Origin: Asaia bogorensis
GTDB lineage: Bacteria > Pseudomonadota > Alphaproteobacteria > Acetobacterales > Acetobacteraceae
NCBI GenBank assembly: GCA_945897825.1
Contig: CAMDGX010000022.1
Location: forward strand, 1 to 55,892
Reading direction: 5' to 3'
DNA length: 55,892 nt
In this document: positions 1-55,892 of the stretch, piece after piece
Layout of the letters: every line of letters starts with the position of its first letter
Numbering within the stretch: the first letter of the stretch is position 1
The notes under the pieces: model-generated
Database searches by the model: none
Seen by the model: only the letters and a program-made list of their open reading frames with translations
What the model was told of the DNA's origin: nothing
Program-made: the position numbers and the translations under genes

Positions 1-33
1 GGCGAAGGGAACGAGGATCGGTTGGATCAGCAT
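1..33 (-). CDS. Possible start of a gene cut by the left edge
   Basis: On the minus strand an ATG at 33-31 opens a frame that runs off the window (MLIQPILVPFA, 11 residues visible). It begins 8 nt after the GST stop codon, and a GAGAG motif lies about 5 nt upstream of the ATG, as expected for the next gene of the same operon. Too little is visible to assign a family, and it could be chance. Confidence 0.3.
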   Translation of the reverse strand, partial: MLIQPILVPFA

Positions 34-41
34 GGCAACTC

Positions 42-695
42 TCAGGCCGGAGGAAGAAAGGACTGCACCGTCGCGCGGAACACCGGCATCGCCTCCAGCG
101 CCGCGCAATGCGCCACCAGGGTCAACAGCCGCTGCTCGGCCAGCAGCCCCGGATGCGCCTCGCGCACGAACCGCCAGGCGCAGGCCAGCGCAATGTCGGC
201 ATGGCCCAGCGCGTCGCCGAACCAGAACGGCGAGGGGTGAAGTTGAGCCTCCGCCTCCAGCGCCAACGCCGTCGCCGCCATCTGCTCGCGGCACCGCCCG
301 GCCCAGTCGGGCGAGACCTCGCGATGCAGCTTCAGCTCGTAGAACAGCGCCACCGCCTTCTCCGCCAGCCCCACCGCCAGCCCCTCGCACCGCAGCGCAT
401 CGTCGCGCGCCGCCCCGCCAGCGGGACGCATCGCCACGGGCGAGCGCCGGTCGATGTGGTCCAGCATCGCATGGCTGTCCACCAGCACCCGCCCATCCTC
501 CAGCACCAGCGTCGGCACCCGCATCAGCGGATTGACCGCGCGCAGCCGCCGCGCATCGCCGAACGCCGACCACCGCAAATGCGCGAACGGGATGCCGGCA
601 TGGGTCAGCGCGATGCCGACCCGCCGCACGAAGGGCGAGTCGAACTGGCCGATCAGCGTCAGGGTGCCGGGAACGATATCGGGATCGGTGCTCAT
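42..695 (-). CDS. Glutathione S-transferase family protein
   Basis: 217 aa, normal length for a cytosolic GST. The N-terminal half has the thioredoxin-fold glutathione site: a QFDSPFVRRV stretch near residues 17-26 (Ser-containing active-site loop), the cis-proline segment VPTLVLEDG, and DSHAMLDHI in place of the usual ES-A-I motif. The C-terminal half is the all-helical domain. GSTs of this kind conjugate glutathione to electrophiles or isomerise or dehalogenate small metabolites; the substrate cannot be read from sequence. It follows an Fe-dependent dehydrogenase by only 16 nt on the same strand, so it is probably part of a three- or four-gene catabolic operon starting at the binding protein near 2885. 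Confidence 0.85.
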   Translation of the reverse strand: MSTDPDIVPGTLTLIGQFDSPFVRRVGIALTHAGIPFAHLRWSAFGDARRLRAVNPLMRVPTLVLEDGRVLVDSHAMLDHIDRRSPVAMRPAGGAARDDALRCEGLAVGLAEKAVALFYELKLHREVSPDWAGRCREQMAATALALEAEAQLHPSPFWFGDALGHADIALACAWRFVREAHPGLLAEQRLLTLVAHCAALEAMPVFRATVQSFLPPA

Positions 696-711
696 GCGAC
701 GCGCATGTGCC

Positions 712-1899
712 TCACCACGCCGCGTCGAGCAACTGCCGCACCACCGCCGGCCCCTCGATCCGCCGCGGATTGGTGTGCACCATCCGGTCGTGCATCGACC
801 CCTCGGCGATCGTGTCGAGCTGGTCCGCCCGAACCCCCACCGCCCGCAGCGTCCCCGGCAGCCCCAGCGCCGCGATCAGCGCCGCCACCGCATCCGCCGC
901 CTCGCCCCCCCGGCTTCCGAGCGCCTCGGCCACCAGCGCCTGCCGCGCCGCGTTCACGGGCATATTGAAGCGCAGCACATGCGGCAGCATCACGCAGGAG
1001 GTGTAGCCATGCGGCACCCCCGCCGTGCCGCCCAGCACATGCCCGATGCCGTGGCTCGCCCCCTTGGTCACCCCGGTCTGCGAGCCGACCATCGACATCC
1101 ACGCCCCCAGCTGGCAGTCGAGCCGCGCCGCGAGGTCCCCCGCATCCGCCTTGCACGCCAGCAGCCCGCGCCGCAGCAGCCGCAACGCCTGCAGCGAAGC
1201 CCCGTCGCTCATCGGCTGGGCGTTCGCCGAGCACAGGTCCTCCACCGCATGGTCCACCGCCCGGATGCCGGTCGACAGCCACAGCCATTCCGGCGTGGCC
1301 ACCGTCACCGCCGGGTCGAGGATCACCGACACCGGGATCATCGTCGACGACGCATAGCTCTCCTTGCGCGCCGCCCCGCCATCCTCCGGCTGTGTGTCCG
1401 TGCATCCCGCGAAGCTGGTGAACTCCCCGGCTGAAAGCGTCGTCGGGATCGAGATTGTGCGGATGCCCGGCAACGTCCGCGGCCGCTTCGTGACCCCGTC
1501 CGGCCCGGTGATCGCCCGTAGCCGGTCCAGGTCGCGCGCGTCGGCCACGTCGTTGGCCAGGCACATCCCCACCATCTTCGCCGCATCGGTCACCGACCCG
1601 CCGCCGAGCGTCACGAGCAGGTCCGCCCCCGCCGCCCGCGCCGCCGCGGCCGCCGCCGCCACGTCGACGCGCGGCGTATGCGCGCCGATCCGCGTCCACA
1701 CCCCGGCCAAGTGGTCGCCCAGCGCCGCCCGCGCCGCGTCCACGAACCCCGTCTCGCGCGACAGCGTCCCGCCGGCGATCAGGAACACCCGCTGCGCGCC
1801 CAGCCGTTCCCGCTCTTCCGCCAGCGCCCCGGCGAACTGCCGCCCATACAAAACGCGATCTATGTTGGGATAGCGATACGTCCCCGACGGCATGTCCAT
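712..1899 (-). CDS. Iron-containing alcohol dehydrogenase / maleylacetate reductase-like
   Basis: 395 aa. The NAD(P)-binding GGGSVTDAAK motif lies at residues 99-108 and the His-rich C-terminal site is visible (H217 in AVDHAVE, H283 and H287 in SHGIGH, H297). The segment GIRAVDHAVE resembles maleylacetate reductases, where the classical Fe-ADH Asp four residues before His is absent, so a reductase of ring-cleavage products is as likely as an alcohol dehydrogenase. I chose the ATG at 1899 (MDMPSGTYRY); the open frame extends much further upstream, but that part overlaps the binding-protein gene. Spacing to neighbours is 16 and 17 nt, which suggests one operon with the GST and the NMT1-like binding protein. 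Confidence 0.8.
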   Translation of the reverse strand: MDMPSGTYRYPNIDRVLYGRQFAGALAEERERLGAQRVFLIAGGTLSRETGFVDAARAALGDHLAGVWTRIGAHTPRVDVAAAAAAARAAGADLLVTLGGGSVTDAAKMVGMCLANDVADARDLDRLRAITGPDGVTKRPRTLPGIRTISIPTTLSAGEFTSFAGCTDTQPEDGGAARKESYASSTMIPVSVILDPAVTVATPEWLWLSTGIRAVDHAVEDLCSANAQPMSDGASLQALRLLRRGLLACKADAGDLAARLDCQLGAWMSMVGSQTGVTKGASHGIGHVLGGTAGVPHGYTSCVMLPHVLRFNMPVNAARQALVAEALGSRGGEAADAVAALIAALGLPGTLRAVGVRADQLDTIAEGSMHDRMVHTNPRRIEGPAVVRQLLDAAW

Positions 1900-1916
1900 G
1901 GCAGCGCTCCGATCCG

Positions 1917-2885
1917 TCAGGGGGCGACGGCGTTGGTATAGTAGAACGAGGGCGGGCGGGTCCCCTGAATCTCGCCGGCGGCACGCATCGCCTCGATCAT
2001 CCGCTGCCACGCCTCGGGCGACTGGCGCCCCCAGCCGGGCGCGTCGGGCGGCGCGAGGGTCTCCAGGAAGATGCCCAACGCCGTCGTGCACTGTTCGTCG
2101 GTCTCGGCCATCGCGAACTGCGCGCGCGCCTCCGCGCAGGCCCGTGCCGGGTCGCCCGCCGCGTCGGCGAACCCCGCCCGCAGCGCCTGCAGCGCGCGGC
2201 GCGCCAGCTCCGGGTTCTCGCTCAGCAGCGCCTGGTGGGCGATGAAGCCGAAGCCCTGCAGCGGCACCCCCTGCTCGGCCAGGTCCATCACCTCCGGCTC
2301 CAGCCCCTGCGCCAGCAACGCCGCGCGCATCGGCACGGCATCGCCCACCACTACGTCGTACCGCCCGGCCACCAGCTCCCCCAGCTTCGCCGCACGTTCG
2401 GTCGCGATCACCGTCAGCGTGCTGATCCCGATACCATGGGCCCGGCGGAACAGCGCCAGCGCCAGGCTGTCCACAGTGCCCGGCGCGATCCCCACCCGCA
2501 GCCCCTCGATCGATTTCGGCCCCTCCAGCCGCACCCGCTCCTTCACCCCCACCAGCGCCAGCGCGCTGCGTGGCTGGTAGATCGCCACCATCCGGATCGG
2601 CGCCCCGCGCGCGATCGCGCTGGCCGCGGCATGCGCCGGCACATGCCCAAGGTCGAACGCCCGCTGCCCGACCAGCACGGTGGCCATATTCGCCCCCAGC
2701 CCCGGCTCGATCAGCAGCTCGATCCCCGCCCGCCCAAAATGCCCACGCAGCGCCGCGGTCAGGATCGGCACGTGCTGCGGCCCATAGGCGCCATCCAGGA
2801 TCAGCCGCAGCCCCTCGGCAGCCGCCGGGGCGGCGCCGGCCAGCAGGATCAGCACGGCAAGGGCCAGGCGTCGGGCGAGGCGCAT
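1917..2885 (-). CDS. NMT1/TauA-like ABC substrate-binding protein
   Basis: 322 aa from the ATG at 2885. It starts with a clear Sec signal peptide (MRLARRLALAVLILLAG...PAAA, cleavage near residue 23), followed by a periplasmic type-II binding fold with features of the NMT1/SsuA family (LILDGAYGPQHVPILTAALRG, LRVGIAPGTVDSLAL, YDVVVGDAVPMRAALL). A longer start at 2918 would add 11 residues before the signal peptide and is less likely. No permease or ATPase lies beside it, so it is an orphan binding protein that must borrow a transporter or have a sensory role. It is the first gene of the run leading to the dehydrogenase and GST. The ligand is unknown, perhaps the substrate of those enzymes. Confidence 0.75.
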   Translation of the reverse strand: MRLARRLALAVLILLAGAAPAAAEGLRLILDGAYGPQHVPILTAALRGHFGRAGIELLIEPGLGANMATVLVGQRAFDLGHVPAHAAASAIARGAPIRMVAIYQPRSALALVGVKERVRLEGPKSIEGLRVGIAPGTVDSLALALFRRAHGIGISTLTVIATERAAKLGELVAGRYDVVVGDAVPMRAALLAQGLEPEVMDLAEQGVPLQGFGFIAHQALLSENPELARRALQALRAGFADAAGDPARACAEARAQFAMAETDEQCTTALGIFLETLAPPDAPGWGRQSPEAWQRMIEAMRAAGEIQGTRPPSFYYTNAVAP

Positions 2886-3051
2886 TCGGTTCCCGGACGG
2901 TACGTTGCAGGCAGACACAATCAGATAGACGCAGCCACCGCGCTATACCAGCCGGGAGTGAACAGGCCATTCCCATCCGCGTGATCCCCGGCCTCGACCG
3001 CGCGCGCCTTCACAGCCATCATCCCGCCCTTCCAGCCAGCCGGAGCTTAAA

Positions 3052-3879
3052 GTGACCGACGCACCCCCCACCCCCGACCTCGTCCACGCCCGCTACCGCG
3101 ACCCGGCCCTGCACGCCGGCGTCGCGCTGAACCCGGTGCTGGAGACCATCCTGTCCCACAGCTCCTGCCGCGCCTTCCTGCCCGACCCCGTGCCCCCCGC
3201 GGCACTGGAGGCGATCGTCGCCGCCGCCGCCTCCGCCCCCACCTCGTCGAACCTCCAGGTCTGGAGCCTGATGGTCGTCGAGGACCCGGCCCGCAAGGCC
3301 CGCCTCGCCGCCCTGGCCGGCGGGCAGAAGCACATCGAGCAATCGCCGACCTTCCTCGTCTGGCTCGCCGACCTGGCCCGCCTGGACAGCATCGCCCGCC
3401 TCAACCAGGCAGATGTCCAGGGCGTGCACTACCTCGAGCTGTTCATGGTCGCCCTGATCGACGCAGCACTGGCCGCCCAGAACGCCGTGGTCGCGCTCGA
3501 ATCCCTCGGCCTCGGCTCGGTCTATATCGGCGCCATCCGCAACCAACCGGAAAAGGTCGCCGCCGAGCTCGGCCTGCCCAAGCTCGTCTTCCCCGCCTTC
3601 GGCCTGTCGATCGGCACTCCGGACCCCAAGGGCGCCAGCGGAATCAAGCCCCGCCTGCCGCAAAGCGTGGTCGTCCACCGCGAGCAGTACAACGCCACGG
3701 TCGACCCCACCACCCTGTCCGCCTACGACGGCCGCATGTCCGCCTTCCAGACCGAACAAGCCATGCCCGACGAGCAATGGACCCAACGCGTCATCAACCG
3801 CGTGAAAACCCCCGCCTCGCTGTCCGGGCGGCATCGCATGCGCGAGGCGCTGGGCAACCTGGGGTTCGAACTTAAGTAG
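3052..3879 (+). CDS. Nitroreductase family oxidoreductase (NfsA/FRP-like)
   Basis: 275 aa starting at GTG 3052, with GGAG at 3042-3045 as ribosome binding site. The FMN-binding nitroreductase fold is indicated by SHSSCRAFLPDPVP (Arg that contacts the FMN phosphate), SAPTSSNLQVWSLMVV and GLGSVYIGAIRNQP...FPAFGLSIGTP. Length and the C-terminal arm fit the NfsA/FRP subgroup, which uses NAD(P)H to reduce quinones, nitroaromatics or flavins as a cytoplasmic dimer. It is transcribed divergently from the binding-protein operon across a 166-nt gap and ends 5 nt before repeat element R1. The natural substrate cannot be inferred. Confidence 0.85.
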   Translation: MTDAPPTPDLVHARYRDPALHAGVALNPVLETILSHSSCRAFLPDPVPPAALEAIVAAAASAPTSSNLQVWSLMVVEDPARKARLAALAGGQKHIEQSPTFLVWLADLARLDSIARLNQADVQGVHYLELFMVALIDAALAAQNAVVALESLGLGSVYIGAIRNQPEKVAAELGLPKLVFPAFGLSIGTPDPKGASGIKPRLPQSVVVHREQYNATVDPTTLSAYDGRMSAFQTEQAMPDEQWTQRVINRVKTPASLSGRHRMREALGNLGFELK

Positions 3880-3884
3880 CAAGC

Positions 3885-4002
3885 GGTTCTTTTTTGTAAA
3901 AAAGAACCAAAAAACTTTCGTCCGTTTGCACCTCGCCAGACGGTCTGGCACGGTGCAAATGGATGAAAAGTCTTTTTGCTTCTTTTTCTTCAGAAAAAGA
4001 AG
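3885..4002 (+). repeat. Intergenic composite palindrome R1 (7-copy family)
   Basis: A/T-rich island in GC-rich DNA, between the convergent nitroreductase and ABC ATPase genes (5 nt and 9 nt from their stop codons). The left hairpin is at 3885-3908 (GGTTC...GAACC arms around a T6/A-run). A large central stem follows, in which TTTGCACC and GGTGCAAA pair, extended outward by an ACTTT/AAAGT zone. The right hairpin is at 3979-4002 (CTTCTTTTTC, loop TTCA, GAAAAAGAAG). The core between the TTTGCACC and GGTGCAAA arms holds its own hairpin, GCCAGA/TCTGGC. T-rich tracts follow the central stem on both strands, as in a bidirectional intrinsic terminator. Confidence 0.9.
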
Positions 4003-4011
4003 AATCTTCCT

Positions 4012-5805
4012 TCAGCGAGGCACCGCCGCCACCAAGGCCCGCGTATGCTCATGCCGCGGCCATCCGAACACCGTCTCCGTCGGCCCTTCCTCCACGATCG
4101 TGCCGCCCTGCATCACCAGCACCCGGTCGCACAGATGCCGCACCATCGCCAGGTCGTGGCTGATGAACAGCAGCGCGAAGTCATGGTCCTGCCGCAGCCG
4201 GTGCAGCAGCATCAACAGCTGTGCCTGCACCGATACATCCAGCCCCGACACGATCTCGTCCGCCACCAGCAGGCGGGGCCCGTTGCACAGCGCGCGGGCG
4301 ATGTTCACCCGCACCCTCTGCCCGCCGGACAGCTGCGCCGGGGTGCGCACGCCCAGTTCCAGCGCCATCCCCATCTCCGCCAGCAATTCCCGCGCCCGCT
4401 TCTCGCGCACCCGGGAGCGCGCGTCCCGCGCCTCCAGCGCCTGGGTGACGATGTCCGACACGCGCCGCCGCGGGTTCAGCGCCGCATTCGGGTCCTGGAA
4501 CACCATCTGCACGCTGCCGACCCGGTGCAGCCGCGCCGCCTCGTCCCCCGCCGTCACATCCTGCCCCGCCAGCACGATGCGCCCGCCGCTTGGCTGCTCC
4601 AGCCCCGCCACCAGCCGCGCCAGCGTCGACTTGCCGCTGCCGCTCTCCCCCACCACCGCCACGAACTCCCCGGGCGCGATCCGCAGGTTCACATCGCGCA
4701 CCGCCTCCACCGTCCCGCGCCGCGGCCACGCCCCGGTGGCGAAGCGCTTGGACACGCGCTCCATCTCCAGCACCGGCGCCTCCCCGGCCGGCCGCCACGG
4801 CGCCGGCGTCAGGCTTCCCGCCACCGCGATCGTCGGCACCAGCCCCGGGCGCAGGCAGGCGCTGCGATGCGCGTCGCCTTCCAGCGGCGGCTCGCTGCGC
4901 AGGCAATACTCCGCCTTCACCGGGCAGCGCGGCGCGAACCGGCACCCATTCAGCCGCCCCAGCCCCCGCAGCCCCGGCATGTGTTCCGGCAGCGCATACA
5001 GCGCCCGCCGCGCCCCGGCGACCGGCGGGTTCGAAAGCTCCAGGCACCGCGTGTAGGGGTGGCGCGACGCCCGCATCACCTCCGCAGCCGGCCCGATCTC
5101 CACGATGTCCCCGGCATACATCACCGCCACCTCGTCGCAGACGCCCGCCGCCAGCCGCAGGTCGTGGGTGATGAACAGCACCGCCGTCCCGTGCGCCCGC
5201 TGCAATGCCTGCATCAGCCCGACGATGCGCGCCTGCGCCGTCACATCCAGCGCCGTGGTCGGCTCGTCCGCCACCACCAGCCGCGGACGCCCCGCGAACG
5301 CCATGGCAACCAGCACCAACTGGCACTCCCCGGCGGAAAGCTGGTGCGGGTAGCGCGCCAGCATCCCCAAAGGATCCGCCAATTGCACCGCCACCAGCGC
5401 CGCCAGCGCATACTCCCGCAGCGCGCGCCGCCCCCGCACCCCCAGCCGCCGGTGATGCTCGTCGAGTTGCGCCCCGATCGTCCGCATCGGGTTCAGCGCC
5501 GCGCGCGGGTCCTGCGGGATGAAGCCGATGTCCCGCCCCAGCAGCGCCCGCCGATGTTCCGCCGGCATCACCACCAGGTCGGCCCCGGCGAACTCCACCG
5601 AGCCATGGCTCACCCGGAACCCCGGCGGCAGCCTCTGGGAGACCGCGTGCCCCACCATCGACTTCCCGGCGCCCGACTCCCCGACCAGCCCCAGCACCCG
5701 CCCCGCCGCCAGCGCGAAGTTCAGCCCGCGCAGCACCGGCACCATCTCGCCCTCGACGCGCGCCTCCACCGACAGGCCGCGCACCACCAGCAGCGGCGCG
5801 GTCAT
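4012..5805 (-). CDS. Fused dual-ATPase subunit of dipeptide/nickel-type ABC importer
   Basis: 597 aa, two complete ABC domains of the DppD and DppF types in one chain. Domain 1 has Walker A GESGAGKS at 42-49, Q-loop IPQDPR near 96-101, Walker B LVVADEP ending at residue 182, and an oligopeptide-type Cys-rich tail (CRFAPRCPVKAEYC, residues 288-301). Domain 2 has Walker A GESGSGKS at 386-393, signature LSGGQ at 492-496 and Walker B LLVADE. Two departures stand out: the domain 1 signature reads LSAGE (156-160) instead of LSGGQ, and domain 2 reads DEIVSGLD instead of the common DEPVSALD. The start at 5805 overlaps the permease stop by 4 nt (ATGA), implying translational coupling. It powers uptake through the two permeases upstream in the operon. 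Confidence 0.9.
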   Translation of the reverse strand: MTAPLLVVRGLSVEARVEGEMVPVLRGLNFALAAGRVLGLVGESGAGKSMVGHAVSQRLPPGFRVSHGSVEFAGADLVVMPAEHRRALLGRDIGFIPQDPRAALNPMRTIGAQLDEHHRRLGVRGRRALREYALAALVAVQLADPLGMLARYPHQLSAGECQLVLVAMAFAGRPRLVVADEPTTALDVTAQARIVGLMQALQRAHGTAVLFITHDLRLAAGVCDEVAVMYAGDIVEIGPAAEVMRASRHPYTRCLELSNPPVAGARRALYALPEHMPGLRGLGRLNGCRFAPRCPVKAEYCLRSEPPLEGDAHRSACLRPGLVPTIAVAGSLTPAPWRPAGEAPVLEMERVSKRFATGAWPRRGTVEAVRDVNLRIAPGEFVAVVGESGSGKSTLARLVAGLEQPSGGRIVLAGQDVTAGDEAARLHRVGSVQMVFQDPNAALNPRRRVSDIVTQALEARDARSRVREKRARELLAEMGMALELGVRTPAQLSGGQRVRVNIARALCNGPRLLVADEIVSGLDVSVQAQLLMLLHRLRQDHDFALLFISHDLAMVRHLCDRVLVMQGGTIVEEGPTETVFGWPRHEHTRALVAAVPR

Positions 5806-6659
5806 CGCGCGCCCTCGATGCGCGCCAGCTCCAGCGTCCGCCGCAGCCCGTCGCCCAGCAGGTTGAACCCCGCCAGCGTCACGACGATCGCCGCCGCCGG
5901 CGCCAGCAACGCGGCCGGCGCCTGGTAGAGCACCTCGCGCCCCTCGGCGATCATCTGCCCCCACGCCACCTCGTCCGGCGCCGCCCCCAACCCCACGAAC
6001 GACAGGATCGCCTCCACCACCACAGCAATCCCCATCTCCAGCGCCAGCAACGCCACCAGCAGCGGAATCGTCGCCGGCACCACCTCGCGCAGCAGCATCC
6101 GCCAGTGCGAGAACCCCAGCAGCCGCGCCGCCGCCACATGCTCGCGCCGCACCACCCCGATCACCTCCGCGCGCATCACCCGGCAGAACCGCGTCCACTC
6201 CACCAGCGCGATCGCCAGGACCAGGCCCGCGCTCCCGCCCCCCAGCCCCACCATCAGCACCAGCGACAGCACCACCGGCGGAAACGCCATCCACACATCC
6301 ATCGCCCGCCCGACCGCCCGGTCCACCCGCCCGCCCAGATACCCTGCCGCATAGGCCAGCCCCGTCCCCAGCAGCATCGCCCCCAGCGACGCCGCCACCG
6401 CCACGAACAGCGCCAGCCGCGCCCCATGCAACAGCCGCGACAGCACGCACCGCCCCAGCACGTCGGTCCCGAGCGGAAACGCCGAGCCCAACCGCGCCGG
6501 CTGCAATGTCAGCATCAGGTCCTGCGCCCGAGGATCGTGCGGCGCCACGAACGGCGCCAATGCCGCCAGCACCAGCACCGGCACCACCACCGCAAGCCCG
6601 ACCACCACCCGCCCGGAGCGCAGCCACCGCGGCGCCAGCCAGCGCAACACCCACCTCAT
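5802..6659 (-). CDS. Dipeptide-type ABC transporter permease (DppC-like)
   Basis: 285 aa inner-membrane protein. An N-terminal segment GLAVVVPVLVLAALAPFVAP is followed by HDPRAQDL...FPLGTDVLGRCVLSRLLHGAR, the hallmark of DppC/OppC permeases, then about five further hydrophobic helices. The EAA-type cytoplasmic loop is at HVAAARLLGFSHWRMLLREVVP. The ATG at 6659 overlaps the upstream permease stop by 4 nt, and the gene's own stop overlaps the ATPase start by 4 nt, so permeases and ATPase are translationally coupled. It forms the channel with the DppB-like partner. Confidence 0.9.
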   Translation of the reverse strand: MRWVLRWLAPRWLRSGRVVVGLAVVVPVLVLAALAPFVAPHDPRAQDLMLTLQPARLGSAFPLGTDVLGRCVLSRLLHGARLALFVAVAASLGAMLLGTGLAYAAGYLGGRVDRAVGRAMDVWMAFPPVVLSLVLMVGLGGGSAGLVLAIALVEWTRFCRVMRAEVIGVVRREHVAAARLLGFSHWRMLLREVVPATIPLLVALLALEMGIAVVVEAILSFVGLGAAPDEVAWGQMIAEGREVLYQAPAALLAPAAAIVVTLAGFNLLGDGLRRTLELARIEGAR

Positions 6660-7681
6660 CGCGCCACCAGATGCGGGCTCAGCCCCAGGTGCAGCCCGCC
6701 CACCACCGACTGGACCACCAGGACGATCGCGCAATAGGCCAGCCCCGCCCCCTGGATCACCGCCAGGTCGCCATTGCGCACCGCATCGACCATCAGCCGT
6801 CCCAACCCGGGATAGGCAAGGATCGCCTCCACCAGCAACGAGCCCCCCAGCAGCACCACGACCTGCCCCCCCAGCACCGGCAGCATCGCCACCGCCACGC
6901 GGCGCAGCGCATGGCCCAGCAGAACCCGCGTCTCCGACAGCCCGCGCAACCGCGCCTGGCGGATGTAGTCCGAGCGGTACACTTCGATCAGCGCCCCGCG
7001 CAGCCCCCGCATCACCGGCGGCGCCACCACGATCCCCAGCGCCAGCGCCGGCAGCACCATGTGCCGCACCGCGCTCAGGAAAGCCGGCGCATCCCCCGCC
7101 AGCAGCGTGTCCAGCAGCAGGAACCCCGTCACCCACGGCCGCGCCATGTCCGCATCCAGCCGCCCGACGAACGGCACCGCCTCCAGCGCCACCGCGAACA
7201 CCGGAATGAACAGCAGCGCCCACAGGAACGCCGGCACCGACATCAACAGCGTCGTGCCGGTCTCCGCGATCGCCTCGCGCCCCTCCGCCCGCCCCCCCTC
7301 GGCGCGCAGCACGAACAGCACCACCCCGCCCAACACGCCCAGCACGCCCCCAATCGCCATCGCCAGCAGCGCGAGCTCCAGCGTGGCCGGCACCGCCTCG
7401 GCCAGCAGCCCCGCCACCGGTCGCCCCAGATGCTCGGACCGCCCGAAATTCCCCGACAGCACGCCCCCCAGCCACGCCGCATACTGCGCCGGCAGCGACG
7501 GCTCGAACGCGACCTCCCGCACCCCCGCCCCGGCGTCCTCGTCCGTCATGCCCGGCACCACCGCCATCGCCGCCGACTCGCCCGGCATCACCCGCAGCGC
7601 CACGAACAGCAGCACCGAGGCCAGCAGCAGGATGGGCCCGGCCACCAGCAGGCGGCGGGCCAACGAGGCGACAAGGTTCAT
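6656..7681 (-). CDS. Dipeptide-type ABC transporter permease (DppB-like)
   Basis: 341 aa. The first helix (LLVAGPILLLASVLLFVALRVMPGES) ends in the MPG motif typical of DppB/OppB. The EAA loop is recognisable in YIRQARLRGLSETRVLLGHALRRV, followed by SLLVEAILAYPGLGRLMVDAVRNGD near the C-terminus. It is longer than many DppB proteins because of an extended periplasmic loop after helix 1. It lies 68 nt downstream of its binding protein and overlaps the DppC-like gene by 4 nt. Confidence 0.9.
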   Translation of the reverse strand: MNLVASLARRLLVAGPILLLASVLLFVALRVMPGESAAMAVVPGMTDEDAGAGVREVAFEPSLPAQYAAWLGGVLSGNFGRSEHLGRPVAGLLAEAVPATLELALLAMAIGGVLGVLGGVVLFVLRAEGGRAEGREAIAETGTTLLMSVPAFLWALLFIPVFAVALEAVPFVGRLDADMARPWVTGFLLLDTLLAGDAPAFLSAVRHMVLPALALGIVVAPPVMRGLRGALIEVYRSDYIRQARLRGLSETRVLLGHALRRVAVAMLPVLGGQVVVLLGGSLLVEAILAYPGLGRLMVDAVRNGDLAVIQGAGLAYCAIVLVVQSVVGGLHLGLSPHLVAR

Positions 7682-7749
7682 GCGCGGCGCGGGCCTCCCT
7701 CATCCGCCCCTTTCCGCCGCCAGCATCCAAAGGGCAAGGGGGGCCGCAC

Positions 7750-9261
7750 CTAGATCCAGTCCATCGTCTGCGGCAACACCCAGCCATTGCCGTATGGCCG
7801 GTACGACAGCGCCGCGCGCCGCGCCAGCGTCTGCACCCCCTGCAGCAGCGGCATGCAGGCCCCCATCTCCACCGCCTCGCGCACCACCGCCTGCCACCCC
7901 GCCATCCGCTCCGCCTCGTCCGCCTCGTCGAACAGGTTCATCACGCGCTGCCCCAGCGCCATGTCCTTCCACGGCGAGAACGGCAGCAGTGGGTGCAGCA
8001 ACGTGCCGGCGCCGATCTCCGGATCACCGGTGGCGGTATCGAACGAATGCAGCGTCGCCTCCGGCAGCCGGTTGCCGCGCGCCAGCTCGAAATACCGCGC
8101 ATACCCGATCACCTCCAGCGCCGCCTCGATCCCCACCTTCCGCCACATCGCCACGATCGCCCGCGCCATGTCGTAGTCGCCCGGAAACTGCCCCCGCGTC
8201 GTCGCCATGCGGATCCGCACCGGCGCCACCGCCGAGAACCCCGACTTCGCCAGCAGCTCGATCGCGATGTTCGGGTCATGCGGAAAGGTCACATCCTCCA
8301 CGAACCCCGCCGTCCCCGGCGTCGCCGGCACCGACAGCGGCACCCCCACATCGTTGGTGAACGCCCGGCCCAGCGCCGCCTTGTCGATCGCATGGTGCGC
8401 GGCCAGCCGAACATTTCGGTCGGCAAACCCCTGGTCATGGCGCACCTGCAGCAGCGTCACCCGCGCAACCGGCGTCACCTCCGCCGCCAGCCCCGCGATC
8501 CCCCCCAGCCGCTGCGCCTCGCGCGCCGGCACCGCCACCGTCAGGTCCACCTCGCCCGACTGCACCGCCGCCACCCGCGCCGCGGAATCGCGGATGATCT
8601 CCACCGTGATCCGCCGCAGCGACGGCCTCGGCCCCCAATAGGCCTCGTTGCGCTCCAGCACGATGCGCGCATCCGCCTGGTGCTCCACCAGCCGATACGG
8701 CCCCGTCCCCACCGGCCGCGCGCGAAACCCCTCCAGCCCGACCCGCGCCATGTAGTCCCGCGGCACCACGAAGCTGCCCAGGAACGCCAGCCACGCCGGC
8801 GCGGTCGGCGCCGGGCTGCCAAACCGCATCACCGCGCGCGTCGCACTCGGCGTCTCGATCTCCACCACCTTCTGCCACGCATGCGCGGTATCCACCGCGT
8901 GCCCCGCCCGGATCCGCTCAAGGAAGCTCCAGCGGAAATCCGCCGACGTCATCGGCGACCCGTCATGGAACACCACGCCCTCGCGCAGCTCCACCTCCAG
9001 GCTCAACGCATCCGGCGCCAACACCCACGCCGTCGCCAGCCCCGGCACCAGCGCCAGCCGCGTGTCCCGGTCCAGCGGCTGGTCGAACACCATCTTGTAG
9101 ATCGACTGCGCATCCGGCACGAACCGCCAATGCGGGTCCCACGACGGCACGTCGCTCGGCCACCCGATCACCGCCCCATCCCGAAGCCGCGCCACCGCAG
9201 GGGCAGCCGCGCAAACAGCCGCAAGCCCCCCCACCAGGCCCCGACGGGAGATGTCGGCCAT
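7750..9261 (-). CDS. Family-5 extracellular solute-binding protein with Tat-like signal
   Basis: 503 aa. SBP family 5 features include WPSDVPSWDPHW, DALSLEVELREGVVFHDGSPMTSADFRWSF and GTGPYRLVEHQADARIVLERN. The signal region MADISRRGLVGGLAAVCAAAPAVA carries a twin-arginine motif (residues 5-10), suggesting Tat export. The ATG at 9261 is preferred over 9273 because the GGAGGA sequence that includes the upstream ATG sits at correct spacing before it. First gene of the importer operon, running towards the permeases and fused ATPase. Family 5 proteins bind peptides, nickel chelates, opines or other amides; the ligand is not evident. Confidence 0.9.
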   Translation of the reverse strand: MADISRRGLVGGLAAVCAAAPAVARLRDGAVIGWPSDVPSWDPHWRFVPDAQSIYKMVFDQPLDRDTRLALVPGLATAWVLAPDALSLEVELREGVVFHDGSPMTSADFRWSFLERIRAGHAVDTAHAWQKVVEIETPSATRAVMRFGSPAPTAPAWLAFLGSFVVPRDYMARVGLEGFRARPVGTGPYRLVEHQADARIVLERNEAYWGPRPSLRRITVEIIRDSAARVAAVQSGEVDLTVAVPAREAQRLGGIAGLAAEVTPVARVTLLQVRHDQGFADRNVRLAAHHAIDKAALGRAFTNDVGVPLSVPATPGTAGFVEDVTFPHDPNIAIELLAKSGFSAVAPVRIRMATTRGQFPGDYDMARAIVAMWRKVGIEAALEVIGYARYFELARGNRLPEATLHSFDTATGDPEIGAGTLLHPLLPFSPWKDMALGQRVMNLFDEADEAERMAGWQAVVREAVEMGACMPLLQGVQTLARRAALSYRPYGNGWVLPQTMDWI

Positions 9262-9343
9262 CAAGTCCTCCAATGCCTCGCGTCGGCTTCGATGGCACGA
9301 AATCTAGCCGCGAACCACCCGGGCGGAAACCGCCGGCATCCGG

Positions 9344-9372
9344 TTGACGCCCGCAAGACGGAAGGATCAACT
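9344..9372 (+). promoter_or_regulatory. Candidate sigma-70 promoter before the acetyltransferase
   Basis: TTGACG at 9344-9349, 17-nt spacer, TCAACT at 9367-9372. The -35 is strong and the -10 weak. The predicted start, about 7 nt after the -10, falls at or next to the ATG at 9381, so the mRNA would be leaderless or nearly so. No Shine-Dalgarno sequence is visible before that ATG, which agrees. Confidence 0.35.
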
Positions 9373-9380
9373 CCCCACCC

Positions 9381-9839
9381 ATGCCAAGCATCCGCCCCGA
9401 ACCCCCGCGCCAACCCGAAATCATCGCGCTCCTCGAAGCGTCCGACGCCAACGCCCAGGCCCTCTACCCCCCCGAAAGCAACCACCTGCTCGACGTCGCC
9501 AGCCTGGAGAAACCCACCGTCCGCTTCTTCGTCGCCCGCCGCGACGGCGCCGCCATCGGCTGCGGCGCCATCGTCCTGGCCGGCGACGGCACCGCCGAGA
9601 TCAAACGCATGTTCGTCACCGAAGCCGCCCGCGGCACCGGCACCGCCCAGGCCCTGATGGAAACCCTGGAAACCGCCGCCCGCGCCGAAGGCATCGCCAC
9701 CCTGCGCCTGGAAACCGGCATCCACAGCCACGCCGCCCTGCGCCTCTACGAACGCCACGGCTACACCGTCCGCGGCCCCTTCGGCAGCTACGCCGAAGAC
9801 CCGCTCAGCGTGTTCATGGAGAAAGCCATAAGCAAGTAA
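9381..9839 (+). CDS. GNAT-family N-acetyltransferase
   Basis: 152 aa single-domain GNAT. Motif A, the acetyl-CoA pyrophosphate loop, is in IKRMFVTEAARGTGTAQALMETLE (residues 74-97; R-G-T-G-T-A fits Q/R-x-x-G-x-G/A). The C-terminal motif B is LRLYERHGYTVRGPF. It transfers acetyl from acetyl-CoA to an amine; the acceptor is unknown. It is divergent from the ABC operon, and its TAA lies 2 nt before element R2. It is the only + strand gene between the importer and the formamidase-like gene, so it may belong functionally to either. Confidence 0.85.
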   Translation: MPSIRPEPPRQPEIIALLEASDANAQALYPPESNHLLDVASLEKPTVRFFVARRDGAAIGCGAIVLAGDGTAEIKRMFVTEAARGTGTAQALMETLETAARAEGIATLRLETGIHSHAALRLYERHGYTVRGPFGSYAEDPLSVFMEKAISK

Positions 9840-9841
9840 GC

Positions 9842-9955
9842 GGTTCTTTTTTGAAAAAAAGAACCAAAAAACTTTCATCTCTTATGCCGAGCGCCAGCCA
9901 CCACACGGACCAAGTGCCAAAAGTCTTTTTGCTTCTTTTTCTTCAGAAAAAGAAG
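9842..9955 (+). repeat. Intergenic composite palindrome R2
   Basis: Left hairpin 9842-9865 and right hairpin 9932-9955 are fully conserved. The central arms have decayed: the TTTGCACC/GGTGCAAA pairing is lost, although ACTTT...AAAGTC remains. It lies between two + strand genes, 2 nt after the acetyltransferase stop and 34 nt before the formamidase-like start, so it occupies nearly the whole intergenic space. Confidence 0.88.
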
Positions 9956-9989
9956 ATTCTTTCTTAACCCCGGAAAGGACCCGCCTCCC

Positions 9990-12140
9990 ATGCACAAGCT
10001 CACCGGCTACACCAACCGCTGGGGCCAGAAGCAGGGAGCAACCATCCGCTTCCACGTCTCCAGCGCCGCCAAAACCCCCTTCCGCCTGCGCTTCGTCCGC
10101 CACATCTGCGCCGACCCCAACCCCGAAGGCCCCGGCTACGAGGAAATCGAACTCCCCTCCCCCCTGCCGGCCACCATCCCAGGCCAGGAACACGGCGCCT
10201 GGACCGGCAGCTACGCCCAGGCCGACGCCCTGAAACTCCCCGCCGGCGCCCTCACCCTGCGCGCCACCATCTGGCCCACCACCCCCGCCAAGGGCCCCCA
10301 GGGCATCCTCTCGCTGGACCTCCCCGGCTGGTCCCTGGCGCTTGCCATCGGCCCGAACGGCGGCGCCATGCTCCAGGCCACCGCCGCCGGCCGAACCATC
10401 GCCGCCGAAGTCCCCGCCCCGCTCATGGCCCGCCACTGGTACGACCTCACCGGCACCCTGGCCGCCGATGGCACCCTGACCATCACCCAAACCCCCCACC
10501 GCCCGCTCAAGGATGCCGGCACCGCAACGGCTCCCGGCGCCACCCCCTGCCCCGGCGCCCCCGCCCGCGCCCTCATCGCCGCCCTCCCCCCTGCCGGCAC
10601 CAACCCCCACGCCAGCGCCCACTACAACGGCAAGATCGAAGCCCCCGCCATCCTCGCCGGCCAAACCCAAGTCGCCACCTGGGACTTCGCCCAAGGCATC
10701 CAAACCCAAACCGCCACCGACACCGGCTCCCAGCACGCCCACGCCCGCCTCGTCGCCCTGCCCGCCCGCGCCATGACCGGCAGCACCTGGACCGGCGCTG
10801 TCCACGACTGGAAATCCGACCCCAGCCAATACGCCGCCATCCACTTCCACGACGACGACCAGGGCGACCTGGGCTGGCCCGAAACCTTCGCGCTGACCAT
10901 CCCCACCAACTGGCCCAGCGGCTTCTACGCCGCCCACATCAGCAACGACGCAGCCGAGGATTACATCCCCTTCTTCGTCCGCCCCGCCAAACCGGCGTCG
11001 GACGTCGCCTTCCTCGTCCCCACCTACAGCTACCAGGTCTACGGCAACTTCGTCCGCGAGGGCCGCGGCGCCGAGATCGCCGAGCGCGCGAAGGCCCGCG
11101 GCGCACTCCTCGAAACCCCGGACATGAACCCCCAGTTCGGCCTGTCCTGCTACAACCACCACTCCGACGGCTCCGGCGTCAGCCTCGTCTCCATGTTCCG
11201 CCCCCAGCTCGACACCCGCCCCCGCCAGATGGCCCACATCGACCCCGCCCACCCCCACGGCTCCGGCACCCAGCGCATCTGCGTCGACAGCTACTTCATC
11301 CACTGGCTCCACCACGAAGGCATCGCCCACGACGTCATCACCGACCACGACCTGCACGAGGAAGGCCTCTCCCTCCTCGCCCCCTACCGCGTCGTCATCG
11401 CCGCCCAGCACCCCGAATACCATTCCGACCGCATGATGCAGTCCCTGGAAGACTACCTCTCGCAAGGTGGCCGCCTCATGTATCTCGGCGGCAACGGCTT
11501 CTACTGGCGCGCCGAACCCTCCGAACACGCCCCCGGCGCGCTCGAAATCCGCCGCGCCGAATCCGGCATCCGCACCTGGGCCACCGAGCCCGGCGAGAGC
11601 TACCACCAGTTCGGCGGCGGCTATGCCGGCCTATGGCGCCGCATCGGCCGCCCCGCCCACAAGCTGGTCGGCAACGGCTTCTCGTGCCAGGGCCTGCACC
11701 GCGGCTTCCCCTACAAATTCACCGACGGCATCAACAACCCCCGCGTCGCCTTCATGACCGAGGGCCTCACCCCCACCCCCGGCCAGGCCTTCGGCGAAAC
11801 CGGCCACCAGGGCGGCGGCGCCGCCGGCCACGAGCTCGACAGCGTCAACTTCCGCTACGGCTCCCCCGAACACATCCTCATCGTCGCCAAGGGCATCGTC
11901 ATCCACGAGGACTACGGCTGGGTGAACGAAGACATGCTCACCCACCGCCACCCCCTCCCCCAGGAAGACTGGGCCTGCGCCGATGCCTGCTTCTTCGAAA
12001 CCCCCGCTGGCGGCGCGGTCTTCAGCGTCGGCTCCATGACCTGGGCCGGCAGCATGCCCATCCAAGGCACCCTGCGCACGCTCACCACCAACGTGCTGCG
12101 GCGCTTCATTGACCCGGCGCCGTTCCCCTGGCCAGAATAG
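9990..12140 (+). CDS. N,N-dimethylformamidase large-subunit-like protein
   Basis: 716 aa. The N-terminal ~290 residues look like a beta-rich, LamG-like domain (TWDFAQGIQTQTATDTG). The C-terminal part matches the N,N-dimethylformamidase large subunit: PTYSYQVYGNF (Tyr346, Tyr348, Tyr351), CYNHHSDGSG (Tyr388) and AAQHPEYHS (His474, Glu476). In the characterised enzyme iron is held by two Tyr and one Glu next to a His in an H-P-E motif; the same pattern is present here, but residue equivalence is my inference. The known enzyme also has a small subunit in a gene just upstream; none is found here, so substrate and quaternary structure are uncertain. Hydrolysis of an amide C-N bond is the likely chemistry. 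Third positions are extremely C-rich. Confidence 0.8.
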   Translation: MHKLTGYTNRWGQKQGATIRFHVSSAAKTPFRLRFVRHICADPNPEGPGYEEIELPSPLPATIPGQEHGAWTGSYAQADALKLPAGALTLRATIWPTTPAKGPQGILSLDLPGWSLALAIGPNGGAMLQATAAGRTIAAEVPAPLMARHWYDLTGTLAADGTLTITQTPHRPLKDAGTATAPGATPCPGAPARALIAALPPAGTNPHASAHYNGKIEAPAILAGQTQVATWDFAQGIQTQTATDTGSQHAHARLVALPARAMTGSTWTGAVHDWKSDPSQYAAIHFHDDDQGDLGWPETFALTIPTNWPSGFYAAHISNDAAEDYIPFFVRPAKPASDVAFLVPTYSYQVYGNFVREGRGAEIAERAKARGALLETPDMNPQFGLSCYNHHSDGSGVSLVSMFRPQLDTRPRQMAHIDPAHPHGSGTQRICVDSYFIHWLHHEGIAHDVITDHDLHEEGLSLLAPYRVVIAAQHPEYHSDRMMQSLEDYLSQGGRLMYLGGNGFYWRAEPSEHAPGALEIRRAESGIRTWATEPGESYHQFGGGYAGLWRRIGRPAHKLVGNGFSCQGLHRGFPYKFTDGINNPRVAFMTEGLTPTPGQAFGETGHQGGGAAGHELDSVNFRYGSPEHILIVAKGIVIHEDYGWVNEDMLTHRHPLPQEDWACADACFFETPAGGAVFSVGSMTWAGSMPIQGTLRTLTTNVLRRFIDPAPFPWPE

Positions 12141-12146
12141 GAAGCA

Positions 12147-12264
12147 CTTCTTTTTTGGAAAAAAAGAAGCAAAAAACTTTTCATCCATTTGCACCCAGGC
12201 CAGACAACTACTACGGGCGCAAATGGATAAAGTTTTTTTGCTTCTTTTTGTTCACAAAAAGAAG
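12147..12264 (+). repeat. Intergenic composite palindrome R3
   Basis: Between convergent genes, 6 nt from one stop and 10 nt from the other. The left hairpin (12147-12169) uses CTTC/GAAG outer arms instead of GGTTC/GAACC. The right hairpin (12241-12264) has G-TTCA-C at the loop closing pair where most copies have C-TTCA-G, a compensatory change. The central arm CATCCATTTGCACC faces GCGCAAATGGATA, imperfectly paired. Confidence 0.9.
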
Positions 12265-12274
12265 AATCCTTCCT

Positions 12275-13321
12275 TCAGAACCTTCCCTCGATCGCCCCGC
12301 CCCCCTCCGCGTAGCTCCGAGCGATAATCTCCACCACATGCGCCTGGATCTCCAGGCTGCGCGTCGAAACATCTCCCGCCTCGATCCGCGCCACGAACGC
12401 CTCGACGATCGTCGGCGCCGTCCCCACCTGGAAGCTCTGCACAGGCAGCCCGTCGAACACCCCCGCCGCGCCGCCAAACCCGCCCCCATCGGGCCGCCAC
12501 AGATGCACCAGCCCATCCGGCGACCCGGAGAACAGGATCCCCTCCCGCCCGATCACCACCATCCGCGCCCGCGTCGCCGTATGCGGCTGGCTGCCGTTCC
12601 AATGCGCATGCATCGACGCCGCCACCCCGCTCTCCAGCACCAGGCTCACCAGCGCGCTGTCCTCCACATCGGGCCGCACCACCGACCCGTCATCCATCAC
12701 CCGCGTCGCGAACCGCGTCGACAGCGACGAAGTGAACCGCGAGGCAGCCCCGAACAACGTGGCGATCGACGTCAGGTGATAGATGCCCAGATCTGCCAGA
12801 ACCCCACCGCCCGCCAGCGCCTTCTCATAGAACCACCCGGCATGCGTCGGCCCCTTGTGCCCCCGATGGCACTCCACGGCCGAAACCTCCCCCACCGCCC
12901 CGCGCGCGATCAGATCCGCGGCCAGAACATGATCCCCGGTCTCCACGAACGGCAACGCCATGAACGTCACCGGCCGCGCCCGCACCGCCGCGGCCAGCCG
13001 CGCCGCCTCGGCGAGCGTCGGCACCAGCGGCTTCTCCACCAGCACATGCTTGCCCGCCCGCACCGCCATCTCGGCGAAGTCCGCATGCGTATCCGGCGCC
13101 GTCAGCACCAGCACCGCATCCACCAAGGGGTCCGACACCACCGACGCCACATCCGTCGACCACCGCGCCACCCCGAACCGCGCCGCGCACTCGGCCAACC
13201 GCCCTTCATCCCGCCCCGCGATCGCCACCAGCACCGCCCGCCCGCCCAGCTCCGCCAGCTGCGGAAAATGCTTCCGCTGCGCGATATCCCCATACCCGAC
13301 CGCCGCGATCCGCACCGTCAC
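12275..13321 (-). CDS. Gfo/Idh/MocA-family NAD(P)-dependent oxidoreductase
   Basis: 348 aa. The N-terminal Rossmann fold begins VTVRIAAVGYGDIAQRKHFPQL, in which the usual GxGxxG reads GYGDIA. The family's catalytic EKP lysine is in GKHVLVEKPLV, near residue 95. The C-terminal alpha/beta domain includes HKGPTHAGWFYEKALAGGGVLADLGIYHL. I chose GTG at 13321 because it overlaps the TGA of the upstream dehydrogenase by 4 nt (GTGA), a coupled start. Enzymes of this family oxidise or reduce sugars, inositols or their derivatives; the specific substrate is unknown. It ends 10 nt before R3. Confidence 0.85.
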   Translation of the reverse strand: MTVRIAAVGYGDIAQRKHFPQLAELGGRAVLVAIAGRDEGRLAECAARFGVARWSTDVASVVSDPLVDAVLVLTAPDTHADFAEMAVRAGKHVLVEKPLVPTLAEAARLAAAVRARPVTFMALPFVETGDHVLAADLIARGAVGEVSAVECHRGHKGPTHAGWFYEKALAGGGVLADLGIYHLTSIATLFGAASRFTSSLSTRFATRVMDDGSVVRPDVEDSALVSLVLESGVAASMHAHWNGSQPHTATRARMVVIGREGILFSGSPDGLVHLWRPDGGGFGGAAGVFDGLPVQSFQVGTAPTIVEAFVARIEAGDVSTRSLEIQAHVVEIIARSYAEGGGAIEGRF

Positions 13322-14409
13322 AGCACCACGCCCGCGCCGCTCTCCGCCGCACGCCGCCCCGCATCGAGGATCGCCACCGCCTGCCGGTTCAGCGGAACAT
13401 CCAACGTCGGATGCAGCGCCTCCCCCGTCTCGATGTGATGCAGCACCTCCTCCCCGATCGTCGCCCGCCCCACCGGCAACGCCTCCCCCTCCACCACCCG
13501 CGACGGCGTCACGCTGCCGCGCTCGGTGAACACCAGCACCCGCCCCCCATCCACCACCAGCGTCCCATGCGTCCCCATCACGATCGGCCCGTTCGGCACC
13601 CCGTTGTGGAAACTCGTCCAGCTCGCCTCGATCGTCCCCACCGCCCGCGCGAACCGCAGCAGCAACGTCGCATTGTCCTCCGCATCGCCAGGGCTCATCA
13701 GGTTCACCGCCATCCCCCGCACCTCCACCGGCATCCCCACGATCCACGCCGCCAGGCACGCCCCATAGCAACAGTAGTCGAGCAAAGCCCCACCCCCCGC
13801 CGCCTTCTGGTGCCACCACTCCGAAGCCTTCTCCGCCTCGCTCACCAACCCGATGGTGGTCGACCCCGGATGCAAACTCCCATGCGCCATCGGCCCCAAG
13901 GAAGCCATGTTCCGCCACCGGAACTGCACCACCTCGCCAATCTCTCCGCTCTCGACAATCGCCTTCACCGCCCGAACCGCCGGCCGCCATGTCGTGGGCC
14001 AGTTCGTCACCAGCGCCACCCCCGCCGCCTGCGCCGCCCCGATCATCCGGTCCGCGTCCGCAACACGCCCCGCCAGCGGCTTCTCCGTCAGCAGATGCAC
14101 CCCCCGCCCCGCAAACGCCTCCGCCACCTCCGCATGCGCCGAAATCTCCGGGCAGAACGCCAGGATATCCAGCCTCTCGTCCAGCAACCCCCGCCAATCC
14201 CCAAACCGCCGCGGCCCCCCCGGCGCCCCCAACGCCCGCTCCATATTGGCCCGCCGGCTCCCCTCCACCTCCGTCAGGCTCGGCGTCGCCGGGACCGTAT
14301 CCGCCACCCCCACAAAGTCGCACCGCCCAGTGGCCGCCAACCGCTCCACCAGCTCGTTGACATGCATGTGGGCAAACCCCACCACGCCCACCCGATACCG
14401 ACGCGCCAT
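13318..14409 (-). CDS. Gfo/Idh/MocA-family NAD(P)-dependent oxidoreductase
   Basis: 363 aa. The Rossmann motif is degenerate: VGVVGFAHMHVNELVERL, where GxGxxG reads GFAHMH. The EKP lysine is present in GVHLLTEKPLAGRV, and a C-terminal substrate domain follows (GGGALLDYCCYGACLAAWI). Of the three clustered ATGs I chose 14409 (MARRYRVG), because GGGAG lies 7 nt upstream; the ATG at 14415 would overlap that Shine-Dalgarno. It is coupled to the second dehydrogenase by a 4-nt overlap. The coding start is only 23 nt from the edge of element R4. Confidence 0.85.
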   Translation of the reverse strand: MARRYRVGVVGFAHMHVNELVERLAATGRCDFVGVADTVPATPSLTEVEGSRRANMERALGAPGGPRRFGDWRGLLDERLDILAFCPEISAHAEVAEAFAGRGVHLLTEKPLAGRVADADRMIGAAQAAGVALVTNWPTTWRPAVRAVKAIVESGEIGEVVQFRWRNMASLGPMAHGSLHPGSTTIGLVSEAEKASEWWHQKAAGGGALLDYCCYGACLAAWIVGMPVEVRGMAVNLMSPGDAEDNATLLLRFARAVGTIEASWTSFHNGVPNGPIVMGTHGTLVVDGGRVLVFTERGSVTPSRVVEGEALPVGRATIGEEVLHHIETGEALHPTLDVPLNRQAVAILDAGRRAAESGAGVVL

Positions 14410-14432
14410 TGTCATCTCCCAAGAAAGCAAGC

Positions 14433-14541
14433 GGTTCTTTTTTGAAAAAAAGAACCAAAAAACTTTTATCCCTTCGCGTGGCGACTATCCCCGACGCAAA
14501 TGGATAGAGTTTTTTTGCTTCTTTTTGTTCACAAAAAGAAG
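14433..14541 (+). repeat. Intergenic composite palindrome R4
   Basis: The only copy between two minus-strand genes: 8 nt from the tartrate dehydratase stop and 23 nt upstream of the dehydrogenase start. The left hairpin 14433-14456 matches R1 except in its loop. The right hairpin 14518-14541 carries the G-TTCA-C variant shared with R3. The central left arm is degenerate. The element still points the same way as all other copies even though the flanking genes are on the minus strand. Confidence 0.9.
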
Positions 14542-14549
14542 ACTCCTTC

Positions 14550-15713
14550 TTACTCCGCCAACGCCTTCATCTGCGCATAAAGATCGGACTTCCCCTCAAA
14601 TCCGATCCCCGGCAACTCCGGCAGCGTCACGAACCCGTCCTCCACCCGCACACCATCGGGAAACCCACCATACGGCTGGAACAAATCCGGATAGCTCTCA
14701 TTCCCCCCCAGCCCCAACCCCGCCGCGATCATCAGCGACATCTGGTGCCCCCCATGCGGCACCACCCGCCGCCATGACCACCCCGCATCCCGGATCACCC
14801 CGAGCGTCCGCTGGAACTCGCACAACCCGTAGCTCAGCGCGCAATCGAACTGCAGGAAATCCCGATCCGCCCGCATCCCGCCATACCGCAGCAGGTTCCG
14901 CGCATCCTGGTGGCTGAACAGGTTCTCCCCCGTCGCCATCGCCCCCGGATAGAAATCCGCGAGCGCCGCCTGCAACTGGTAGTCGAGCGGATCCCCCGCC
15001 TCCTCGTACCAGAACAGCCCATACCCCCGCATCATCTTCGCATAGGCAATCGCCGTCTCCAGGTCGAACCGCCCATTCGCATCCACCGCCAGCCGCGCCC
15101 GCCCATCCAGGTCCCGCAGCACCGCCTCGATCCGCCCCCGGTCCGCGTCGACCGAATCCCCGCCGATCTTCATCTTCACCACGGTGTAGCCACGGTCGAG
15201 ATACGACCGCATCTCCGCGCAAAGCTGCGACGTATCCTTCCCCGGGTAGTAGTACCCCCCCGCCGCATACACGAACACGCGCGGATCGGCCTCGATCCCA
15301 TGCCGCTCCGCCAACAGCCGGAACAACGGCTTGCCCGCGATCTTCGCCACCGCATCCCAAACCGCCATGTCGATGGTCCCGACAGCCACCGACCGCTCCC
15401 CATGCCCCCCCGGCTTCTCGTTCTTCATCAGCGCGGCCCAAACCGCATCCGGATCAAGATTGTCCCCCGCCGCATTCACCAGCGAAGCCGGATCGGCCTC
15501 CAGCACCCGATCCCGGAACCGCTCCCGGATCAGCCCGCCCTGCCCATACCGCCCATTGGAATTGAACCCATACCCGATGACGGTCTTCCCATCCCGCACC
15601 TGGTCGGTCACCACCGCCACCAGGCTGCTCGTCATCTTCGAGAAGTCGATATAGGCATTGCGGATCGGCGAGGCGATCGGCCGCGTCACCTCACGAACAT
15701 CGACAATGCGCAT
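14550..15713 (-). CDS. tarD: D-tartrate dehydratase (enolase superfamily)
   Basis: 387 aa. The sequence follows the Bradyrhizobium D-tartrate dehydratase closely, as I remember it: RIVDVREVTRPIASPIRNAYIDF, GYGFNSNGRYGQGGLIRERF, YYYPGKD and a C-terminal GIGFEGKSDLYAQMKALAE. Mandelate-racemase-type catalytic elements are visible: the KxK motif VVKMKIG (K180, K182), the Mg ligands starting at AVDANG, and the general base His320 in VPHGGHQMS. The numbering is two lower than the characterised protein, consistent with a start two residues shorter. It dehydrates D-tartrate to oxaloacetate in the cytoplasm. The ATG at 15713 has GGAGGG 6 nt upstream. It may be in one pathway with the neighbouring dehydrogenases. 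Confidence 0.87.
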   Translation of the reverse strand: MRIVDVREVTRPIASPIRNAYIDFSKMTSSLVAVVTDQVRDGKTVIGYGFNSNGRYGQGGLIRERFRDRVLEADPASLVNAAGDNLDPDAVWAALMKNEKPGGHGERSVAVGTIDMAVWDAVAKIAGKPLFRLLAERHGIEADPRVFVYAAGGYYYPGKDTSQLCAEMRSYLDRGYTVVKMKIGGDSVDADRGRIEAVLRDLDGRARLAVDANGRFDLETAIAYAKMMRGYGLFWYEEAGDPLDYQLQAALADFYPGAMATGENLFSHQDARNLLRYGGMRADRDFLQFDCALSYGLCEFQRTLGVIRDAGWSWRRVVPHGGHQMSLMIAAGLGLGGNESYPDLFQPYGGFPDGVRVEDGFVTLPELPGIGFEGKSDLYAQMKALAE

Positions 15714-15780
15714 CGCCAGCCCTCCGGTTACCCGCGCATTGATCCCCCACCCAGCCGCCCTTGGCAACGGAGCACCCGCG

Positions 15781-16098
15781 ATGGCCTGGCTCTACCTCCT
15801 CATCGCCGCCGCCTTCGAGATCGGCTGGCCCCTCGGCCTCAAGCTCGCCCAATCCCCAGGCCGCGCCCTGGCGGGCTTCAGCTTCGCCGCCCTCTCGATC
15901 ACTCTCTCCGGCCTCTTCCTCTACCTCGCCCAGCGAAGCATCCCCATCGGCACCGCCTACGCCGTCTGGACCGGCATCGGCGCCGCCGGCACCTTCCTCG
16001 TCGGCATCGCCCTCTTCGCCGACCCCGCCACCTTCGGCCGCATCGCCGGCGTCACCCTCATCATCGCCGGCGTCGCCACGCTCAAGCTGTCAAGCTGA
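15781..16098 (+). CDS. SMR-family exporter, SugE/Gdx subtype
   Basis: 105 aa, four transmembrane helices. The essential proton/substrate Glu is E13 (AAFEIGWPLGLK) with W16 beside it. SIPIGTAYAVWTGIGAAG matches the signature of the SugE/Gdx branch, whose characterised members export guanidinium in exchange for protons, rather than the EmrE drug branch. The helix 1 Gly that is usual at position 10 is Ala here. It is divergent from tarD with a 67-nt gap, too short to hold a guanidine riboswitch. It ends 11 nt before the convergent thioredoxin-like gene. Confidence 0.85.
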   Translation: MAWLYLLIAAAFEIGWPLGLKLAQSPGRALAGFSFAALSITLSGLFLYLAQRSIPIGTAYAVWTGIGAAGTFLVGIALFADPATFGRIAGVTLIIAGVATLKLSS

Positions 16099-16109
16099 CC
16101 AGCCCTCCG

Positions 16110-16346
16110 CTACCCCGCGATCCACCGCGCCACATCCGCCGCCTTCGGCAATCCCCCGGCATGAACAACCTTGCCGTCCACCACCACCCCCGGCGTCGAG
16201 GCAATCCCGTAGCCGGCGATCTCCGCATAGTCGGTCACCTTGCTGACCGTCACCGCAACCCCAGCCTTCGCCGCCGCATCGCGCACCATCTGCGCCGTCG
16301 CCTCGCAACGGGCACAACCGGGGCCAAGCACCTTCACGTCCTTCAT
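16110..16346 (-). CDS. Small thioredoxin-like redox protein (TM0996 type)
   Basis: 78 aa with a CxxC active site at C11-A-R-C14 (GPGCARCEATAQ), and TPGVVVDGKVV as the cis-proline segment. This compact thioredoxin fold is common beside metalloid permeases and ArsR regulators. I chose the ATG at 16346 (MKDVKVLG) because AGGAG lies just upstream; a start at 16364 would place the Shine-Dalgarno inside the gene. It is the last gene of the arsR-permease-thioredoxin run, 10 nt after the permease. It may reduce the permease cysteines or the metalloid, which is inference. Confidence 0.83.
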   Translation of the reverse strand: MKDVKVLGPGCARCEATAQMVRDAAAKAGVAVTVSKVTDYAEIAGYGIASTPGVVVDGKVVHAGGLPKAADVARWIAG

Positions 16347-16356
16347 GGAACTCTCC

Positions 16357-17400
16357 TCACGCAAAAAGCAGGTTGAACAGAAACCCCACCGCCAGGATGC
16401 CGCTGCCCACCACGGCGACGAACACCGCGATCAGCCGCACCGACAGCACCTTGCGCAGGATGATCATCTCGGGAAGCGACAGCGCGATCACGCTCATCAT
16501 GAACGCCAGCACGGTGCCCAGCGCCGCCCCCTTGCCCAGCAGCGCCTCCACCACCGGTATGATGCCCGCCGCATTGGAATACATCGGAATCCCGATTACC
16601 ACCGCCGCCGGAACCGACCACCACGCCTCCTTGCCCATCACCGAGGCCAGCAGATCCTCCGGCGCGTAGCCATGGATCAGCGCCCCGGCCGCGATGCCGG
16701 CGACGATCCAGTACCAAACCCGCCCGAAAATCTCGCGCACCGCCTCGATGCCGGCCCGGATGCGATCCGGCCATGTCATCTCCGCCTCCGGAATCACCGC
16801 CGGCCCGGCCTGGATCTTCAACACCCAGGGCTCCAGCCACCCCTCCAGCTTCAGCCGCCCGATCACCCAGCCCGCAATCACCGCGATGCCGAGCCCGAAG
16901 GCAAGGTAGGTCGCCGCCACCTTCCAGCCCAGCAAGGCAAACAGCAGCCCCAGCGCCACCTCGTTGACCATCGGGGCGGCAATCAGGAAGGAGAACGTCA
17001 CCCCCAGCGGCACGCCCGCCGAAACAAACCCGATGAACAACGGCACCGCCGAGCAGGAACAGAACGGCGTCACGATCCCCAGCGACGCCGCCATCGCATT
17101 GGCCACGCCCTCGCGCCGCCCGGCAAGCAACGCCCGCGTCCGCTCGGGCGAGAAATAGCTCCGCACCACCCCCATGGCGAACACCACCAGCGCCAACAGC
17201 ATCAGCACCTTCGGCACGTCATAGAGAAAGAATGCCACCGACTCGCCCAGATGCGACCGCCGCTCAATCGGCAACAACGACACCAGCCACTCCGAGAACG
17301 GAACCAGCTGCCGATAGGCCAGCACCCAGGCCGCCAGCGCCACCACCGCGCCGCCGATCCAGGGCCAGGAAGACGCGGGGCGAAGGGCGGTGGCACTCAT
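16357..17400 (-). CDS. UPF0718/ArsP-like permease
   Basis: 347 aa with about eight transmembrane helices. The family motif TPFCSCSAVP is at residues 111-120 with cysteines C114 and C116, and a second signature IGIPMYSNAAGIIPV is in the C-terminal half. Members of this permease family include ArsP, which exports trivalent organoarsenicals through such Cys pairs. Its placement between an ArsR regulator (4-nt overlap) and a thioredoxin fits a metalloid or organometalloid efflux operon. The actual ion is not determinable here; there is no arsC, arsB or arsH nearby. Confidence 0.83.
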   Translation of the reverse strand: MSATALRPASSWPWIGGAVVALAAWVLAYRQLVPFSEWLVSLLPIERRSHLGESVAFFLYDVPKVLMLLALVVFAMGVVRSYFSPERTRALLAGRREGVANAMAASLGIVTPFCSCSAVPLFIGFVSAGVPLGVTFSFLIAAPMVNEVALGLLFALLGWKVAATYLAFGLGIAVIAGWVIGRLKLEGWLEPWVLKIQAGPAVIPEAEMTWPDRIRAGIEAVREIFGRVWYWIVAGIAAGALIHGYAPEDLLASVMGKEAWWSVPAAVVIGIPMYSNAAGIIPVVEALLGKGAALGTVLAFMMSVIALSLPEMIILRKVLSVRLIAVFVAVVGSGILAVGFLFNLLFA

Positions 17401-17714
17401 GCGGCAAGCTCCCGTGCAACTGTCATGCCCGGTGCGGCCCCCGGCACCAGGTCGAGCGCGGCCCCCACCAGCCGGCGCACCGCCGGATCAAGGCCGGGAT
17501 CCAGGCGGTAGCGAACCCACTGCGCATCGCGCCGCCCCGCCACCAGCCCCGCCTGCCGCAGCACCGCCATGTGCCGCGACATGCGCGACTGCGTGGCCCC
17601 CAGACGATCCATCAGCTCGCACACGCAATGCTCGCGCCCGTCCCGCAACACCGCCAGCGCACCAAGGCGCGTCGGGTCGGCAAGGGCGGCAAGCACGAGG
17701 GGCACATCAGTCAT
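17397..17714 (-). CDS. ArsR/SmtB-family transcriptional repressor
   Basis: 105 aa winged-helix protein. LADPTRLGALAVLRDGREHCVCELMDRLG holds the ArsR metal-binding pair (C30-V-C32 at the start of the helix), and ATQSRMSRHMAVLRQAGLVAGRRDAQWVRYRL is the recognition helix and wing. Members bind the operator without metalloid and release it upon As/Sb binding to the Cys pair. The start at 17714 is the only reasonable ATG. Its TGA overlaps the permease ATG by 4 nt, so it is the first gene of the operon. Four CGCAT/ATGCG half-sites lie directly upstream. Confidence 0.9.
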   Translation of the reverse strand: MTDVPLVLAALADPTRLGALAVLRDGREHCVCELMDRLGATQSRMSRHMAVLRQAGLVAGRRDAQWVRYRLDPGLDPAVRRLVGAALDLVPGAAPGMTVARELAA

Positions 17715-17752
17715 CGCATCCGTATGCGCCCATCCGCATATTCGGGGATGCG
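17715..17752. promoter_or_regulatory. Probable ArsR operator
   Basis: Two interlocking palindromes start at the first base before the arsR ATG: CGCAT (17715-17719) with ATGCG (17724-17728), and CGCAT (17735-17739) with ATGCG (17748-17752). The middle pair also reads TATGCG...CGCATA (17723-17740). This is a natural site for autorepression by the dimeric regulator. Assignment rests on position and symmetry only. Confidence 0.55.
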
Positions 17753-17802
17753 CAAATACCGCTGCCCTGCCCTGCCATCCCCACCCAACCCACCCTTTGC
17801 GC

Positions 17803-17831
17803 TTGACTTTGCTGCGCCGCACAACTAGATA
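17803..17831 (+). promoter_or_regulatory. Sigma-70 promoter for the DEAD-box helicase
   Basis: TTGACT at 17803-17808, an ideal 17-nt spacer, and TAGATA at 17826-17831. It is one of the best -35/-10 matches in the window. Transcription would start near 17838, giving a leader of about 285 nt before the helicase ATG. Confidence 0.65.
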
Positions 17832-17837
17832 CGGCGA

Positions 17838-18123
17838 TGCGCGCCTAGAGTTTGATCCGTGCGCTGCCAGCCTGTGTATCTCCTTCCGCGAGGAAGGATG
17901 GCCCCAATGCCGCAAGTCCAACCGCCGGAAACAATGGTTTCCCTGCGTTGGCGGGCAAGCAGGCCGTCGCACCACTCGGTAGCCCGTTCCATTCCCCATT
18001 CTGCGCCGGTTCGCGGTCCGTCCGCCGCGCGCGCCTGCATTCGCACGTGCGCCCTTCCCTGCGGCTGCCACCCTCCCCTGGATTCCCGGGGCGGACGCGG
18101 CCGACCTGAAAGTTCGCTGACAC
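17838..18123 (+). promoter_or_regulatory. Long structured 5' leader of the DEAD-box helicase
   Basis: The only non-coding stretch above 300 nt lies between arsR and the helicase (17715-18123); apart from the arsR operator it holds this leader. Two tight hairpins are visible: TCCTTCC-GCGA-GGAAGGA (17881-17898), a 7-bp stem capped by a GNRA tetraloop, and GGAAAC-AATG-GTTTCC (17927-17942). Open frames within it have no ribosome binding site or family resemblance, so I do not call a gene. Long leaders occur on cold-shock mRNAs including RNA helicases; thermosensing or autoregulation is inference. The segment 17847-17858 equals a 12-mer from the 5' end of 16S rRNA. Confidence 0.5.
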
Positions 18124-19293
18124 ATGTCCACCTTTGAACAACTCGGCCTCGACCCCGCCCTGCTCCGCGCCCTGGCCACCGAAGGCTATACCGAGCCCAC
18201 CCCCATCCAGGTCCAGGCCATCCCCCTCGTGCTGGCCGGCCGCGACGTCCAAGGCATCGCCCAGACCGGCACCGGCAAGACCGCCGCCTTCGCGCTCCCC
18301 ATCCTCCAGCGCCTCGCCGCCGAGCGCCGCCAGCCCCCCCGCGGCGGCTGCCGCGTCCTCGTCCTCTCCCCCACCCGCGAGCTCGCCAGCCAGATCGCCG
18401 ACAGCTTCCGCGCCTACGGGGCCAATATCGGCTGCCGCGTCACGGTGATGTTCGGCGGCGTGCCCAAGGGCAAGCAGGTCCGCGCCATGGAACGCGGCGT
18501 CGACGTGCTCGTCGCCACCCCCGGCCGCCTGCTCGACCACATGCAGGACCGCACCGTCCGCCTCGACCACGTGGAAATCCTCGTCCTCGACGAAGCCGAC
18601 CACATGCTCGACCTAGGCTTCATCGTGCCGATCAAGCGCATCGTCGCCACCATCCCCTCGCGCCGGCAGACGCTGTTCTTCTCGGCCACCATGCCGGGCG
18701 AGATCGGCAAGCTCGCCGGCAACATGCTGAACAACCCGGCCCACGTCGCCGTGGCCCCGGTCGCCACCACCGCCGAGCGCGTCGAACAGGCCGTCATCTT
18801 CTCCGACCAGGCCCAGAAGCGCCACGCCCTGGTCTCCCTGCTGCGCGGCCCCGCCGACGGCCGCACCCTGGTGTTCAGCCGCACCAAGCACGGCGCGGAC
18901 AAGATCGTGAAGCAGCTCGGCGAGGCCGGCCTGCCCGCCGTGGCCATCCACGGCAACAAGAGCCAGGGCCAGCGCGAGCGGGCGCTCGAGCAGTTCAAGA
19001 ACGGCGAATGCCGCGTCCTGGTCGCCACCGACATCGCCGCCCGCGGCATCGATGTCGACGGCGTCAAGCACGTCGTGAACTTCGACCTGCCGAACGTGCC
19101 GGAAAGCTACGTCCACCGCATCGGCCGCACCGCCCGCGCCGGCAAGGACGGCATGGCCATCAGCCTCTGCGCCCCGGACGAGCGTCCCTTCCTCAAGGAC
19201 ATCGAGAAGCTCATCCGCGCCAAGGTCCCGGTCATCTCCGTCCCCGGCACCCAGACCCGCAGCGCCGACCCCAGGCCCCGCCTGGCGGCCTGA
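18124..19293 (+). CDS. DEAD-box ATP-dependent RNA helicase (RhlE-like)
   Basis: 389 aa with all core motifs: Q motif (GYTEPTPIQ, 21-29), Walker A AQTGTGKT (46-53), PTRELASQ (83-90), DEAD at 156-159 (followed by HMLD rather than the usual RMLD), SAT (187-189), TDIAARGID (302-310) and HRIGRTARAG (331-340). Only a short basic tail follows the second RecA domain, as in compact RhlE types. It unwinds RNA duplexes during rRNA maturation, ribosome assembly or mRNA decay; which of these is not decidable. The gene has its own promoter and a long leader, and ends before a strong hairpin. Confidence 0.9.
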   Translation: MSTFEQLGLDPALLRALATEGYTEPTPIQVQAIPLVLAGRDVQGIAQTGTGKTAAFALPILQRLAAERRQPPRGGCRVLVLSPTRELASQIADSFRAYGANIGCRVTVMFGGVPKGKQVRAMERGVDVLVATPGRLLDHMQDRTVRLDHVEILVLDEADHMLDLGFIVPIKRIVATIPSRRQTLFFSATMPGEIGKLAGNMLNNPAHVAVAPVATTAERVEQAVIFSDQAQKRHALVSLLRGPADGRTLVFSRTKHGADKIVKQLGEAGLPAVAIHGNKSQGQRERALEQFKNGECRVLVATDIAARGIDVDGVKHVVNFDLPNVPESYVHRIGRTARAGKDGMAISLCAPDERPFLKDIEKLIRAKVPVISVPGTQTRSADPRPRLAA

Positions 19294-19309
19294 CCCGCAC
19301 ACCGCCTGA

Positions 19310-19343
19310 CCAAGGGCGAGGGACCCCGGTCCCTCGCCCTTGG
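19310..19343 (+). terminator. Strong hairpin after the helicase gene
   Basis: A near-perfect inverted repeat with 16-bp arms (CCAAGGGCGAGGGACC facing GGTCCCTCGCCCTTGG) and a 2-nt centre begins 16 nt after the helicase stop. There is no T-tract after it, so it may be a factor-assisted terminator or an mRNA-stabilising stem rather than a classical intrinsic terminator. Confidence 0.6.
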
Positions 19344-19409
19344 CATGTACGCTCCCCCGCCGGAGCGCGCGGGCGCGCAGCGTGGTGCGCCGTCATCGGA
19401 AAATTTCCC

Positions 19410-19438
19410 TTGCACCGCGCCATAAAACTAACTATTCT
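19410..19438 (+). promoter_or_regulatory. Sigma-70 promoter giving a leaderless mRNA
   Basis: TTGCAC at 19410-19415, 17-nt spacer, TATTCT at 19433-19438. The start point expected 7-8 nt after the -10 coincides with the A of the ATG at 19446. No Shine-Dalgarno sequence can exist on such a transcript. Confidence 0.6.
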
Positions 19439-19445
19439 AACCGCA

Positions 19446-20105
19446 ATGTCAACCATCGCCACCACCATCGCGACCATCGCATCGCTGCTCCACACCGCCA
19501 TCGGCGTGTTCGTGGCGCGTGAGGCACGGCCGCGTCCCGTCGTCTGGCTCGGCACGCGGGCCTTCGCGGAACCGTGCCCGCCGCGCGCCCTGCCCGCGCT
19601 GCCCCAGCCCGCCTGGGCCCTGTTCCGCGACCGTCTCGCCCGCCTGGCCACGCGCTTCCAGGTCCTGTTCGACCGCTGGCAGTCCAACACCCTGCCCACC
19701 CCGCGCGCGCCCCGCCCGGGCCAGGCCTGCCGCCCCGATCCGCGCCCGATCCTCCGCCCGACGCGCCGCCCGGTGCCGCGCCTGCCGCGCGCCCATGGCT
19801 GGGCCGCCCGCCGCATGCCCGAGGCCGCCCCGTCCAGCGGCCGCCTGCAATCCCTGCTGCACGATCCCACCACCCGGGCCTTCGTCGCCGCCGCCCCCCA
19901 GGCCGGCCGCCTGCTGCGCCCGCTCTGCCGCGCCCTCGGCATCGCCCCGCCCGACTGGCTCGCCCTACCTCGCCGCCCCCGCACGCCGCGCGCCCCGCGA
20001 CGGCCCCAGGCGCCGCCCGAAGTCCAGCCCGCGACTCCCGAGCGCCCGCTCCAGCCCTATGTCCGCGCCGCCGTCAGGGCCTGGAAGAAAAAATCCACCC
20101 CCTGA
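19446..20105 (+). CDS. Hypothetical protein, Arg/Pro-rich
   Basis: 219 aa, no family that I recognise. The first ~25 residues (MSTIATTIATIASLLHTAIGVFVA) form a hydrophobic or amphipathic helix. The centre is very rich in Arg and Pro (PRPGQACRPDPRPILRPTRRPVPRL). A helical part with HDPTTRAFVAAAPQAGRLLRPLCRALGIAPPDWLALP follows, and the basic tail ends KKKSTP. The conserved-looking IAPPDWL segment is probably the functional core. The strong promoter with no leader argues that it is a real gene. A role at the membrane or with nucleic acid is possible, but nothing supports a specific function. Confidence 0.7.
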   Translation: MSTIATTIATIASLLHTAIGVFVAREARPRPVVWLGTRAFAEPCPPRALPALPQPAWALFRDRLARLATRFQVLFDRWQSNTLPTPRAPRPGQACRPDPRPILRPTRRPVPRLPRAHGWAARRMPEAAPSSGRLQSLLHDPTTRAFVAAAPQAGRLLRPLCRALGIAPPDWLALPRRPRTPRAPRRPQAPPEVQPATPERPLQPYVRAAVRAWKKKSTP

Positions 20106-20154
20106 CCCCCAACCCGGCCTCGCCTATTTCATTACGAAATTAGTCCGTTCCGCC

Positions 20155-21660
20155 TCACCCCGCCCAGCGCCGCACATCCAACGGCGGCGTCGACACCTTG
20201 TACTCGTCGGTGATCCGCGGCGCCTGCATCAGCTTCGCGATATCCGGCACCGGCCGGCACAGCTCCGCCTCCCCCGCCACCGCCATCTCGATCCCCAGCG
20301 CCGCCCGCAGCGTCGCCAGGTCCGCAGCCGCCGGCCCCGTCACCATCATCCCGAACGGCGTCCCGCTCGGCTCCAGCCCCATCGGCATCGACAGGCTCGG
20401 ATTGCCGGTCAGCGAGATCATGTAGGTCAGCGAGAACCAGTGGAAATACGTGTTCAGCCGCACCCCGTTGATCTCGTTCTGGTACAGCTGGCTCCACGGG
20501 AACGGCGGCACCGCCAGCGTCGGCGACAGGATCAGGTCGTAGCTCTCGAACACATGCTGCACCGCGCGATAGATCCGCGTCTGCTCCCCCTGCGCCCAGG
20601 CCACGTCCGCCGCCGAATACTGCAACCCCTCCTCGTAGTTGGCGATCATGTTCGGCCCCAGCAGCGCCCGCTTCGCCGGATCCGTGTAGTTCGCCCGCTG
20701 CCCGTGCAGCATCCCCGCCGCCCGCAACACCCCGAACGCCTCGTGCGCCCGCCCCATGTCCGGCGCCACCGCCTCGCACACCTTGAACAACGGCCGCAGC
20801 TTCGCGATCCGCGCCCGGAACGTCGCCGCGATCCCCGCATCCACCGGGCAGGTCCCCCAATCCTCGGTGAACCCCACCCGCAGCGTCGCAGGGTCGCGCG
20901 GCGACGGGTCGCGGAACACCGCCCCGTCGATCGGCCGCGACAGCGGGTCCATCGCATCGAACCCCGCCTGCGCCGACAGCAGCAGGCAGGTATCCGCCAC
21001 ATCCCGCCCCATCGGCCCCAGCGTCGGGATCATGTTCCACCCCTGCCCGCGCCGGTCGGTCGGCACCAGCCCCGGCGACGGCCGAAACCCCACCACCCCG
21101 CAGAACGCCGCCGGAATCCGCAAGCTGCCGCCCCCGTCCGACCCCGTGCAGATCGGCAGCATCCCCGTCGCCAGCGCCACCGCCGACCCGCCGGAGGACC
21201 CACCCGGAATCCGCGTCGGATCGAACGGATTGCCCGACGGCCCATACACCGGGTTGTTAGAATTCGCCCCCGCCCCGAACTCCGGCACGTTGGTCTTGCC
21301 CACAACGATCGCCCCCGCCCCGCGGCACCGCGCCACCATCGGATCGTCCGATGCCGGCCGGTTGGTGGCGAAGATCCGCGACCCGTAGGAGTTGATCAGC
21401 CCCTCGGCATCGTCGAGGTCCTTCACCCCCAGCGGCAACCCGTGCAGCGCCGGCAACGCCTCGCCGCGCATCACCGCCGCCTCCGCCGCCTTCGCCTCCG
21501 CCTCGGCGCGCGGCCAGATCGTGTCGGTCACCGCCTTCACCGCATGGTTCACCGCCCCGATCCGCGCCCGGCAACTCGCCAGCAGCTCCACCGGCGACAG
21601 CTTGCGCGCCCCGATCAGCCGCCGCGCCTCGACCGCCGGAAGATCACATGCCTCGGTCAT
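20155..21660 (-). CDS. Amidase-signature family amidase
   Basis: 501 aa. The amidase-signature triad is complete: K80 (GLPLGVKDL), cis-Ser S155 (GGSSGGSA) and nucleophile S179 (SDGGGSLRIP), with the family-typical 24-residue gap between the serines. It hydrolyses a carboxamide to acid and ammonia in the cytoplasm; it could also act on an aryl or cyclic amide. The ATG at 21660 lies 1 nt after the TGA of the upstream amidase, so the pair is co-translated. Both are divergent from a peptide-type ABC importer, which suggests that the imported compound is their substrate (inference). GatA is unlikely because gatB and gatC are absent. Confidence 0.88.
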   Translation of the reverse strand: MTEACDLPAVEARRLIGARKLSPVELLASCRARIGAVNHAVKAVTDTIWPRAEAEAKAAEAAVMRGEALPALHGLPLGVKDLDDAEGLINSYGSRIFATNRPASDDPMVARCRGAGAIVVGKTNVPEFGAGANSNNPVYGPSGNPFDPTRIPGGSSGGSAVALATGMLPICTGSDGGGSLRIPAAFCGVVGFRPSPGLVPTDRRGQGWNMIPTLGPMGRDVADTCLLLSAQAGFDAMDPLSRPIDGAVFRDPSPRDPATLRVGFTEDWGTCPVDAGIAATFRARIAKLRPLFKVCEAVAPDMGRAHEAFGVLRAAGMLHGQRANYTDPAKRALLGPNMIANYEEGLQYSAADVAWAQGEQTRIYRAVQHVFESYDLILSPTLAVPPFPWSQLYQNEINGVRLNTYFHWFSLTYMISLTGNPSLSMPMGLEPSGTPFGMMVTGPAAADLATLRAALGIEMAVAGEAELCRPVPDIAKLMQAPRITDEYKVSTPPLDVRRWAG

Positions 21661-21661
21661 C

Positions 21662-23146
21662 TCACGCCGCCCCCACATGCACCGGCGGCACCTGTCCGAA
21701 CCACGCCGGATGCGCCCGCTCCAACTGCGCCGCCACCTGCATCAGCAGCGCCTCCTCGCCCCACGCCGCATAGAACTGCGCCCCGATCGGCAACCCGTCG
21801 GCATCAAGCCCCGTCGGCACCGAGATCCCCGGCAACCCGGTCTCGTTGCCCGGCATGGTGTAGCGGCAGGCATCGCACAGCCGCCCCACCCAGGTGTCGA
21901 GATCCTCGTCGCGCAGCAGCGAATACGGCCCGTTCGCCGCCGGCACCCGGATCGCCAGCGTCGGCGTCAGCAGCAGGTCATAAGTGTCCATCACCCGCCC
22001 GAACTGCCGCGTGACCGTATTGTTGTCCGCCATCATCCGCAGCATGTCGCGCTTGTCGTAGCGCTGGGCGGCCAGGAAATGCCGGTAGGTCATCGGCGTC
22101 AGGTACGAGGCAAGCTCCTGCGGCTCGATCCCCAGCGCCCGCGCCCGGTCGTCCAGCGTCGCCACCCCGTTGATCCACACCGCCACATAGGCGCGCCACA
22201 GCGTCTCCCAGTCGCAGATGTCGCCATCCTTCACCTCCTCGACATGGTGCCCAAGCGCCTCCATCGCCCGTCCCACCACCCGCACCCGCTCCGCCACCGC
22301 CGGATCGGTCGGCACGCCGCGCCCCCACATCCCGGTCGAAAGCCCGATGCGCAGCTTCGGCGGATCGCGCTCGATCGCCGCCAGGTACGACCCTCGCGGC
22401 GGCCCCATCGCGATGAACGTCCCGCCTTTCGGCACCCGCGCCAGCGTCTCGTACACCGCCGCCGTATCGCGCACCGACCGCGTCACCACCCCGTCGGCAC
22501 TCACCCGCACCATGTACTCGCTCTGGAAATGCGGCCGCGGCACTCGCCCGCGCGACGCCTTCAGCCCGACCAGCCCACAGAACGCCGCCGGAATCCGCGT
22601 CGAGCCCCCTCCGTCGCCCGACATCGCCACCGGCACGATCCCCGCCGCCACCGCCGCCGCCGACCCGCCCGAGGAGCCGCCCGGCGTGTGCGCCAGGTTC
22701 CACGGATTGCGCGTCACCAGCAGCCGGTCCACATCGGTCGCGGTATCGAAGGTCAGCCCGAACTCCGGGCTGGTCGACCGCCCCAGCGGCACCAGCCCGC
22801 CAGCCAGGAAGTTCGCGATCACCGGATCGGTCTGCGGCACCACGTAGCCGCGCGTCAGCTTCGACCCGCCCTGCTGCGTCCGCCCCTTCAGCCCCGAGCC
22901 CAGGTCCTTCAGGAACATCGGCACGCCATACAGCCCGCCATCGCGCGCCGGCCCGTCGGCATCGGGATTGGCCAGCACGTCCTGGAAGATCTCCAGCACC
23001 GCCTCCAGCTTCGGGTTCAGCATCGCCGTCGCCGCCGCCGCCTGCGCCGCGAGATCCCGCGCCGAAACCTCCCCCTTGCGCACCAACCCTGCCAGCGCCA
23101 CCCCGTCGTGCCGCGCCCACTCCGCCCAGCCCATCGCCTGCGTCAT
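21662..23146 (-). CDS. Amidase-signature family amidase
   Basis: 494 aa, second amidase of the pair and only distantly similar to the first. Triad: K80 (GVPMFLKDL), S158 (TPGGSSGGS) and S182 (GDGGGSTRIP). I chose the ATG at 23146 because GGGAGGG lies about 7 nt upstream; an earlier ATG at 23173 lacks this. First gene of the operon. It shares a 174-nt intergenic region with the divergent ABC importer, which would allow common regulation. Confidence 0.88.
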   Translation of the reverse strand: MTQAMGWAEWARHDGVALAGLVRKGEVSARDLAAQAAAATAMLNPKLEAVLEIFQDVLANPDADGPARDGGLYGVPMFLKDLGSGLKGRTQQGGSKLTRGYVVPQTDPVIANFLAGGLVPLGRSTSPEFGLTFDTATDVDRLLVTRNPWNLAHTPGGSSGGSAAAVAAGIVPVAMSGDGGGSTRIPAAFCGLVGLKASRGRVPRPHFQSEYMVRVSADGVVTRSVRDTAAVYETLARVPKGGTFIAMGPPRGSYLAAIERDPPKLRIGLSTGMWGRGVPTDPAVAERVRVVGRAMEALGHHVEEVKDGDICDWETLWRAYVAVWINGVATLDDRARALGIEPQELASYLTPMTYRHFLAAQRYDKRDMLRMMADNNTVTRQFGRVMDTYDLLLTPTLAIRVPAANGPYSLLRDEDLDTWVGRLCDACRYTMPGNETGLPGISVPTGLDADGLPIGAQFYAAWGEEALLMQVAAQLERAHPAWFGQVPPVHVGAA

Positions 23147-23198
23147 CGCCGTCCCTCCCGCCTGCTGTGGCAAAACCGTGTGCCCGTTGCAGGTTGCG

Positions 23199-23239
23199 TG
23201 TCAATTCCAGCAGATTTCGTCGCGCGCAATCGATTGACA
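23199..23239. promoter_or_regulatory. Divergent -35 elements between amidases and importer
   Basis: Two perfect TTGACA hexamers face away from each other: one on the minus strand at 23204-23199 towards the amidases, one on the plus strand at 23234-23239 towards the importer. The -10 regions at 17-nt spacing are poor matches, so activators may be needed. No obvious palindrome for a known regulator was seen in the gap. Confidence 0.4.
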
Positions 23240-23320
23240 GCGTGCGCGGGCACCGCCACGCTGCACTGCGAAAATATGGAGCGGAGGCCGGTCGGCCCGC
23301 GCATCGGGAGAGTTCGTGGC

Positions 23321-24865
23321 ATGACGCGGTGGCGGGGAGGGGCGGGCTTGGCAGGCGCCCTCGCGGCACTGCTCGCGCTACCGGCGCCGATTGTCCATGC
23401 CCAGACAAGCGGCGGCGCCATCACCTACGCTGCCGCCGGCGGCGTCGGCTCGCTCGATCCGCATGTCGCCGCGGCGCTGGTGGAGCTGGAAGTGATCCAC
23501 CACCTGTTCGAACCGCTGATCGCGATGGACGAAAGCTACAACGCCCGCCCGATGCTCGCCGCCGCCGTCCAGGTGGGCGCCGATGCCCGCCGCTTCCGCT
23601 TCACCCTGCGCCGCGGCGTGAAGTTCCACGACGGCGAGATCATGACCTCCGCCGATGTCCTGGCCTCCTTCAAGCGCTACGCCGCCGTCAGCAACAACGC
23701 CGTCCTGCTGGAAGACGTCGCCAGCTACGAAGCCCCCGACCCCAACACGTTCGTCGTCCACCTGAAGTCCGGCAACGCCGTGTTCCTGGACATGCTGAAG
23801 TCGCCCACCTACCCGCTCGCCATCCTGCCCGCCAGCCAGGAGGAGCAGCCTGGCCGGGAGATCGAGGTGATCGGCACCGGCCCCTTCACGCTGGAAAGCT
23901 GGGACAAGGACCGCCACCTCGTCCTGCGCCGCAACCCGGCCTACACGCATGACCGCTCCGCCGCCGGGCCCGACGGGCTGGCCGGGCGCAAGACCGTGCA
24001 TCTGGACGCGGTGCGCTACGATTTCGTCGCCGACCCGGCCGCCCGGCTGTCGGCGTTGCAGGCCGGCGAGGCCGATGCGGCGGCAAACTTGCCGCCCGAT
24101 GCCATCCGCCGCCTGGCCGAGCGCGACGATATCGCGGTGCTGCGCGTGTTCCCCTACTGCCAGCTGGTCTTCGTCACCCATGCCGGCCACGGCCCGACCG
24201 CCAACCCGCTGGTGCGCCAGGCGATCCGCGCGGTGGTGAATGTCGACGACATCGTCGCCGCCTCCGGCCAGCTGGCCCGGCGCAACCCGTCGCTCACCTA
24301 TCCCGGCAGCCCCTACCACACCGGCGAGCTGGCCGATGCCTCCTACGACCGGCGCAACCCGCAGGAAGCCCGCGACCTGCTGCAACAGGCCGGCTACCGC
24401 GGCGAGAAGCTGGTGCTGCAGACCAACGGCACCTTCAGCTACATGCGCGATGCGATCCTGGTGCTCGCCGGCCAGCTGGAGCAGGCGGGCATGGCCACCG
24501 AGGTTCAGGTGGTGGACTGGATGACCAACTCGGCCAACCTGCGCCGCGGCACCGGCAACTGGAACGTCACCGCCACCGGCTTCTGCACCCAGCCACTGCT
24601 CGGCCCGCAGCAATGGCGGCGGCCGCTGTTCGCCCATCCGCATATCCGCGAACATGCGGGGCTGGAGGCCGCCTACCGCCAGTTCTTCACCTCGCCCGGC
24701 TTCGCGCAGCGCCAGGCGGCGTGGCGCCGGATCGAAGGGCAGTTGCTCGACCAGGCCTTCATCATCAAGGTGGCGGACCTGGGCGCGGTGCGGGCGCACC
24801 ACACGCGGCTGCAGGGCATGGCGCCGTATTTCTTCCAGAGGTTCTGGAACACATGGATCAATTGA
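23321..24865 (+). CDS. Family-5 extracellular solute-binding protein
   Basis: 514 aa. A Sec signal peptide (about residues 1-27, ending IVHAQ) precedes an SBP family 5 body: GGVGSLDPHVAAAL, RRFRFTLRRGVKFHDGEIMTSADVLASF, EVIGTGPFTLESW and NPLVRQAIRAVVNVDDIV. ATG 23321 has GGGAGAG upstream. First gene of a five-gene importer (binding protein, two permeases, two ATPases). It is divergent from two amidases, so an amide, peptide or related N-compound is a likely ligand. The + strand composition changes from C-rich to G-rich within this gene, around 23.9-24.7 kb. Confidence 0.9.
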   Translation: MTRWRGGAGLAGALAALLALPAPIVHAQTSGGAITYAAAGGVGSLDPHVAAALVELEVIHHLFEPLIAMDESYNARPMLAAAVQVGADARRFRFTLRRGVKFHDGEIMTSADVLASFKRYAAVSNNAVLLEDVASYEAPDPNTFVVHLKSGNAVFLDMLKSPTYPLAILPASQEEQPGREIEVIGTGPFTLESWDKDRHLVLRRNPAYTHDRSAAGPDGLAGRKTVHLDAVRYDFVADPAARLSALQAGEADAAANLPPDAIRRLAERDDIAVLRVFPYCQLVFVTHAGHGPTANPLVRQAIRAVVNVDDIVAASGQLARRNPSLTYPGSPYHTGELADASYDRRNPQEARDLLQQAGYRGEKLVLQTNGTFSYMRDAILVLAGQLEQAGMATEVQVVDWMTNSANLRRGTGNWNVTATGFCTQPLLGPQQWRRPLFAHPHIREHAGLEAAYRQFFTSPGFAQRQAAWRRIEGQLLDQAFIIKVADLGAVRAHHTRLQGMAPYFFQRFWNTWIN

Positions 24866-24874
24866 GGCAACCGC

Positions 24875-24892
24875 CCGGGCCCGCGCGCCCGG
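24875..24892 (+). other. GC-rich stem-loop between binding protein and permease genes
   Basis: CCGGGC (24875-24880) faces GCCCGG (24887-24892) across a 6-nt loop, in the 75-nt gap after the binding-protein gene. Such stems often protect the 3' end of the binding-protein mRNA so that it is more abundant than the permease message; that role is inferred. Confidence 0.4.
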
Positions 24893-24940
24893 CGGCGAGA
24901 AAGGCCTTGGGGGTGGCCAAGCGATGACCAAGGGGGCGAC

Positions 24941-25888
24941 ATGTATCGCGGAATCCTGATGCGGCTGTCACAGGCGGTGCCTGTGCTGCTGATCTTCACG
25001 GTGATGGTGTTCCTGCTGATGCACCTGCTGCCGGGCGACCCGGCGCTGGCCATCGCGGGGCCCGAGGCATCGCCGGAGGCGGTGGAGGCGATCCGCGAGC
25101 AGCTGGGCCTCAACCGGCCGCTGATCGTGCAGCTGCTGGAGTGGTTCTCCCACATCGCCGTCGGCAATTTCGGCGAGTCGCTGACCCTGAAGCAGAGCGT
25201 GGTCAGCGCGGTGGTGGAGCGGCTGCCGGTGACGTTGTCGCTGTCGCTGGTCTCGCTCATCGTCACGCTGCCGGTGGGAATCGGGCTGGGGGTGATCGCG
25301 GCGTATTGGCGCAACTCCTGGATCGACGCCGTGGTGATGGTCATCGCCCTGCTCGGCGTGTCGCTGCCGGGGTTCTGGGTCGGCATCCTGTCGGTGCTGT
25401 ATTTCAGCGTCCAGCTCGGCTGGTTCCCGCCCAGCGGCTACGTGCCGCTCACCGAGGGCGGCTTCTGGCCGTGGTTCGCCTCGCTGATCCAGCCGGCGAT
25501 CGTGCTGGCGCTGTTCCAGATCGGCTTCCTGGCGCGCATCACCCGCTCGGCCATGCTCGACGTGCTGGACCAGGACTTCATCCGCACCGCGCGCGCCAAG
25601 GGCGTGGACGAATGGACGACGGTGGCCAAGCATGCGTTCCGCAACACGCTGATCCCCGTCGTGACCGTGCTGGGCATCACGCTGAGCCTGCTGGTCGGCG
25701 GCTCGGTGGTGATCGAGCAGGTGTTCGCGCTGCCCGGCATCGGCCGGTTGATCGTCCAGGGCATCATGAACCGCGACTATCCGCTGGTGCAGGGCACCAT
25801 GCTGCTGTTCGGGTTCGCCTTCGTGGTGATCAACATCCTTGTCGACATCATCTACACCTTTGTTGATCCGCGGGTGCGTTATGGCTGA
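24941..25888 (+). CDS. Dipeptide-type ABC transporter permease (DppB-like)
   Basis: 315 aa, six transmembrane helices. The first helix [24 protein letters not shown] carries the LLPGDP motif of DppB/Opp[25 protein letters not shown] follows, and the EAA loop is [28 protein letters not shown]. Normal length for the family. Its stop lies 8 nt inside the next permease gene. Confidence 0.92.
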
Positions 25889-26768
25889 TGCGACGGCAAC
25901 CATCCTGGCGTCCGGCGAGGCGATAGCCGCCCGCCGCCGCTTCCGCGTGCTGCGCAAGCTGCTGCACCATCGCAGCTTCATGGTCGGCTTCATCATCGTC
26001 ATGGTGATGGTGATCGCGGCCCTCGCGGCACCGCTGACCGGCGTGGACCCGAACCGCATGGCCATCCGCCTGCGCTTCACCGCACCGCGCGAGGCCAACT
26101 GGTTCGGCACCGACCAGTTCGGGCGCGACCTGTTCACCCGCACGCTGTACGGCGCGCAGCTCTCGCTGTGGATCGGTCTGTCGGTCGCGGTGCTGACCGG
26201 CGTGATCGGGGCGGCGATCGGCGTTTTGTCGGCCCAGTTCCGCCGGCTCGATTCGCTGCTGATGCGCATCATGGACGCGCTGATGGCGGCCCCCGCCATC
26301 CTGCTGGCGATCGGCCTCGGCGCGGCCCTCGGCCCGCAGACGCACAGCGTGATCATCGCGCTGGTGGTGGCCTACATCCCGCGCACGGCACGCATCGTGC
26401 GCGCCTCGGCGTTGGTGACGCGCGAACTGGAATTCATCGAGGCCGCGCGCGTTTCCGGCGCCTCATCGCTGCGCATCATGTTCAAGCACCTGTTGCCGAA
26501 CGCCTCCGGCCCGTTGCTGGTGCAGTCCACCTTCGTGTTCGCCTATGCGATCCTGGCGGAGGCGGCGCTGTCGTTCCTGGGCATCGGCCCGCCGCCGCCG
26601 GCCCCCTCCTGGGGCAACATCATCGCCGAGGGCCGGCAGTTCGCCGTGCAGGCGTGGTGGATCATGCTGTTCCCGGGCTTCGCGATCAGCCTCGCGGCGC
26701 TGGGAATGAACCTGCTGGGCGACGGGCTGCGCGATGTGCTCGACCCGCGGCTGAAGGTGGAGGGCTGA
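25881..26768 (+). CDS. Dipeptide-type ABC transporter permease (DppC-like)
   Basis: 295 aa. DppC hallmark [24 protein letters not shown] and EAA loop [25 protein letters not shown]-terminal [24 protein letters not shown] is typical of the family. I chose the ATG at 25881 (MADATAT), overlapping the previous gene by 8 nt, over an ATG at 25839 that would lie further inside it. Confidence 0.92.
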
Positions 26769-26769
26769 C

Positions 26770-28745
<1,976 letters not shown>

Positions 28746-28753
28746 GGAAGCAC

Positions 28754-28870
28754 GTTCTTTTTTGAAAAAAAGAACCAAAAAACTTTTGTCCATTTGCACC
28801 GCGGCTGAACCGTCAGCCACGGTGCAAATGGGAGAAAGTCTTTTTGCTTCTTTTTCTTCAGAAAAAGAAG
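28754..28870 (+). repeat. Intergenic composite palindrome R5
   Basis: Between convergent genes (8 nt and 15 nt from the stops). Left hairpin 28754-28775, right hairpin 28847-28870. The central stem is the best preserved with R1: TCCATTTGCACC faces GGTGCAAATGGGA, and the core contains GGCTGA/TCAGCC, which occupies the same place as GCCAGA/TCTGGC in R1 with different bases but the same pairing. Confidence 0.92.
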
Positions 28871-28885
28871 AACCCTTGCTTCCCT

Positions 28886-30118
28886 TCAGCGCCCCATGTC
28901 GCGCAGGAAGTCGATCTGCCAGCGCATCTCATCCACGGCGAGCGGGAAGCCGCCGCCGGGGGTGGGGCGCAGCACGGCGGAGGGATTCAGGCGGGCGAGC
29001 AGGGTTTGCAGCGGGACGGCCACCTGCATCGAGAAGCCGGCCTTCCAGACCAGGCTGAGCAGGCCCTTGGCGCTGCGCAGCGTTGCCGCGCGGTCGACCA
29101 CCGAGGCCGGCACTTCCGCGGCCAGGGCAAGGATGGCGGTGGCCATGCGCGGCTCCCCGCGCTGCACGGCGGCGAGCAGGGCTGCCTCGTCGAGCTTGTG
29201 CAGCGCCTGGAGTTGCAGGGCTTCCTGCATGGCCTGGTCGATGTCCGGGTCGCGGCGGGTGCGGTCCTGGGGCGGGTTGAGCCGTGCCTCCAGCCGCTGG
29301 CGCAGTTCGCGCGCGGTCGATACCGGCAGGTCGGCGCGGCCGGCCAGCACGTCGAGCAGGTGGGTGGCGACGTAGCTCGACAGCGCGCGGGCGGCGCGGT
29401 CGGACAGGCGCGGACGGGAGACCAATGGCTGGTGCCATGCCTCGTGCGCGCTGCCAGTTTCAGCCAGCATGTCGAGCGTGGCTTCGCGGATCGCCGCGGT
29501 GGTGTTGGCGAGCAGGGCGGTGATGGCGCGCACGTTGCTGGAGGAGGCGACGGCATCCGCCACCTCCTCGGCCAGGCGGGGGCGGGAGGCGATGGAGACC
29601 GCGACCTCGCCTGACGGCGTGTCGGCCAGCAGGGCCAGCAGGTCCTCGGAGGAGAGGATCGGCGACAGGCGCACGACGGGGTCGAAGACCTGGGTCGCGG
29701 AGTCGCGGGCGAGTTGGAGGATGAGGCTGCGCGGCGCCTCGGGCATGTCCTTCAGCACGTCGGCCATCGCCGCGCGCACGCGCACCGCCTCGTCGCTGAC
29801 CAGGCGGTGCAGGGTGGCCAGCGCGCGCTCGCGCAGGGTGGCCTGGTCGGCGGCGGCCAGGCCGGGGACCAGGCTGGCGAGCTTGCGCGCCAGCAGCGTG
29901 CGCACGCGCTCGTCCTGGTCCTGGGCCAGGACATGGTCGGTCTCGCCGCCGGCGGAGGGATTCATGGCGACGGCGGCGCGCACCGTGACCGAGGGATCGG
30001 TGGCGAGCGAGCGCAACACGTCGGGCGCGGTGTCGGGTGCGGCGCCGAGGCGGACGCGCAGCGCCTCGGTCTCGGCCGGCGGGATCGCGAGAAGGGCGGT
30101 GTCGTCGCTCGGGGACAT
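28886..30118 (-). CDS. DUF2336 family protein
   Basis: 410 aa, soluble and mostly helical, with repeat-like segments resembling HEAT repeats ([61 protein letters not shown]). I recognise it as DUF2336, an alphaproteobacterial family of unknown function. The ATG at 30118 shares one base with the TGA of the diguanylate cyclase (TGATG), so the two are translationally coupled and probably act together, perhaps as a scaffold or effector in c-di-GMP signalling (inference). It ends 15 nt before R5. Confidence 0.8.
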
Positions 30119-31590
30119 CACGTTGCCTCCGGTCGCCAGGCGCGCCACTGGCCGCGGCCGGCACGCTTGGCCTGGTACATCGCCTGGTCGGCGCGTTGCA
30201 GGGTTTCGTCGAGGCTTTCGCGGGTGGTGGGCCAGCGGGTGGCGATGCCGATGGACATGCCGAGACGGATGTCGTGCCCGCCGGCCAGCTCGCGCATGGC
30301 ACGCGGGGCGGTGATGGTGAGGTGTTCGGCGCGCTCGGCCGCGGTGAGGTCGTCGGCGCCATCCATCCAGATCGCGAACTCGTCCCCGCCCAGCCGCGCC
30401 ACGAGGTCCGACGGGCGGACGGTGTCGCGCAGCATGTCGGCGACCAGGCACAGCGCCTCGTCGCCCACGTCGTGGCCGCGCAGGTCGTTGAGCTGCTTGA
30501 AGCCGTCAAGGTCGAGATACAGCACGGTGCCGGGCTGGCCCTCGCGGCCCAGGCGATCGATGCGCCGGCCCATCTCGTCGATGAAGGCGCGGCGGTTGAG
30601 CAGGCCGGTCAGCGAGTCGGTGCGCGCCTGCTCGGTGATGTCGCGCTGCATCGCCTCGTGCTGGAGCACCACGCGGATGATGCTGTTGACCGAGGCGACC
30701 AGCATGCGGTCGTCGCTGTCCCAGGGGCGGCCGCCGAGGTCGCGCCAGATGGCCAGCGCGGCGGCCTGGGTGCCGCTGATGTGGGCGGGGCAGACCATGG
30801 TCCAGCGCCCGTCATTGGACATGGCGTCGCTCTGGCTGGAGGGGTTGGATTCCAGCAGCGACATGGCGGTATGCAGGACGGCGGCCGAGGGGACGCCGAT
30901 CTGGTGCAGCAGCGAGGCCTGCACGCCGTCGCCCAGCAGGTCGATGACCGCGCAGCCTTCCGCCCCCACGGCGGTCACCATGGCGCCGAGGGCGGCCTTC
31001 ATCATGCGCGCGGCGTGCACTTCCTCATGCATGCAGGCGAGGATGTGCTCCACCACCTGGCTGCGGCGCAGCGTGGCGGCGAGGCGGGATTCGTGGATGT
31101 CCTGCTCGGTGATGTCCTGCCCGACGCCGCGGGCGCCGACCACCTGGCCCTGGGCATCCAGCAGCGGGGCGGCGCTGAACACCAGGCAGACGGGCGAGCC
31201 GTCAGGCCGCTTGAGCCAGGCGCGGCGGCCGCGGGTGCGCACGGTGGGGCGGAACGGGTCGAAGCCGATCTGCCCGGCGGAGTCGGCCAGCAGGAGGGCG
31301 GCGGGCTGGCCGACCAGCATGGCGGCGGACCAGCCGACGGCGGTTTCGGGAGCGATGAATACGAAACGCCCCTGGGCATCGGTCTCGAAGGCCAGGTCGG
31401 CGCTGAGGTGGACAAGATCGCGCCAGCGCTGCCGACTTTCGAGAAGGGCGGCGTGGAGCACGCCATCGCGGGCGGCGCTGGAGGCGCCAGTGTCATGCAA
31501 GGCGGGCTCGGGCAGGTCGCCGGCCACGGGTGACATGTGCGCGGGAAGCGGGACGGCGGCCACCGTTCCGGGATCGGGTGCCAGGGGCAT
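30118..31590 (-). CDS. PAS-GGDEF diguanylate cyclase
   Basis: 490 aa. Order: an N-terminal PAS domain (about 40-165, ending [15 protein letters not shown]), a middle region that looks like a divergent GAF domain (about 185-315), then a GGDEF domain (about 325-490). The active site GGDEF is at 401-405, and an allosteric I-site RxxD (R392-P-S-D395) stands five residues before it, so an active, product-inhibited cyclase making c-di-GMP is expected. No membrane helix or signal peptide is seen. ATG 31590 has GAGGAA about 8 nt upstream; longer in-frame starts lack this. Coupled to the DUF2336 gene and divergent from dapD. Confidence 0.87.
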
Positions 31591-31627
31591 GGGGTCGGTT
31601 CCTCGTGTCGCCCCATCCAAGAGGAAA

Positions 31628-31684
31628 TGCGTAAACGCAGGGTTAGCGAGAACGCCGCGAGGCGCGAATGCTGCTCGATTGACA
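31628..31684. promoter_or_regulatory. Divergent control region between diguanylate cyclase and dapD
   Basis: The 145-nt gap contains the palindrome TGCGT-AA-ACGCA (31628-31639), a possible operator near the cyclase gene, and a perfect TTGACA (31679-31684) facing dapD. The hexamer at the right distance for a -10 (CATGGT, 31702-31707) is weak. Confidence 0.35.
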
Positions 31685-31735
31685 GGGCCTGCCCGCCTGC
31701 GCATGGTCCGCGCAACTGCCAGGAGACCTGCCCCA

Positions 31736-32560
31736 ATGAGCGACCCTTCCCTGCGTTCAACGATCGAGACCCTGTGGGAGCGGCGCGATGGGCTGAACGC
31801 CCAGACCAAGGGTGCCGACCGCGAGGCGGTGGAGACGGCACTTGAGGGGCTGGAGGCCGGCACCTATCGCACCGCGGAGAAGATCGGCGGCGAATGGGTG
31901 GTGAACGAGTGGCTGAAGAAGGCGGTGCTGCTGAGCTTCCGGCTGTTCGATTCGCAGCTGATGGAAGGCAATGGCGGCGCGCCGGTGTGGGACAAGGTGG
32001 CGATGAAGTTCGCCGGCTGGGATGCCGACCGCTTCCGCAAGGCCGGCTTCCGCGCCGTGCCCGGGGCGATCGTGCGCCGCAGCGCCTACATCGCGCCTGA
32101 CGTGGTGCTGATGCCGAGCTTCGTGAACGTGGGCGCGCATGTCGGCGCGCGCACCATGGTCGATACCTGGGCGACTGTCGGCAGCTGCGCGCAGATCGGC
32201 GCCAACTGCCACCTCTCGGGCGGCGTGGGCATCGGCGGCGTGCTGGAGCCGCTGCAGGCAACCCCGGTGATCATCGAGGACGACTGTTTCATCGGCGCGC
32301 GCTCCGAGGTGGTGGAGGGCGTGATCGTGGAGCGCGGCGCGGTGCTGGCGATGGGGGTGTTCCTCTCGGCAACCACCAAGATCGTCAACCGCGACACGGG
32401 CGAGGTCCATGTCGGCCGGGTGCCGCCCTACTCCGTGGTGGTGCCGGGCGCGATGCCGGGGCCGGTCGGCACGCCGTCGTTGTACTGCGCGGTGATCGTG
32501 AAGCAGGTGGATGAGCGCACGCGGGCCAAGACGGCGATCAACGAGCTGTTGCGCTACTAG
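31736..32560 (+). CDS. dapD: Tetrahydrodipicolinate N-succinyltransferase
   Basis: 274 aa, normal length. An N-terminal helical domain ([16 protein letters not shown]) precedes a left-handed beta-helix of hexapeptide repeats ([54 protein letters not shown]). The C-terminal [26 protein letters not shown] is typical of the family. It uses succinyl-CoA to make N-succinyl-2-amino-6-oxopimelate in lysine and meso-diaminopimelate synthesis. ATG 31736 has AGGAGA upstream. The next enzyme but one in the pathway, dapE, follows across element R6. Confidence 0.95.
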
Positions 32561-32575
32561 GAAGGGAAGGAAGTT

Positions 32576-32682
32576 GTTCTTTTTTGAAAAAAAGAACCAA
32601 AAAACTTTCCCCCTTTTGACGCGGAATCAACCCCCGCAAATGGATGAAAGTCTTTTTGCTTCTTTTTCTTCAGAAAAAGAAG
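32576..32682 (+). repeat. Intergenic composite palindrome R6
   Basis: Lies between dapD (stop 15 nt away) and dapE (start 25 nt away). Left hairpin 32576-32597, right hairpin 32659-32682. The left central arm is diverged (CCCCCTTTTGACGCGG) while the right arm GCAAATGGATGAAAGTC is conserved, so the long central stem is weak here. It is the shortest copy. Confidence 0.88.
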
Positions 32683-32707
32683 ACTCTTTCTGGCTTATGG
32701 ATCGCGC

Positions 32708-33835
32708 ATGAACACCCCGATCGACCCGCTGGAACTCGCCCAGGCGCTGATCCGCTGCGCGTCCGTCACGCCCGCCGATGCCGGCGCGCAGGACGTGCTG
32801 GCGGACGCGCTGGCGGCGCTTGGCTTCACCGTCACGCGGCTGAAGTTTGGCGAGATTGAGAACCTGTTCGCGCGGATCGGCACCGGCGGCCCGCATATCT
32901 GTTTCGCCGGCCACACCGACGTGGTGCCGGAAGGGGCGGCGAACTGGTCGGCCGGCCCGTTCGCGGGCGAGGTGAAGGATGGCGTGCTGTATGGCCGCGG
33001 CGCCTGCGACATGAAGGGCGCGATCGCCGCCTTCGTGGCCGGCGCGGCCGACCATCTGCGGGGCGGTGCGCCGAAGGGATCGATCTCGCTGCTGATCACC
33101 GGCGACGAGGAAGGCCCGGCGATCGACGGCACGGTGAAGGTGCTGGAGTGGATGCAGGCGAACGGCCAGGTGCCGGATTTCTGCATCGTGGGCGAGCCGA
33201 CCAACCCGGCGGCGCTGGGCGACATGATCAAGGTCGGCCGGCGCGGCAGCGTGAACATGACGCTGACGGTGCATGGCATCCAGGGCCACGTCGCCTATCC
33301 GCACCGTGTCGACAACCCGGTGCACCGGCTGGCGCGCATCGCGGCGGCATTGACGGCGGCCCCGATCGACGCGGGCAGCGAATTCTTCGAGCCGACCAGC
33401 ATCCAGCTGACCAGCATCGATGTCGGCAACGCGGCGACCAACGTGGTGCCGGCCAGCGCGCGCATGATGCTGAACATCCGCTTCAACGAACGCCATTCCG
33501 GCGCCGCGCTGGCCGCCTGGGTGCGCGCCACCGCCGAGCGGTATGCCGAGCGCTTCGACCTCGATGTGTCCATCAGCGGCGAAAGTTTCCTCACCCCGGT
33601 CGGCCCGGAGATCGAGGCGCTGACGGCGGCGATCGCCGAGGCGACCGGCCGGCAGCCCAAGCTGGACACCGGTGGCGGCACCTCCGATGCGCGCTTCATC
33701 GCCCGCTACTGCCCGGTGGCGGAGTTCGGCCTGGTCGGGCAGACGATGCACCAGGTGGACGAGCGCGTGCCGGTGGACGAGTTGCGCGAGCTGGCGCGCA
33801 TCTACCGCGCGGTACTGGACAAGCTGGTGCGATGA
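32708..33835 (+). CDS. dapE: Succinyl-diaminopimelate desuccinylase
   Basis: 375 aa M20 metallopeptidase. Zinc-site residues: H69 and D71 (CFAGHTDVVPEG), D101 (YGRGACDMKG), the catalytic Glu pair in TGDEEG, and a C-terminal His in GQTMHQVDE. The dimerisation domain is at about 180-295. It releases L,L-diaminopimelate and succinate. No Shine-Dalgarno is evident; instead a mini-ORF (ATG GAT CGC GCA TGA, 32697-32711) ends in ATGA overlap with the dapE start. Only 25 nt separate the start from R6, so expression may depend on read-through from dapD. Confidence 0.95.
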   Translation: MNTPIDPLELAQALIRCASVTPADAGAQDVLADALAALGFTVTRLKFGEIENLFARIGTGGPHICFAGHTDVVPEGAANWSAGPFAGEVKDGVLYGRGACDMKGAIAAFVAGAADHLRGGAPKGSISLLITGDEEGPAIDGTVKVLEWMQANGQVPDFCIVGEPTNPAALGDMIKVGRRGSVNMTLTVHGIQGHVAYPHRVDNPVHRLARIAAALTAAPIDAGSEFFEPTSIQLTSIDVGNAATNVVPASARMMLNIRFNERHSGAALAAWVRATAERYAERFDLDVSISGESFLTPVGPEIEALTAAIAEATGRQPKLDTGGGTSDARFIARYCPVAEFGLVGQTMHQVDERVPVDELRELARIYRAVLDKLVR

Positions 33836-33848
33836 AGCCCATGCGCCC

Positions 33849-34415
33849 ATGAGCGAGACGGGACCGCGCCGCAGCGTCTTCCGCGGCATCTTCCAGCTTG
33901 CGCGGTTCCGGCCGGAGGGGTTTGGCGAGTTCGTGGCCACACGGCAGGGCTTCCTGAACTCGCTGGCGCCGCTGATCGCCTTTCCACTGGTCGGCGGGTT
34001 GCTGATGCTAGCCGCCGGCGGCGGGGCCGACGTGCTGACCGACCTGCTGGCCACGCTGGTGGCGCTGCTGGCGCCGGCGGTGATTTCCGCCGCACTGGCC
34101 GAGCGCTGGGGGCGCGGGGAGGCGTGGCTGCGCTTTGGCGTGGCGTTCAACTGGGCGCAATGGGCCGTGCCGGTGGTGGCGATTGGGTTGCTGTTCGCGG
34201 CGGGGATGCTGCGGCGCATGGGGCTCGGGGAGCCGCAGGCGGCGATCGTGGTGCTGTTCGCCATCGCGGGCTACGGGCTGAGCCTGCACTGGTTCCTGAT
34301 CCGCCATGGGCTCGGCCTGTCGCGCGGGCGGGCGACGCTGGCGGTCGTGGCGCTGAATTTCGGCACGGTGGCGCTGGTGATGGCGCCACGCCTGATCGCC
34401 TCGGCGCTGCAGTGA
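33849..34415 (+). CDS. Multi-pass membrane protein (Yip1-like), paralogue 1
   Basis: 188 aa with about five hydrophobic helices. The N-terminal cytoplasmic part FRGIFQLARFRPEGFGEFVATRQGFLNSLAPLIAFPLVGG is followed by helices rich in Gly, Ala and Leu. The C-terminal part reads LHWFLIRHGLGLSRGRATLAVVALNFGTVALV. It shares that C-terminal pattern with the next gene, so the two are diverged tandem duplicates. The topology recalls Yip1-domain proteins, but the match is not firm and function is unknown. It starts 13 nt after dapE and is probably in the dap transcript. Confidence 0.7.
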   Translation: MSETGPRRSVFRGIFQLARFRPEGFGEFVATRQGFLNSLAPLIAFPLVGGLLMLAAGGGADVLTDLLATLVALLAPAVISAALAERWGRGEAWLRFGVAFNWAQWAVPVVAIGLLFAAGMLRRMGLGEPQAAIVVLFAIAGYGLSLHWFLIRHGLGLSRGRATLAVVALNFGTVALVMAPRLIASALQ

Positions 34416-34428
34416 CGAAGCCGCCGCG

Positions 34429-34986
34429 GTGAGCGCCGTGCCGCAGCCGCCCTGGCTCGGGCTGCGCGCCGCGTTGATGCTGGCTGGCGGGCGAGCGGAG
34501 GGGGTTGCGCTGTTCGCGGCGGATTCGCTGCCGGACGGGCTGGCGCGGGCGCGGCAGAGCTTCGTGGCGCTGGGGCTGTGCCTGCCGATGTTCCTGGCGA
34601 TCCACGCGCTGGCGCCGTCTGCCACGGGCGGGGAGATGGCGCGCGAACTGGCCGGCTTCGTGCTGACCTGGCTCGGCTACGCCGTGCTGTCGCACCGCCT
34701 GGCCGCCGACATGGGCCGCGCCGCGCTGTGGCCGCGCTTCGTGGTGCTGTGGAACTGGTGCAACCTGGTGCAGTACCTGCTGCTGGTCGCCGCCCTGGTG
34801 CCGCATCTGCTGGGCGCGCCGGCGGTGGTGGCGCAGACGGCGTGGCTCGCGGCGATGGGCTGGGCGCTGTGGCTGCAATGGTCGGCGACCCGCCTGGGCC
34901 TCGGCCTGTCGGGCGGGCGGGCGGCGCTGATGGTGGGCGTGGACATGGCGCTCGGCCTCGTGGTGCTGCGGCTCACCGCCGGGTAG
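34429..34986 (+). CDS. Multi-pass membrane protein, paralogue 2
   Basis: 185 aa, GTG start at 34429, 13 nt after paralogue 1. About five helices. The segment ALWLQWSATRLGLGLSGGRAALMVGVDMALGLVVLRL aligns with the end of the previous protein (LGLS-GRA motif), and both begin with a GL-A...L-D/F-L region. Function unknown. It converges on truA with a single nucleotide between the two stop codons, so there is no room for a separate terminator. Confidence 0.7.
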   Translation: MSAVPQPPWLGLRAALMLAGGRAEGVALFAADSLPDGLARARQSFVALGLCLPMFLAIHALAPSATGGEMARELAGFVLTWLGYAVLSHRLAADMGRAALWPRFVVLWNWCNLVQYLLLVAALVPHLLGAPAVVAQTAWLAAMGWALWLQWSATRLGLGLSGGRAALMVGVDMALGLVVLRLTAG

Positions 34987-34987
34987 G

Positions 34988-35752
34988 TCAGGTCGGCCCG
35001 AACGGGTCCTCGGGATAGCGCACCGCCATCAGGGCAAGGCCCTCCGGCGGGGCCGTGGGCCCGGCGGCGGCACGGTGGCGCGCGGCGAGCGCCTCGGCCA
35101 CCCGGGCGACCGGCCAGAGGCCCTGGCCGACCAGCTTCAGCGTGCCGACCATGTTGCGCACCTGGTGGTGCAGGAAGCTGCGCGCCGCGGCCTCGATGAC
35201 GATGCGCTCGCCCTCGCGGCGGACATCGAGCCGGTCCAGCGTGCGCAGCGGCGACTTCGCCTGGCAGGAGGTGGCGCGGAACGAGGTGAAGTCGTGGTGG
35301 CCGAGCAGCGATTGCGCGGCCGCGTGCATCGCCGCCACGTCGAGCGGCAGGTGCACGTGCCAGACCTGCCCCGCCTCCAGCGCCGGCCGGGCGCGACGGT
35401 TGAGGATCACGTAGCGATAGGCGCGGCCGATGGCGGAGAAGCGCGGGTTCCATCCCTCCGCCGCCCGCGCCGCGCGCAGCACCGCGACGGCATGCGGCAG
35501 CATGTGGAAGTTCAGCGCGTCGCGCAGCTTGTCCGGCGCGATGTCGCGGTCGAGGTCGATGCTGGCGACCTGGCCGGCGGCGTGCACCCCGGCATCGGTG
35601 CGCCCGGCGGTGATGCTGGCGACCGGGGCGCCGTGCACAAGGTGGGAGGCCGCCTCCTCCAGCACCTGCTGCACCGACAGCCCGACCGCCTGCCGCTGCC
35701 AGCCGACGAAGGCCGTACCGTCGTATTCCAGCGCCAGGGCGTAGCGCGGCAT
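34988..35752 (-). CDS. truA: tRNA pseudouridine(38-40) synthase
   Basis: 254 aa. The start [21 protein letters not shown] and catalytic motif TAGRTDAGVHAAGQV (Asp nucleophile) identify TruA. FRATSCQAKSP and FLHHQVRNMVGTL are the further family motifs. It modifies U38-U40 in tRNA anticodon arms. The start at 35752 shares one base with the fmt stop (TGATG), so it is co-translated with fmt and def. Confidence 0.95.
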   Translation of the reverse strand: MPRYALALEYDGTAFVGWQRQAVGLSVQQVLEEAASHLVHGAPVASITAGRTDAGVHAAGQVASIDLDRDIAPDKLRDALNFHMLPHAVAVLRAARAAEGWNPRFSAIGRAYRYVILNRRARPALEAGQVWHVHLPLDVAAMHAAAQSLLGHHDFTSFRATSCQAKSPLRTLDRLDVRREGERIVIEAAARSFLHHQVRNMVGTLKLVGQGLWPVARVAEALAARHRAAAGPTAPPEGLALMAVRYPEDPFGPT

Positions 35753-36666
35753 CAGCCCAGGCGGGTGCCGGGGGGCACGCGGCGGCCGCGCAGGAACGCC
35801 TCGGCGGGCATCGCGGCGCGGCCCGGCGCCTGGATGCGCACGAGCCGCAGTGCGTCGCGCCCGGTGGCGACCAGCAGCGCGTCGTCCAGGACGGTCCCGG
35901 GCGGGCCGTCTCCGGTCTCCGGCGTGGCGGCGAGGATCTTCAGCACCTCGCCCTCCAGCATGGCGAAGGTGCCGGGCCAGGGGTTCAGCGCCCGCACCTG
36001 CCGATCGAGCGACGCCGCGTCGCGCGACCAGTCGATGCGGCCGTCGTCGCGGGTGAGCTTGGGGGCGTAGGTGGCGCCCTCCTCCGGCTGCGGAACCGGG
36101 GCGGGATTGTCGGCCAGCGCGCCCAGCACCAGCTCCGCGCCGAGCGTGGCCAGGGTGTCGTGCAGGTCGGCGGCGGTGGTGGTTGGGCCGATCGGCACCA
36201 ATCCGCGCCGCAGCATGGCGCCGGTGTCCAGCCCCGCGTCCATCTGCATGATGGTGATGCCGGTCTCGGTGTCGCCGGCCAGGATCGCCGCCTGGATCGG
36301 CGCCGCCCCGCGCCAGCGCGGCAGCAGGCTGGCATGGATGTTCAGGCAGCCGCGGCGCGGCGCATCCAACATCGCCTGCGGCAGGATCAGGCCGTAGGCG
36401 GCAACCACCGCCACGTCGAGCCCGAGTGCCGCGAAGGCCGCGTGCTCCGCCACGTCGCGCCGCAGCCGGGAAGGCGTGCGGACAGGAAGGCCCAGCGCGT
36501 CGGCCGCCACATGCACCGGGCAGCGCCGCACCGCCTGCCCGCGGCCCGCCGGGCGAGGCGGCTGGCAATAGACGGCGGCGATGTCGTGCCCGGCTTCGTG
36601 CAGGGCGCGCAGGGCGGGGACGGCAAAATCCGGGCTGCCCATGAAGGCGAGCCGCAGCCGTGCCAC
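35752..36666 (-). CDS. fmt: Methionyl-tRNA formyltransferase
   Basis: 304 aa. The N-terminal formyltransferase domain has [15 protein letters not shown] and the active-site stretch [22 protein letters not shown] (Asn, His), plus a downstream Asp in [11 protein letters not shown]. The C-terminal tRNA-binding domain starts near residue 205 ([14 protein letters not shown]). It starts with GTG, 2 nt after def. It formylates Met-tRNAi; its partner deformylase is the gene before it. Confidence 0.95.
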
Positions 36667-36668
36667 CG

Positions 36669-37262
36669 TCAGCGCACCTTCGCCTTCTGGTCCTTGGCGA
36701 GCTTGCGCATGATCATGTTGCGCTTCAGCGCCGAGAGGTGGTCGACGAACAGCACGCCGTTCAGGTGGTCGATCTCGTGCTGCAGGCAGGCGGCGAGCAG
36801 CCCGTCGCCTTCCATCTCCCGGCGCACGCCCTGCAGGTCGAGGTAGCGCACCTTGACCTGGGCGGGGCGGGTGACGTCGGCATACATGTTCGGCAGCGAC
36901 AGGCAGCCCTCCTCGCGCGTGGCGAGTTCCTTGCTGGCGGCGACGATCTCCGGGTTCACCAGCACGTGCGGCTGGCGCTTGTCGTCCGGCGCGAGGTCGA
37001 TCACCGCCACGCGCAGGCCGAACCCCACCTGGGGGGCCGCGAGGCCGATGCCGGGGGCGTGGTACATGGCGGCGAACATGCGCGGCACCAGGTCGCGCAC
37101 CGCGGCATCGTCGCCGGCGCCGACCGGGCGGCAGCGCAGCTTCAGCGTGGCGTGCGGCGCGACCAGGATCGGCAGCAGCGAGGCCGCATCGGGCGCGGGC
37201 ACCTGTTCGGACGGGTCGTTTGCATCGGCAGCCTTCTCGGCCGCGGGGCTCTGGGCGTTCAT
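36669..37262 (-). CDS. def: Peptide deformylase
   Basis: 197 aa. All three motifs are present: GIGLAAPQ (71-78), EGCLS (118-122, Cys120 metal ligand) and HEIDH (162-166, two His ligands and catalytic Glu). Removes the formyl group from nascent chains. The first ~27 residues ([19 protein letters not shown]) are a polar extension not found in most deformylases; an internal start is possible but no better site was seen. First gene of def-fmt-truA. Confidence 0.95.
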
Positions 37263-37311
37263 GGCAGGGATGTAGCGGGGCCGCCTGCCCCGATCAACGG
37301 CACCCTTCCTC

Positions 37312-37340
37312 TTGCAACGGGGCCCTCCCCTGCCAAAATA
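37312..37340 (+). promoter_or_regulatory. Weak promoter candidate upstream of hsp20
   Basis: CTTGCAA (-35 hexamer TTGCAA 37312-37317) with a 17-nt spacer to AAAATA (37335-37340). The CTTG start recalls sigma-32-type -35 elements, as expected for a heat-shock gene, but the -10 does not fit that class well. Confidence 0.25.
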
Positions 37341-37402
37341 CAGCGGCGACGGGTTGCCGCCACGGGGCCCGCCAACCGCTTCGCTCGCAGGAGGAGGCCC
37401 GA

Positions 37403-37858
37403 TTGACGACCCGCGTTTTCACGTCCCCGCTGTTCCTCGGCTTCGACCACCTCGAGCAGATGCTCGAGCGGGCCTCGAAGAACTCGTCGGATGGCTACCC
37501 GCCCTACAACATCGAGCAGACCGGGCCGACCGGGCTGCGCATCACGCTGGCCGTCGCCGGCTTCACCATGGACGACCTGCAGATCACGCAGGAGGACAAC
37601 CAACTGGTGATCCGCGGCCGGCAGACCGATGACGGCCAGGGCCGGGTGTTCATCCACCGCGGCATCGCGGCCCGACAGTTCCAGCGCGCCTTCGTGATGG
37701 CCGAGGGAATCGAGGTGACCGGGGCCTGGATGGACAACGGCCTGCTGCACATCGACCTCGCCCGCCCGCAGCCCGAAGCGCGGGTGAAGACCATCCGCAT
37801 CGGCAAGCGCACCGGCACGGCCGGAACCGCCCCCTTGGTGGACGGTTCTACCGATTGA
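37403..37858 (+). CDS. Hsp20/alpha-crystallin small heat-shock protein
   Basis: 151 aa. Start is TTG at 37403, chosen because GAGGAGG lies 7 nt upstream and the first residues (MTTRVFTSPLFLGFDHLEQML) match alphaproteobacterial Hsp20 proteins. The alpha-crystallin domain runs about 35-135 (YNIEQTGPTGLRITLAVAGFTMDDLQIT; AWMDNGLLHIDLARPQP, ending with an A-x-x-x-G-x-L-type motif GLLHIDL). ATP-independent chaperone. The neighbouring DUF1150 gene is a common partner in this class. Confidence 0.9.
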   Translation: MTTRVFTSPLFLGFDHLEQMLERASKNSSDGYPPYNIEQTGPTGLRITLAVAGFTMDDLQITQEDNQLVIRGRQTDDGQGRVFIHRGIAARQFQRAFVMAEGIEVTGAWMDNGLLHIDLARPQPEARVKTIRIGKRTGTAGTAPLVDGSTD

Positions 37859-37862
37859 TCGG

Positions 37863-37882
37863 GCCGCGGCGACCGCCGCGGC
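37863..37882 (+). terminator. Hairpin after hsp20
   Basis: GCCGCGG (37863-37869) faces CCGCGGC (37876-37882) with a 6-nt loop, 4 nt after the hsp20 stop. No T-run follows, so it may be an mRNA-end stem or a partial terminator before the DUF1150 gene. Confidence 0.35.
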
Positions 37883-37988
37883 GGGACGCAACGACATCGT
37901 GCCAATCCGGCGGCGCGGCCATTCCGTGGCACCGCCGCCGCGTGGGCCGGCGGCCATGACGGCGCCGGCACAGCCCAGGAGACCAGCC

Positions 37989-38225
37989 ATGCCCCGTTCC
38001 GAAACCCCGACCCCCGTGATCCTGGATATCCGCAGCCTCTCGCCGGACGACCTTGGGCGGTTGGGCATGGAGGAGGTGGCCTACGTGAAGCCCGTGATCC
38101 TGAACGGCGCGCGCGCCTTCGCCATCCACGCCGCCGACGGCACGCCGATGGCCGTCGCACAGGACCACGGCCTCGCCGTCGCGGCGATCGTCCAGAACGA
38201 GATGGTGCCGGCCCAGGTGCATTGA
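37989..38225 (+). CDS. DUF1150 family small protein
   Basis: 78 aa. MEEVAYVKPV...RAFAIHAADGTPMAVAQDHGLAVAAIVQNEMVPAQVH matches DUF1150, a short alphaproteobacterial family of unknown function that is usually adjacent to hsp20. Start ATG 37989 has AGGAG upstream. A tandem 15-bp repeat starts exactly at the last base of its stop codon. Confidence 0.85.
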   Translation: MPRSETPTPVILDIRSLSPDDLGRLGMEEVAYVKPVILNGARAFAIHAADGTPMAVAQDHGLAVAAIVQNEMVPAQVH

Positions 38226-38284
38226 CCGCCACGCAGCGGGCCGCCACGCAGCAGGCCACCGCGCAGCGGGCCGCCGAAAGGCAG
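38225..38284 (+). repeat. 15-bp imperfect tandem repeat, four units
   Basis: Four 15-nt units with the pattern (G/A)CC-(G/A)CC-(A/G)CG-CAG-C(G/A)G, the last one diverged, fill nearly the whole 65-nt gap between the stop codons of DUF1150 and hpf. In one frame it reads TATQR-AATQQ-ATAQR-AAERQ, so it may be a former coding tail. Confidence 0.7.
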
Positions 38285-38290
38285 GCGCGG

Positions 38291-38872
38291 CTAGACCGCC
38301 GCGTTCGGGTCGATCCAGCCGATATGGCCGTCGCTGCGGCGGTACACCACGTTGAGCACGCCGGTGGCGCTGTTGCGGAACATCATCACCGGCTGGTCGG
38401 CAAGGTCCATGCGCATCACCGCCTCGCCGACCGACAGGCTCGAGATCTCGGTCGGCGTCTCGGCGACCACCGTCGCATAGGTCGCGGCCTTCACGTCGCC
38501 GTTCGCCGGCGCCTCCTCCTCCTGGCGCAGCACGTATTGCCGGGCCGCCTGCGGGCGCTCCCGGTTGGCAAGGTCGCGGGCATGGTCGTTCACGCGGCGC
38601 CGATAGCGGCGCAGGCGCTTGGCGATGTGCTCGGCGGCGTCGTCGAAGGCGCCGTTGGCATCCGCCGCCTCCCCCTCGCCGCGCAGCATCAGCCCGGGGC
38701 CGGCATGAACGTTGATGTCGCAGGTGAAGAAGCTGCGCGCCCGGCTGAAGGTGACATGCGCTTCGAGCGCATGGTCGAAATACTTGCCGGCGATGATGTC
38801 CAGCGCCTGGGACACGCGCGTGCGCAGCGCGTCCGACAGTTCGACCTGCTTGCCCGAGACCGTGATCTGCAT
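38291..38872 (-). CDS. hpf: Ribosome hibernation-promoting factor, long form
   Basis: 193 aa. The N-terminal HPF/RaiA domain (MQITVSGKQVELSDALRTRVSQAL, HVTFSRARSFFTCDINVHAG) binds the 30S decoding centre. A linker follows, then the C-terminal dimerisation domain (SVGEAVMRMDLADQPVMMFRNSATGVLNVVYRRSDGHIGWIDP) that pairs two 70S ribosomes. It lies 65 nt downstream of rpoN, the conserved alphaproteobacterial order; the ptsN gene often found next is absent because the opposite-strand DUF1150/hsp20 pair begins there. Confidence 0.93.
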   Translation of the reverse strand: MQITVSGKQVELSDALRTRVSQALDIIAGKYFDHALEAHVTFSRARSFFTCDINVHAGPGLMLRGEGEAADANGAFDDAAEHIAKRLRRYRRRVNDHARDLANRERPQAARQYVLRQEEEAPANGDVKAATYATVVAETPTEISSLSVGEAVMRMDLADQPVMMFRNSATGVLNVVYRRSDGHIGWIDPNAAV

Positions 38873-38937
38873 AGCCGTTCCTCGTGCCCGTTCGTTCGGG
38901 ACCGCCTGCCGGACCGTCGGATGAGCACCGGTTTCAG

Positions 38938-40419
38938 TCAGGCCGGCACGGCCTTCTCCCGTTTGCGCTGCACCGAGCTGGGGATACGCAGCGCTTCGCG
39001 ATATTTGGCCACGGTCCGGCGCGCAATGTCCACGCCTTCGCGCCGGAGCATCGCCACGATCGCGTCATCCGACAGAATTTCGTCGATCTGCTCTGCATCG
39101 ATCATCGCCTTGATGCGGAACCTTATCGACTCGGCGCTGTGGCTTTCCCCGCCCTCGGTGGCGCCGATCGCCGTGGTGAAGAAATATTTCAGCTCGTAGG
39201 TGCCGCGCGGCGTGGCCATGTACTTGCTGCTCGTCACCCGGCTGATGGTGCTCTCGTGCAGCTCCGTCGCCTCGGCCACGTCGCGCAGGATCAGCGGGCG
39301 CAGGTGGGACACGCCGTGGCGGAAGAACCCGTCCTGCCGGCGCACGATCTCGCTGGCCACCTTCAGGATGGTCTGCGCCCGCTGCTGCAGGGATTTCACC
39401 AGCCAGGTGGCGGTCTGCAGCTTGTCGGCGACGAAGGCGCGGTCGTCCTTGCTGGCGCTGGCCAGCACGCGGGTGGAGAAGCTCTGGTTCACCAGCACGC
39501 GCGGCATGGTCTCGGGGTTCAGCTCCAGCACCCAGCCGCCATCGGGGGCGCGGCGCATCAGGATGTCGGGCACCACGGCGGCCGGCGGCGTGGCATCCCA
39601 GGTGGCGCCGGGCTTGGGGTCGAGGGCACGGATCTCGGCGATCATCTCGGCGAGGTCGGCGCCATCCACGCCGCACACCGCCATCAGCTTCTTGTGGTCG
39701 TGCCGGGCCAGCAGCTCCAGGTTGTCGAGCATCGCCTGCATCGCCGGGTCGAGCCGGTTCTTCTCGGCCAGCTGCACCGCCAGGCACTCGGCCAGCGACG
39801 TCGCGAACATGCCGGTGGGGTCGAAGCGCATCATCCGCGCGCGCACCGCCTCCACCCGCTCCAGGCTGGCGCCCATCGCCTCGGCCAGCGCCTGGGGCGT
39901 GGTGGAGAGCCGGCCGGAGGGCTCCAGCAGCGCGATCAGGTAGGCGCCGATCAGCCGGTCGGCCGGGTCGCGGAAGGAAAGCCGCATCTGCTCGCCCAGG
40001 TGCTCGCGCAAGGTCGGGCCGGCATTGGCCAGGTCGTCCAGCCCGCGCTCGTCGTCATCGAAGGCGGTGTTGCCGCCGCTGCCGGTGCGCACGCCGTCGC
40101 CAGCGCCGCCGGGGTCGTAGCTGTTGCTGTCGTCGATCTCGAGCGGCGCGGCATCGGGCGCGGCCATCTCGCCGGACGTGGCGGCACTGGCGGAATCGGT
40201 CGGGCCGGCGACGGCCAGCTGGTCCGGGGCGGGGCGTTCGACGCCGGGAATCTCGGGGCGTTCGTCGCGCTCCAGCAGCGGGTTGCGCTCGAGCTCCTCC
40301 TCGACGAAGGCGGCGGCCTCGAGGTTGGAGAACTGCAGCAACTGGATCGCCTGCCGCAGCTGCGGCGTCATCACCAGCGTCTGCGATTGCCGCAGGTCGA
40401 GGCGGGGCCCGATCGCCAT
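38938..40419 (-). CDS. rpoN: RNA polymerase sigma-54 factor
   Basis: 493 aa. Region I LDLRQSQTLVMTPQLRQAIQLLQFSNLE (activator interaction), then an acidic region II (DDSNSYDPGG...DDDERGLDDL), core-binding domain, HTH, and the RpoN box ARRTVAKYRE near the C-terminus that reads the -24 element. I chose the ATG at 40419 (MAIGPRLDL), with the frame open upstream without family similarity. Needs ATP-driven enhancer-binding proteins, none of which are in this window. Confidence 0.95.
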   Translation of the reverse strand: MAIGPRLDLRQSQTLVMTPQLRQAIQLLQFSNLEAAAFVEEELERNPLLERDERPEIPGVERPAPDQLAVAGPTDSASAATSGEMAAPDAAPLEIDDSNSYDPGGAGDGVRTGSGGNTAFDDDERGLDDLANAGPTLREHLGEQMRLSFRDPADRLIGAYLIALLEPSGRLSTTPQALAEAMGASLERVEAVRARMMRFDPTGMFATSLAECLAVQLAEKNRLDPAMQAMLDNLELLARHDHKKLMAVCGVDGADLAEMIAEIRALDPKPGATWDATPPAAVVPDILMRRAPDGGWVLELNPETMPRVLVNQSFSTRVLASASKDDRAFVADKLQTATWLVKSLQQRAQTILKVASEIVRRQDGFFRHGVSHLRPLILRDVAEATELHESTISRVTSSKYMATPRGTYELKYFFTTAIGATEGGESHSAESIRFRIKAMIDAEQIDEILSDDAIVAMLRREGVDIARRTVAKYREALRIPSSVQRKREKAVPA

Positions 40420-40541
40420 CAGGCGGCGGCCCGTGCGCGGATCAGCGCGAATTCCACACAGGCGCATGCGGCCGCCGGGGGGGGCAGCGGCGGCACAGGT
40501 CGGAAGCAAGAAGCATGCTCAGCAAGGTGCATGCCAGGATA

Positions 40542-41336
40542 CTAGAGGGAAAATCTTTCACCCAGGTAGACGCGACGCACATCCTCGTGCGCCACAACCT
40601 CCTGCGGATCACCCTCCATCAGCACCTGTCCGTCGTGCATGATGTAGGCGCGGTCAATGATTTCAAGAGTTTCGCGCACATTGTGGTCGGTGATCAAAAC
40701 TCCGATACCACGGTGCTTGAGGTGGGACACCAGATCACGAATTTCGCCGACCGCGATCGGGTCGATGCCGGCCAGCGGCTCATCCAAAAGAACATAGCTG
40801 GGTTGCGTTGCAAGCGCCCGGGCAATCTCCACCCGCCGCCGCTCGCCGCCCGACAGCGCCAGCGCCGGGGTGCGGCGCAGATGGCCGATGCCGAACTCGG
40901 CCAGCAACTCTTCCAGCATGTGCTCCCGCCGGTCGCGCTCCGGCTCCACCACCTCCAGCGCCGCCATCACGTTCTGCTCGACATTGAGGCCGCGGAACAC
41001 GCTCGCCTCCTGCGGCAGGTAGCCGATGCCGAGGCGCGCGCGGCGATACATCGGCAGAGTGGTGATGTCGTGGCCGTCCAGGCTGATCGTGCCGGTATCC
41101 GGCTGCACCAGGCCGACGATCATGTAGAAGGTCGTGGTCTTGCCGGCGCCGTTCGGCCCGAGCAGTCCCACGGCCTCGCCCCGGCGCAGCGTGAGCGACA
41201 CGTTCCGCACCACCGGGCGCTTGCGATACACCTTCCCGACCCCGACCGCCGCCAGCCCCGCGCTGGCCGGCACGGGCACCGGGGCGGCGTCGGGGCCCTC
41301 GCGCGAAACGACGCGCAGCGGCGCGGGCGGCGTCAT
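40542..41336 (-). CDS. lptB: LPS export ABC transporter ATPase
   Basis: 264 aa. Walker [11 protein letters not shown]-loop YLPQEASVF, signature LSGGERRR, Walker [13 protein letters not shown] and switch His LITDHNV are all canonical LptB. The first ~30 residues are a Pro/Ala-rich extension before the domain. It drives LPS extraction with LptF/LptG, which are not here. Start overlaps the lptA stop by 4 nt. Confidence 0.93.
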
Positions 41337-42256
41337 GGGCGCGCCCCGGGCGTGGCCGCGCCGGCGCCGGGCGTGCTGTTCGGCACGATCACCCCCTGCA
41401 CCCGCCCGCCGGGATCGGCCAGCATCCGCGCCACCCCGGTGCGCATGTTCACCTCGGCGGCCGGGCCATTGATCTGGTTCTGCCCGCTGGTCACCCGCAC
41501 ATTGCCGATGACCCGCGCCAGCCCGGTATCGGGCGTGTAGAGCGCGCGGTCGCCGCGGATCACGTCGGTGGCGGTGCGCGCCTCGACATTGCCGTAGGCC
41601 TCCAGCCGCTTCAGCTTGCCGCCGGCGCCGGGGGGCTCGGCCCCGGGCGTGGTGGCGGCGGGGCGCGGGGCTGCGCCCTCTTCCTCGATGAAGGCCACCA
41701 GCGTGTCGGCCGCCAGCCGCCGCGCGTCGGTGGTGATCACCACGGCATTGCCGCGCCCCACCGCCATGCGCTTCTGCGACCAGTATTCCAGGCTGTCGCG
41801 CGCCGTCAGCACCTGCGTCGGCGTGGTCAGGCGCAGGCCGCGGCCCGTCATCACCATCACCGCCTGGTCGATGTCATACACCGCCCGGTCGCCCACCGCC
41901 TCGTCGGTCGGGGTGAAGATGCGCACATTGCCCTCCGCCTCCAGCCGGTAGATCTCGTTGCCGCCGGTGTCGCCGCCCAGGCTCGGCACGCCGGACGAAG
42001 GGGCCGCCGTTCCCGTGCCCGCCTTCTTGCGGTAGCGCGCGATCAACCGGTCGGCGATGACGGTGACGTTGTCGCGCACCGCCCGCGCGTCGCCGGTGGC
42101 GATCACCACCTGCTCGGCATCGCGCCACTCGAACCCGTCACGCGCGGTGATGGCGACCGGCCCGCCGCTCGAAAGATCGATCTGCTGCGCGCCCGCAGGG
42201 GGCGCCGCGAGACCGAGCAGCAACAGGGGCAGGATCAACACAGCGCGCAGGGTCAT
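41333..42256 (-). CDS. lptA: LPS transport periplasmic protein LptA/OstA-like
   Basis: 307 aa, longer than E. coli LptA. Signal peptide [23 protein letters not shown] followed by OstA-type beta strands ([65 protein letters not shown]). A long insertion holds a Gly/Pro-rich stretch ([20 protein letters not shown]) inside the repeats. It forms the periplasmic bridge for LPS. Overlaps lptC and lptB by 4 nt each, so the three are translationally coupled. Confidence 0.9.
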
Positions 42257-42936
42257 CGCGGCGTTCCGTTCAGGACAATGCGGGCCGGGCCGGTGAACTG
42301 GATCACCGACCCGCGGTTGAGCACGGTGAAGCCCTGGGCGTCCAGAACGCCGAACGGCCCCTCGGCATGGACCATCTCGTTGCCGGCGGCGGCATTGGCG
42401 CGCATGTCCAGGCTCGCCGCCTCGGTCGTCAGCACGGTACCGTCGTCGCGATACAGCGTCACGTCGCCCGAGAGGTCCAGCCGGTTGGCCTTCTGCTCGA
42501 ACACGCCGCGCTTCGCCTCCACCATCATCCATTCGCCGGATTGCAGTTGCATGTCGGCCTTCGGCGCCTCCAGGTCGGTCCGCTCCGGCCCGACCTGGAG
42601 CACCTTCGCCGCCGTCACGGTGTAGGGCCGACCGGCGGCATCGACGCCCTGGTAGTGGGCCTCGGTCAACTGCCCCCCCTCGGCCGTCACGTCGACGCGG
42701 CGATAGCTGATGCGGCTGCGGTCGCCATTGCCGTTCAGCTCCGGCCAGAACGCCACCAGCAGCAGCAGCGCGAGCCCCACCAGCGGCAGCAGCCGCTTCG
42801 CCAGGCCGACCAGCCAGCGCCGCCGCGGCCGCACGCTGCGCGTCGGGCGCGGGCCGTCGAGGAAGCTGCCCGCGCCGAGCGGTCGCGCCGGCCGCGACGG
42901 CGGGCGCGGGGCGGCGGGCAAGGGCGTGATGCTCAT
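42253..42936 (-). CDS. lptC: LPS export protein LptC
   Basis: 227 aa. A Pro-rich cytoplasmic segment (residues 5-50) is followed by one transmembrane helix (LLPLVGLALLLLVAFWPEL) and a periplasmic domain with YTVTAAKVLQVGPERTDLEAPKADM and LDLSGDVTLYRDDGTVL, typical of LptC/YrbK. Anchors LptA to the inner-membrane LptBFG complex. Start ATG 42936 chosen because the upstream frame reads into kdsD. Confidence 0.9.
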   Translation of the reverse strand: MSITPLPAAPRPPSRPARPLGAGSFLDGPRPTRSVRPRRRWLVGLAKRLLPLVGLALLLLVAFWPELNGNGDRSRISYRRVDVTAEGGQLTEAHYQGVDAAGRPYTVTAAKVLQVGPERTDLEAPKADMQLQSGEWMMVEAKRGVFEQKANRLDLSGDVTLYRDDGTVLTTEAASLDMRANAAAGNEMVHAEGPFGVLDAQGFTVLNRGSVIQFTGPARIVLNGTPR

Positions 42937-42955
42937 CGGGGGATCGCCGCCATGG

Positions 42956-43939
42956 CTACACCACCCCCGCACGCAGCAGGTCGTGGATATGCAGGATGCC
43001 CAGCGGCCGCTGCGCCGCATCCACCACGAACAACGCAGTGATCGGCCGTTCCGGCGCGTTCATCAGGTGCAGCGCCTCGGCGGCCAGCATGTCCGGACCC
43101 ACGGTGCGCGGCGCCGCGTTCATCACCTCGCCCAGGCGGCGGGCGAGCAGTGCCGGGCCCATGGCGCGGCGCAAATCGCCGTCGGTGAAGATGCCGCACA
43201 GCCGCCCCTCGCCATCCACCACGCCCAGGCAGCCAAAGCGCTTGCCGGTCATCATCACCAGCGCCGCATCCATCGGCGTCTCGGGCCCGGCCAGCGGCAG
43301 CGCATCGCCGCCATGCATCATCTCGCGCACCCGCCGCAGCCGCGCGCCCAGCTTGCCGCCCGGGTGGAACTGGCGGAAATCCGCCGCCCCGAAGCCGCGC
43401 CGCGTCAGCAGCGCCACCGCCAGCGCATCGCCCAGCGCCATCTGCATCGTGGTCGAGGTGGTCGGCGCCAGCCCCATCGGGCAGGCCTCGCGCGCCGCCG
43501 GCAACAGCAGCGCCACGTCCGCTGCGGCCGCCAGCGTGCTGCCGCCGCGCGCGGTGATCGCCACCAGCGGCAGGCCGAAGCGCCGCGAATGCGCCACCAG
43601 GTCGGCCAGCTCCGCCGTCTCGCCGGAATTGGACAGGGCCAGCACCGCATCGCCCGGCACGATCATGCCCAGGTCGCCGTGGCTCGCCTCCGCCGGATGC
43701 ACGAACAGCGCCGGCGCGCCGGTCGAGGCCAGGGTGGCCGCGATCTTGCGCGCCACATGGCCGGACTTGCCCATGCCCGAGACCACGATGCGCCCGGTGG
43801 CCGAGGCCAGCAGCGCCACGGCGCGCGCGAATCCGCCATCGAGCCCGGCGGCAAGCGCCTGCAGCCCCGCCGCCTCGGCGGCGAGCACGTCACGGGCGAC
43901 ATCGAGGTCGCTCGCCAGGGTTGCGAGGGCGGCGGTCAT
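42956..43939 (-). CDS. kdsD: Arabinose-5-phosphate isomerase
   Basis: 327 aa. SIS domain (about 35-170: IVVSGMGKSGHVARKIAATL, FVHPAEASHGDLGMI, LSNSGET), then two CBS domains (about 205-325: PMDAALVMMTGKRFGCLGVVD...GIFTDGDLRRAM). Converts ribulose-5-P to arabinose-5-P, the first step of Kdo synthesis. It lies 19 nt upstream of lptC, so Kdo and LPS transport genes are joined in one transcript. Confidence 0.93.
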   Translation of the reverse strand: MTAALATLASDLDVARDVLAAEAAGLQALAAGLDGGFARAVALLASATGRIVVSGMGKSGHVARKIAATLASTGAPALFVHPAEASHGDLGMIVPGDAVLALSNSGETAELADLVAHSRRFGLPLVAITARGGSTLAAAADVALLLPAAREACPMGLAPTTSTTMQMALGDALAVALLTRRGFGAADFRQFHPGGKLGARLRRVREMMHGGDALPLAGPETPMDAALVMMTGKRFGCLGVVDGEGRLCGIFTDGDLRRAMGPALLARRLGEVMNAAPRTVGPDMLAAEALHLMNAPERPITALFVVDAAQRPLGILHIHDLLRAGVV

Positions 43940-44019
43940 GGTCGGTGCATTCCAGCCAGTGCGCGGTCCAGCCAAGTTGGGCAGCCGGATATGGGACCGC
44001 GCAGCATCACGGTAAGGGG

Positions 44020-44049
44020 GAGTTACGGTGCCCGCCCCCCGCGGGTCAA
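44020..44049 (-). promoter_or_regulatory. Candidate promoter for kdsD-lpt-rpoN run
   Basis: On the minus strand TTGACC (44049-44044), 18-nt spacer, TAACTC (44025-44020), about 80 nt upstream of the kdsD start. Plausible but not strong; kdsD could also be read from the rnd/tRNA side. Confidence 0.4.
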
Positions 44050-44098
44050 GCAAGCCCGCAGGCTGGGCCGCCGCACAAGCGCGTCAGGGTTGTGCCCG

Positions 44099-44734
44099 TC
44101 AGTGGGCGAAGATGTCGGGTGCGTCCCAGCCGAGCACATCCAGCTGCCCACGCGCCGGCAGGAAGGCGAAACAGGCCTCGGCCAGCTCCCGCCGCCCCTC
44201 GCGCTCCAGCAGCCCCTCCAGCTTGGCCCAGAGCGCATGCAGGTGCAGCACATCCGACGCCGCATAGGCCAGCTGCTCCGAGGACAGCTCCGCCGCCCCC
44301 CAGTCCGAGGTCTGCTGCTGCTTCGACAGATCGACGCCCAGCAGGTCGCGGCAGAGGTCCTTCAGCCCGTGGCGGTCGGTGTAGGTCCGCACCAGCTTCG
44401 CCGCGATCTTGGTGCAGCGCACCGGTGCCACGCGGATGCCCAGCGCATGCTGCAGCAGACCCACATCAAACCGCGCGAAATGCATCAGCTTCACGGTGCC
44501 GGGGTCGGCCAGCACGCGCTTGAGGTTCGGGCAATCCGCCCCGCGCCCGCCCAGCGAAGGCGGCACGATCTGCACCAGGTGCACCACCCCGTCGCCGGAC
44601 GACATCTGCACCAGGCACAGCCGGTCGCGCCGCGAATCGAGGCCCATCGCCTCGGTATCGACGGCCAGCACCGGGCCGAGCGCCAGGCCTTCGGGAAGGT
44701 CATGCTTGTGCAGATGGATCGTGGCGTTGGCCAT
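44099..44734 (-). CDS. rnd: Ribonuclease D
   Basis: 211 aa, only the DEDDy exonuclease domain without HRDC, common in alphaproteobacteria. Motifs: LAVDTEAMGLDS (Asp, Glu), MHFARFDVGLL (Asp) and YAASDVLHLHALW (Tyr, Asp). Trims the 3' ends of tRNA precursors. Start at 44734 (MANATIHLHKHDLPEG); a start at 44755 is the alternative, and neither has a clear Shine-Dalgarno. It lies immediately downstream of a tRNA-Leu gene on the same strand, with no hairpin-plus-T-run between them. Confidence 0.88.
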   Translation of the reverse strand: MANATIHLHKHDLPEGLALGPVLAVDTEAMGLDSRRDRLCLVQMSSGDGVVHLVQIVPPSLGGRGADCPNLKRVLADPGTVKLMHFARFDVGLLQHALGIRVAPVRCTKIAAKLVRTYTDRHGLKDLCRDLLGVDLSKQQQTSDWGAAELSSEQLAYAASDVLHLHALWAKLEGLLEREGRRELAEACFAFLPARGQLDVLGWDAPDIFAH

Positions 44735-44796
44735 GAACTGTATGGTTCCCGCCATCAGGGACTGCCCCCGGCGGGGTGAACCGCCGTTTATCCGAT

Positions 44797-44883
<87 letters not shown>

Positions 44884-44926
44884 ATGTCGGCACCCTTCCG
44901 CGGGGTGGTGCGGAGGGTGGGCGCGC

Positions 44927-44955
44927 CGTTTAGCCCCCGCTCGCGCCCGCGTCAA
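44927..44955 (-). promoter_or_regulatory. Promoter of tRNA-Leu (and perhaps rnd)
   Basis: TTGACG (44955-44950), 17-nt spacer, TAAACG (44932-44927) on the minus strand. The start would be near 44920, leaving about 37 nt of 5' leader for RNase P to remove. Confidence 0.55.
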
Positions 44956-45002
44956 CTGGCCGCGGGCGTGGGTGGCGAAAAACCGGGGCGGTGCGATGGT
45001 GC

Positions 45003-45031
45003 TTGAGGCGGCCGGCGCGCACCCATATCAA
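45003..45031 (+). promoter_or_regulatory. Promoter of the NDUFA9-like gene
   Basis: TTGAGG (45003-45008), 17-nt spacer, TATCAA (45026-45031). Start near 45038, with GGGAG positioned before the ATG at 45057. Confidence 0.5.
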
Positions 45032-45056
45032 GGGCGGGCGTTTACGGGAGCGTATC

Positions 45057-46016
45057 ATGAGCGTTGGCAGCAGGGACGTGCAGCGGATTGCCACGGTGTT
45101 CGGCGGCACCGGCTTCATCGGCCGCCAAGTGGTCAAGCGCCTGGTCGATGCCGGCCACATCGTACGCGTGGCGGTGCGCGACACCGAGGCGGCGACGGTG
45201 CTCAAGCCGCTCGGCGTCCCCGGCCAGGTGGTCCCGCTCCACGCCCCGCTCTCCGACGAAGCCGCCATCGCCCGCGCGGTGGAAGGCGCGCGCCACGTGG
45301 TCAGCCTCGTCGGGATCCTGGCCGAAGGCCGCGCCGGGGATTTCGACCGCGTCCACCACCAAGGCGCCGCCGCCATCGCCCGGGCCGCCACCGCGGCAGG
45401 GGTGGAGCATCTGGTCCACGTCTCGGCCATCGGCGCCGACGCTGCCAGCCCCAGCCTCTATGCCCGCAGCAAGGCAGCCGGCGAGGCGGCTGTGCGCGCC
45501 GCCTTCCCCGCCGCCGTCATCCTGCGCCCCTCGATCGTGTTCGGCGCGGAGGACCAGTTCTTCAACCGCTTCGCCCAGCTCGCCCGCCTGCTGCCGGTGA
45601 TGCCGGTGTTCGAGGGCGCCACGAAGTTCCAGCCGGTCCATGTCGGCGACGTTGCCGATGCGATCATCGCAGGGCTGACCCGCGCCGATGTGCAGGGCCG
45701 CACCTTCGAGCTGGGCGGCCCGAAAATCTGGACGATGCGCCAGCTCCTCGCCTGGATCCTCGACCAGACCGGCCGCCGCCGCCCCCTGGTGGCCGTGCCC
45801 ACCGCGATCGCCCAGGTGCAGGCACGGGTGATGGAATGCCTGCCGGGCAAGCCGCTCACCCGCGACCAGCTGGCATTGCTGCGCCGCGACAACGTGGTAG
45901 CGCCCGGCGCTGCCGGCTTGGCCGAGCTCGGCATCACGCCGCTGGCCGTGGAACAGGTGGTACCGGACTACCTGGTCCGCTACCGCCCCAGCGGCACAAG
46001 CCGCGCCACCGCTTGA
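45057..46016 (+). CDS. NAD(P)-binding protein, NDUFA9/complex I-associated type
   Basis: 319 aa atypical short-chain dehydrogenase. GGTGFIGRQVVKRLVDAGHIVRVAVRD is the dinucleotide-binding Rossmann start. HLVHVSAIGADAASPSLYARSKAAGE has the YxxxK-like pair, followed by ILRPSIVFGAEDQFFNRFAQLARLLPVMPVF, a signature of the alphaproteobacterial homologues of complex I subunit NDUFA9. No complex I genes are nearby. A role in quinone or ubiquinone biology or complex I assembly is inferred from family only. The ATG at 45057 has GGGAG 6 nt upstream. Confidence 0.85.
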   Translation: MSVGSRDVQRIATVFGGTGFIGRQVVKRLVDAGHIVRVAVRDTEAATVLKPLGVPGQVVPLHAPLSDEAAIARAVEGARHVVSLVGILAEGRAGDFDRVHHQGAAAIARAATAAGVEHLVHVSAIGADAASPSLYARSKAAGEAAVRAAFPAAVILRPSIVFGAEDQFFNRFAQLARLLPVMPVFEGATKFQPVHVGDVADAIIAGLTRADVQGRTFELGGPKIWTMRQLLAWILDQTGRRRPLVAVPTAIAQVQARVMECLPGKPLTRDQLALLRRDNVVAPGAAGLAELGITPLAVEQVVPDYLVRYRPSGTSRATA

Positions 46017-46186
46017 CCACCATTGCGGCCGATACGGTCCTTTTCTACCACCCCACCCTCACGCAACGGGCGCTGTCCGCCGACGCACCTCCGATAAAAG
46101 GCATCAATGCTGTCGTAAATGGACTCGCAATGCGGCCCCCGCTCGTGTAGAACGCTTGCGGAACTGGTTCGACCCGGAGCTGTCCG

Positions 46187-47614
46187 ATGCCCGACCGCAT
46201 GCTGCAGTTCGTCTCCGTCCCCCAGCAGACTCCCGCCAAGCGCGCGGCGGACCTGCGCCGGCAGGATTTCGACGAGATCTACGCCGAATACATCCCCGCC
46301 GAAGCCGCCACCCAGGCCAGCCGCTGCAGCCAGTGCGGCGTGCCGTTCTGCCAGATCCACTGCCCGCTCTCGAACAACATCCCCGACTGGCTGAAGCTCG
46401 CCGCCGAGAACCGCCTGGAGGAGGCCTACGAGCTCTCCTCGGCCACCAACAACTTCCCCGAGATCTGCGGCCGCATCTGCCCGCAGGACCGGCTCTGCGA
46501 AGGCAACTGCGTCATCGAGAAGGGCTTCGACAGCGTCACCATCGGCGCCGTCGAGCGCTTCATCACCGACACCGCCTTCGACAACGGCTGGGTCCGCCCG
46601 ATCCGCCCCCGCCGCGAGCGCGCCCAGTCCGTCGGCATCATCGGCGCCGGCCCCGGCGGCCTCGCCGCCGCCGAGCAGCTGCGCAAGCTCGGCTATCAGG
46701 TCCACATCTACGACCGCTACGACCGCGCGGGCGGCCTGATGATCTACGGCATCCCCGGCTTCAAGCTGGAGAAACCCGTCGTGCTCCGCCGCCACCAGCT
46801 GCTGGAGGAAGGCGGCATCGTCTTCCACCTCAACTGCGCCGTGGGCCAGGACATCACCCTCGAGGCGCTGCGCGCCCGCCACGACAGCGTGCTGATCGCC
46901 ACCGGCGTCTACAAGCCGCGCGACATCGGCGGCCCCGGCGCCGGCCTGCCCGGCATCGTCCCGGCGCTGGACTACCTCACCGCCGCCAACCGCCACGGCC
47001 TCGGCGACAGCGTCCCCGCCTTCGCCGACGGCACCCTCGATGCCCGCGCCAAGCGCGTCGTCGTCGTCGGCGGCGGCGACACCGCCATGGACTGCGTCCG
47101 CACCGCCGTGCGCCAGGGGGCCGCCAGCGTCACCTGCCTCTACCGCCGCGACCGCGCCAACATGCCCGGCAGCCTGCGCGAGGTGAAGAACGCGGAGGAG
47201 GAAGGCGTGCAGTTCCAGTGGCTTTCCGCCCCCGAGGCCTTCCTCGGCGACAGTACCGTCACCGGCGTGCGCGCCACCCGCATGCATCTCGGCCTGCCCG
47301 ACGCCTCCGGCCGCCAGGCCGTCGAGTCGGTCCCCGGCAGCCACTTCACCCTGCCCGCCGACCTCGTGGTCAAGGCTCTGGGCTTCGACCCCGAGGACCT
47401 GCCCACCGCCTTCGGCGAACCGGCGCTGAAGGTCTCGCGCTGGGGCACGCTCAGCGTCGACCACCGCAGCTTCATGACCAGCCTGCCCGGCGTGTTCGCC
47501 GCCGGCGACATCGTCCGCGGCGCCTCCCTCGTCGTCTGGGCGATCCGCGACGGGCGCGACGCGGCAGCCGCCATGCACGCCCACATGCAGCTCGCCGTGC
47601 GGGAGGCCGCCTAG
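46187..47614 (+). CDS. gltD: Glutamate synthase small subunit
   Basis: 475 aa. N-terminal Fe-S region with Cys clusters (ASRCSQCGVPFCQIHCPL and CGRICPQDRLCEGNC), FAD-binding GAGPGGLAAAEQLRKLGY, NADPH-binding VVVGGGDTAMDCVRTAVRQGA, and C-terminal GVFAAGDIVRGASLVVWAIRDGRDAA. Passes NADPH electrons to GltB for glutamate formation from 2-oxoglutarate and glutamine. The order gltD before gltB, with two other genes in between, is unusual. The 170-nt upstream region has only weak promoter matches. Confidence 0.95.
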   Translation: MPDRMLQFVSVPQQTPAKRAADLRRQDFDEIYAEYIPAEAATQASRCSQCGVPFCQIHCPLSNNIPDWLKLAAENRLEEAYELSSATNNFPEICGRICPQDRLCEGNCVIEKGFDSVTIGAVERFITDTAFDNGWVRPIRPRRERAQSVGIIGAGPGGLAAAEQLRKLGYQVHIYDRYDRAGGLMIYGIPGFKLEKPVVLRRHQLLEEGGIVFHLNCAVGQDITLEALRARHDSVLIATGVYKPRDIGGPGAGLPGIVPALDYLTAANRHGLGDSVPAFADGTLDARAKRVVVVGGGDTAMDCVRTAVRQGAASVTCLYRRDRANMPGSLREVKNAEEEGVQFQWLSAPEAFLGDSTVTGVRATRMHLGLPDASGRQAVESVPGSHFTLPADLVVKALGFDPEDLPTAFGEPALKVSRWGTLSVDHRSFMTSLPGVFAAGDIVRGASLVVWAIRDGRDAAAAMHAHMQLAVREAA

Positions 47615-48121
47615 ATGCGCGCCCTGATCGCCGGCCTCCTCGTGGGCGCCCTCGCCGGCGCCGCCCTCGCCCAGGGCACCCGCCAGGCCCCCCAGCCCGG
47701 CATCGACGAGAACCGCCGCGAAGTCCGCCAGATGGCCGAGATGTTCGACATCCAGCGCCACGCCGAAGGGTTGATGGGCCGGATGCGCACCGAGATGATC
47801 CGCGCCACGGTCCGCGCCAGCGCCATGTCCGAGGAAGCGGCAACCGCCGTCGTCGACGACATCCTGATGCCGAACTTCAACGCCCGCAGCGCCGAGCTGG
47901 TGGCGCTGATGATGGAACCCTACGCGGTTAACCTCACCATTTCCGACCTGAAGGCCCTCCGTACCTTCTTCTCCACCCAGCTCGGCCAGAAATGGCTGCG
48001 CATCCAGAAGGTGTCCCGCACCCAGGGCGAAGAAGCAGGGCTGGCGTGGGGCCAGCGAGTGTTCCAGGATTCGGTGGACCGCCACGTGGATGAGCTGCGT
48101 GCCCGGGGGCTCAAATTCTGA
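47615..48121 (+). CDS. DUF2059 secreted protein 1
   Basis: 168 aa. Starts directly after the gltD TAG (TAGATG), so it is surely co-transcribed. Signal peptide MRALIAGLLVGALAGAALAQ, then the helical DUF2059 domain (ATAVVDDILMPNFNARSAELVALMMEPYAVNLTISDLKALRTFFSTQLGQKWLRI). Periplasmic, function unknown. Ends with DELRARGLKF, mirrored by the next protein's EFAKRGLKFSP. Confidence 0.82.
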   Translation: MRALIAGLLVGALAGAALAQGTRQAPQPGIDENRREVRQMAEMFDIQRHAEGLMGRMRTEMIRATVRASAMSEEAATAVVDDILMPNFNARSAELVALMMEPYAVNLTISDLKALRTFFSTQLGQKWLRIQKVSRTQGEEAGLAWGQRVFQDSVDRHVDELRARGLKF

Positions 48122-48133
48122 AGGGGCTATGAC

Positions 48134-48697
48134 ATGACAACCACCATTCGGATCGCGGCCGGCACATTGCTGCTGGCCGGCTCGCTCGCCACCGGCACGG
48201 CATGGGGCCAGGCCGCCGCACCTCAGCCACAGGCCGCCCCCCAGGCCGCGCCCGCACCGGCACCCGTCGTCACCGAGGCCAGCCGCCGCGAGGCTCGCGC
48301 ACTTGGCGAGAAGCTCGGCTGGGAATCCCAGGTGCGCGGCATCATCAACACCCTGCGCACCGCCATCATCGTCAACCTCGCGCAAACCAACGGCAAGGCG
48401 CCGCAGGAAATGCTCAGCGTGGTCGACGACCTGCTGATCCCCGATTTCGTCGGCGACGAGCGCACCCTGCACGCCCTGATCGTCGAGGCCTGGGCCGGCG
48501 CCTTCACCGATGTCGAGCTGCGCAACCTGCGCACCTTCTACAACACGCCCCTGGGCGAGAAGCTGCTGCGCACCATCCCGCAGCTGAACGCGGCCATCAA
48601 CCAGGTCGGCCAGAGCTGGGCCCAGAAGATCTACCAGCAGTCCCAGGCCAAGCACGCCGACGAATTCGCCAAGCGCGGGCTGAAGTTCTCCCCCTGA
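48134..48697 (+). CDS. DUF2059 secreted protein 2
   Basis: 187 aa. Signal peptide to about residue 26 (TAWGQA), Ala/Pro/Gln-rich linker (27-45), then DUF2059 (LSVVDDLLIPDFVGDERTLHALIVEAWAGAFTDVELRNLRTFYNTPLGEKLLRTIPQL). It is a tandem paralogue of the preceding gene, 12 nt away, with GAAGGGG as ribosome binding site. Its location between gltD and gltB suggests expression linked to nitrogen assimilation, but no functional link is known to me. Confidence 0.82.
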   Translation: MTTTIRIAAGTLLLAGSLATGTAWGQAAAPQPQAAPQAAPAPAPVVTEASRREARALGEKLGWESQVRGIINTLRTAIIVNLAQTNGKAPQEMLSVVDDLLIPDFVGDERTLHALIVEAWAGAFTDVELRNLRTFYNTPLGEKLLRTIPQLNAAINQVGQSWAQKIYQQSQAKHADEFAKRGLKFSP

Positions 48698-48724
48698 TAC
48701 GACCTGCCTGAAGGAGCCGGAGCC

Positions 48725-51700
48725 ATGTCCCAGCCCGAAGCACCCGCGCCGTCGGCCGAAACCTTCGTGCGCGACTGGCAGGACAACGCAAGGCGCCTGG
48801 CGGCCACCTACGACGCCACGCAGGAACACGATGCCTGCGGGGTGGGCCTGGTGGCGGCGCTGGACGGACGGGCCCGGCGGGACGTGGTGCAGGCGGGCAT
48901 CGACGCGCTGAAGGCGGTCTGGCACCGCGGTGCGGTCGATGCCGACGGCAAGACCGGCGACGGCGCCGGCATCCACGTCGAGATCCCGCAGGATTTCTTC
49001 GCCGATGCCGTCCGCCGCGGCGGCGACCGGTTGCGCCCCGGCCCGATCGCCGTCGGCCAGGTGTTCCTGCCCAAGACCGACCTCGGCGCCCAGGAACGCT
49101 GCCGCCAGATCGTCGAATCCGAGATCATCGCCTTCGGCTACGGCATCTATGGCTGGCGCCAGGTGCCGATTGACACCAGCTGCATCGGCGAGAAGGCCAA
49201 CGCCACAAGGCCGGAAATCGAGCAGATCATGATCTGGTCGCACAAGGAGGCCGACACCGACATCGCCGCCTTCGAACGCGACCTCTACGTCATCCGCCGC
49301 CGCATCGAGAAGCAGGCGATCGCGGCGCAAATCCCGGAGCTCTACTTCTGCTCCCTCTCCTGCCGCTCGATCATCTACAAGGGCATGTTCCTGGCCGAGA
49401 GCCTGTCCGAATTCTACCCCGACCTGCTCGACGAGCGCTTCGTCTCCCGCTTCGCCATCTACCACCAGCGCTATTCCACCAACACCTTCCCCACCTGGCG
49501 CCTCGCCCAGCCCTTCCGCGCGCTCGCCCACAACGGCGAGATCAACACGCTGTCCGGCAACGTCAACTGGATGAAAAGCCACGAGACGCGCCTGTCCGCC
49601 CCCCAGCTCGACCCGTTCATGGACGACATCAAGCCGGTCATCCAGGCTGGCGGTTCCGATACCGCAACACTCGACAACGTCTTCGAGGTCCTGCTGCGCG
49701 CCGGCCGCGACGCGCCGATGGCCAAGGCGCTGATGATTCCGGCCAGCATCGGCAACGACGCCACCATGAAGCAGTCCTACAAGGACATGTTCCTGTACTG
49801 CAACAGCGTCATGGAGCCGTGGGACGGCCCCGCGGCCCTGGCCGCCACTGACGGCCGCTGGGTGATTGCAGGGCTCGACCGCAACGGCCTGCGCCCCCTG
49901 CGCTACACCATCGCGCGCAACGCGCTGCTGATCGTCGGTTCCGAAGCCGGAATGGTGAAGCTCGACGAAAGCGAGATCGTCGAGAAGGGCCGCGTCGGCC
50001 CCGGCCAGACCATCGGCGTCGACCTCGACACCGCCACCTTCTTCGCCGACGAGGCGATGAAGGACATGCTCGCCGCTCGCCAGCCCTTCGGAGAATGGGC
50101 CAAGCGCATCCGCCAGATCGACCACATCGTCAAAACCGATGCGCCCGAGCCGGTGCTGTTCGAACGCGACGAACTCCGCCGCCGCCAGCTCGCCGTCGGC
50201 ACCACGCTCGAAGAGCTGGAGATGATCCTCCACCCCATGGTCGAGGAAGCCCAGGAAGCCGTCGGCTCCATGGGCGACGACACCCCGATTGCCGTGCTGT
50301 CGGAGAAATACCGCGGCCTGCACCACTATTTCCGCCAGGGCTTCTCCCAGGTTACCAACCCGCCGATCGACAGCCTGCGCGAAACCCGGGTGATGACGCT
50401 GAAAACCCGCCTGGGCAACCTCGGCAACGTCATGGACGAGGACAGCAGCCAATTCGACCTGCTGCAGCTCGAATCCCCCGTCCTCTCCACCGCCGAATTC
50501 GCCGCCATGCGCGAAACCATGGGCCGGAACGCCTGTGTCGTGGACTGCACCTTTCCGGTGGCCGACGGCGAGTCGGGCCTGCGCGCCGCACTGGAAAGAA
50601 TCCGCCGCGAAGCCGAGGAAGGCGTCCGCGCCGGCTGCACCCACGTCATCCTCACCGACGAGGCGATGGGCCCCGACCGCGTCGCCATCCCGATGATCCT
50701 GGCCACCGGCGGCGTCCACACCCACCTCGTGCGCTCCAGCCTGCGCACCTTCACCAGCCTGAACGTCCGCGCCGCCGAGTGCCTCGATGTCCACACCTTC
50801 GCCGTCCTCATCGGCGTGGGTGCCACCACGATCAACGCCTACCTCGCCCAGGAAGGCATCGCCGACCGCCATCGCCGCGGCCTGTTCGGCCCGATCTCCC
50901 TCAAGGAGGCCGTCCAGCGCTTCAAGAAGGCCGTCGACAAGGGCCTGCTCAAGATCATGTCCAAGATGGGCATCTCGGTGATCTCCTCCTACCGCGGCGG
51001 CTACAACTTCGAGGCCATAGGCCTCTCCCGCCAGCTGGTCGGCGAATTCTTCCCCGGCATGCAGAGCCGCATCTCCGGCATCGGCCTCTCCGGCATCGCC
51101 CGCAAGATCCTCGCCCTGCACGACGACGCCTGGAGCATGGAAACCGCCACCCTTCCCGTCGGCGGCCTCTACAAGCTGCGCCAGCGCGGTGAGACCCACG
51201 CCTTCGACGGCGGCCTGATCCACATGCTCCAGGAAGCCGTCGCCACCGACAGCTTCGGCCTCTACCGCCGCTACGCCGAAGCCGTCCGCCGCATGCCCCC
51301 CGTGGCGCTGCGCGACCTGCTCGACTTCCGCGACCCCGATTCAATCAGGGGGGGCACCAAGCCCATCCCCGTCGACGAAGTCGAAAGCATCACCGAAATC
51401 CGCAAGCGCCTGCTCGCCCCCGGCATCTCGCTCGGCGCCCTCAGCCCGGAGGCGCACGAAACCCTCTCCATCGCCATGAACCGCATCGGCGCACGCTCGG
51501 ATTCAGGCGAAGGCGGCGAAGACCCCGCCCGCGCCAAGCCCCGCCCCAACGGCGACAACGCCAACTCCGCCATCAAGCAGATCGCCTCGGGCCGCTTCGG
51601 CGTCACCGCCGAGTATCTCAACAACTGCCGCGAGATCGAGATCAAGGTCGCCCAGGGTGCCAAGCCCGGCGAAGGCGGCCAGCTCCCCGGCTTCAAGGTC

Positions 51701-53293
51701 ACCGGCCTGATCGCCAAGCTGCGCCACTCCACCCCCGGCGTCATGCTCATCTCCCCCCCGCCGCACCACGACATCTACTCCATCGAGGACCTCGCCCAGC
51801 TCATCTACGACCTCAAGCAGATCAACCCCGACGCCACCGTCTGCGTGAAGCTCGTCGCCCGCTCCGGCATCGGCACCATCGCCGCCGGCGTGGCGAAAGC
51901 GAAAGCCGACGCCATCCTCATCTCCGGCCACTCCGGCGGCACTGGCGCCAGCCCGCAAACCTCGGTGAAATACGCCGGCCTGCCCTGGGAAATGGGCCTG
52001 TCCGAAACCCACCAGGTCCTCATGCTCAACCGCCTGCGCCACCGCGTGAAGCTGCGCACCGACGGCGGCATCAAAACCGGGCGCGACGTCGTCATCGCCG
52101 CCATGCTCGGCGCCGAGGAATTCGGCATCGGCACCGCCAGCCTCGTCGCCATGGGCTGCATCATGGTCCGCCAGTGCCACAGCAACACCTGCCCCGTCGG
52201 CGTGTGCAGCCAGGACGAGAAGCTCCGCGCCAAGTTCGAAGGCACCCCCGAGAAGGTCATCAACCTCTTCAGCTTCATCGCCGACGACGTCCGCCACATC
52301 CTCGCCTCCCTCGGCGTGCGCACCCTCGCCGAGGTCATCGGCCGCACCGACCTCCTCCACCAGGTCAGCCGCGGCTCCGAGATGCTCGACGACCTCGACC
52401 TCAACCCCCTCCTCGTCCAGGCCGACCCCGGCCCCTTCGCCCGCTACTGCACGCTCGAAGGCCGCAACGAAGTCCCCGAAACCCTCGACGCGCAAATGAT
52501 CGCCGACGCCCGCGCCTTCTTCGACCACGGCGAGAAGATGCAGCTCGAATACAACATCCGGAACACCCAGCGCGCCATCGGCACCAAGTTCAGCAGCCGC
52601 ATCGTCCGCAAGTTCGGGATGTCCGGCCTCCAGCCCGGCCACGTCACCGTCCGCCTGCGCGGCTCCGCCGGCCAGTCCCTCGGCGCCTTCGCCGTCCAGG
52701 GCCTCAAGCTCGAAGTCTTCGGCGACGCCAACGACTACGTCGGCAAGGGCCTCTCCGGCGCCACCATCGTGGTCCGCCCCGCCCCCTCCTCCACCCTGCA
52801 AAGCCACCTCAACACCATCATCGGCAACACCGTCCTCTACGGCGCCACCGCCGGCCATCTCTTCGCCGCCGGCCAGGCCGGCGAGCGCTTCGCCGTGCGC
52901 AACTCCGGCGCCACCGCCGTCGTCGAAGGCATCGGCTCCAACGGCTGCGAGTACATGACGGGCGGCACCATCGCCATCCTCGGCCCCGTCGGCGACAATT
53001 TCGGCGCCGGCTTCACCGGCGGCATGGCCTTCGTCTACGACCCCGAAAACCTCTTCCGCCTGCGCGTGAACCCCGAATCCCTGCTCTGGCAACGCGTCGC
53101 CACCGCCCACTGGTCAAACACCCTGCGCGACCTCGTCGCCACCCACGCCCGCGAAACCAACAGCAGCTACGCCACCCGCCTCCTCCACGACTGGGACCGC
53201 GTCCTGCCCCAGTTCTGGCAAGTCGTCCCGCGCGACTTCGTCCGCTACCTCAATCAGCCGCTGGGTGACACCGTCGAAGCTATCAGGGCATAG
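48725..53293 (+). CDS. gltB: Glutamate synthase large subunit
   Basis: 1522 aa, full length. A 37-residue propeptide precedes the glutaminase nucleophile Cys38 (EHDACGVGLVA). The class II amidotransferase domain runs to about 430 (HQRYSTNTFPTWRLAQPFRALAHNGEINTL), then the central domain and the FMN-binding barrel with the Fe-S cysteines in GCIMVRQCHSNTCPVGVC. The C-terminal beta-helix domain is rich in G-x-x-x-G repeats (NTIIGNTVLYGATAGHLFAAGQAGERFAVRNSG). AAGGAG precedes the ATG. Composition turns from G-rich to C-rich on the + strand in its first 300 nt. Its stop is 7 nt from R7. Confidence 0.97.
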   Translation: MSQPEAPAPSAETFVRDWQDNARRLAATYDATQEHDACGVGLVAALDGRARRDVVQAGIDALKAVWHRGAVDADGKTGDGAGIHVEIPQDFFADAVRRGGDRLRPGPIAVGQVFLPKTDLGAQERCRQIVESEIIAFGYGIYGWRQVPIDTSCIGEKANATRPEIEQIMIWSHKEADTDIAAFERDLYVIRRRIEKQAIAAQIPELYFCSLSCRSIIYKGMFLAESLSEFYPDLLDERFVSRFAIYHQRYSTNTFPTWRLAQPFRALAHNGEINTLSGNVNWMKSHETRLSAPQLDPFMDDIKPVIQAGGSDTATLDNVFEVLLRAGRDAPMAKALMIPASIGNDATMKQSYKDMFLYCNSVMEPWDGPAALAATDGRWVIAGLDRNGLRPLRYTIARNALLIVGSEAGMVKLDESEIVEKGRVGPGQTIGVDLDTATFFADEAMKDMLAARQPFGEWAKRIRQIDHIVKTDAPEPVLFERDELRRRQLAVGTTLEELEMILHPMVEEAQEAVGSMGDDTPIAVLSEKYRGLHHYFRQGFSQVTNPPIDSLRETRVMTLKTRLGNLGNVMDEDSSQFDLLQLESPVLSTAEFAAMRETMGRNACVVDCTFPVADGESGLRAALERIRREAEEGVRAGCTHVILTDEAMGPDRVAIPMILATGGVHTHLVRSSLRTFTSLNVRAAECLDVHTFAVLIGVGATTINAYLAQEGIADRHRRGLFGPISLKEAVQRFKKAVDKGLLKIMSKMGISVISSYRGGYNFEAIGLSRQLVGEFFPGMQSRISGIGLSGIARKILALHDDAWSMETATLPVGGLYKLRQRGETHAFDGGLIHMLQEAVATDSFGLYRRYAEAVRRMPPVALRDLLDFRDPDSIRGGTKPIPVDEVESITEIRKRLLAPGISLGALSPEAHETLSIAMNRIGARSDSGEGGEDPARAKPRPNGDNANSAIKQIASGRFGVTAEYLNNCREIEIKVAQGAKPGEGGQLPGFKVTGLIAKLRHSTPGVMLISPPPHHDIYSIEDLAQLIYDLKQINPDATVCVKLVARSGIGTIAAGVAKAKADAILISGHSGGTGASPQTSVKYAGLPWEMGLSETHQVLMLNRLRHRVKLRTDGGIKTGRDVVIAAMLGAEEFGIGTASLVAMGCIMVRQCHSNTCPVGVCSQDEKLRAKFEGTPEKVINLFSFIADDVRHILASLGVRTLAEVIGRTDLLHQVSRGSEMLDDLDLNPLLVQADPGPFARYCTLEGRNEVPETLDAQMIADARAFFDHGEKMQLEYNIRNTQRAIGTKFSSRIVRKFGMSGLQPGHVTVRLRGSAGQSLGAFAVQGLKLEVFGDANDYVGKGLSGATIVVRPAPSSTLQSHLNTIIGNTVLYGATAGHLFAAGQAGERFAVRNSGATAVVEGIGSNGCEYMTGGTIAILGPVGDNFGAGFTGGMAFVYDPENLFRLRVNPESLLWQRVATAHWSNTLRDLVATHARETNSSYATRLLHDWDRVLPQFWQVVPRDFVRYLNQPLGDTVEAIRA

Positions 53294-53300
53294 GCAAGAC

Positions 53301-53418
53301 GTTCTTTTTTGAAAAAAAGAACCAAAAAACTTTCCATCCATTTGCCCCGCGCCTGGACCGACGAGCACGGTGCAAATGGATAAAAGTTTTTTTGCTTCTT
53401 TTTCTTCAGAAAAAGAAG
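53301..53418 (+). repeat. Intergenic composite palindrome R7
   Basis: Follows gltB by 7 nt and precedes the MFS gene by 83 nt. Left hairpin 53301-53322, right hairpin 53395-53418. The central stem pairs CATCCATTTGC with GCAAATGGATA; the core shows no clear secondary hairpin. Confidence 0.9.
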
Positions 53419-53501
53419 ATTCTTCCTTGCGTGCCTGAAAGCAATCCAGCCCAGCCCCGCCCCATCTGGCGACACGCGCGCCCGCCCGCCATCATGCCCG
53501 A

Positions 53502-54713
53502 ATGTCCCCCCCGCTCGCCTCCTTCCTTCCCGTCCTGCTCGGCATCGCCAGCGCGCAGGTTGCCCAGGGCATCCTCGGCCCGCTGATCCCGCTGCTGCTC
53601 GTCGACCAGCACGTCCCCACCTCCGGCATCGGCCTCGTTGCCTCCGCCCACTCCCTTGGCTTCCTGATCGGCTCGCTCTACGGCCCCCGCATCATCCCCC
53701 GTCTCGGCCACGGCCGCGCCTTCGTCGTCTTCGCCGTCGTGGCCGCCGACGCGATCCTGCTGATGGCGCTCTGGCAATCCCCCTGGGGCTGGGCGATCCT
53801 GCGCGCCGCCCAGGGCGCCGCCTATGCAGCCCTCTGCATCGTCGCCGAAAGCTGGCTGAACGCCCGGTCGGACAACGCCAGCCGCGGCCGCGTCTTCGCC
53901 CTCTACATGATGGCCTCCTGGGGCGGCGGCATCGCCGGCCCGGTCATCATCAGCATCGTGCCGCCCTCGGCCCTGCTCATCGTCGGCGCCGGCATGGCCT
54001 ACGCCACCGCCCTGCTGCCCATCGCCCTCGCCCAGCCGGTCAACCCGCCCGCCAGCACCCACGGCACCATGCGCCTGCTCGCCCTGCTGCGCGTCTCCCC
54101 CGTCGGCATCGCCTGCGGCCTGGGCGCGGGCCTGGCCAACTCCACCTTCCATGCGCTGACGCCCGTCTACCTGCAGAACCTCGGCCACACCGCCACCGCC
54201 GTCGGCCTCTTCGCCATGGCCGCCAACCTCGCCGGCCTGGTGATCCAGATGCCCGCCGGCATCCTGTCCGACCGCATCGGCCGCCGCCCCGTCGCCCTGG
54301 TCGCCCTCCTCGGCCCCGCCGCCGCGGCGCTGGCCTTCCTCGCCGCCGGCAACGCCCCGCTCCCCGTCCTGCTCGCCCTCGGCGCCCTGCTCTCCGGCCT
54401 CGCCGCCCCGCTCTACGGCCTCGGCGCCGGCCTCACCAACGACCGACTCGAAAGTGGCGACGCGGTCGCCGCCTCCGGCGCCCTCCTCGTCGCCTGGTCC
54501 GCCGGCGCCACCATCGGTCCCTCCATCGCCGGCCTGGTGATGGACCAGATCGGCCCCCAGGGCCTCTTCCTCTACCTCGCCGTCGTCTTCGCGGGGCTGG
54601 CGCTATTCACCGCATGGCGCATGATGGTGCGCGAGGAAGTCCCGCGCGACCGCCGCACCGCCTTCGTCCCCGCCGCCAACCCGCCCACCAGGCTCCCCGC
54701 CTCCGACGACTGA
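53502..54713 (+). CDS. MFS transporter (YcaD-like)
   Basis: 403 aa, 12 predicted helices. Loop 2-3 reads GSLYGPRIIPRLGHGRAFVVFA (the usual G-x-x-x-D-R-x-G-R in altered form), and loop 8-9 has the canonical GILSDRIGRRPVALVALLGP. GAAYAALCIVAESWLN in helix 4-5 is characteristic of the YcaD/UMF1-like drug or metabolite group. Substrate unknown. No clear Shine-Dalgarno before ATG 53502. Followed 16 nt later by a CoA-transferase gene. Confidence 0.85.
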   Translation: MSPPLASFLPVLLGIASAQVAQGILGPLIPLLLVDQHVPTSGIGLVASAHSLGFLIGSLYGPRIIPRLGHGRAFVVFAVVAADAILLMALWQSPWGWAILRAAQGAAYAALCIVAESWLNARSDNASRGRVFALYMMASWGGGIAGPVIISIVPPSALLIVGAGMAYATALLPIALAQPVNPPASTHGTMRLLALLRVSPVGIACGLGAGLANSTFHALTPVYLQNLGHTATAVGLFAMAANLAGLVIQMPAGILSDRIGRRPVALVALLGPAAAALAFLAAGNAPLPVLLALGALLSGLAAPLYGLGAGLTNDRLESGDAVAASGALLVAWSAGATIGPSIAGLVMDQIGPQGLFLYLAVVFAGLALFTAWRMMVREEVPRDRRTAFVPAANPPTRLPASDD

Positions 54714-54729
54714 TCTCGAGGAACCAAGC

Positions 54730-55892
54730 ATGACCACCCTGCCCCTCGCCCGCTTCAAGGTCCTCGACCTCACCCGAGTCCGCGCCGGCCCCACCTGCGT
54801 CCGGCAGCTCGCCGACTGGGGCGCCGAAGTCATCAAGATCGAAGCCCCCGAAGGCGATGCCGGCCTCGGCGGCGCCCGCCACGGCCCCGATTTCTGGAAC
54901 CTCCACCGCAACAAGCGCAGCCTCACGCTGGATCTCAAATCCCCCGAAGGCCGCGACATCTTCTACAAGCTCGTCGCCCAATCCGACGTCGTCGTGGAAA
55001 ACTACCGCCCCGACGTGAAAGACCGCCTCAAGATCGACCACGCCACGCTCGACGCGATCAACCCCCGCATCGTCTACGCCTCGATCTCCGGCTTCGGCCA
55101 AGACGGCCCCTACCGCGACCGCCCCGGCTTCGACCAGATCGCCCAGGGCATGGGCGGCCTCATGTCCATCACCGGCCTGCCCGGCCAAGGCCCCGTCCGC
55201 GTCGGCATCCCCGTCGCCGACCTCACCGCCGGCATCTTCGCCGCCCAAGGCATCCTCATCGCGCTCCTCGACCGCGAAGTCTCCGGCCGCGGCCAATGGG
55301 TCCAGTCCTCCCTCCTCGGCGCCCAGATCGCCATGCTCGACTTCCAGGCCGCCCGCTGGACCATCGCCCAGGAAATCCCCGAACAGGCCGGCAACGACCA
55401 CCCCACCTCCATCCCCACCGGCGTCTTCGCCACGTCGGACGGCCACATCAACATCGCCGCCGCCGGCAACGACATCTACCGCCGCCTCTGCCGCGCCCTC
55501 GGCCGCGACGACCTCGCCACCCACCCCGACTTCAACACCGACACCAACCGCTCGAAAAACCGCAAGGCGCTGAACGCCGAAATCGAAACCGTCACCCGAA
55601 CCAAAACCTCCGCCGACTGGATCGAAAACCTCAACGCCGCCAGCGTCCCCTGCGGCCCGATCTACACCATGGACCAGGTCTTCGCCGACCCGCAGGTCCA
55701 ACACCTCGGCATGGCCCGCCAGGTCACCCACCCCACCAAAGGCCAGGTCGGCCTCGTCGGCCAAGCCATCTCCATGTCCCGCTCCAAATGGGAAGTCCGC
55801 AACACCACGCCCGAACAAGGCGAACATACCAAGGAAATCCTGCAGAGCCTCGGCTATGATGATTCGGCCATCGCTGCACTTCGAGAGAAGAA
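54730..55892 (+). CDS. CaiB/BaiF family CoA-transferase, 3' end beyond window
   Basis: 387 codons visible, open to the right edge. Starts MTTLPLARFKVLDLTRVRAGPTCVRQLADWGAEVIKIE, the class III CoA-transferase N-terminus. NLHRNKRSLTLDLKSPEGRDIF, SISGFGQDGPYRDRPGFDQIAQGM and the catalytic aspartate D164 in VGIPVADLTAGIFAAQGI follow. Family length is about 390-410, so only a few residues are missing. Transfers CoA between carboxylic acids; substrate unknown. GAGGAA lies upstream of the ATG at 54730. Confidence 0.9.
   Translation, partial: MTTLPLARFKVLDLTRVRAGPTCVRQLADWGAEVIKIEAPEGDAGLGGARHGPDFWNLHRNKRSLTLDLKSPEGRDIFYKLVAQSDVVVENYRPDVKDRLKIDHATLDAINPRIVYASISGFGQDGPYRDRPGFDQIAQGMGGLMSITGLPGQGPVRVGIPVADLTAGIFAAQGILIALLDREVSGRGQWVQSSLLGAQIAMLDFQAARWTIAQEIPEQAGNDHPTSIPTGVFATSDGHINIAAAGNDIYRRLCRALGRDDLATHPDFNTDTNRSKNRKALNAEIETVTRTKTSADWIENLNAASVPCGPIYTMDQVFADPQVQHLGMARQVTHPTKGQVGLVGQAISMSRSKWEVRNTTPEQGEHTKEILQSLGYDDSAIAALREK

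What the first reader, a model, noticed from the sequence alone, without database searches (positions are those of the whole stretch)
3885..53418. Seven-copy composite palindromic element hugging gene 3' ends
R1-R7 (3885, 9842, 12147, 14433, 28754, 32576, 53301) share a left hairpin, a long central stem and a right hairpin, 107-118 bp in all, A/T-rich in a very GC-rich genome. Left and right halves are inverted copies of each other, so each element could form a large branched cruciform. Every copy lies 2-15 nt from at least one stop codon, and the convergent copies R1, R3 and R5 abut both stops. Both strands have T-rich tracts after the central stem. This suggests a mobile or amplified bidirectional terminator; I do not recognise it as a named family. 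No target-site duplication or transposase is visible.
Basis: partly seen in the sequence, partly recalled or inferred. Interest (0 to 1): 0.85.

Follow-up and report, generated by a model that had tools for sequence, protein, structure and literature searches.

The report
Repeated gene-ending hairpin element
A DNA element about 115 letters long, present in hundreds of copies, sits against the stop signals of genes in a family of bacteria and looks like a two-way transcription stop that provides most of the recognisable stops of this kind in the part of the genome examined; this has not been measured.

Summary
The seven copies are real and belong to a large family: about 370 copies in this unnamed Acetobacteraceae genome. 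In a 456-kb sample, 42 composites pair two outer hairpins around a fast-changing, still self-complementary centre. 22 lie between convergent genes, 18 co-directional, 2 divergent; 40 of 42 touch a stop codon, 3-18 nt away or inside the element. By my scan the element supplies 47 of 55 terminator-like gene ends. At 12 of 21 comparable sites at least one genus mate lacks it; R6 (dapD-dapE) is absent in 8 of 8. A model matches 49 of 150 family genomes but, in a class draw of 190, only this one. No target duplication, Rfam match or Y1 transposase was found here. Best reading: a dispersed, insertion-capable bidirectional intrinsic terminator whose ends often form the stop codon. Caveats: 12 of 18 co-directional copies lie within 40 nt of the next start, so termination there must leak or the element must carry a promoter; a relative with few copies also has few ordinary terminators; no RNA data.

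The parts
3875..4013 (.). R1, between convergent genes (nitroreductase-family gene ending 3879 on +, ABC ATPase gene ending 4012 on -)
   Evidence: model match 146.7 bits; gene ends; Pfam
9832..9966 (.). R2, co-directional, 4 nt after the stop of a GNAT acetyltransferase gene (ends 9839); central stem degenerate
12136..12275 (.). R3, convergent; orthologous site filled in G002 and G003, one hairpin left in G001, G004, G006
14423..14552 (.). R4, co-directional (minus); filled also in G002, empty in G001, G003, G004, G006
28743..28881 (.). R5, convergent; copy used for the sub-features below
28743..28745 (+). TGA stop of the left gene, touching the R5 outer arm
28754..28775 (+). R5 left outer hairpin, inward loop TGAA (GGTTC type)
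28777..28845 (+). R5 central stem with flanking A tract and T tract: predicted terminator hairpin for both strands
   Evidence: (pair I8)
28847..28870 (+). R5 right outer hairpin, TGAA loop when read inward (GCTTC type)
28886..28888 (-). stop of the right, convergent gene (DUF2336 protein)
32562..32693 (.). R6, between dapD and dapE; absent in 8 of 8 genus mates, where the genes are a few nt apart
   Evidence: gene names
53290..53429 (.). R7, after gltB (glutamate synthase large subunit); absent in the 6 genus mates with the orthologue
   Evidence: gene name

Best explanation
The element is one dispersed family of bidirectional intrinsic transcription terminators, found so far only in one bacterial family (Acetobacteraceae). 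RNA polymerase leaving a gene on either side passes the stop codon, a purine-rich arm and a short A/U hairpin. It then makes the central stem, followed by a U-rich tract (AAAGUYUUUUUGCUUCUUUUUC), where it should pause and release. The same holds on the other strand because the two ends are inverted near-copies. New copies appear by insertion at gene ends, often so close that the element end itself forms the stop codon. Shown: sequence, structure potential, placement, presence or absence between relatives. Inferred: termination, insertion as the usual direction of change, the role of the outer hairpins, and an unknown copying machinery.
For: Two hairpins in 42 of 43 hairpin clusters of the sample. 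Convergent enrichment odds ratio 7.8, P 1e-8; divergent depletion among gaps of 80 nt or more, P 1.5e-5 (on counts). 17 of 18 co-directional copies are nearer to the upstream stop than to the next start (counted by hand; P 1.4e-4). 47 of 61 element-bearing gene ends but 8 of 342 others are terminator-like; intragenic control 1 of 311 (one convergent copy can serve two gene ends). Central halves pair better within a copy than between copies: mean -17.9 against -14.1 kcal/mol, none of 10,000 permutations as good. Compensatory pairs in the outer stems. Stops at the element TAA 25, TAG 19, TGA 15 against TAA 41, TAG 96, TGA 269 for all called genes, P 1.5e-13 for TAA. 12 of 21 sites lack it in at least one mate. 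Annotation of a Pseudoroseomonas cervicalis plasmid shows a copy between two convergent genes, 9 and 2 nt from their ends.
Against: No transcript data. 12 of 18 co-directional copies lie within 40 nt of the next called start; at R6 the next gene is dapE, and the promoter scan found nothing there, though its chance level is also near zero (0.2). 14 of 61 element-bearing ends do not score as terminators. At R6 the tool's own terminator scan names only the right hairpin, and 1 hit is near the shuffle mean of 0.7. RNAalifold called the two outer hairpins only, not the central stem, and a copy's own partner half is the single best in only 6 of 42. G009, with few copies, has few ordinary terminators too (4 of 185 ends, one of them an element-like copy), so their scarcity need not be the element's doing. 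The outer hairpins are more alike (91-93%) than termination alone needs.
Confidence: 0.66

Rival explanations
1. REP-like mRNA 3'-end module: the hairpins mainly block exonucleases and stabilise the upstream message, with little termination, so that downstream genes in an operon are still read.
For: Copies R4 and R6 stand between gene pairs that nearly touch in mates without the element, and 12 of 18 co-directional copies leave little promoter room. The hairpin that follows the stop is among the most conserved parts.
Against: The T tract directly after the central stem on both strands and the high share of terminator-like ends at the element fit termination better. Convergent enrichment is stronger than a stabiliser needs (inference).
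Confidence: 0.18
2. Selfish MITE-like element: a transposase still acting or lost spreads it, and placement at gene ends is only what selection tolerates.
For: About 370 copies, patchy spread (49 of 150 family genomes), sites lacking it, two different but inverted ends (30 of 42 strictly GGTTC-type plus GCTTC-type, none strictly GGTTC plus GGTTC).
Against: No target duplication at any constant offset, k 2-8. Pairing of the central stem is kept on average, which a parasite would not need. Distances to stops are narrow (3-18 nt). No transposase was seen inside or between elements, but only the sample was looked at.
Confidence: 0.11
3. DNA-level role (cruciform, nucleoid or supercoil sink between convergent genes, or an uptake-like signal) with termination as a by-product.
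For: Four-arm potential with complementary purine and pyrimidine outer arms (by eye); TGAA loops conserved beyond the need of a terminator.
Against: No single hairpins inside genes in the sample, unlike uptake signals. Co-directional copies also hug the upstream stop (17 of 18).
Confidence: 0.05

Closest known systems
SPRITE of Streptococcus pneumoniae (PMC3049150, passages seen)
   Same: Short AT-rich interspersed repeat shaped like a Rho-independent terminator, enriched between convergent genes and near 3' ends, no target duplication found, thought to be co-opted as terminator.
   Different: SPRITE: 30 copies, an 18-bp duplex plus U-rich tract, no comparable empty site found by its authors. 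Here: about 370 copies, two outer hairpins and a central stem, both strands, sites lacking it found. I compared no sequences.
Paired uptake sequences as terminators (DUS/USS; PMC1852404, passages; PMC2346458, abstract start in a listing)
   Same: A repeated motif in inverted pairs forms a large share of a genome's terminators.
   Different: Those motifs are 9-11 nt and occur inside genes too; here 42 of 43 clusters are pairs and none lies wholly inside a called gene.
REP/BIME with RAYT (PMC3733652, passages; PMC2817692, abstract start in a listing)
   Same: Extragenic palindromes near 3' ends; REP termini can give the TAG stop to flanking genes.
   Different: No GTAG or CGTC tag in the consensus (by eye), no single units, T tracts present, no Y1 transposase match in this genome.
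Ordinary bidirectional intrinsic terminators (general knowledge; PMC1590033, passages)
   Same: Stem flanked by A tract and T tract.
   Different: Ordinary ones share no sequence between genes; here the 37 aligned copies (of 42; five long ones left out) have 73% mean column identity.

Membership tests
Intrinsic (Rho-independent) terminator | Stem-loop directly followed by a T tract | tested here: met
   26 of 42 copies on both strands, 14 on one, 2 on neither
Intrinsic (Rho-independent) terminator | Releases transcripts in cells or in vitro | not testable with these tools
   No RNA data
MITE | Inverted-repeat ends, short, non-coding, multicopy | tested here: met
   the two ends are near-copies, not exact ones
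MITE | Target-site duplication | tested here: not met
   42 copies, k 2-8, offsets 0-25, against permuted flanks; the single k=8 match is one copy
MITE | Parent transposon with the same ends | tested here: inconclusive
   None noticed in the 456-kb sample, where partners were sought within 160 nt only; the whole genome was not screened
REP/BIME (RAYT-linked) | GTAG or CGTC tag at one end | tested here: not met
   Not in the consensus of A1; read by eye
REP/BIME (RAYT-linked) | RAYT (Y1_Tnp, PF01797) in carriers | tested here: not met
   No match in G000 and in 5 of 8 genus mates; 3 of 8 have one match, 28-29 bits, over the cut-off of 23
SPRITE | Pneumococcal SPRITE sequence profile | not tested
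   No profile at hand; alike in kind only
DUS/USS terminator | Short motif also present singly in coding DNA | tested here: not met
   1 stray single match in 455.9 kb
Rfam families | Match at gathering score | tested here: not met
   Only a tRNA in the window

The most novel reading that the evidence does not exclude
A self-spreading gene-ending module: a mobile element that enters gene ends at or within the stop codon, brings its own stop codons and a two-way terminator, and has become the main source of recognisable intrinsic terminators in a genome, copied by an unknown machinery that reads the TGAA-loop hairpins.
Probability: 0.25. Interest if true: 0.8.

Novelty: new variant of a known kind. 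Interest (0 to 1): 0.6.

Why it matters
If true, most recognisable intrinsic termination in a bacterial genome comes from one spreading repeat rather than from terminators that arose gene by gene. It would give a natural test of how a terminator between operon genes is tolerated (R6, dapD-dapE), would help to call gene ends and operons in Acetobacteraceae, and would give a set of short bidirectional terminators with natural variants. I found no description in the held library: six literal hairpin strings gave 0 papers, and the listings of eight word searches showed none. Most subscription journals are not in that library.

Tried and rejected
RAYT or IS200/IS605 mobilisation: no PF01797 match in G000. 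Target duplication: none. Uptake-signal reading: no single copies in the sample. Intrastrand triplex repeats (PMC4666352: abstract, sections 15 and 16, and a name search): none of the five acetic-acid genera that I searched for is named there, and by eye the third strand does not fit. Rfam: nothing but a tRNA. Motif-pair paper PMC5217627 (passages): none of five Acetobacteraceae names searched for occurs in it. Idea that the ends close all three reading frames: rejected, only 1 of 84 ends did so within 45 nt. Idea that copies close to the next gene have weaker stems: median -17.2 (n 12) against -22.2 kcal/mol (n 22), P 0.25, not shown. Whole-genome screen for a transposon with the same ends: not done. 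In one search the R3 part used an off-frame query, so its printed C-termini are not used; one search replaces it. RNAalifold did not call the central stem, probably because the variable centre is misaligned between copies; the permutation was used instead, and model R1 has no central stem. In one search three of 89 composites were dropped for short centres (one hairpin probably counted twice); one of the 21 sites, without an empty state, rests on two of them, and the 178 ends include all three. 'Empty' means a gap under 70 nt without the hairpin, so some such sites hold other sequence.

Full report
WHAT IS THERE. The seven copies are confirmed. One arm pattern finds 14 matches in the window and none in 100 shuffles. 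In the whole genome it finds 368 forward and 371 reverse matches, with 0 for the reversed control. Each copy gives about one match per strand (40 + 44 for 42 copies in the sample), so the genome holds about 370 copies in 4.93 Mb. The density of the sample alone would give about 450; the sample is the window plus stretches of long contigs.

ANATOMY. I sampled 455.9 kb of this genome: the window plus 20 stretches of 20 kb, one from each of contigs C1-C20. It holds 43 hairpin clusters; 42 are pairs, and the single one is a stray match in an AT-rich stretch. From outside in, each end has a purine-rich arm (AAGNAAGN-like, by eye), a hairpin of mostly 9-10 bp (157 of 178 ends) whose loop read inward is TGAA in 144 of 178 ends from nine genomes, an A tract, then the variable centre. 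Outer stems change in step: the pair next to the loop is T-A 91, C-G 58, G-C 25. In the stricter alignment count, 3 of 21 outer pairs show changes on both sides. The two ends are usually of different type: 30 of 42 copies pair a strict GGTTC-type with a strict GCTTC-type end and none pairs two strict GGTTC-type ends; 9 have an end outside the strict types and 3 have two GCTTC-type ends. The centre varies quickly, but its halves pair with each other better than with halves of other copies (mean -17.9 against -14.1 kcal/mol, none of 10,000 permutations as good, 42 copies). The effect is an average: the own partner was the single best in only 6 of 42.

PLACE. With a simple home-made gene caller (426 genes, 89% coding), 22 of 42 copies lie between convergent genes, 18 between co-directional and 2 between divergent ones. 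Convergent enrichment: odds ratio 7.8, P 1e-8. 40 of 42 copies touch at least one stop, and 21 of 22 convergent ones touch two; the exceptions are the two divergent copies and one side of L042:14019. In 59 contacts the stop lies 3-18 nt from the matched hairpin; in two more the called stop lies inside the element. Stop usage at contacts is TAA 25, TAG 19, TGA 15, against TAA 41, TAG 96, TGA 269 for all called genes. So the element end, rich in AAGTAAG- and TAGGAAG-like strings, often forms the stop. Annotation of a Pseudoroseomonas cervicalis plasmid, made by others, shows the same: one gene ends 9 nt before the match and the convergent one ends 2 nt after it. In the plasmid collection only this species (2 records) and one partial Enterococcus match of 22% were found.

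FUNCTION. I scanned 403 gene 3' ends for a stem of -9 kcal/mol or better followed by a T-rich tract. Of 61 with an element, 47 score; of 342 without, 8 score; of 311 intragenic windows, 1 scores. The scan has no special knowledge of the element, but its T-tract rule favours AT-rich DNA. Two element-free family members show ordinary GC-rich terminators: G033 (62.5% GC) 19 of 148 ends, intragenic 2 of 100; G030 (58.5% GC) 13 of 116, intragenic 4 of 84, so noisier, and with 2 loose hairpin matches. G009 (69% GC, about 37 arm matches in its genome) has only 4 of 185, one of them element-like, intragenic 0 of 125. So the element is the main recognisable intrinsic terminator here, but whether it replaced ordinary ones or these are rare at high GC anyway is open. 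Against full termination: 12 of 18 co-directional copies are within 40 nt of the next called start codon, 4 of the 12 with a ribosome-binding-site-like string (my start calls are uncertain), and the promoter scan at R6 found nothing. There the downstream gene needs read-through or a non-standard promoter. Stems at these copies are not significantly weaker.

HISTORY. Around 21 sites compared in nine genus members, 12 have at least one genome with a gap under 70 nt and no hairpin. R6 is filled only in this genome; in the eight mates dapD and dapE are a few nt apart, and the stop is TGA there but TAG, continuous with the element arm, here (gene names). R7 is absent next to gltB in the six mates with the orthologue. 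R3 is present in five mates, in three of them as one hairpin. Shared sites show inheritance by descent; a site filled in one of nine genomes is most simply an insertion (parsimony; I built no tree). Paralogue and orthologue centres are about equally diverged (median identity 0.60 for 861 pairs, 0.62 for 60 pairs), so I could not name a source copy for any insertion. No target duplication exists at a constant offset.

DISTRIBUTION. Arm pattern: the 8 genus mates have 199-540 hits per strand. In the set of 60 genomes (own included) 19 have any hit; three of these lie outside the family with 1-2 hits, the level of the reversed control. Covariance model R1: 49 of 150 family genomes, 36 of 102 genera; at most 21 candidates were scored per genome, so counts per genome are capped. 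In a draw of 190 from the class, only this genome matched. In the 80 loci that I read, 65 of 90 arm matches have a second hairpin within 150 nt; several others have long centres holding other repeats. 26 stretches of IMG/VR contigs also carry the arm, 19 of 33 matches with a second hairpin; I did not test whether these are phage or host flank. That the held 'family' f1 is Acetobacteraceae is inferred from these names.

KNOWN KINDS. The closest by kind is SPRITE of pneumococcus (passages of PMC3049150), then paired uptake sequences (passages of PMC1852404) and REP elements (passages of PMC3733652; that paper also says that CGTC repeats are missing in Acetobacteraceae). Of the families tested, none is met in all its defining features except the structural definition of an intrinsic terminator; SPRITE membership was not tested. 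Passages found by keyword in a Gluconobacter RNA-seq paper (PMC5756330) and a MITE review (PMC10969869) do not describe it. Searches for six literal hairpin strings found no paper.

VERDICT. A real, amplified, bidirectional terminator-like element, widespread but patchy in one bacterial family, with clear presence/absence differences between relatives.

Noticed in passing
L206, L207 (orthologues of the L053:9156 site); centres in L057-L136: In G005 and G007 the left half of one copy is replaced by another repeat (CCCTCACCCC-type GC-rich hairpin), and several family members carry other repeats (GGATTGCTTCGCTTCGCTCGCAATGACG type) inside the centre, so the centre seems to accept insertions.
   Followed up: no
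window 32561-32710: R6 separates dapD and dapE, which are a few nt apart in eight genus mates; how dapE is expressed here is unexplained.
   Followed up: partly
L225:7432, L221:9303, L234:2863 and the same site in G000, G003, G005, G007: A copy sits where two convergent genes end; in G003, which lacks it, the two genes appear to overlap. With the element (read by hand) one gene appears to run into the hairpin and stop at the TGA of its loop, giving an element-coded C-terminus.
   Followed up: partly
L049:13486, L051:17581: A second GC-rich repeat (CAGGGGC-GCCCCTGGACCC type) also lies shortly after stops.
   Followed up: no
G028, G031, G012: Other genera carry their own main hairpin variants, which hints at species-wise homogenisation.
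   Followed up: no
window 20155-23146: Two neighbouring amidase genes (PF01425) on the minus strand share 76-79% identical blocks, probably a tandem duplication.
   Followed up: partly
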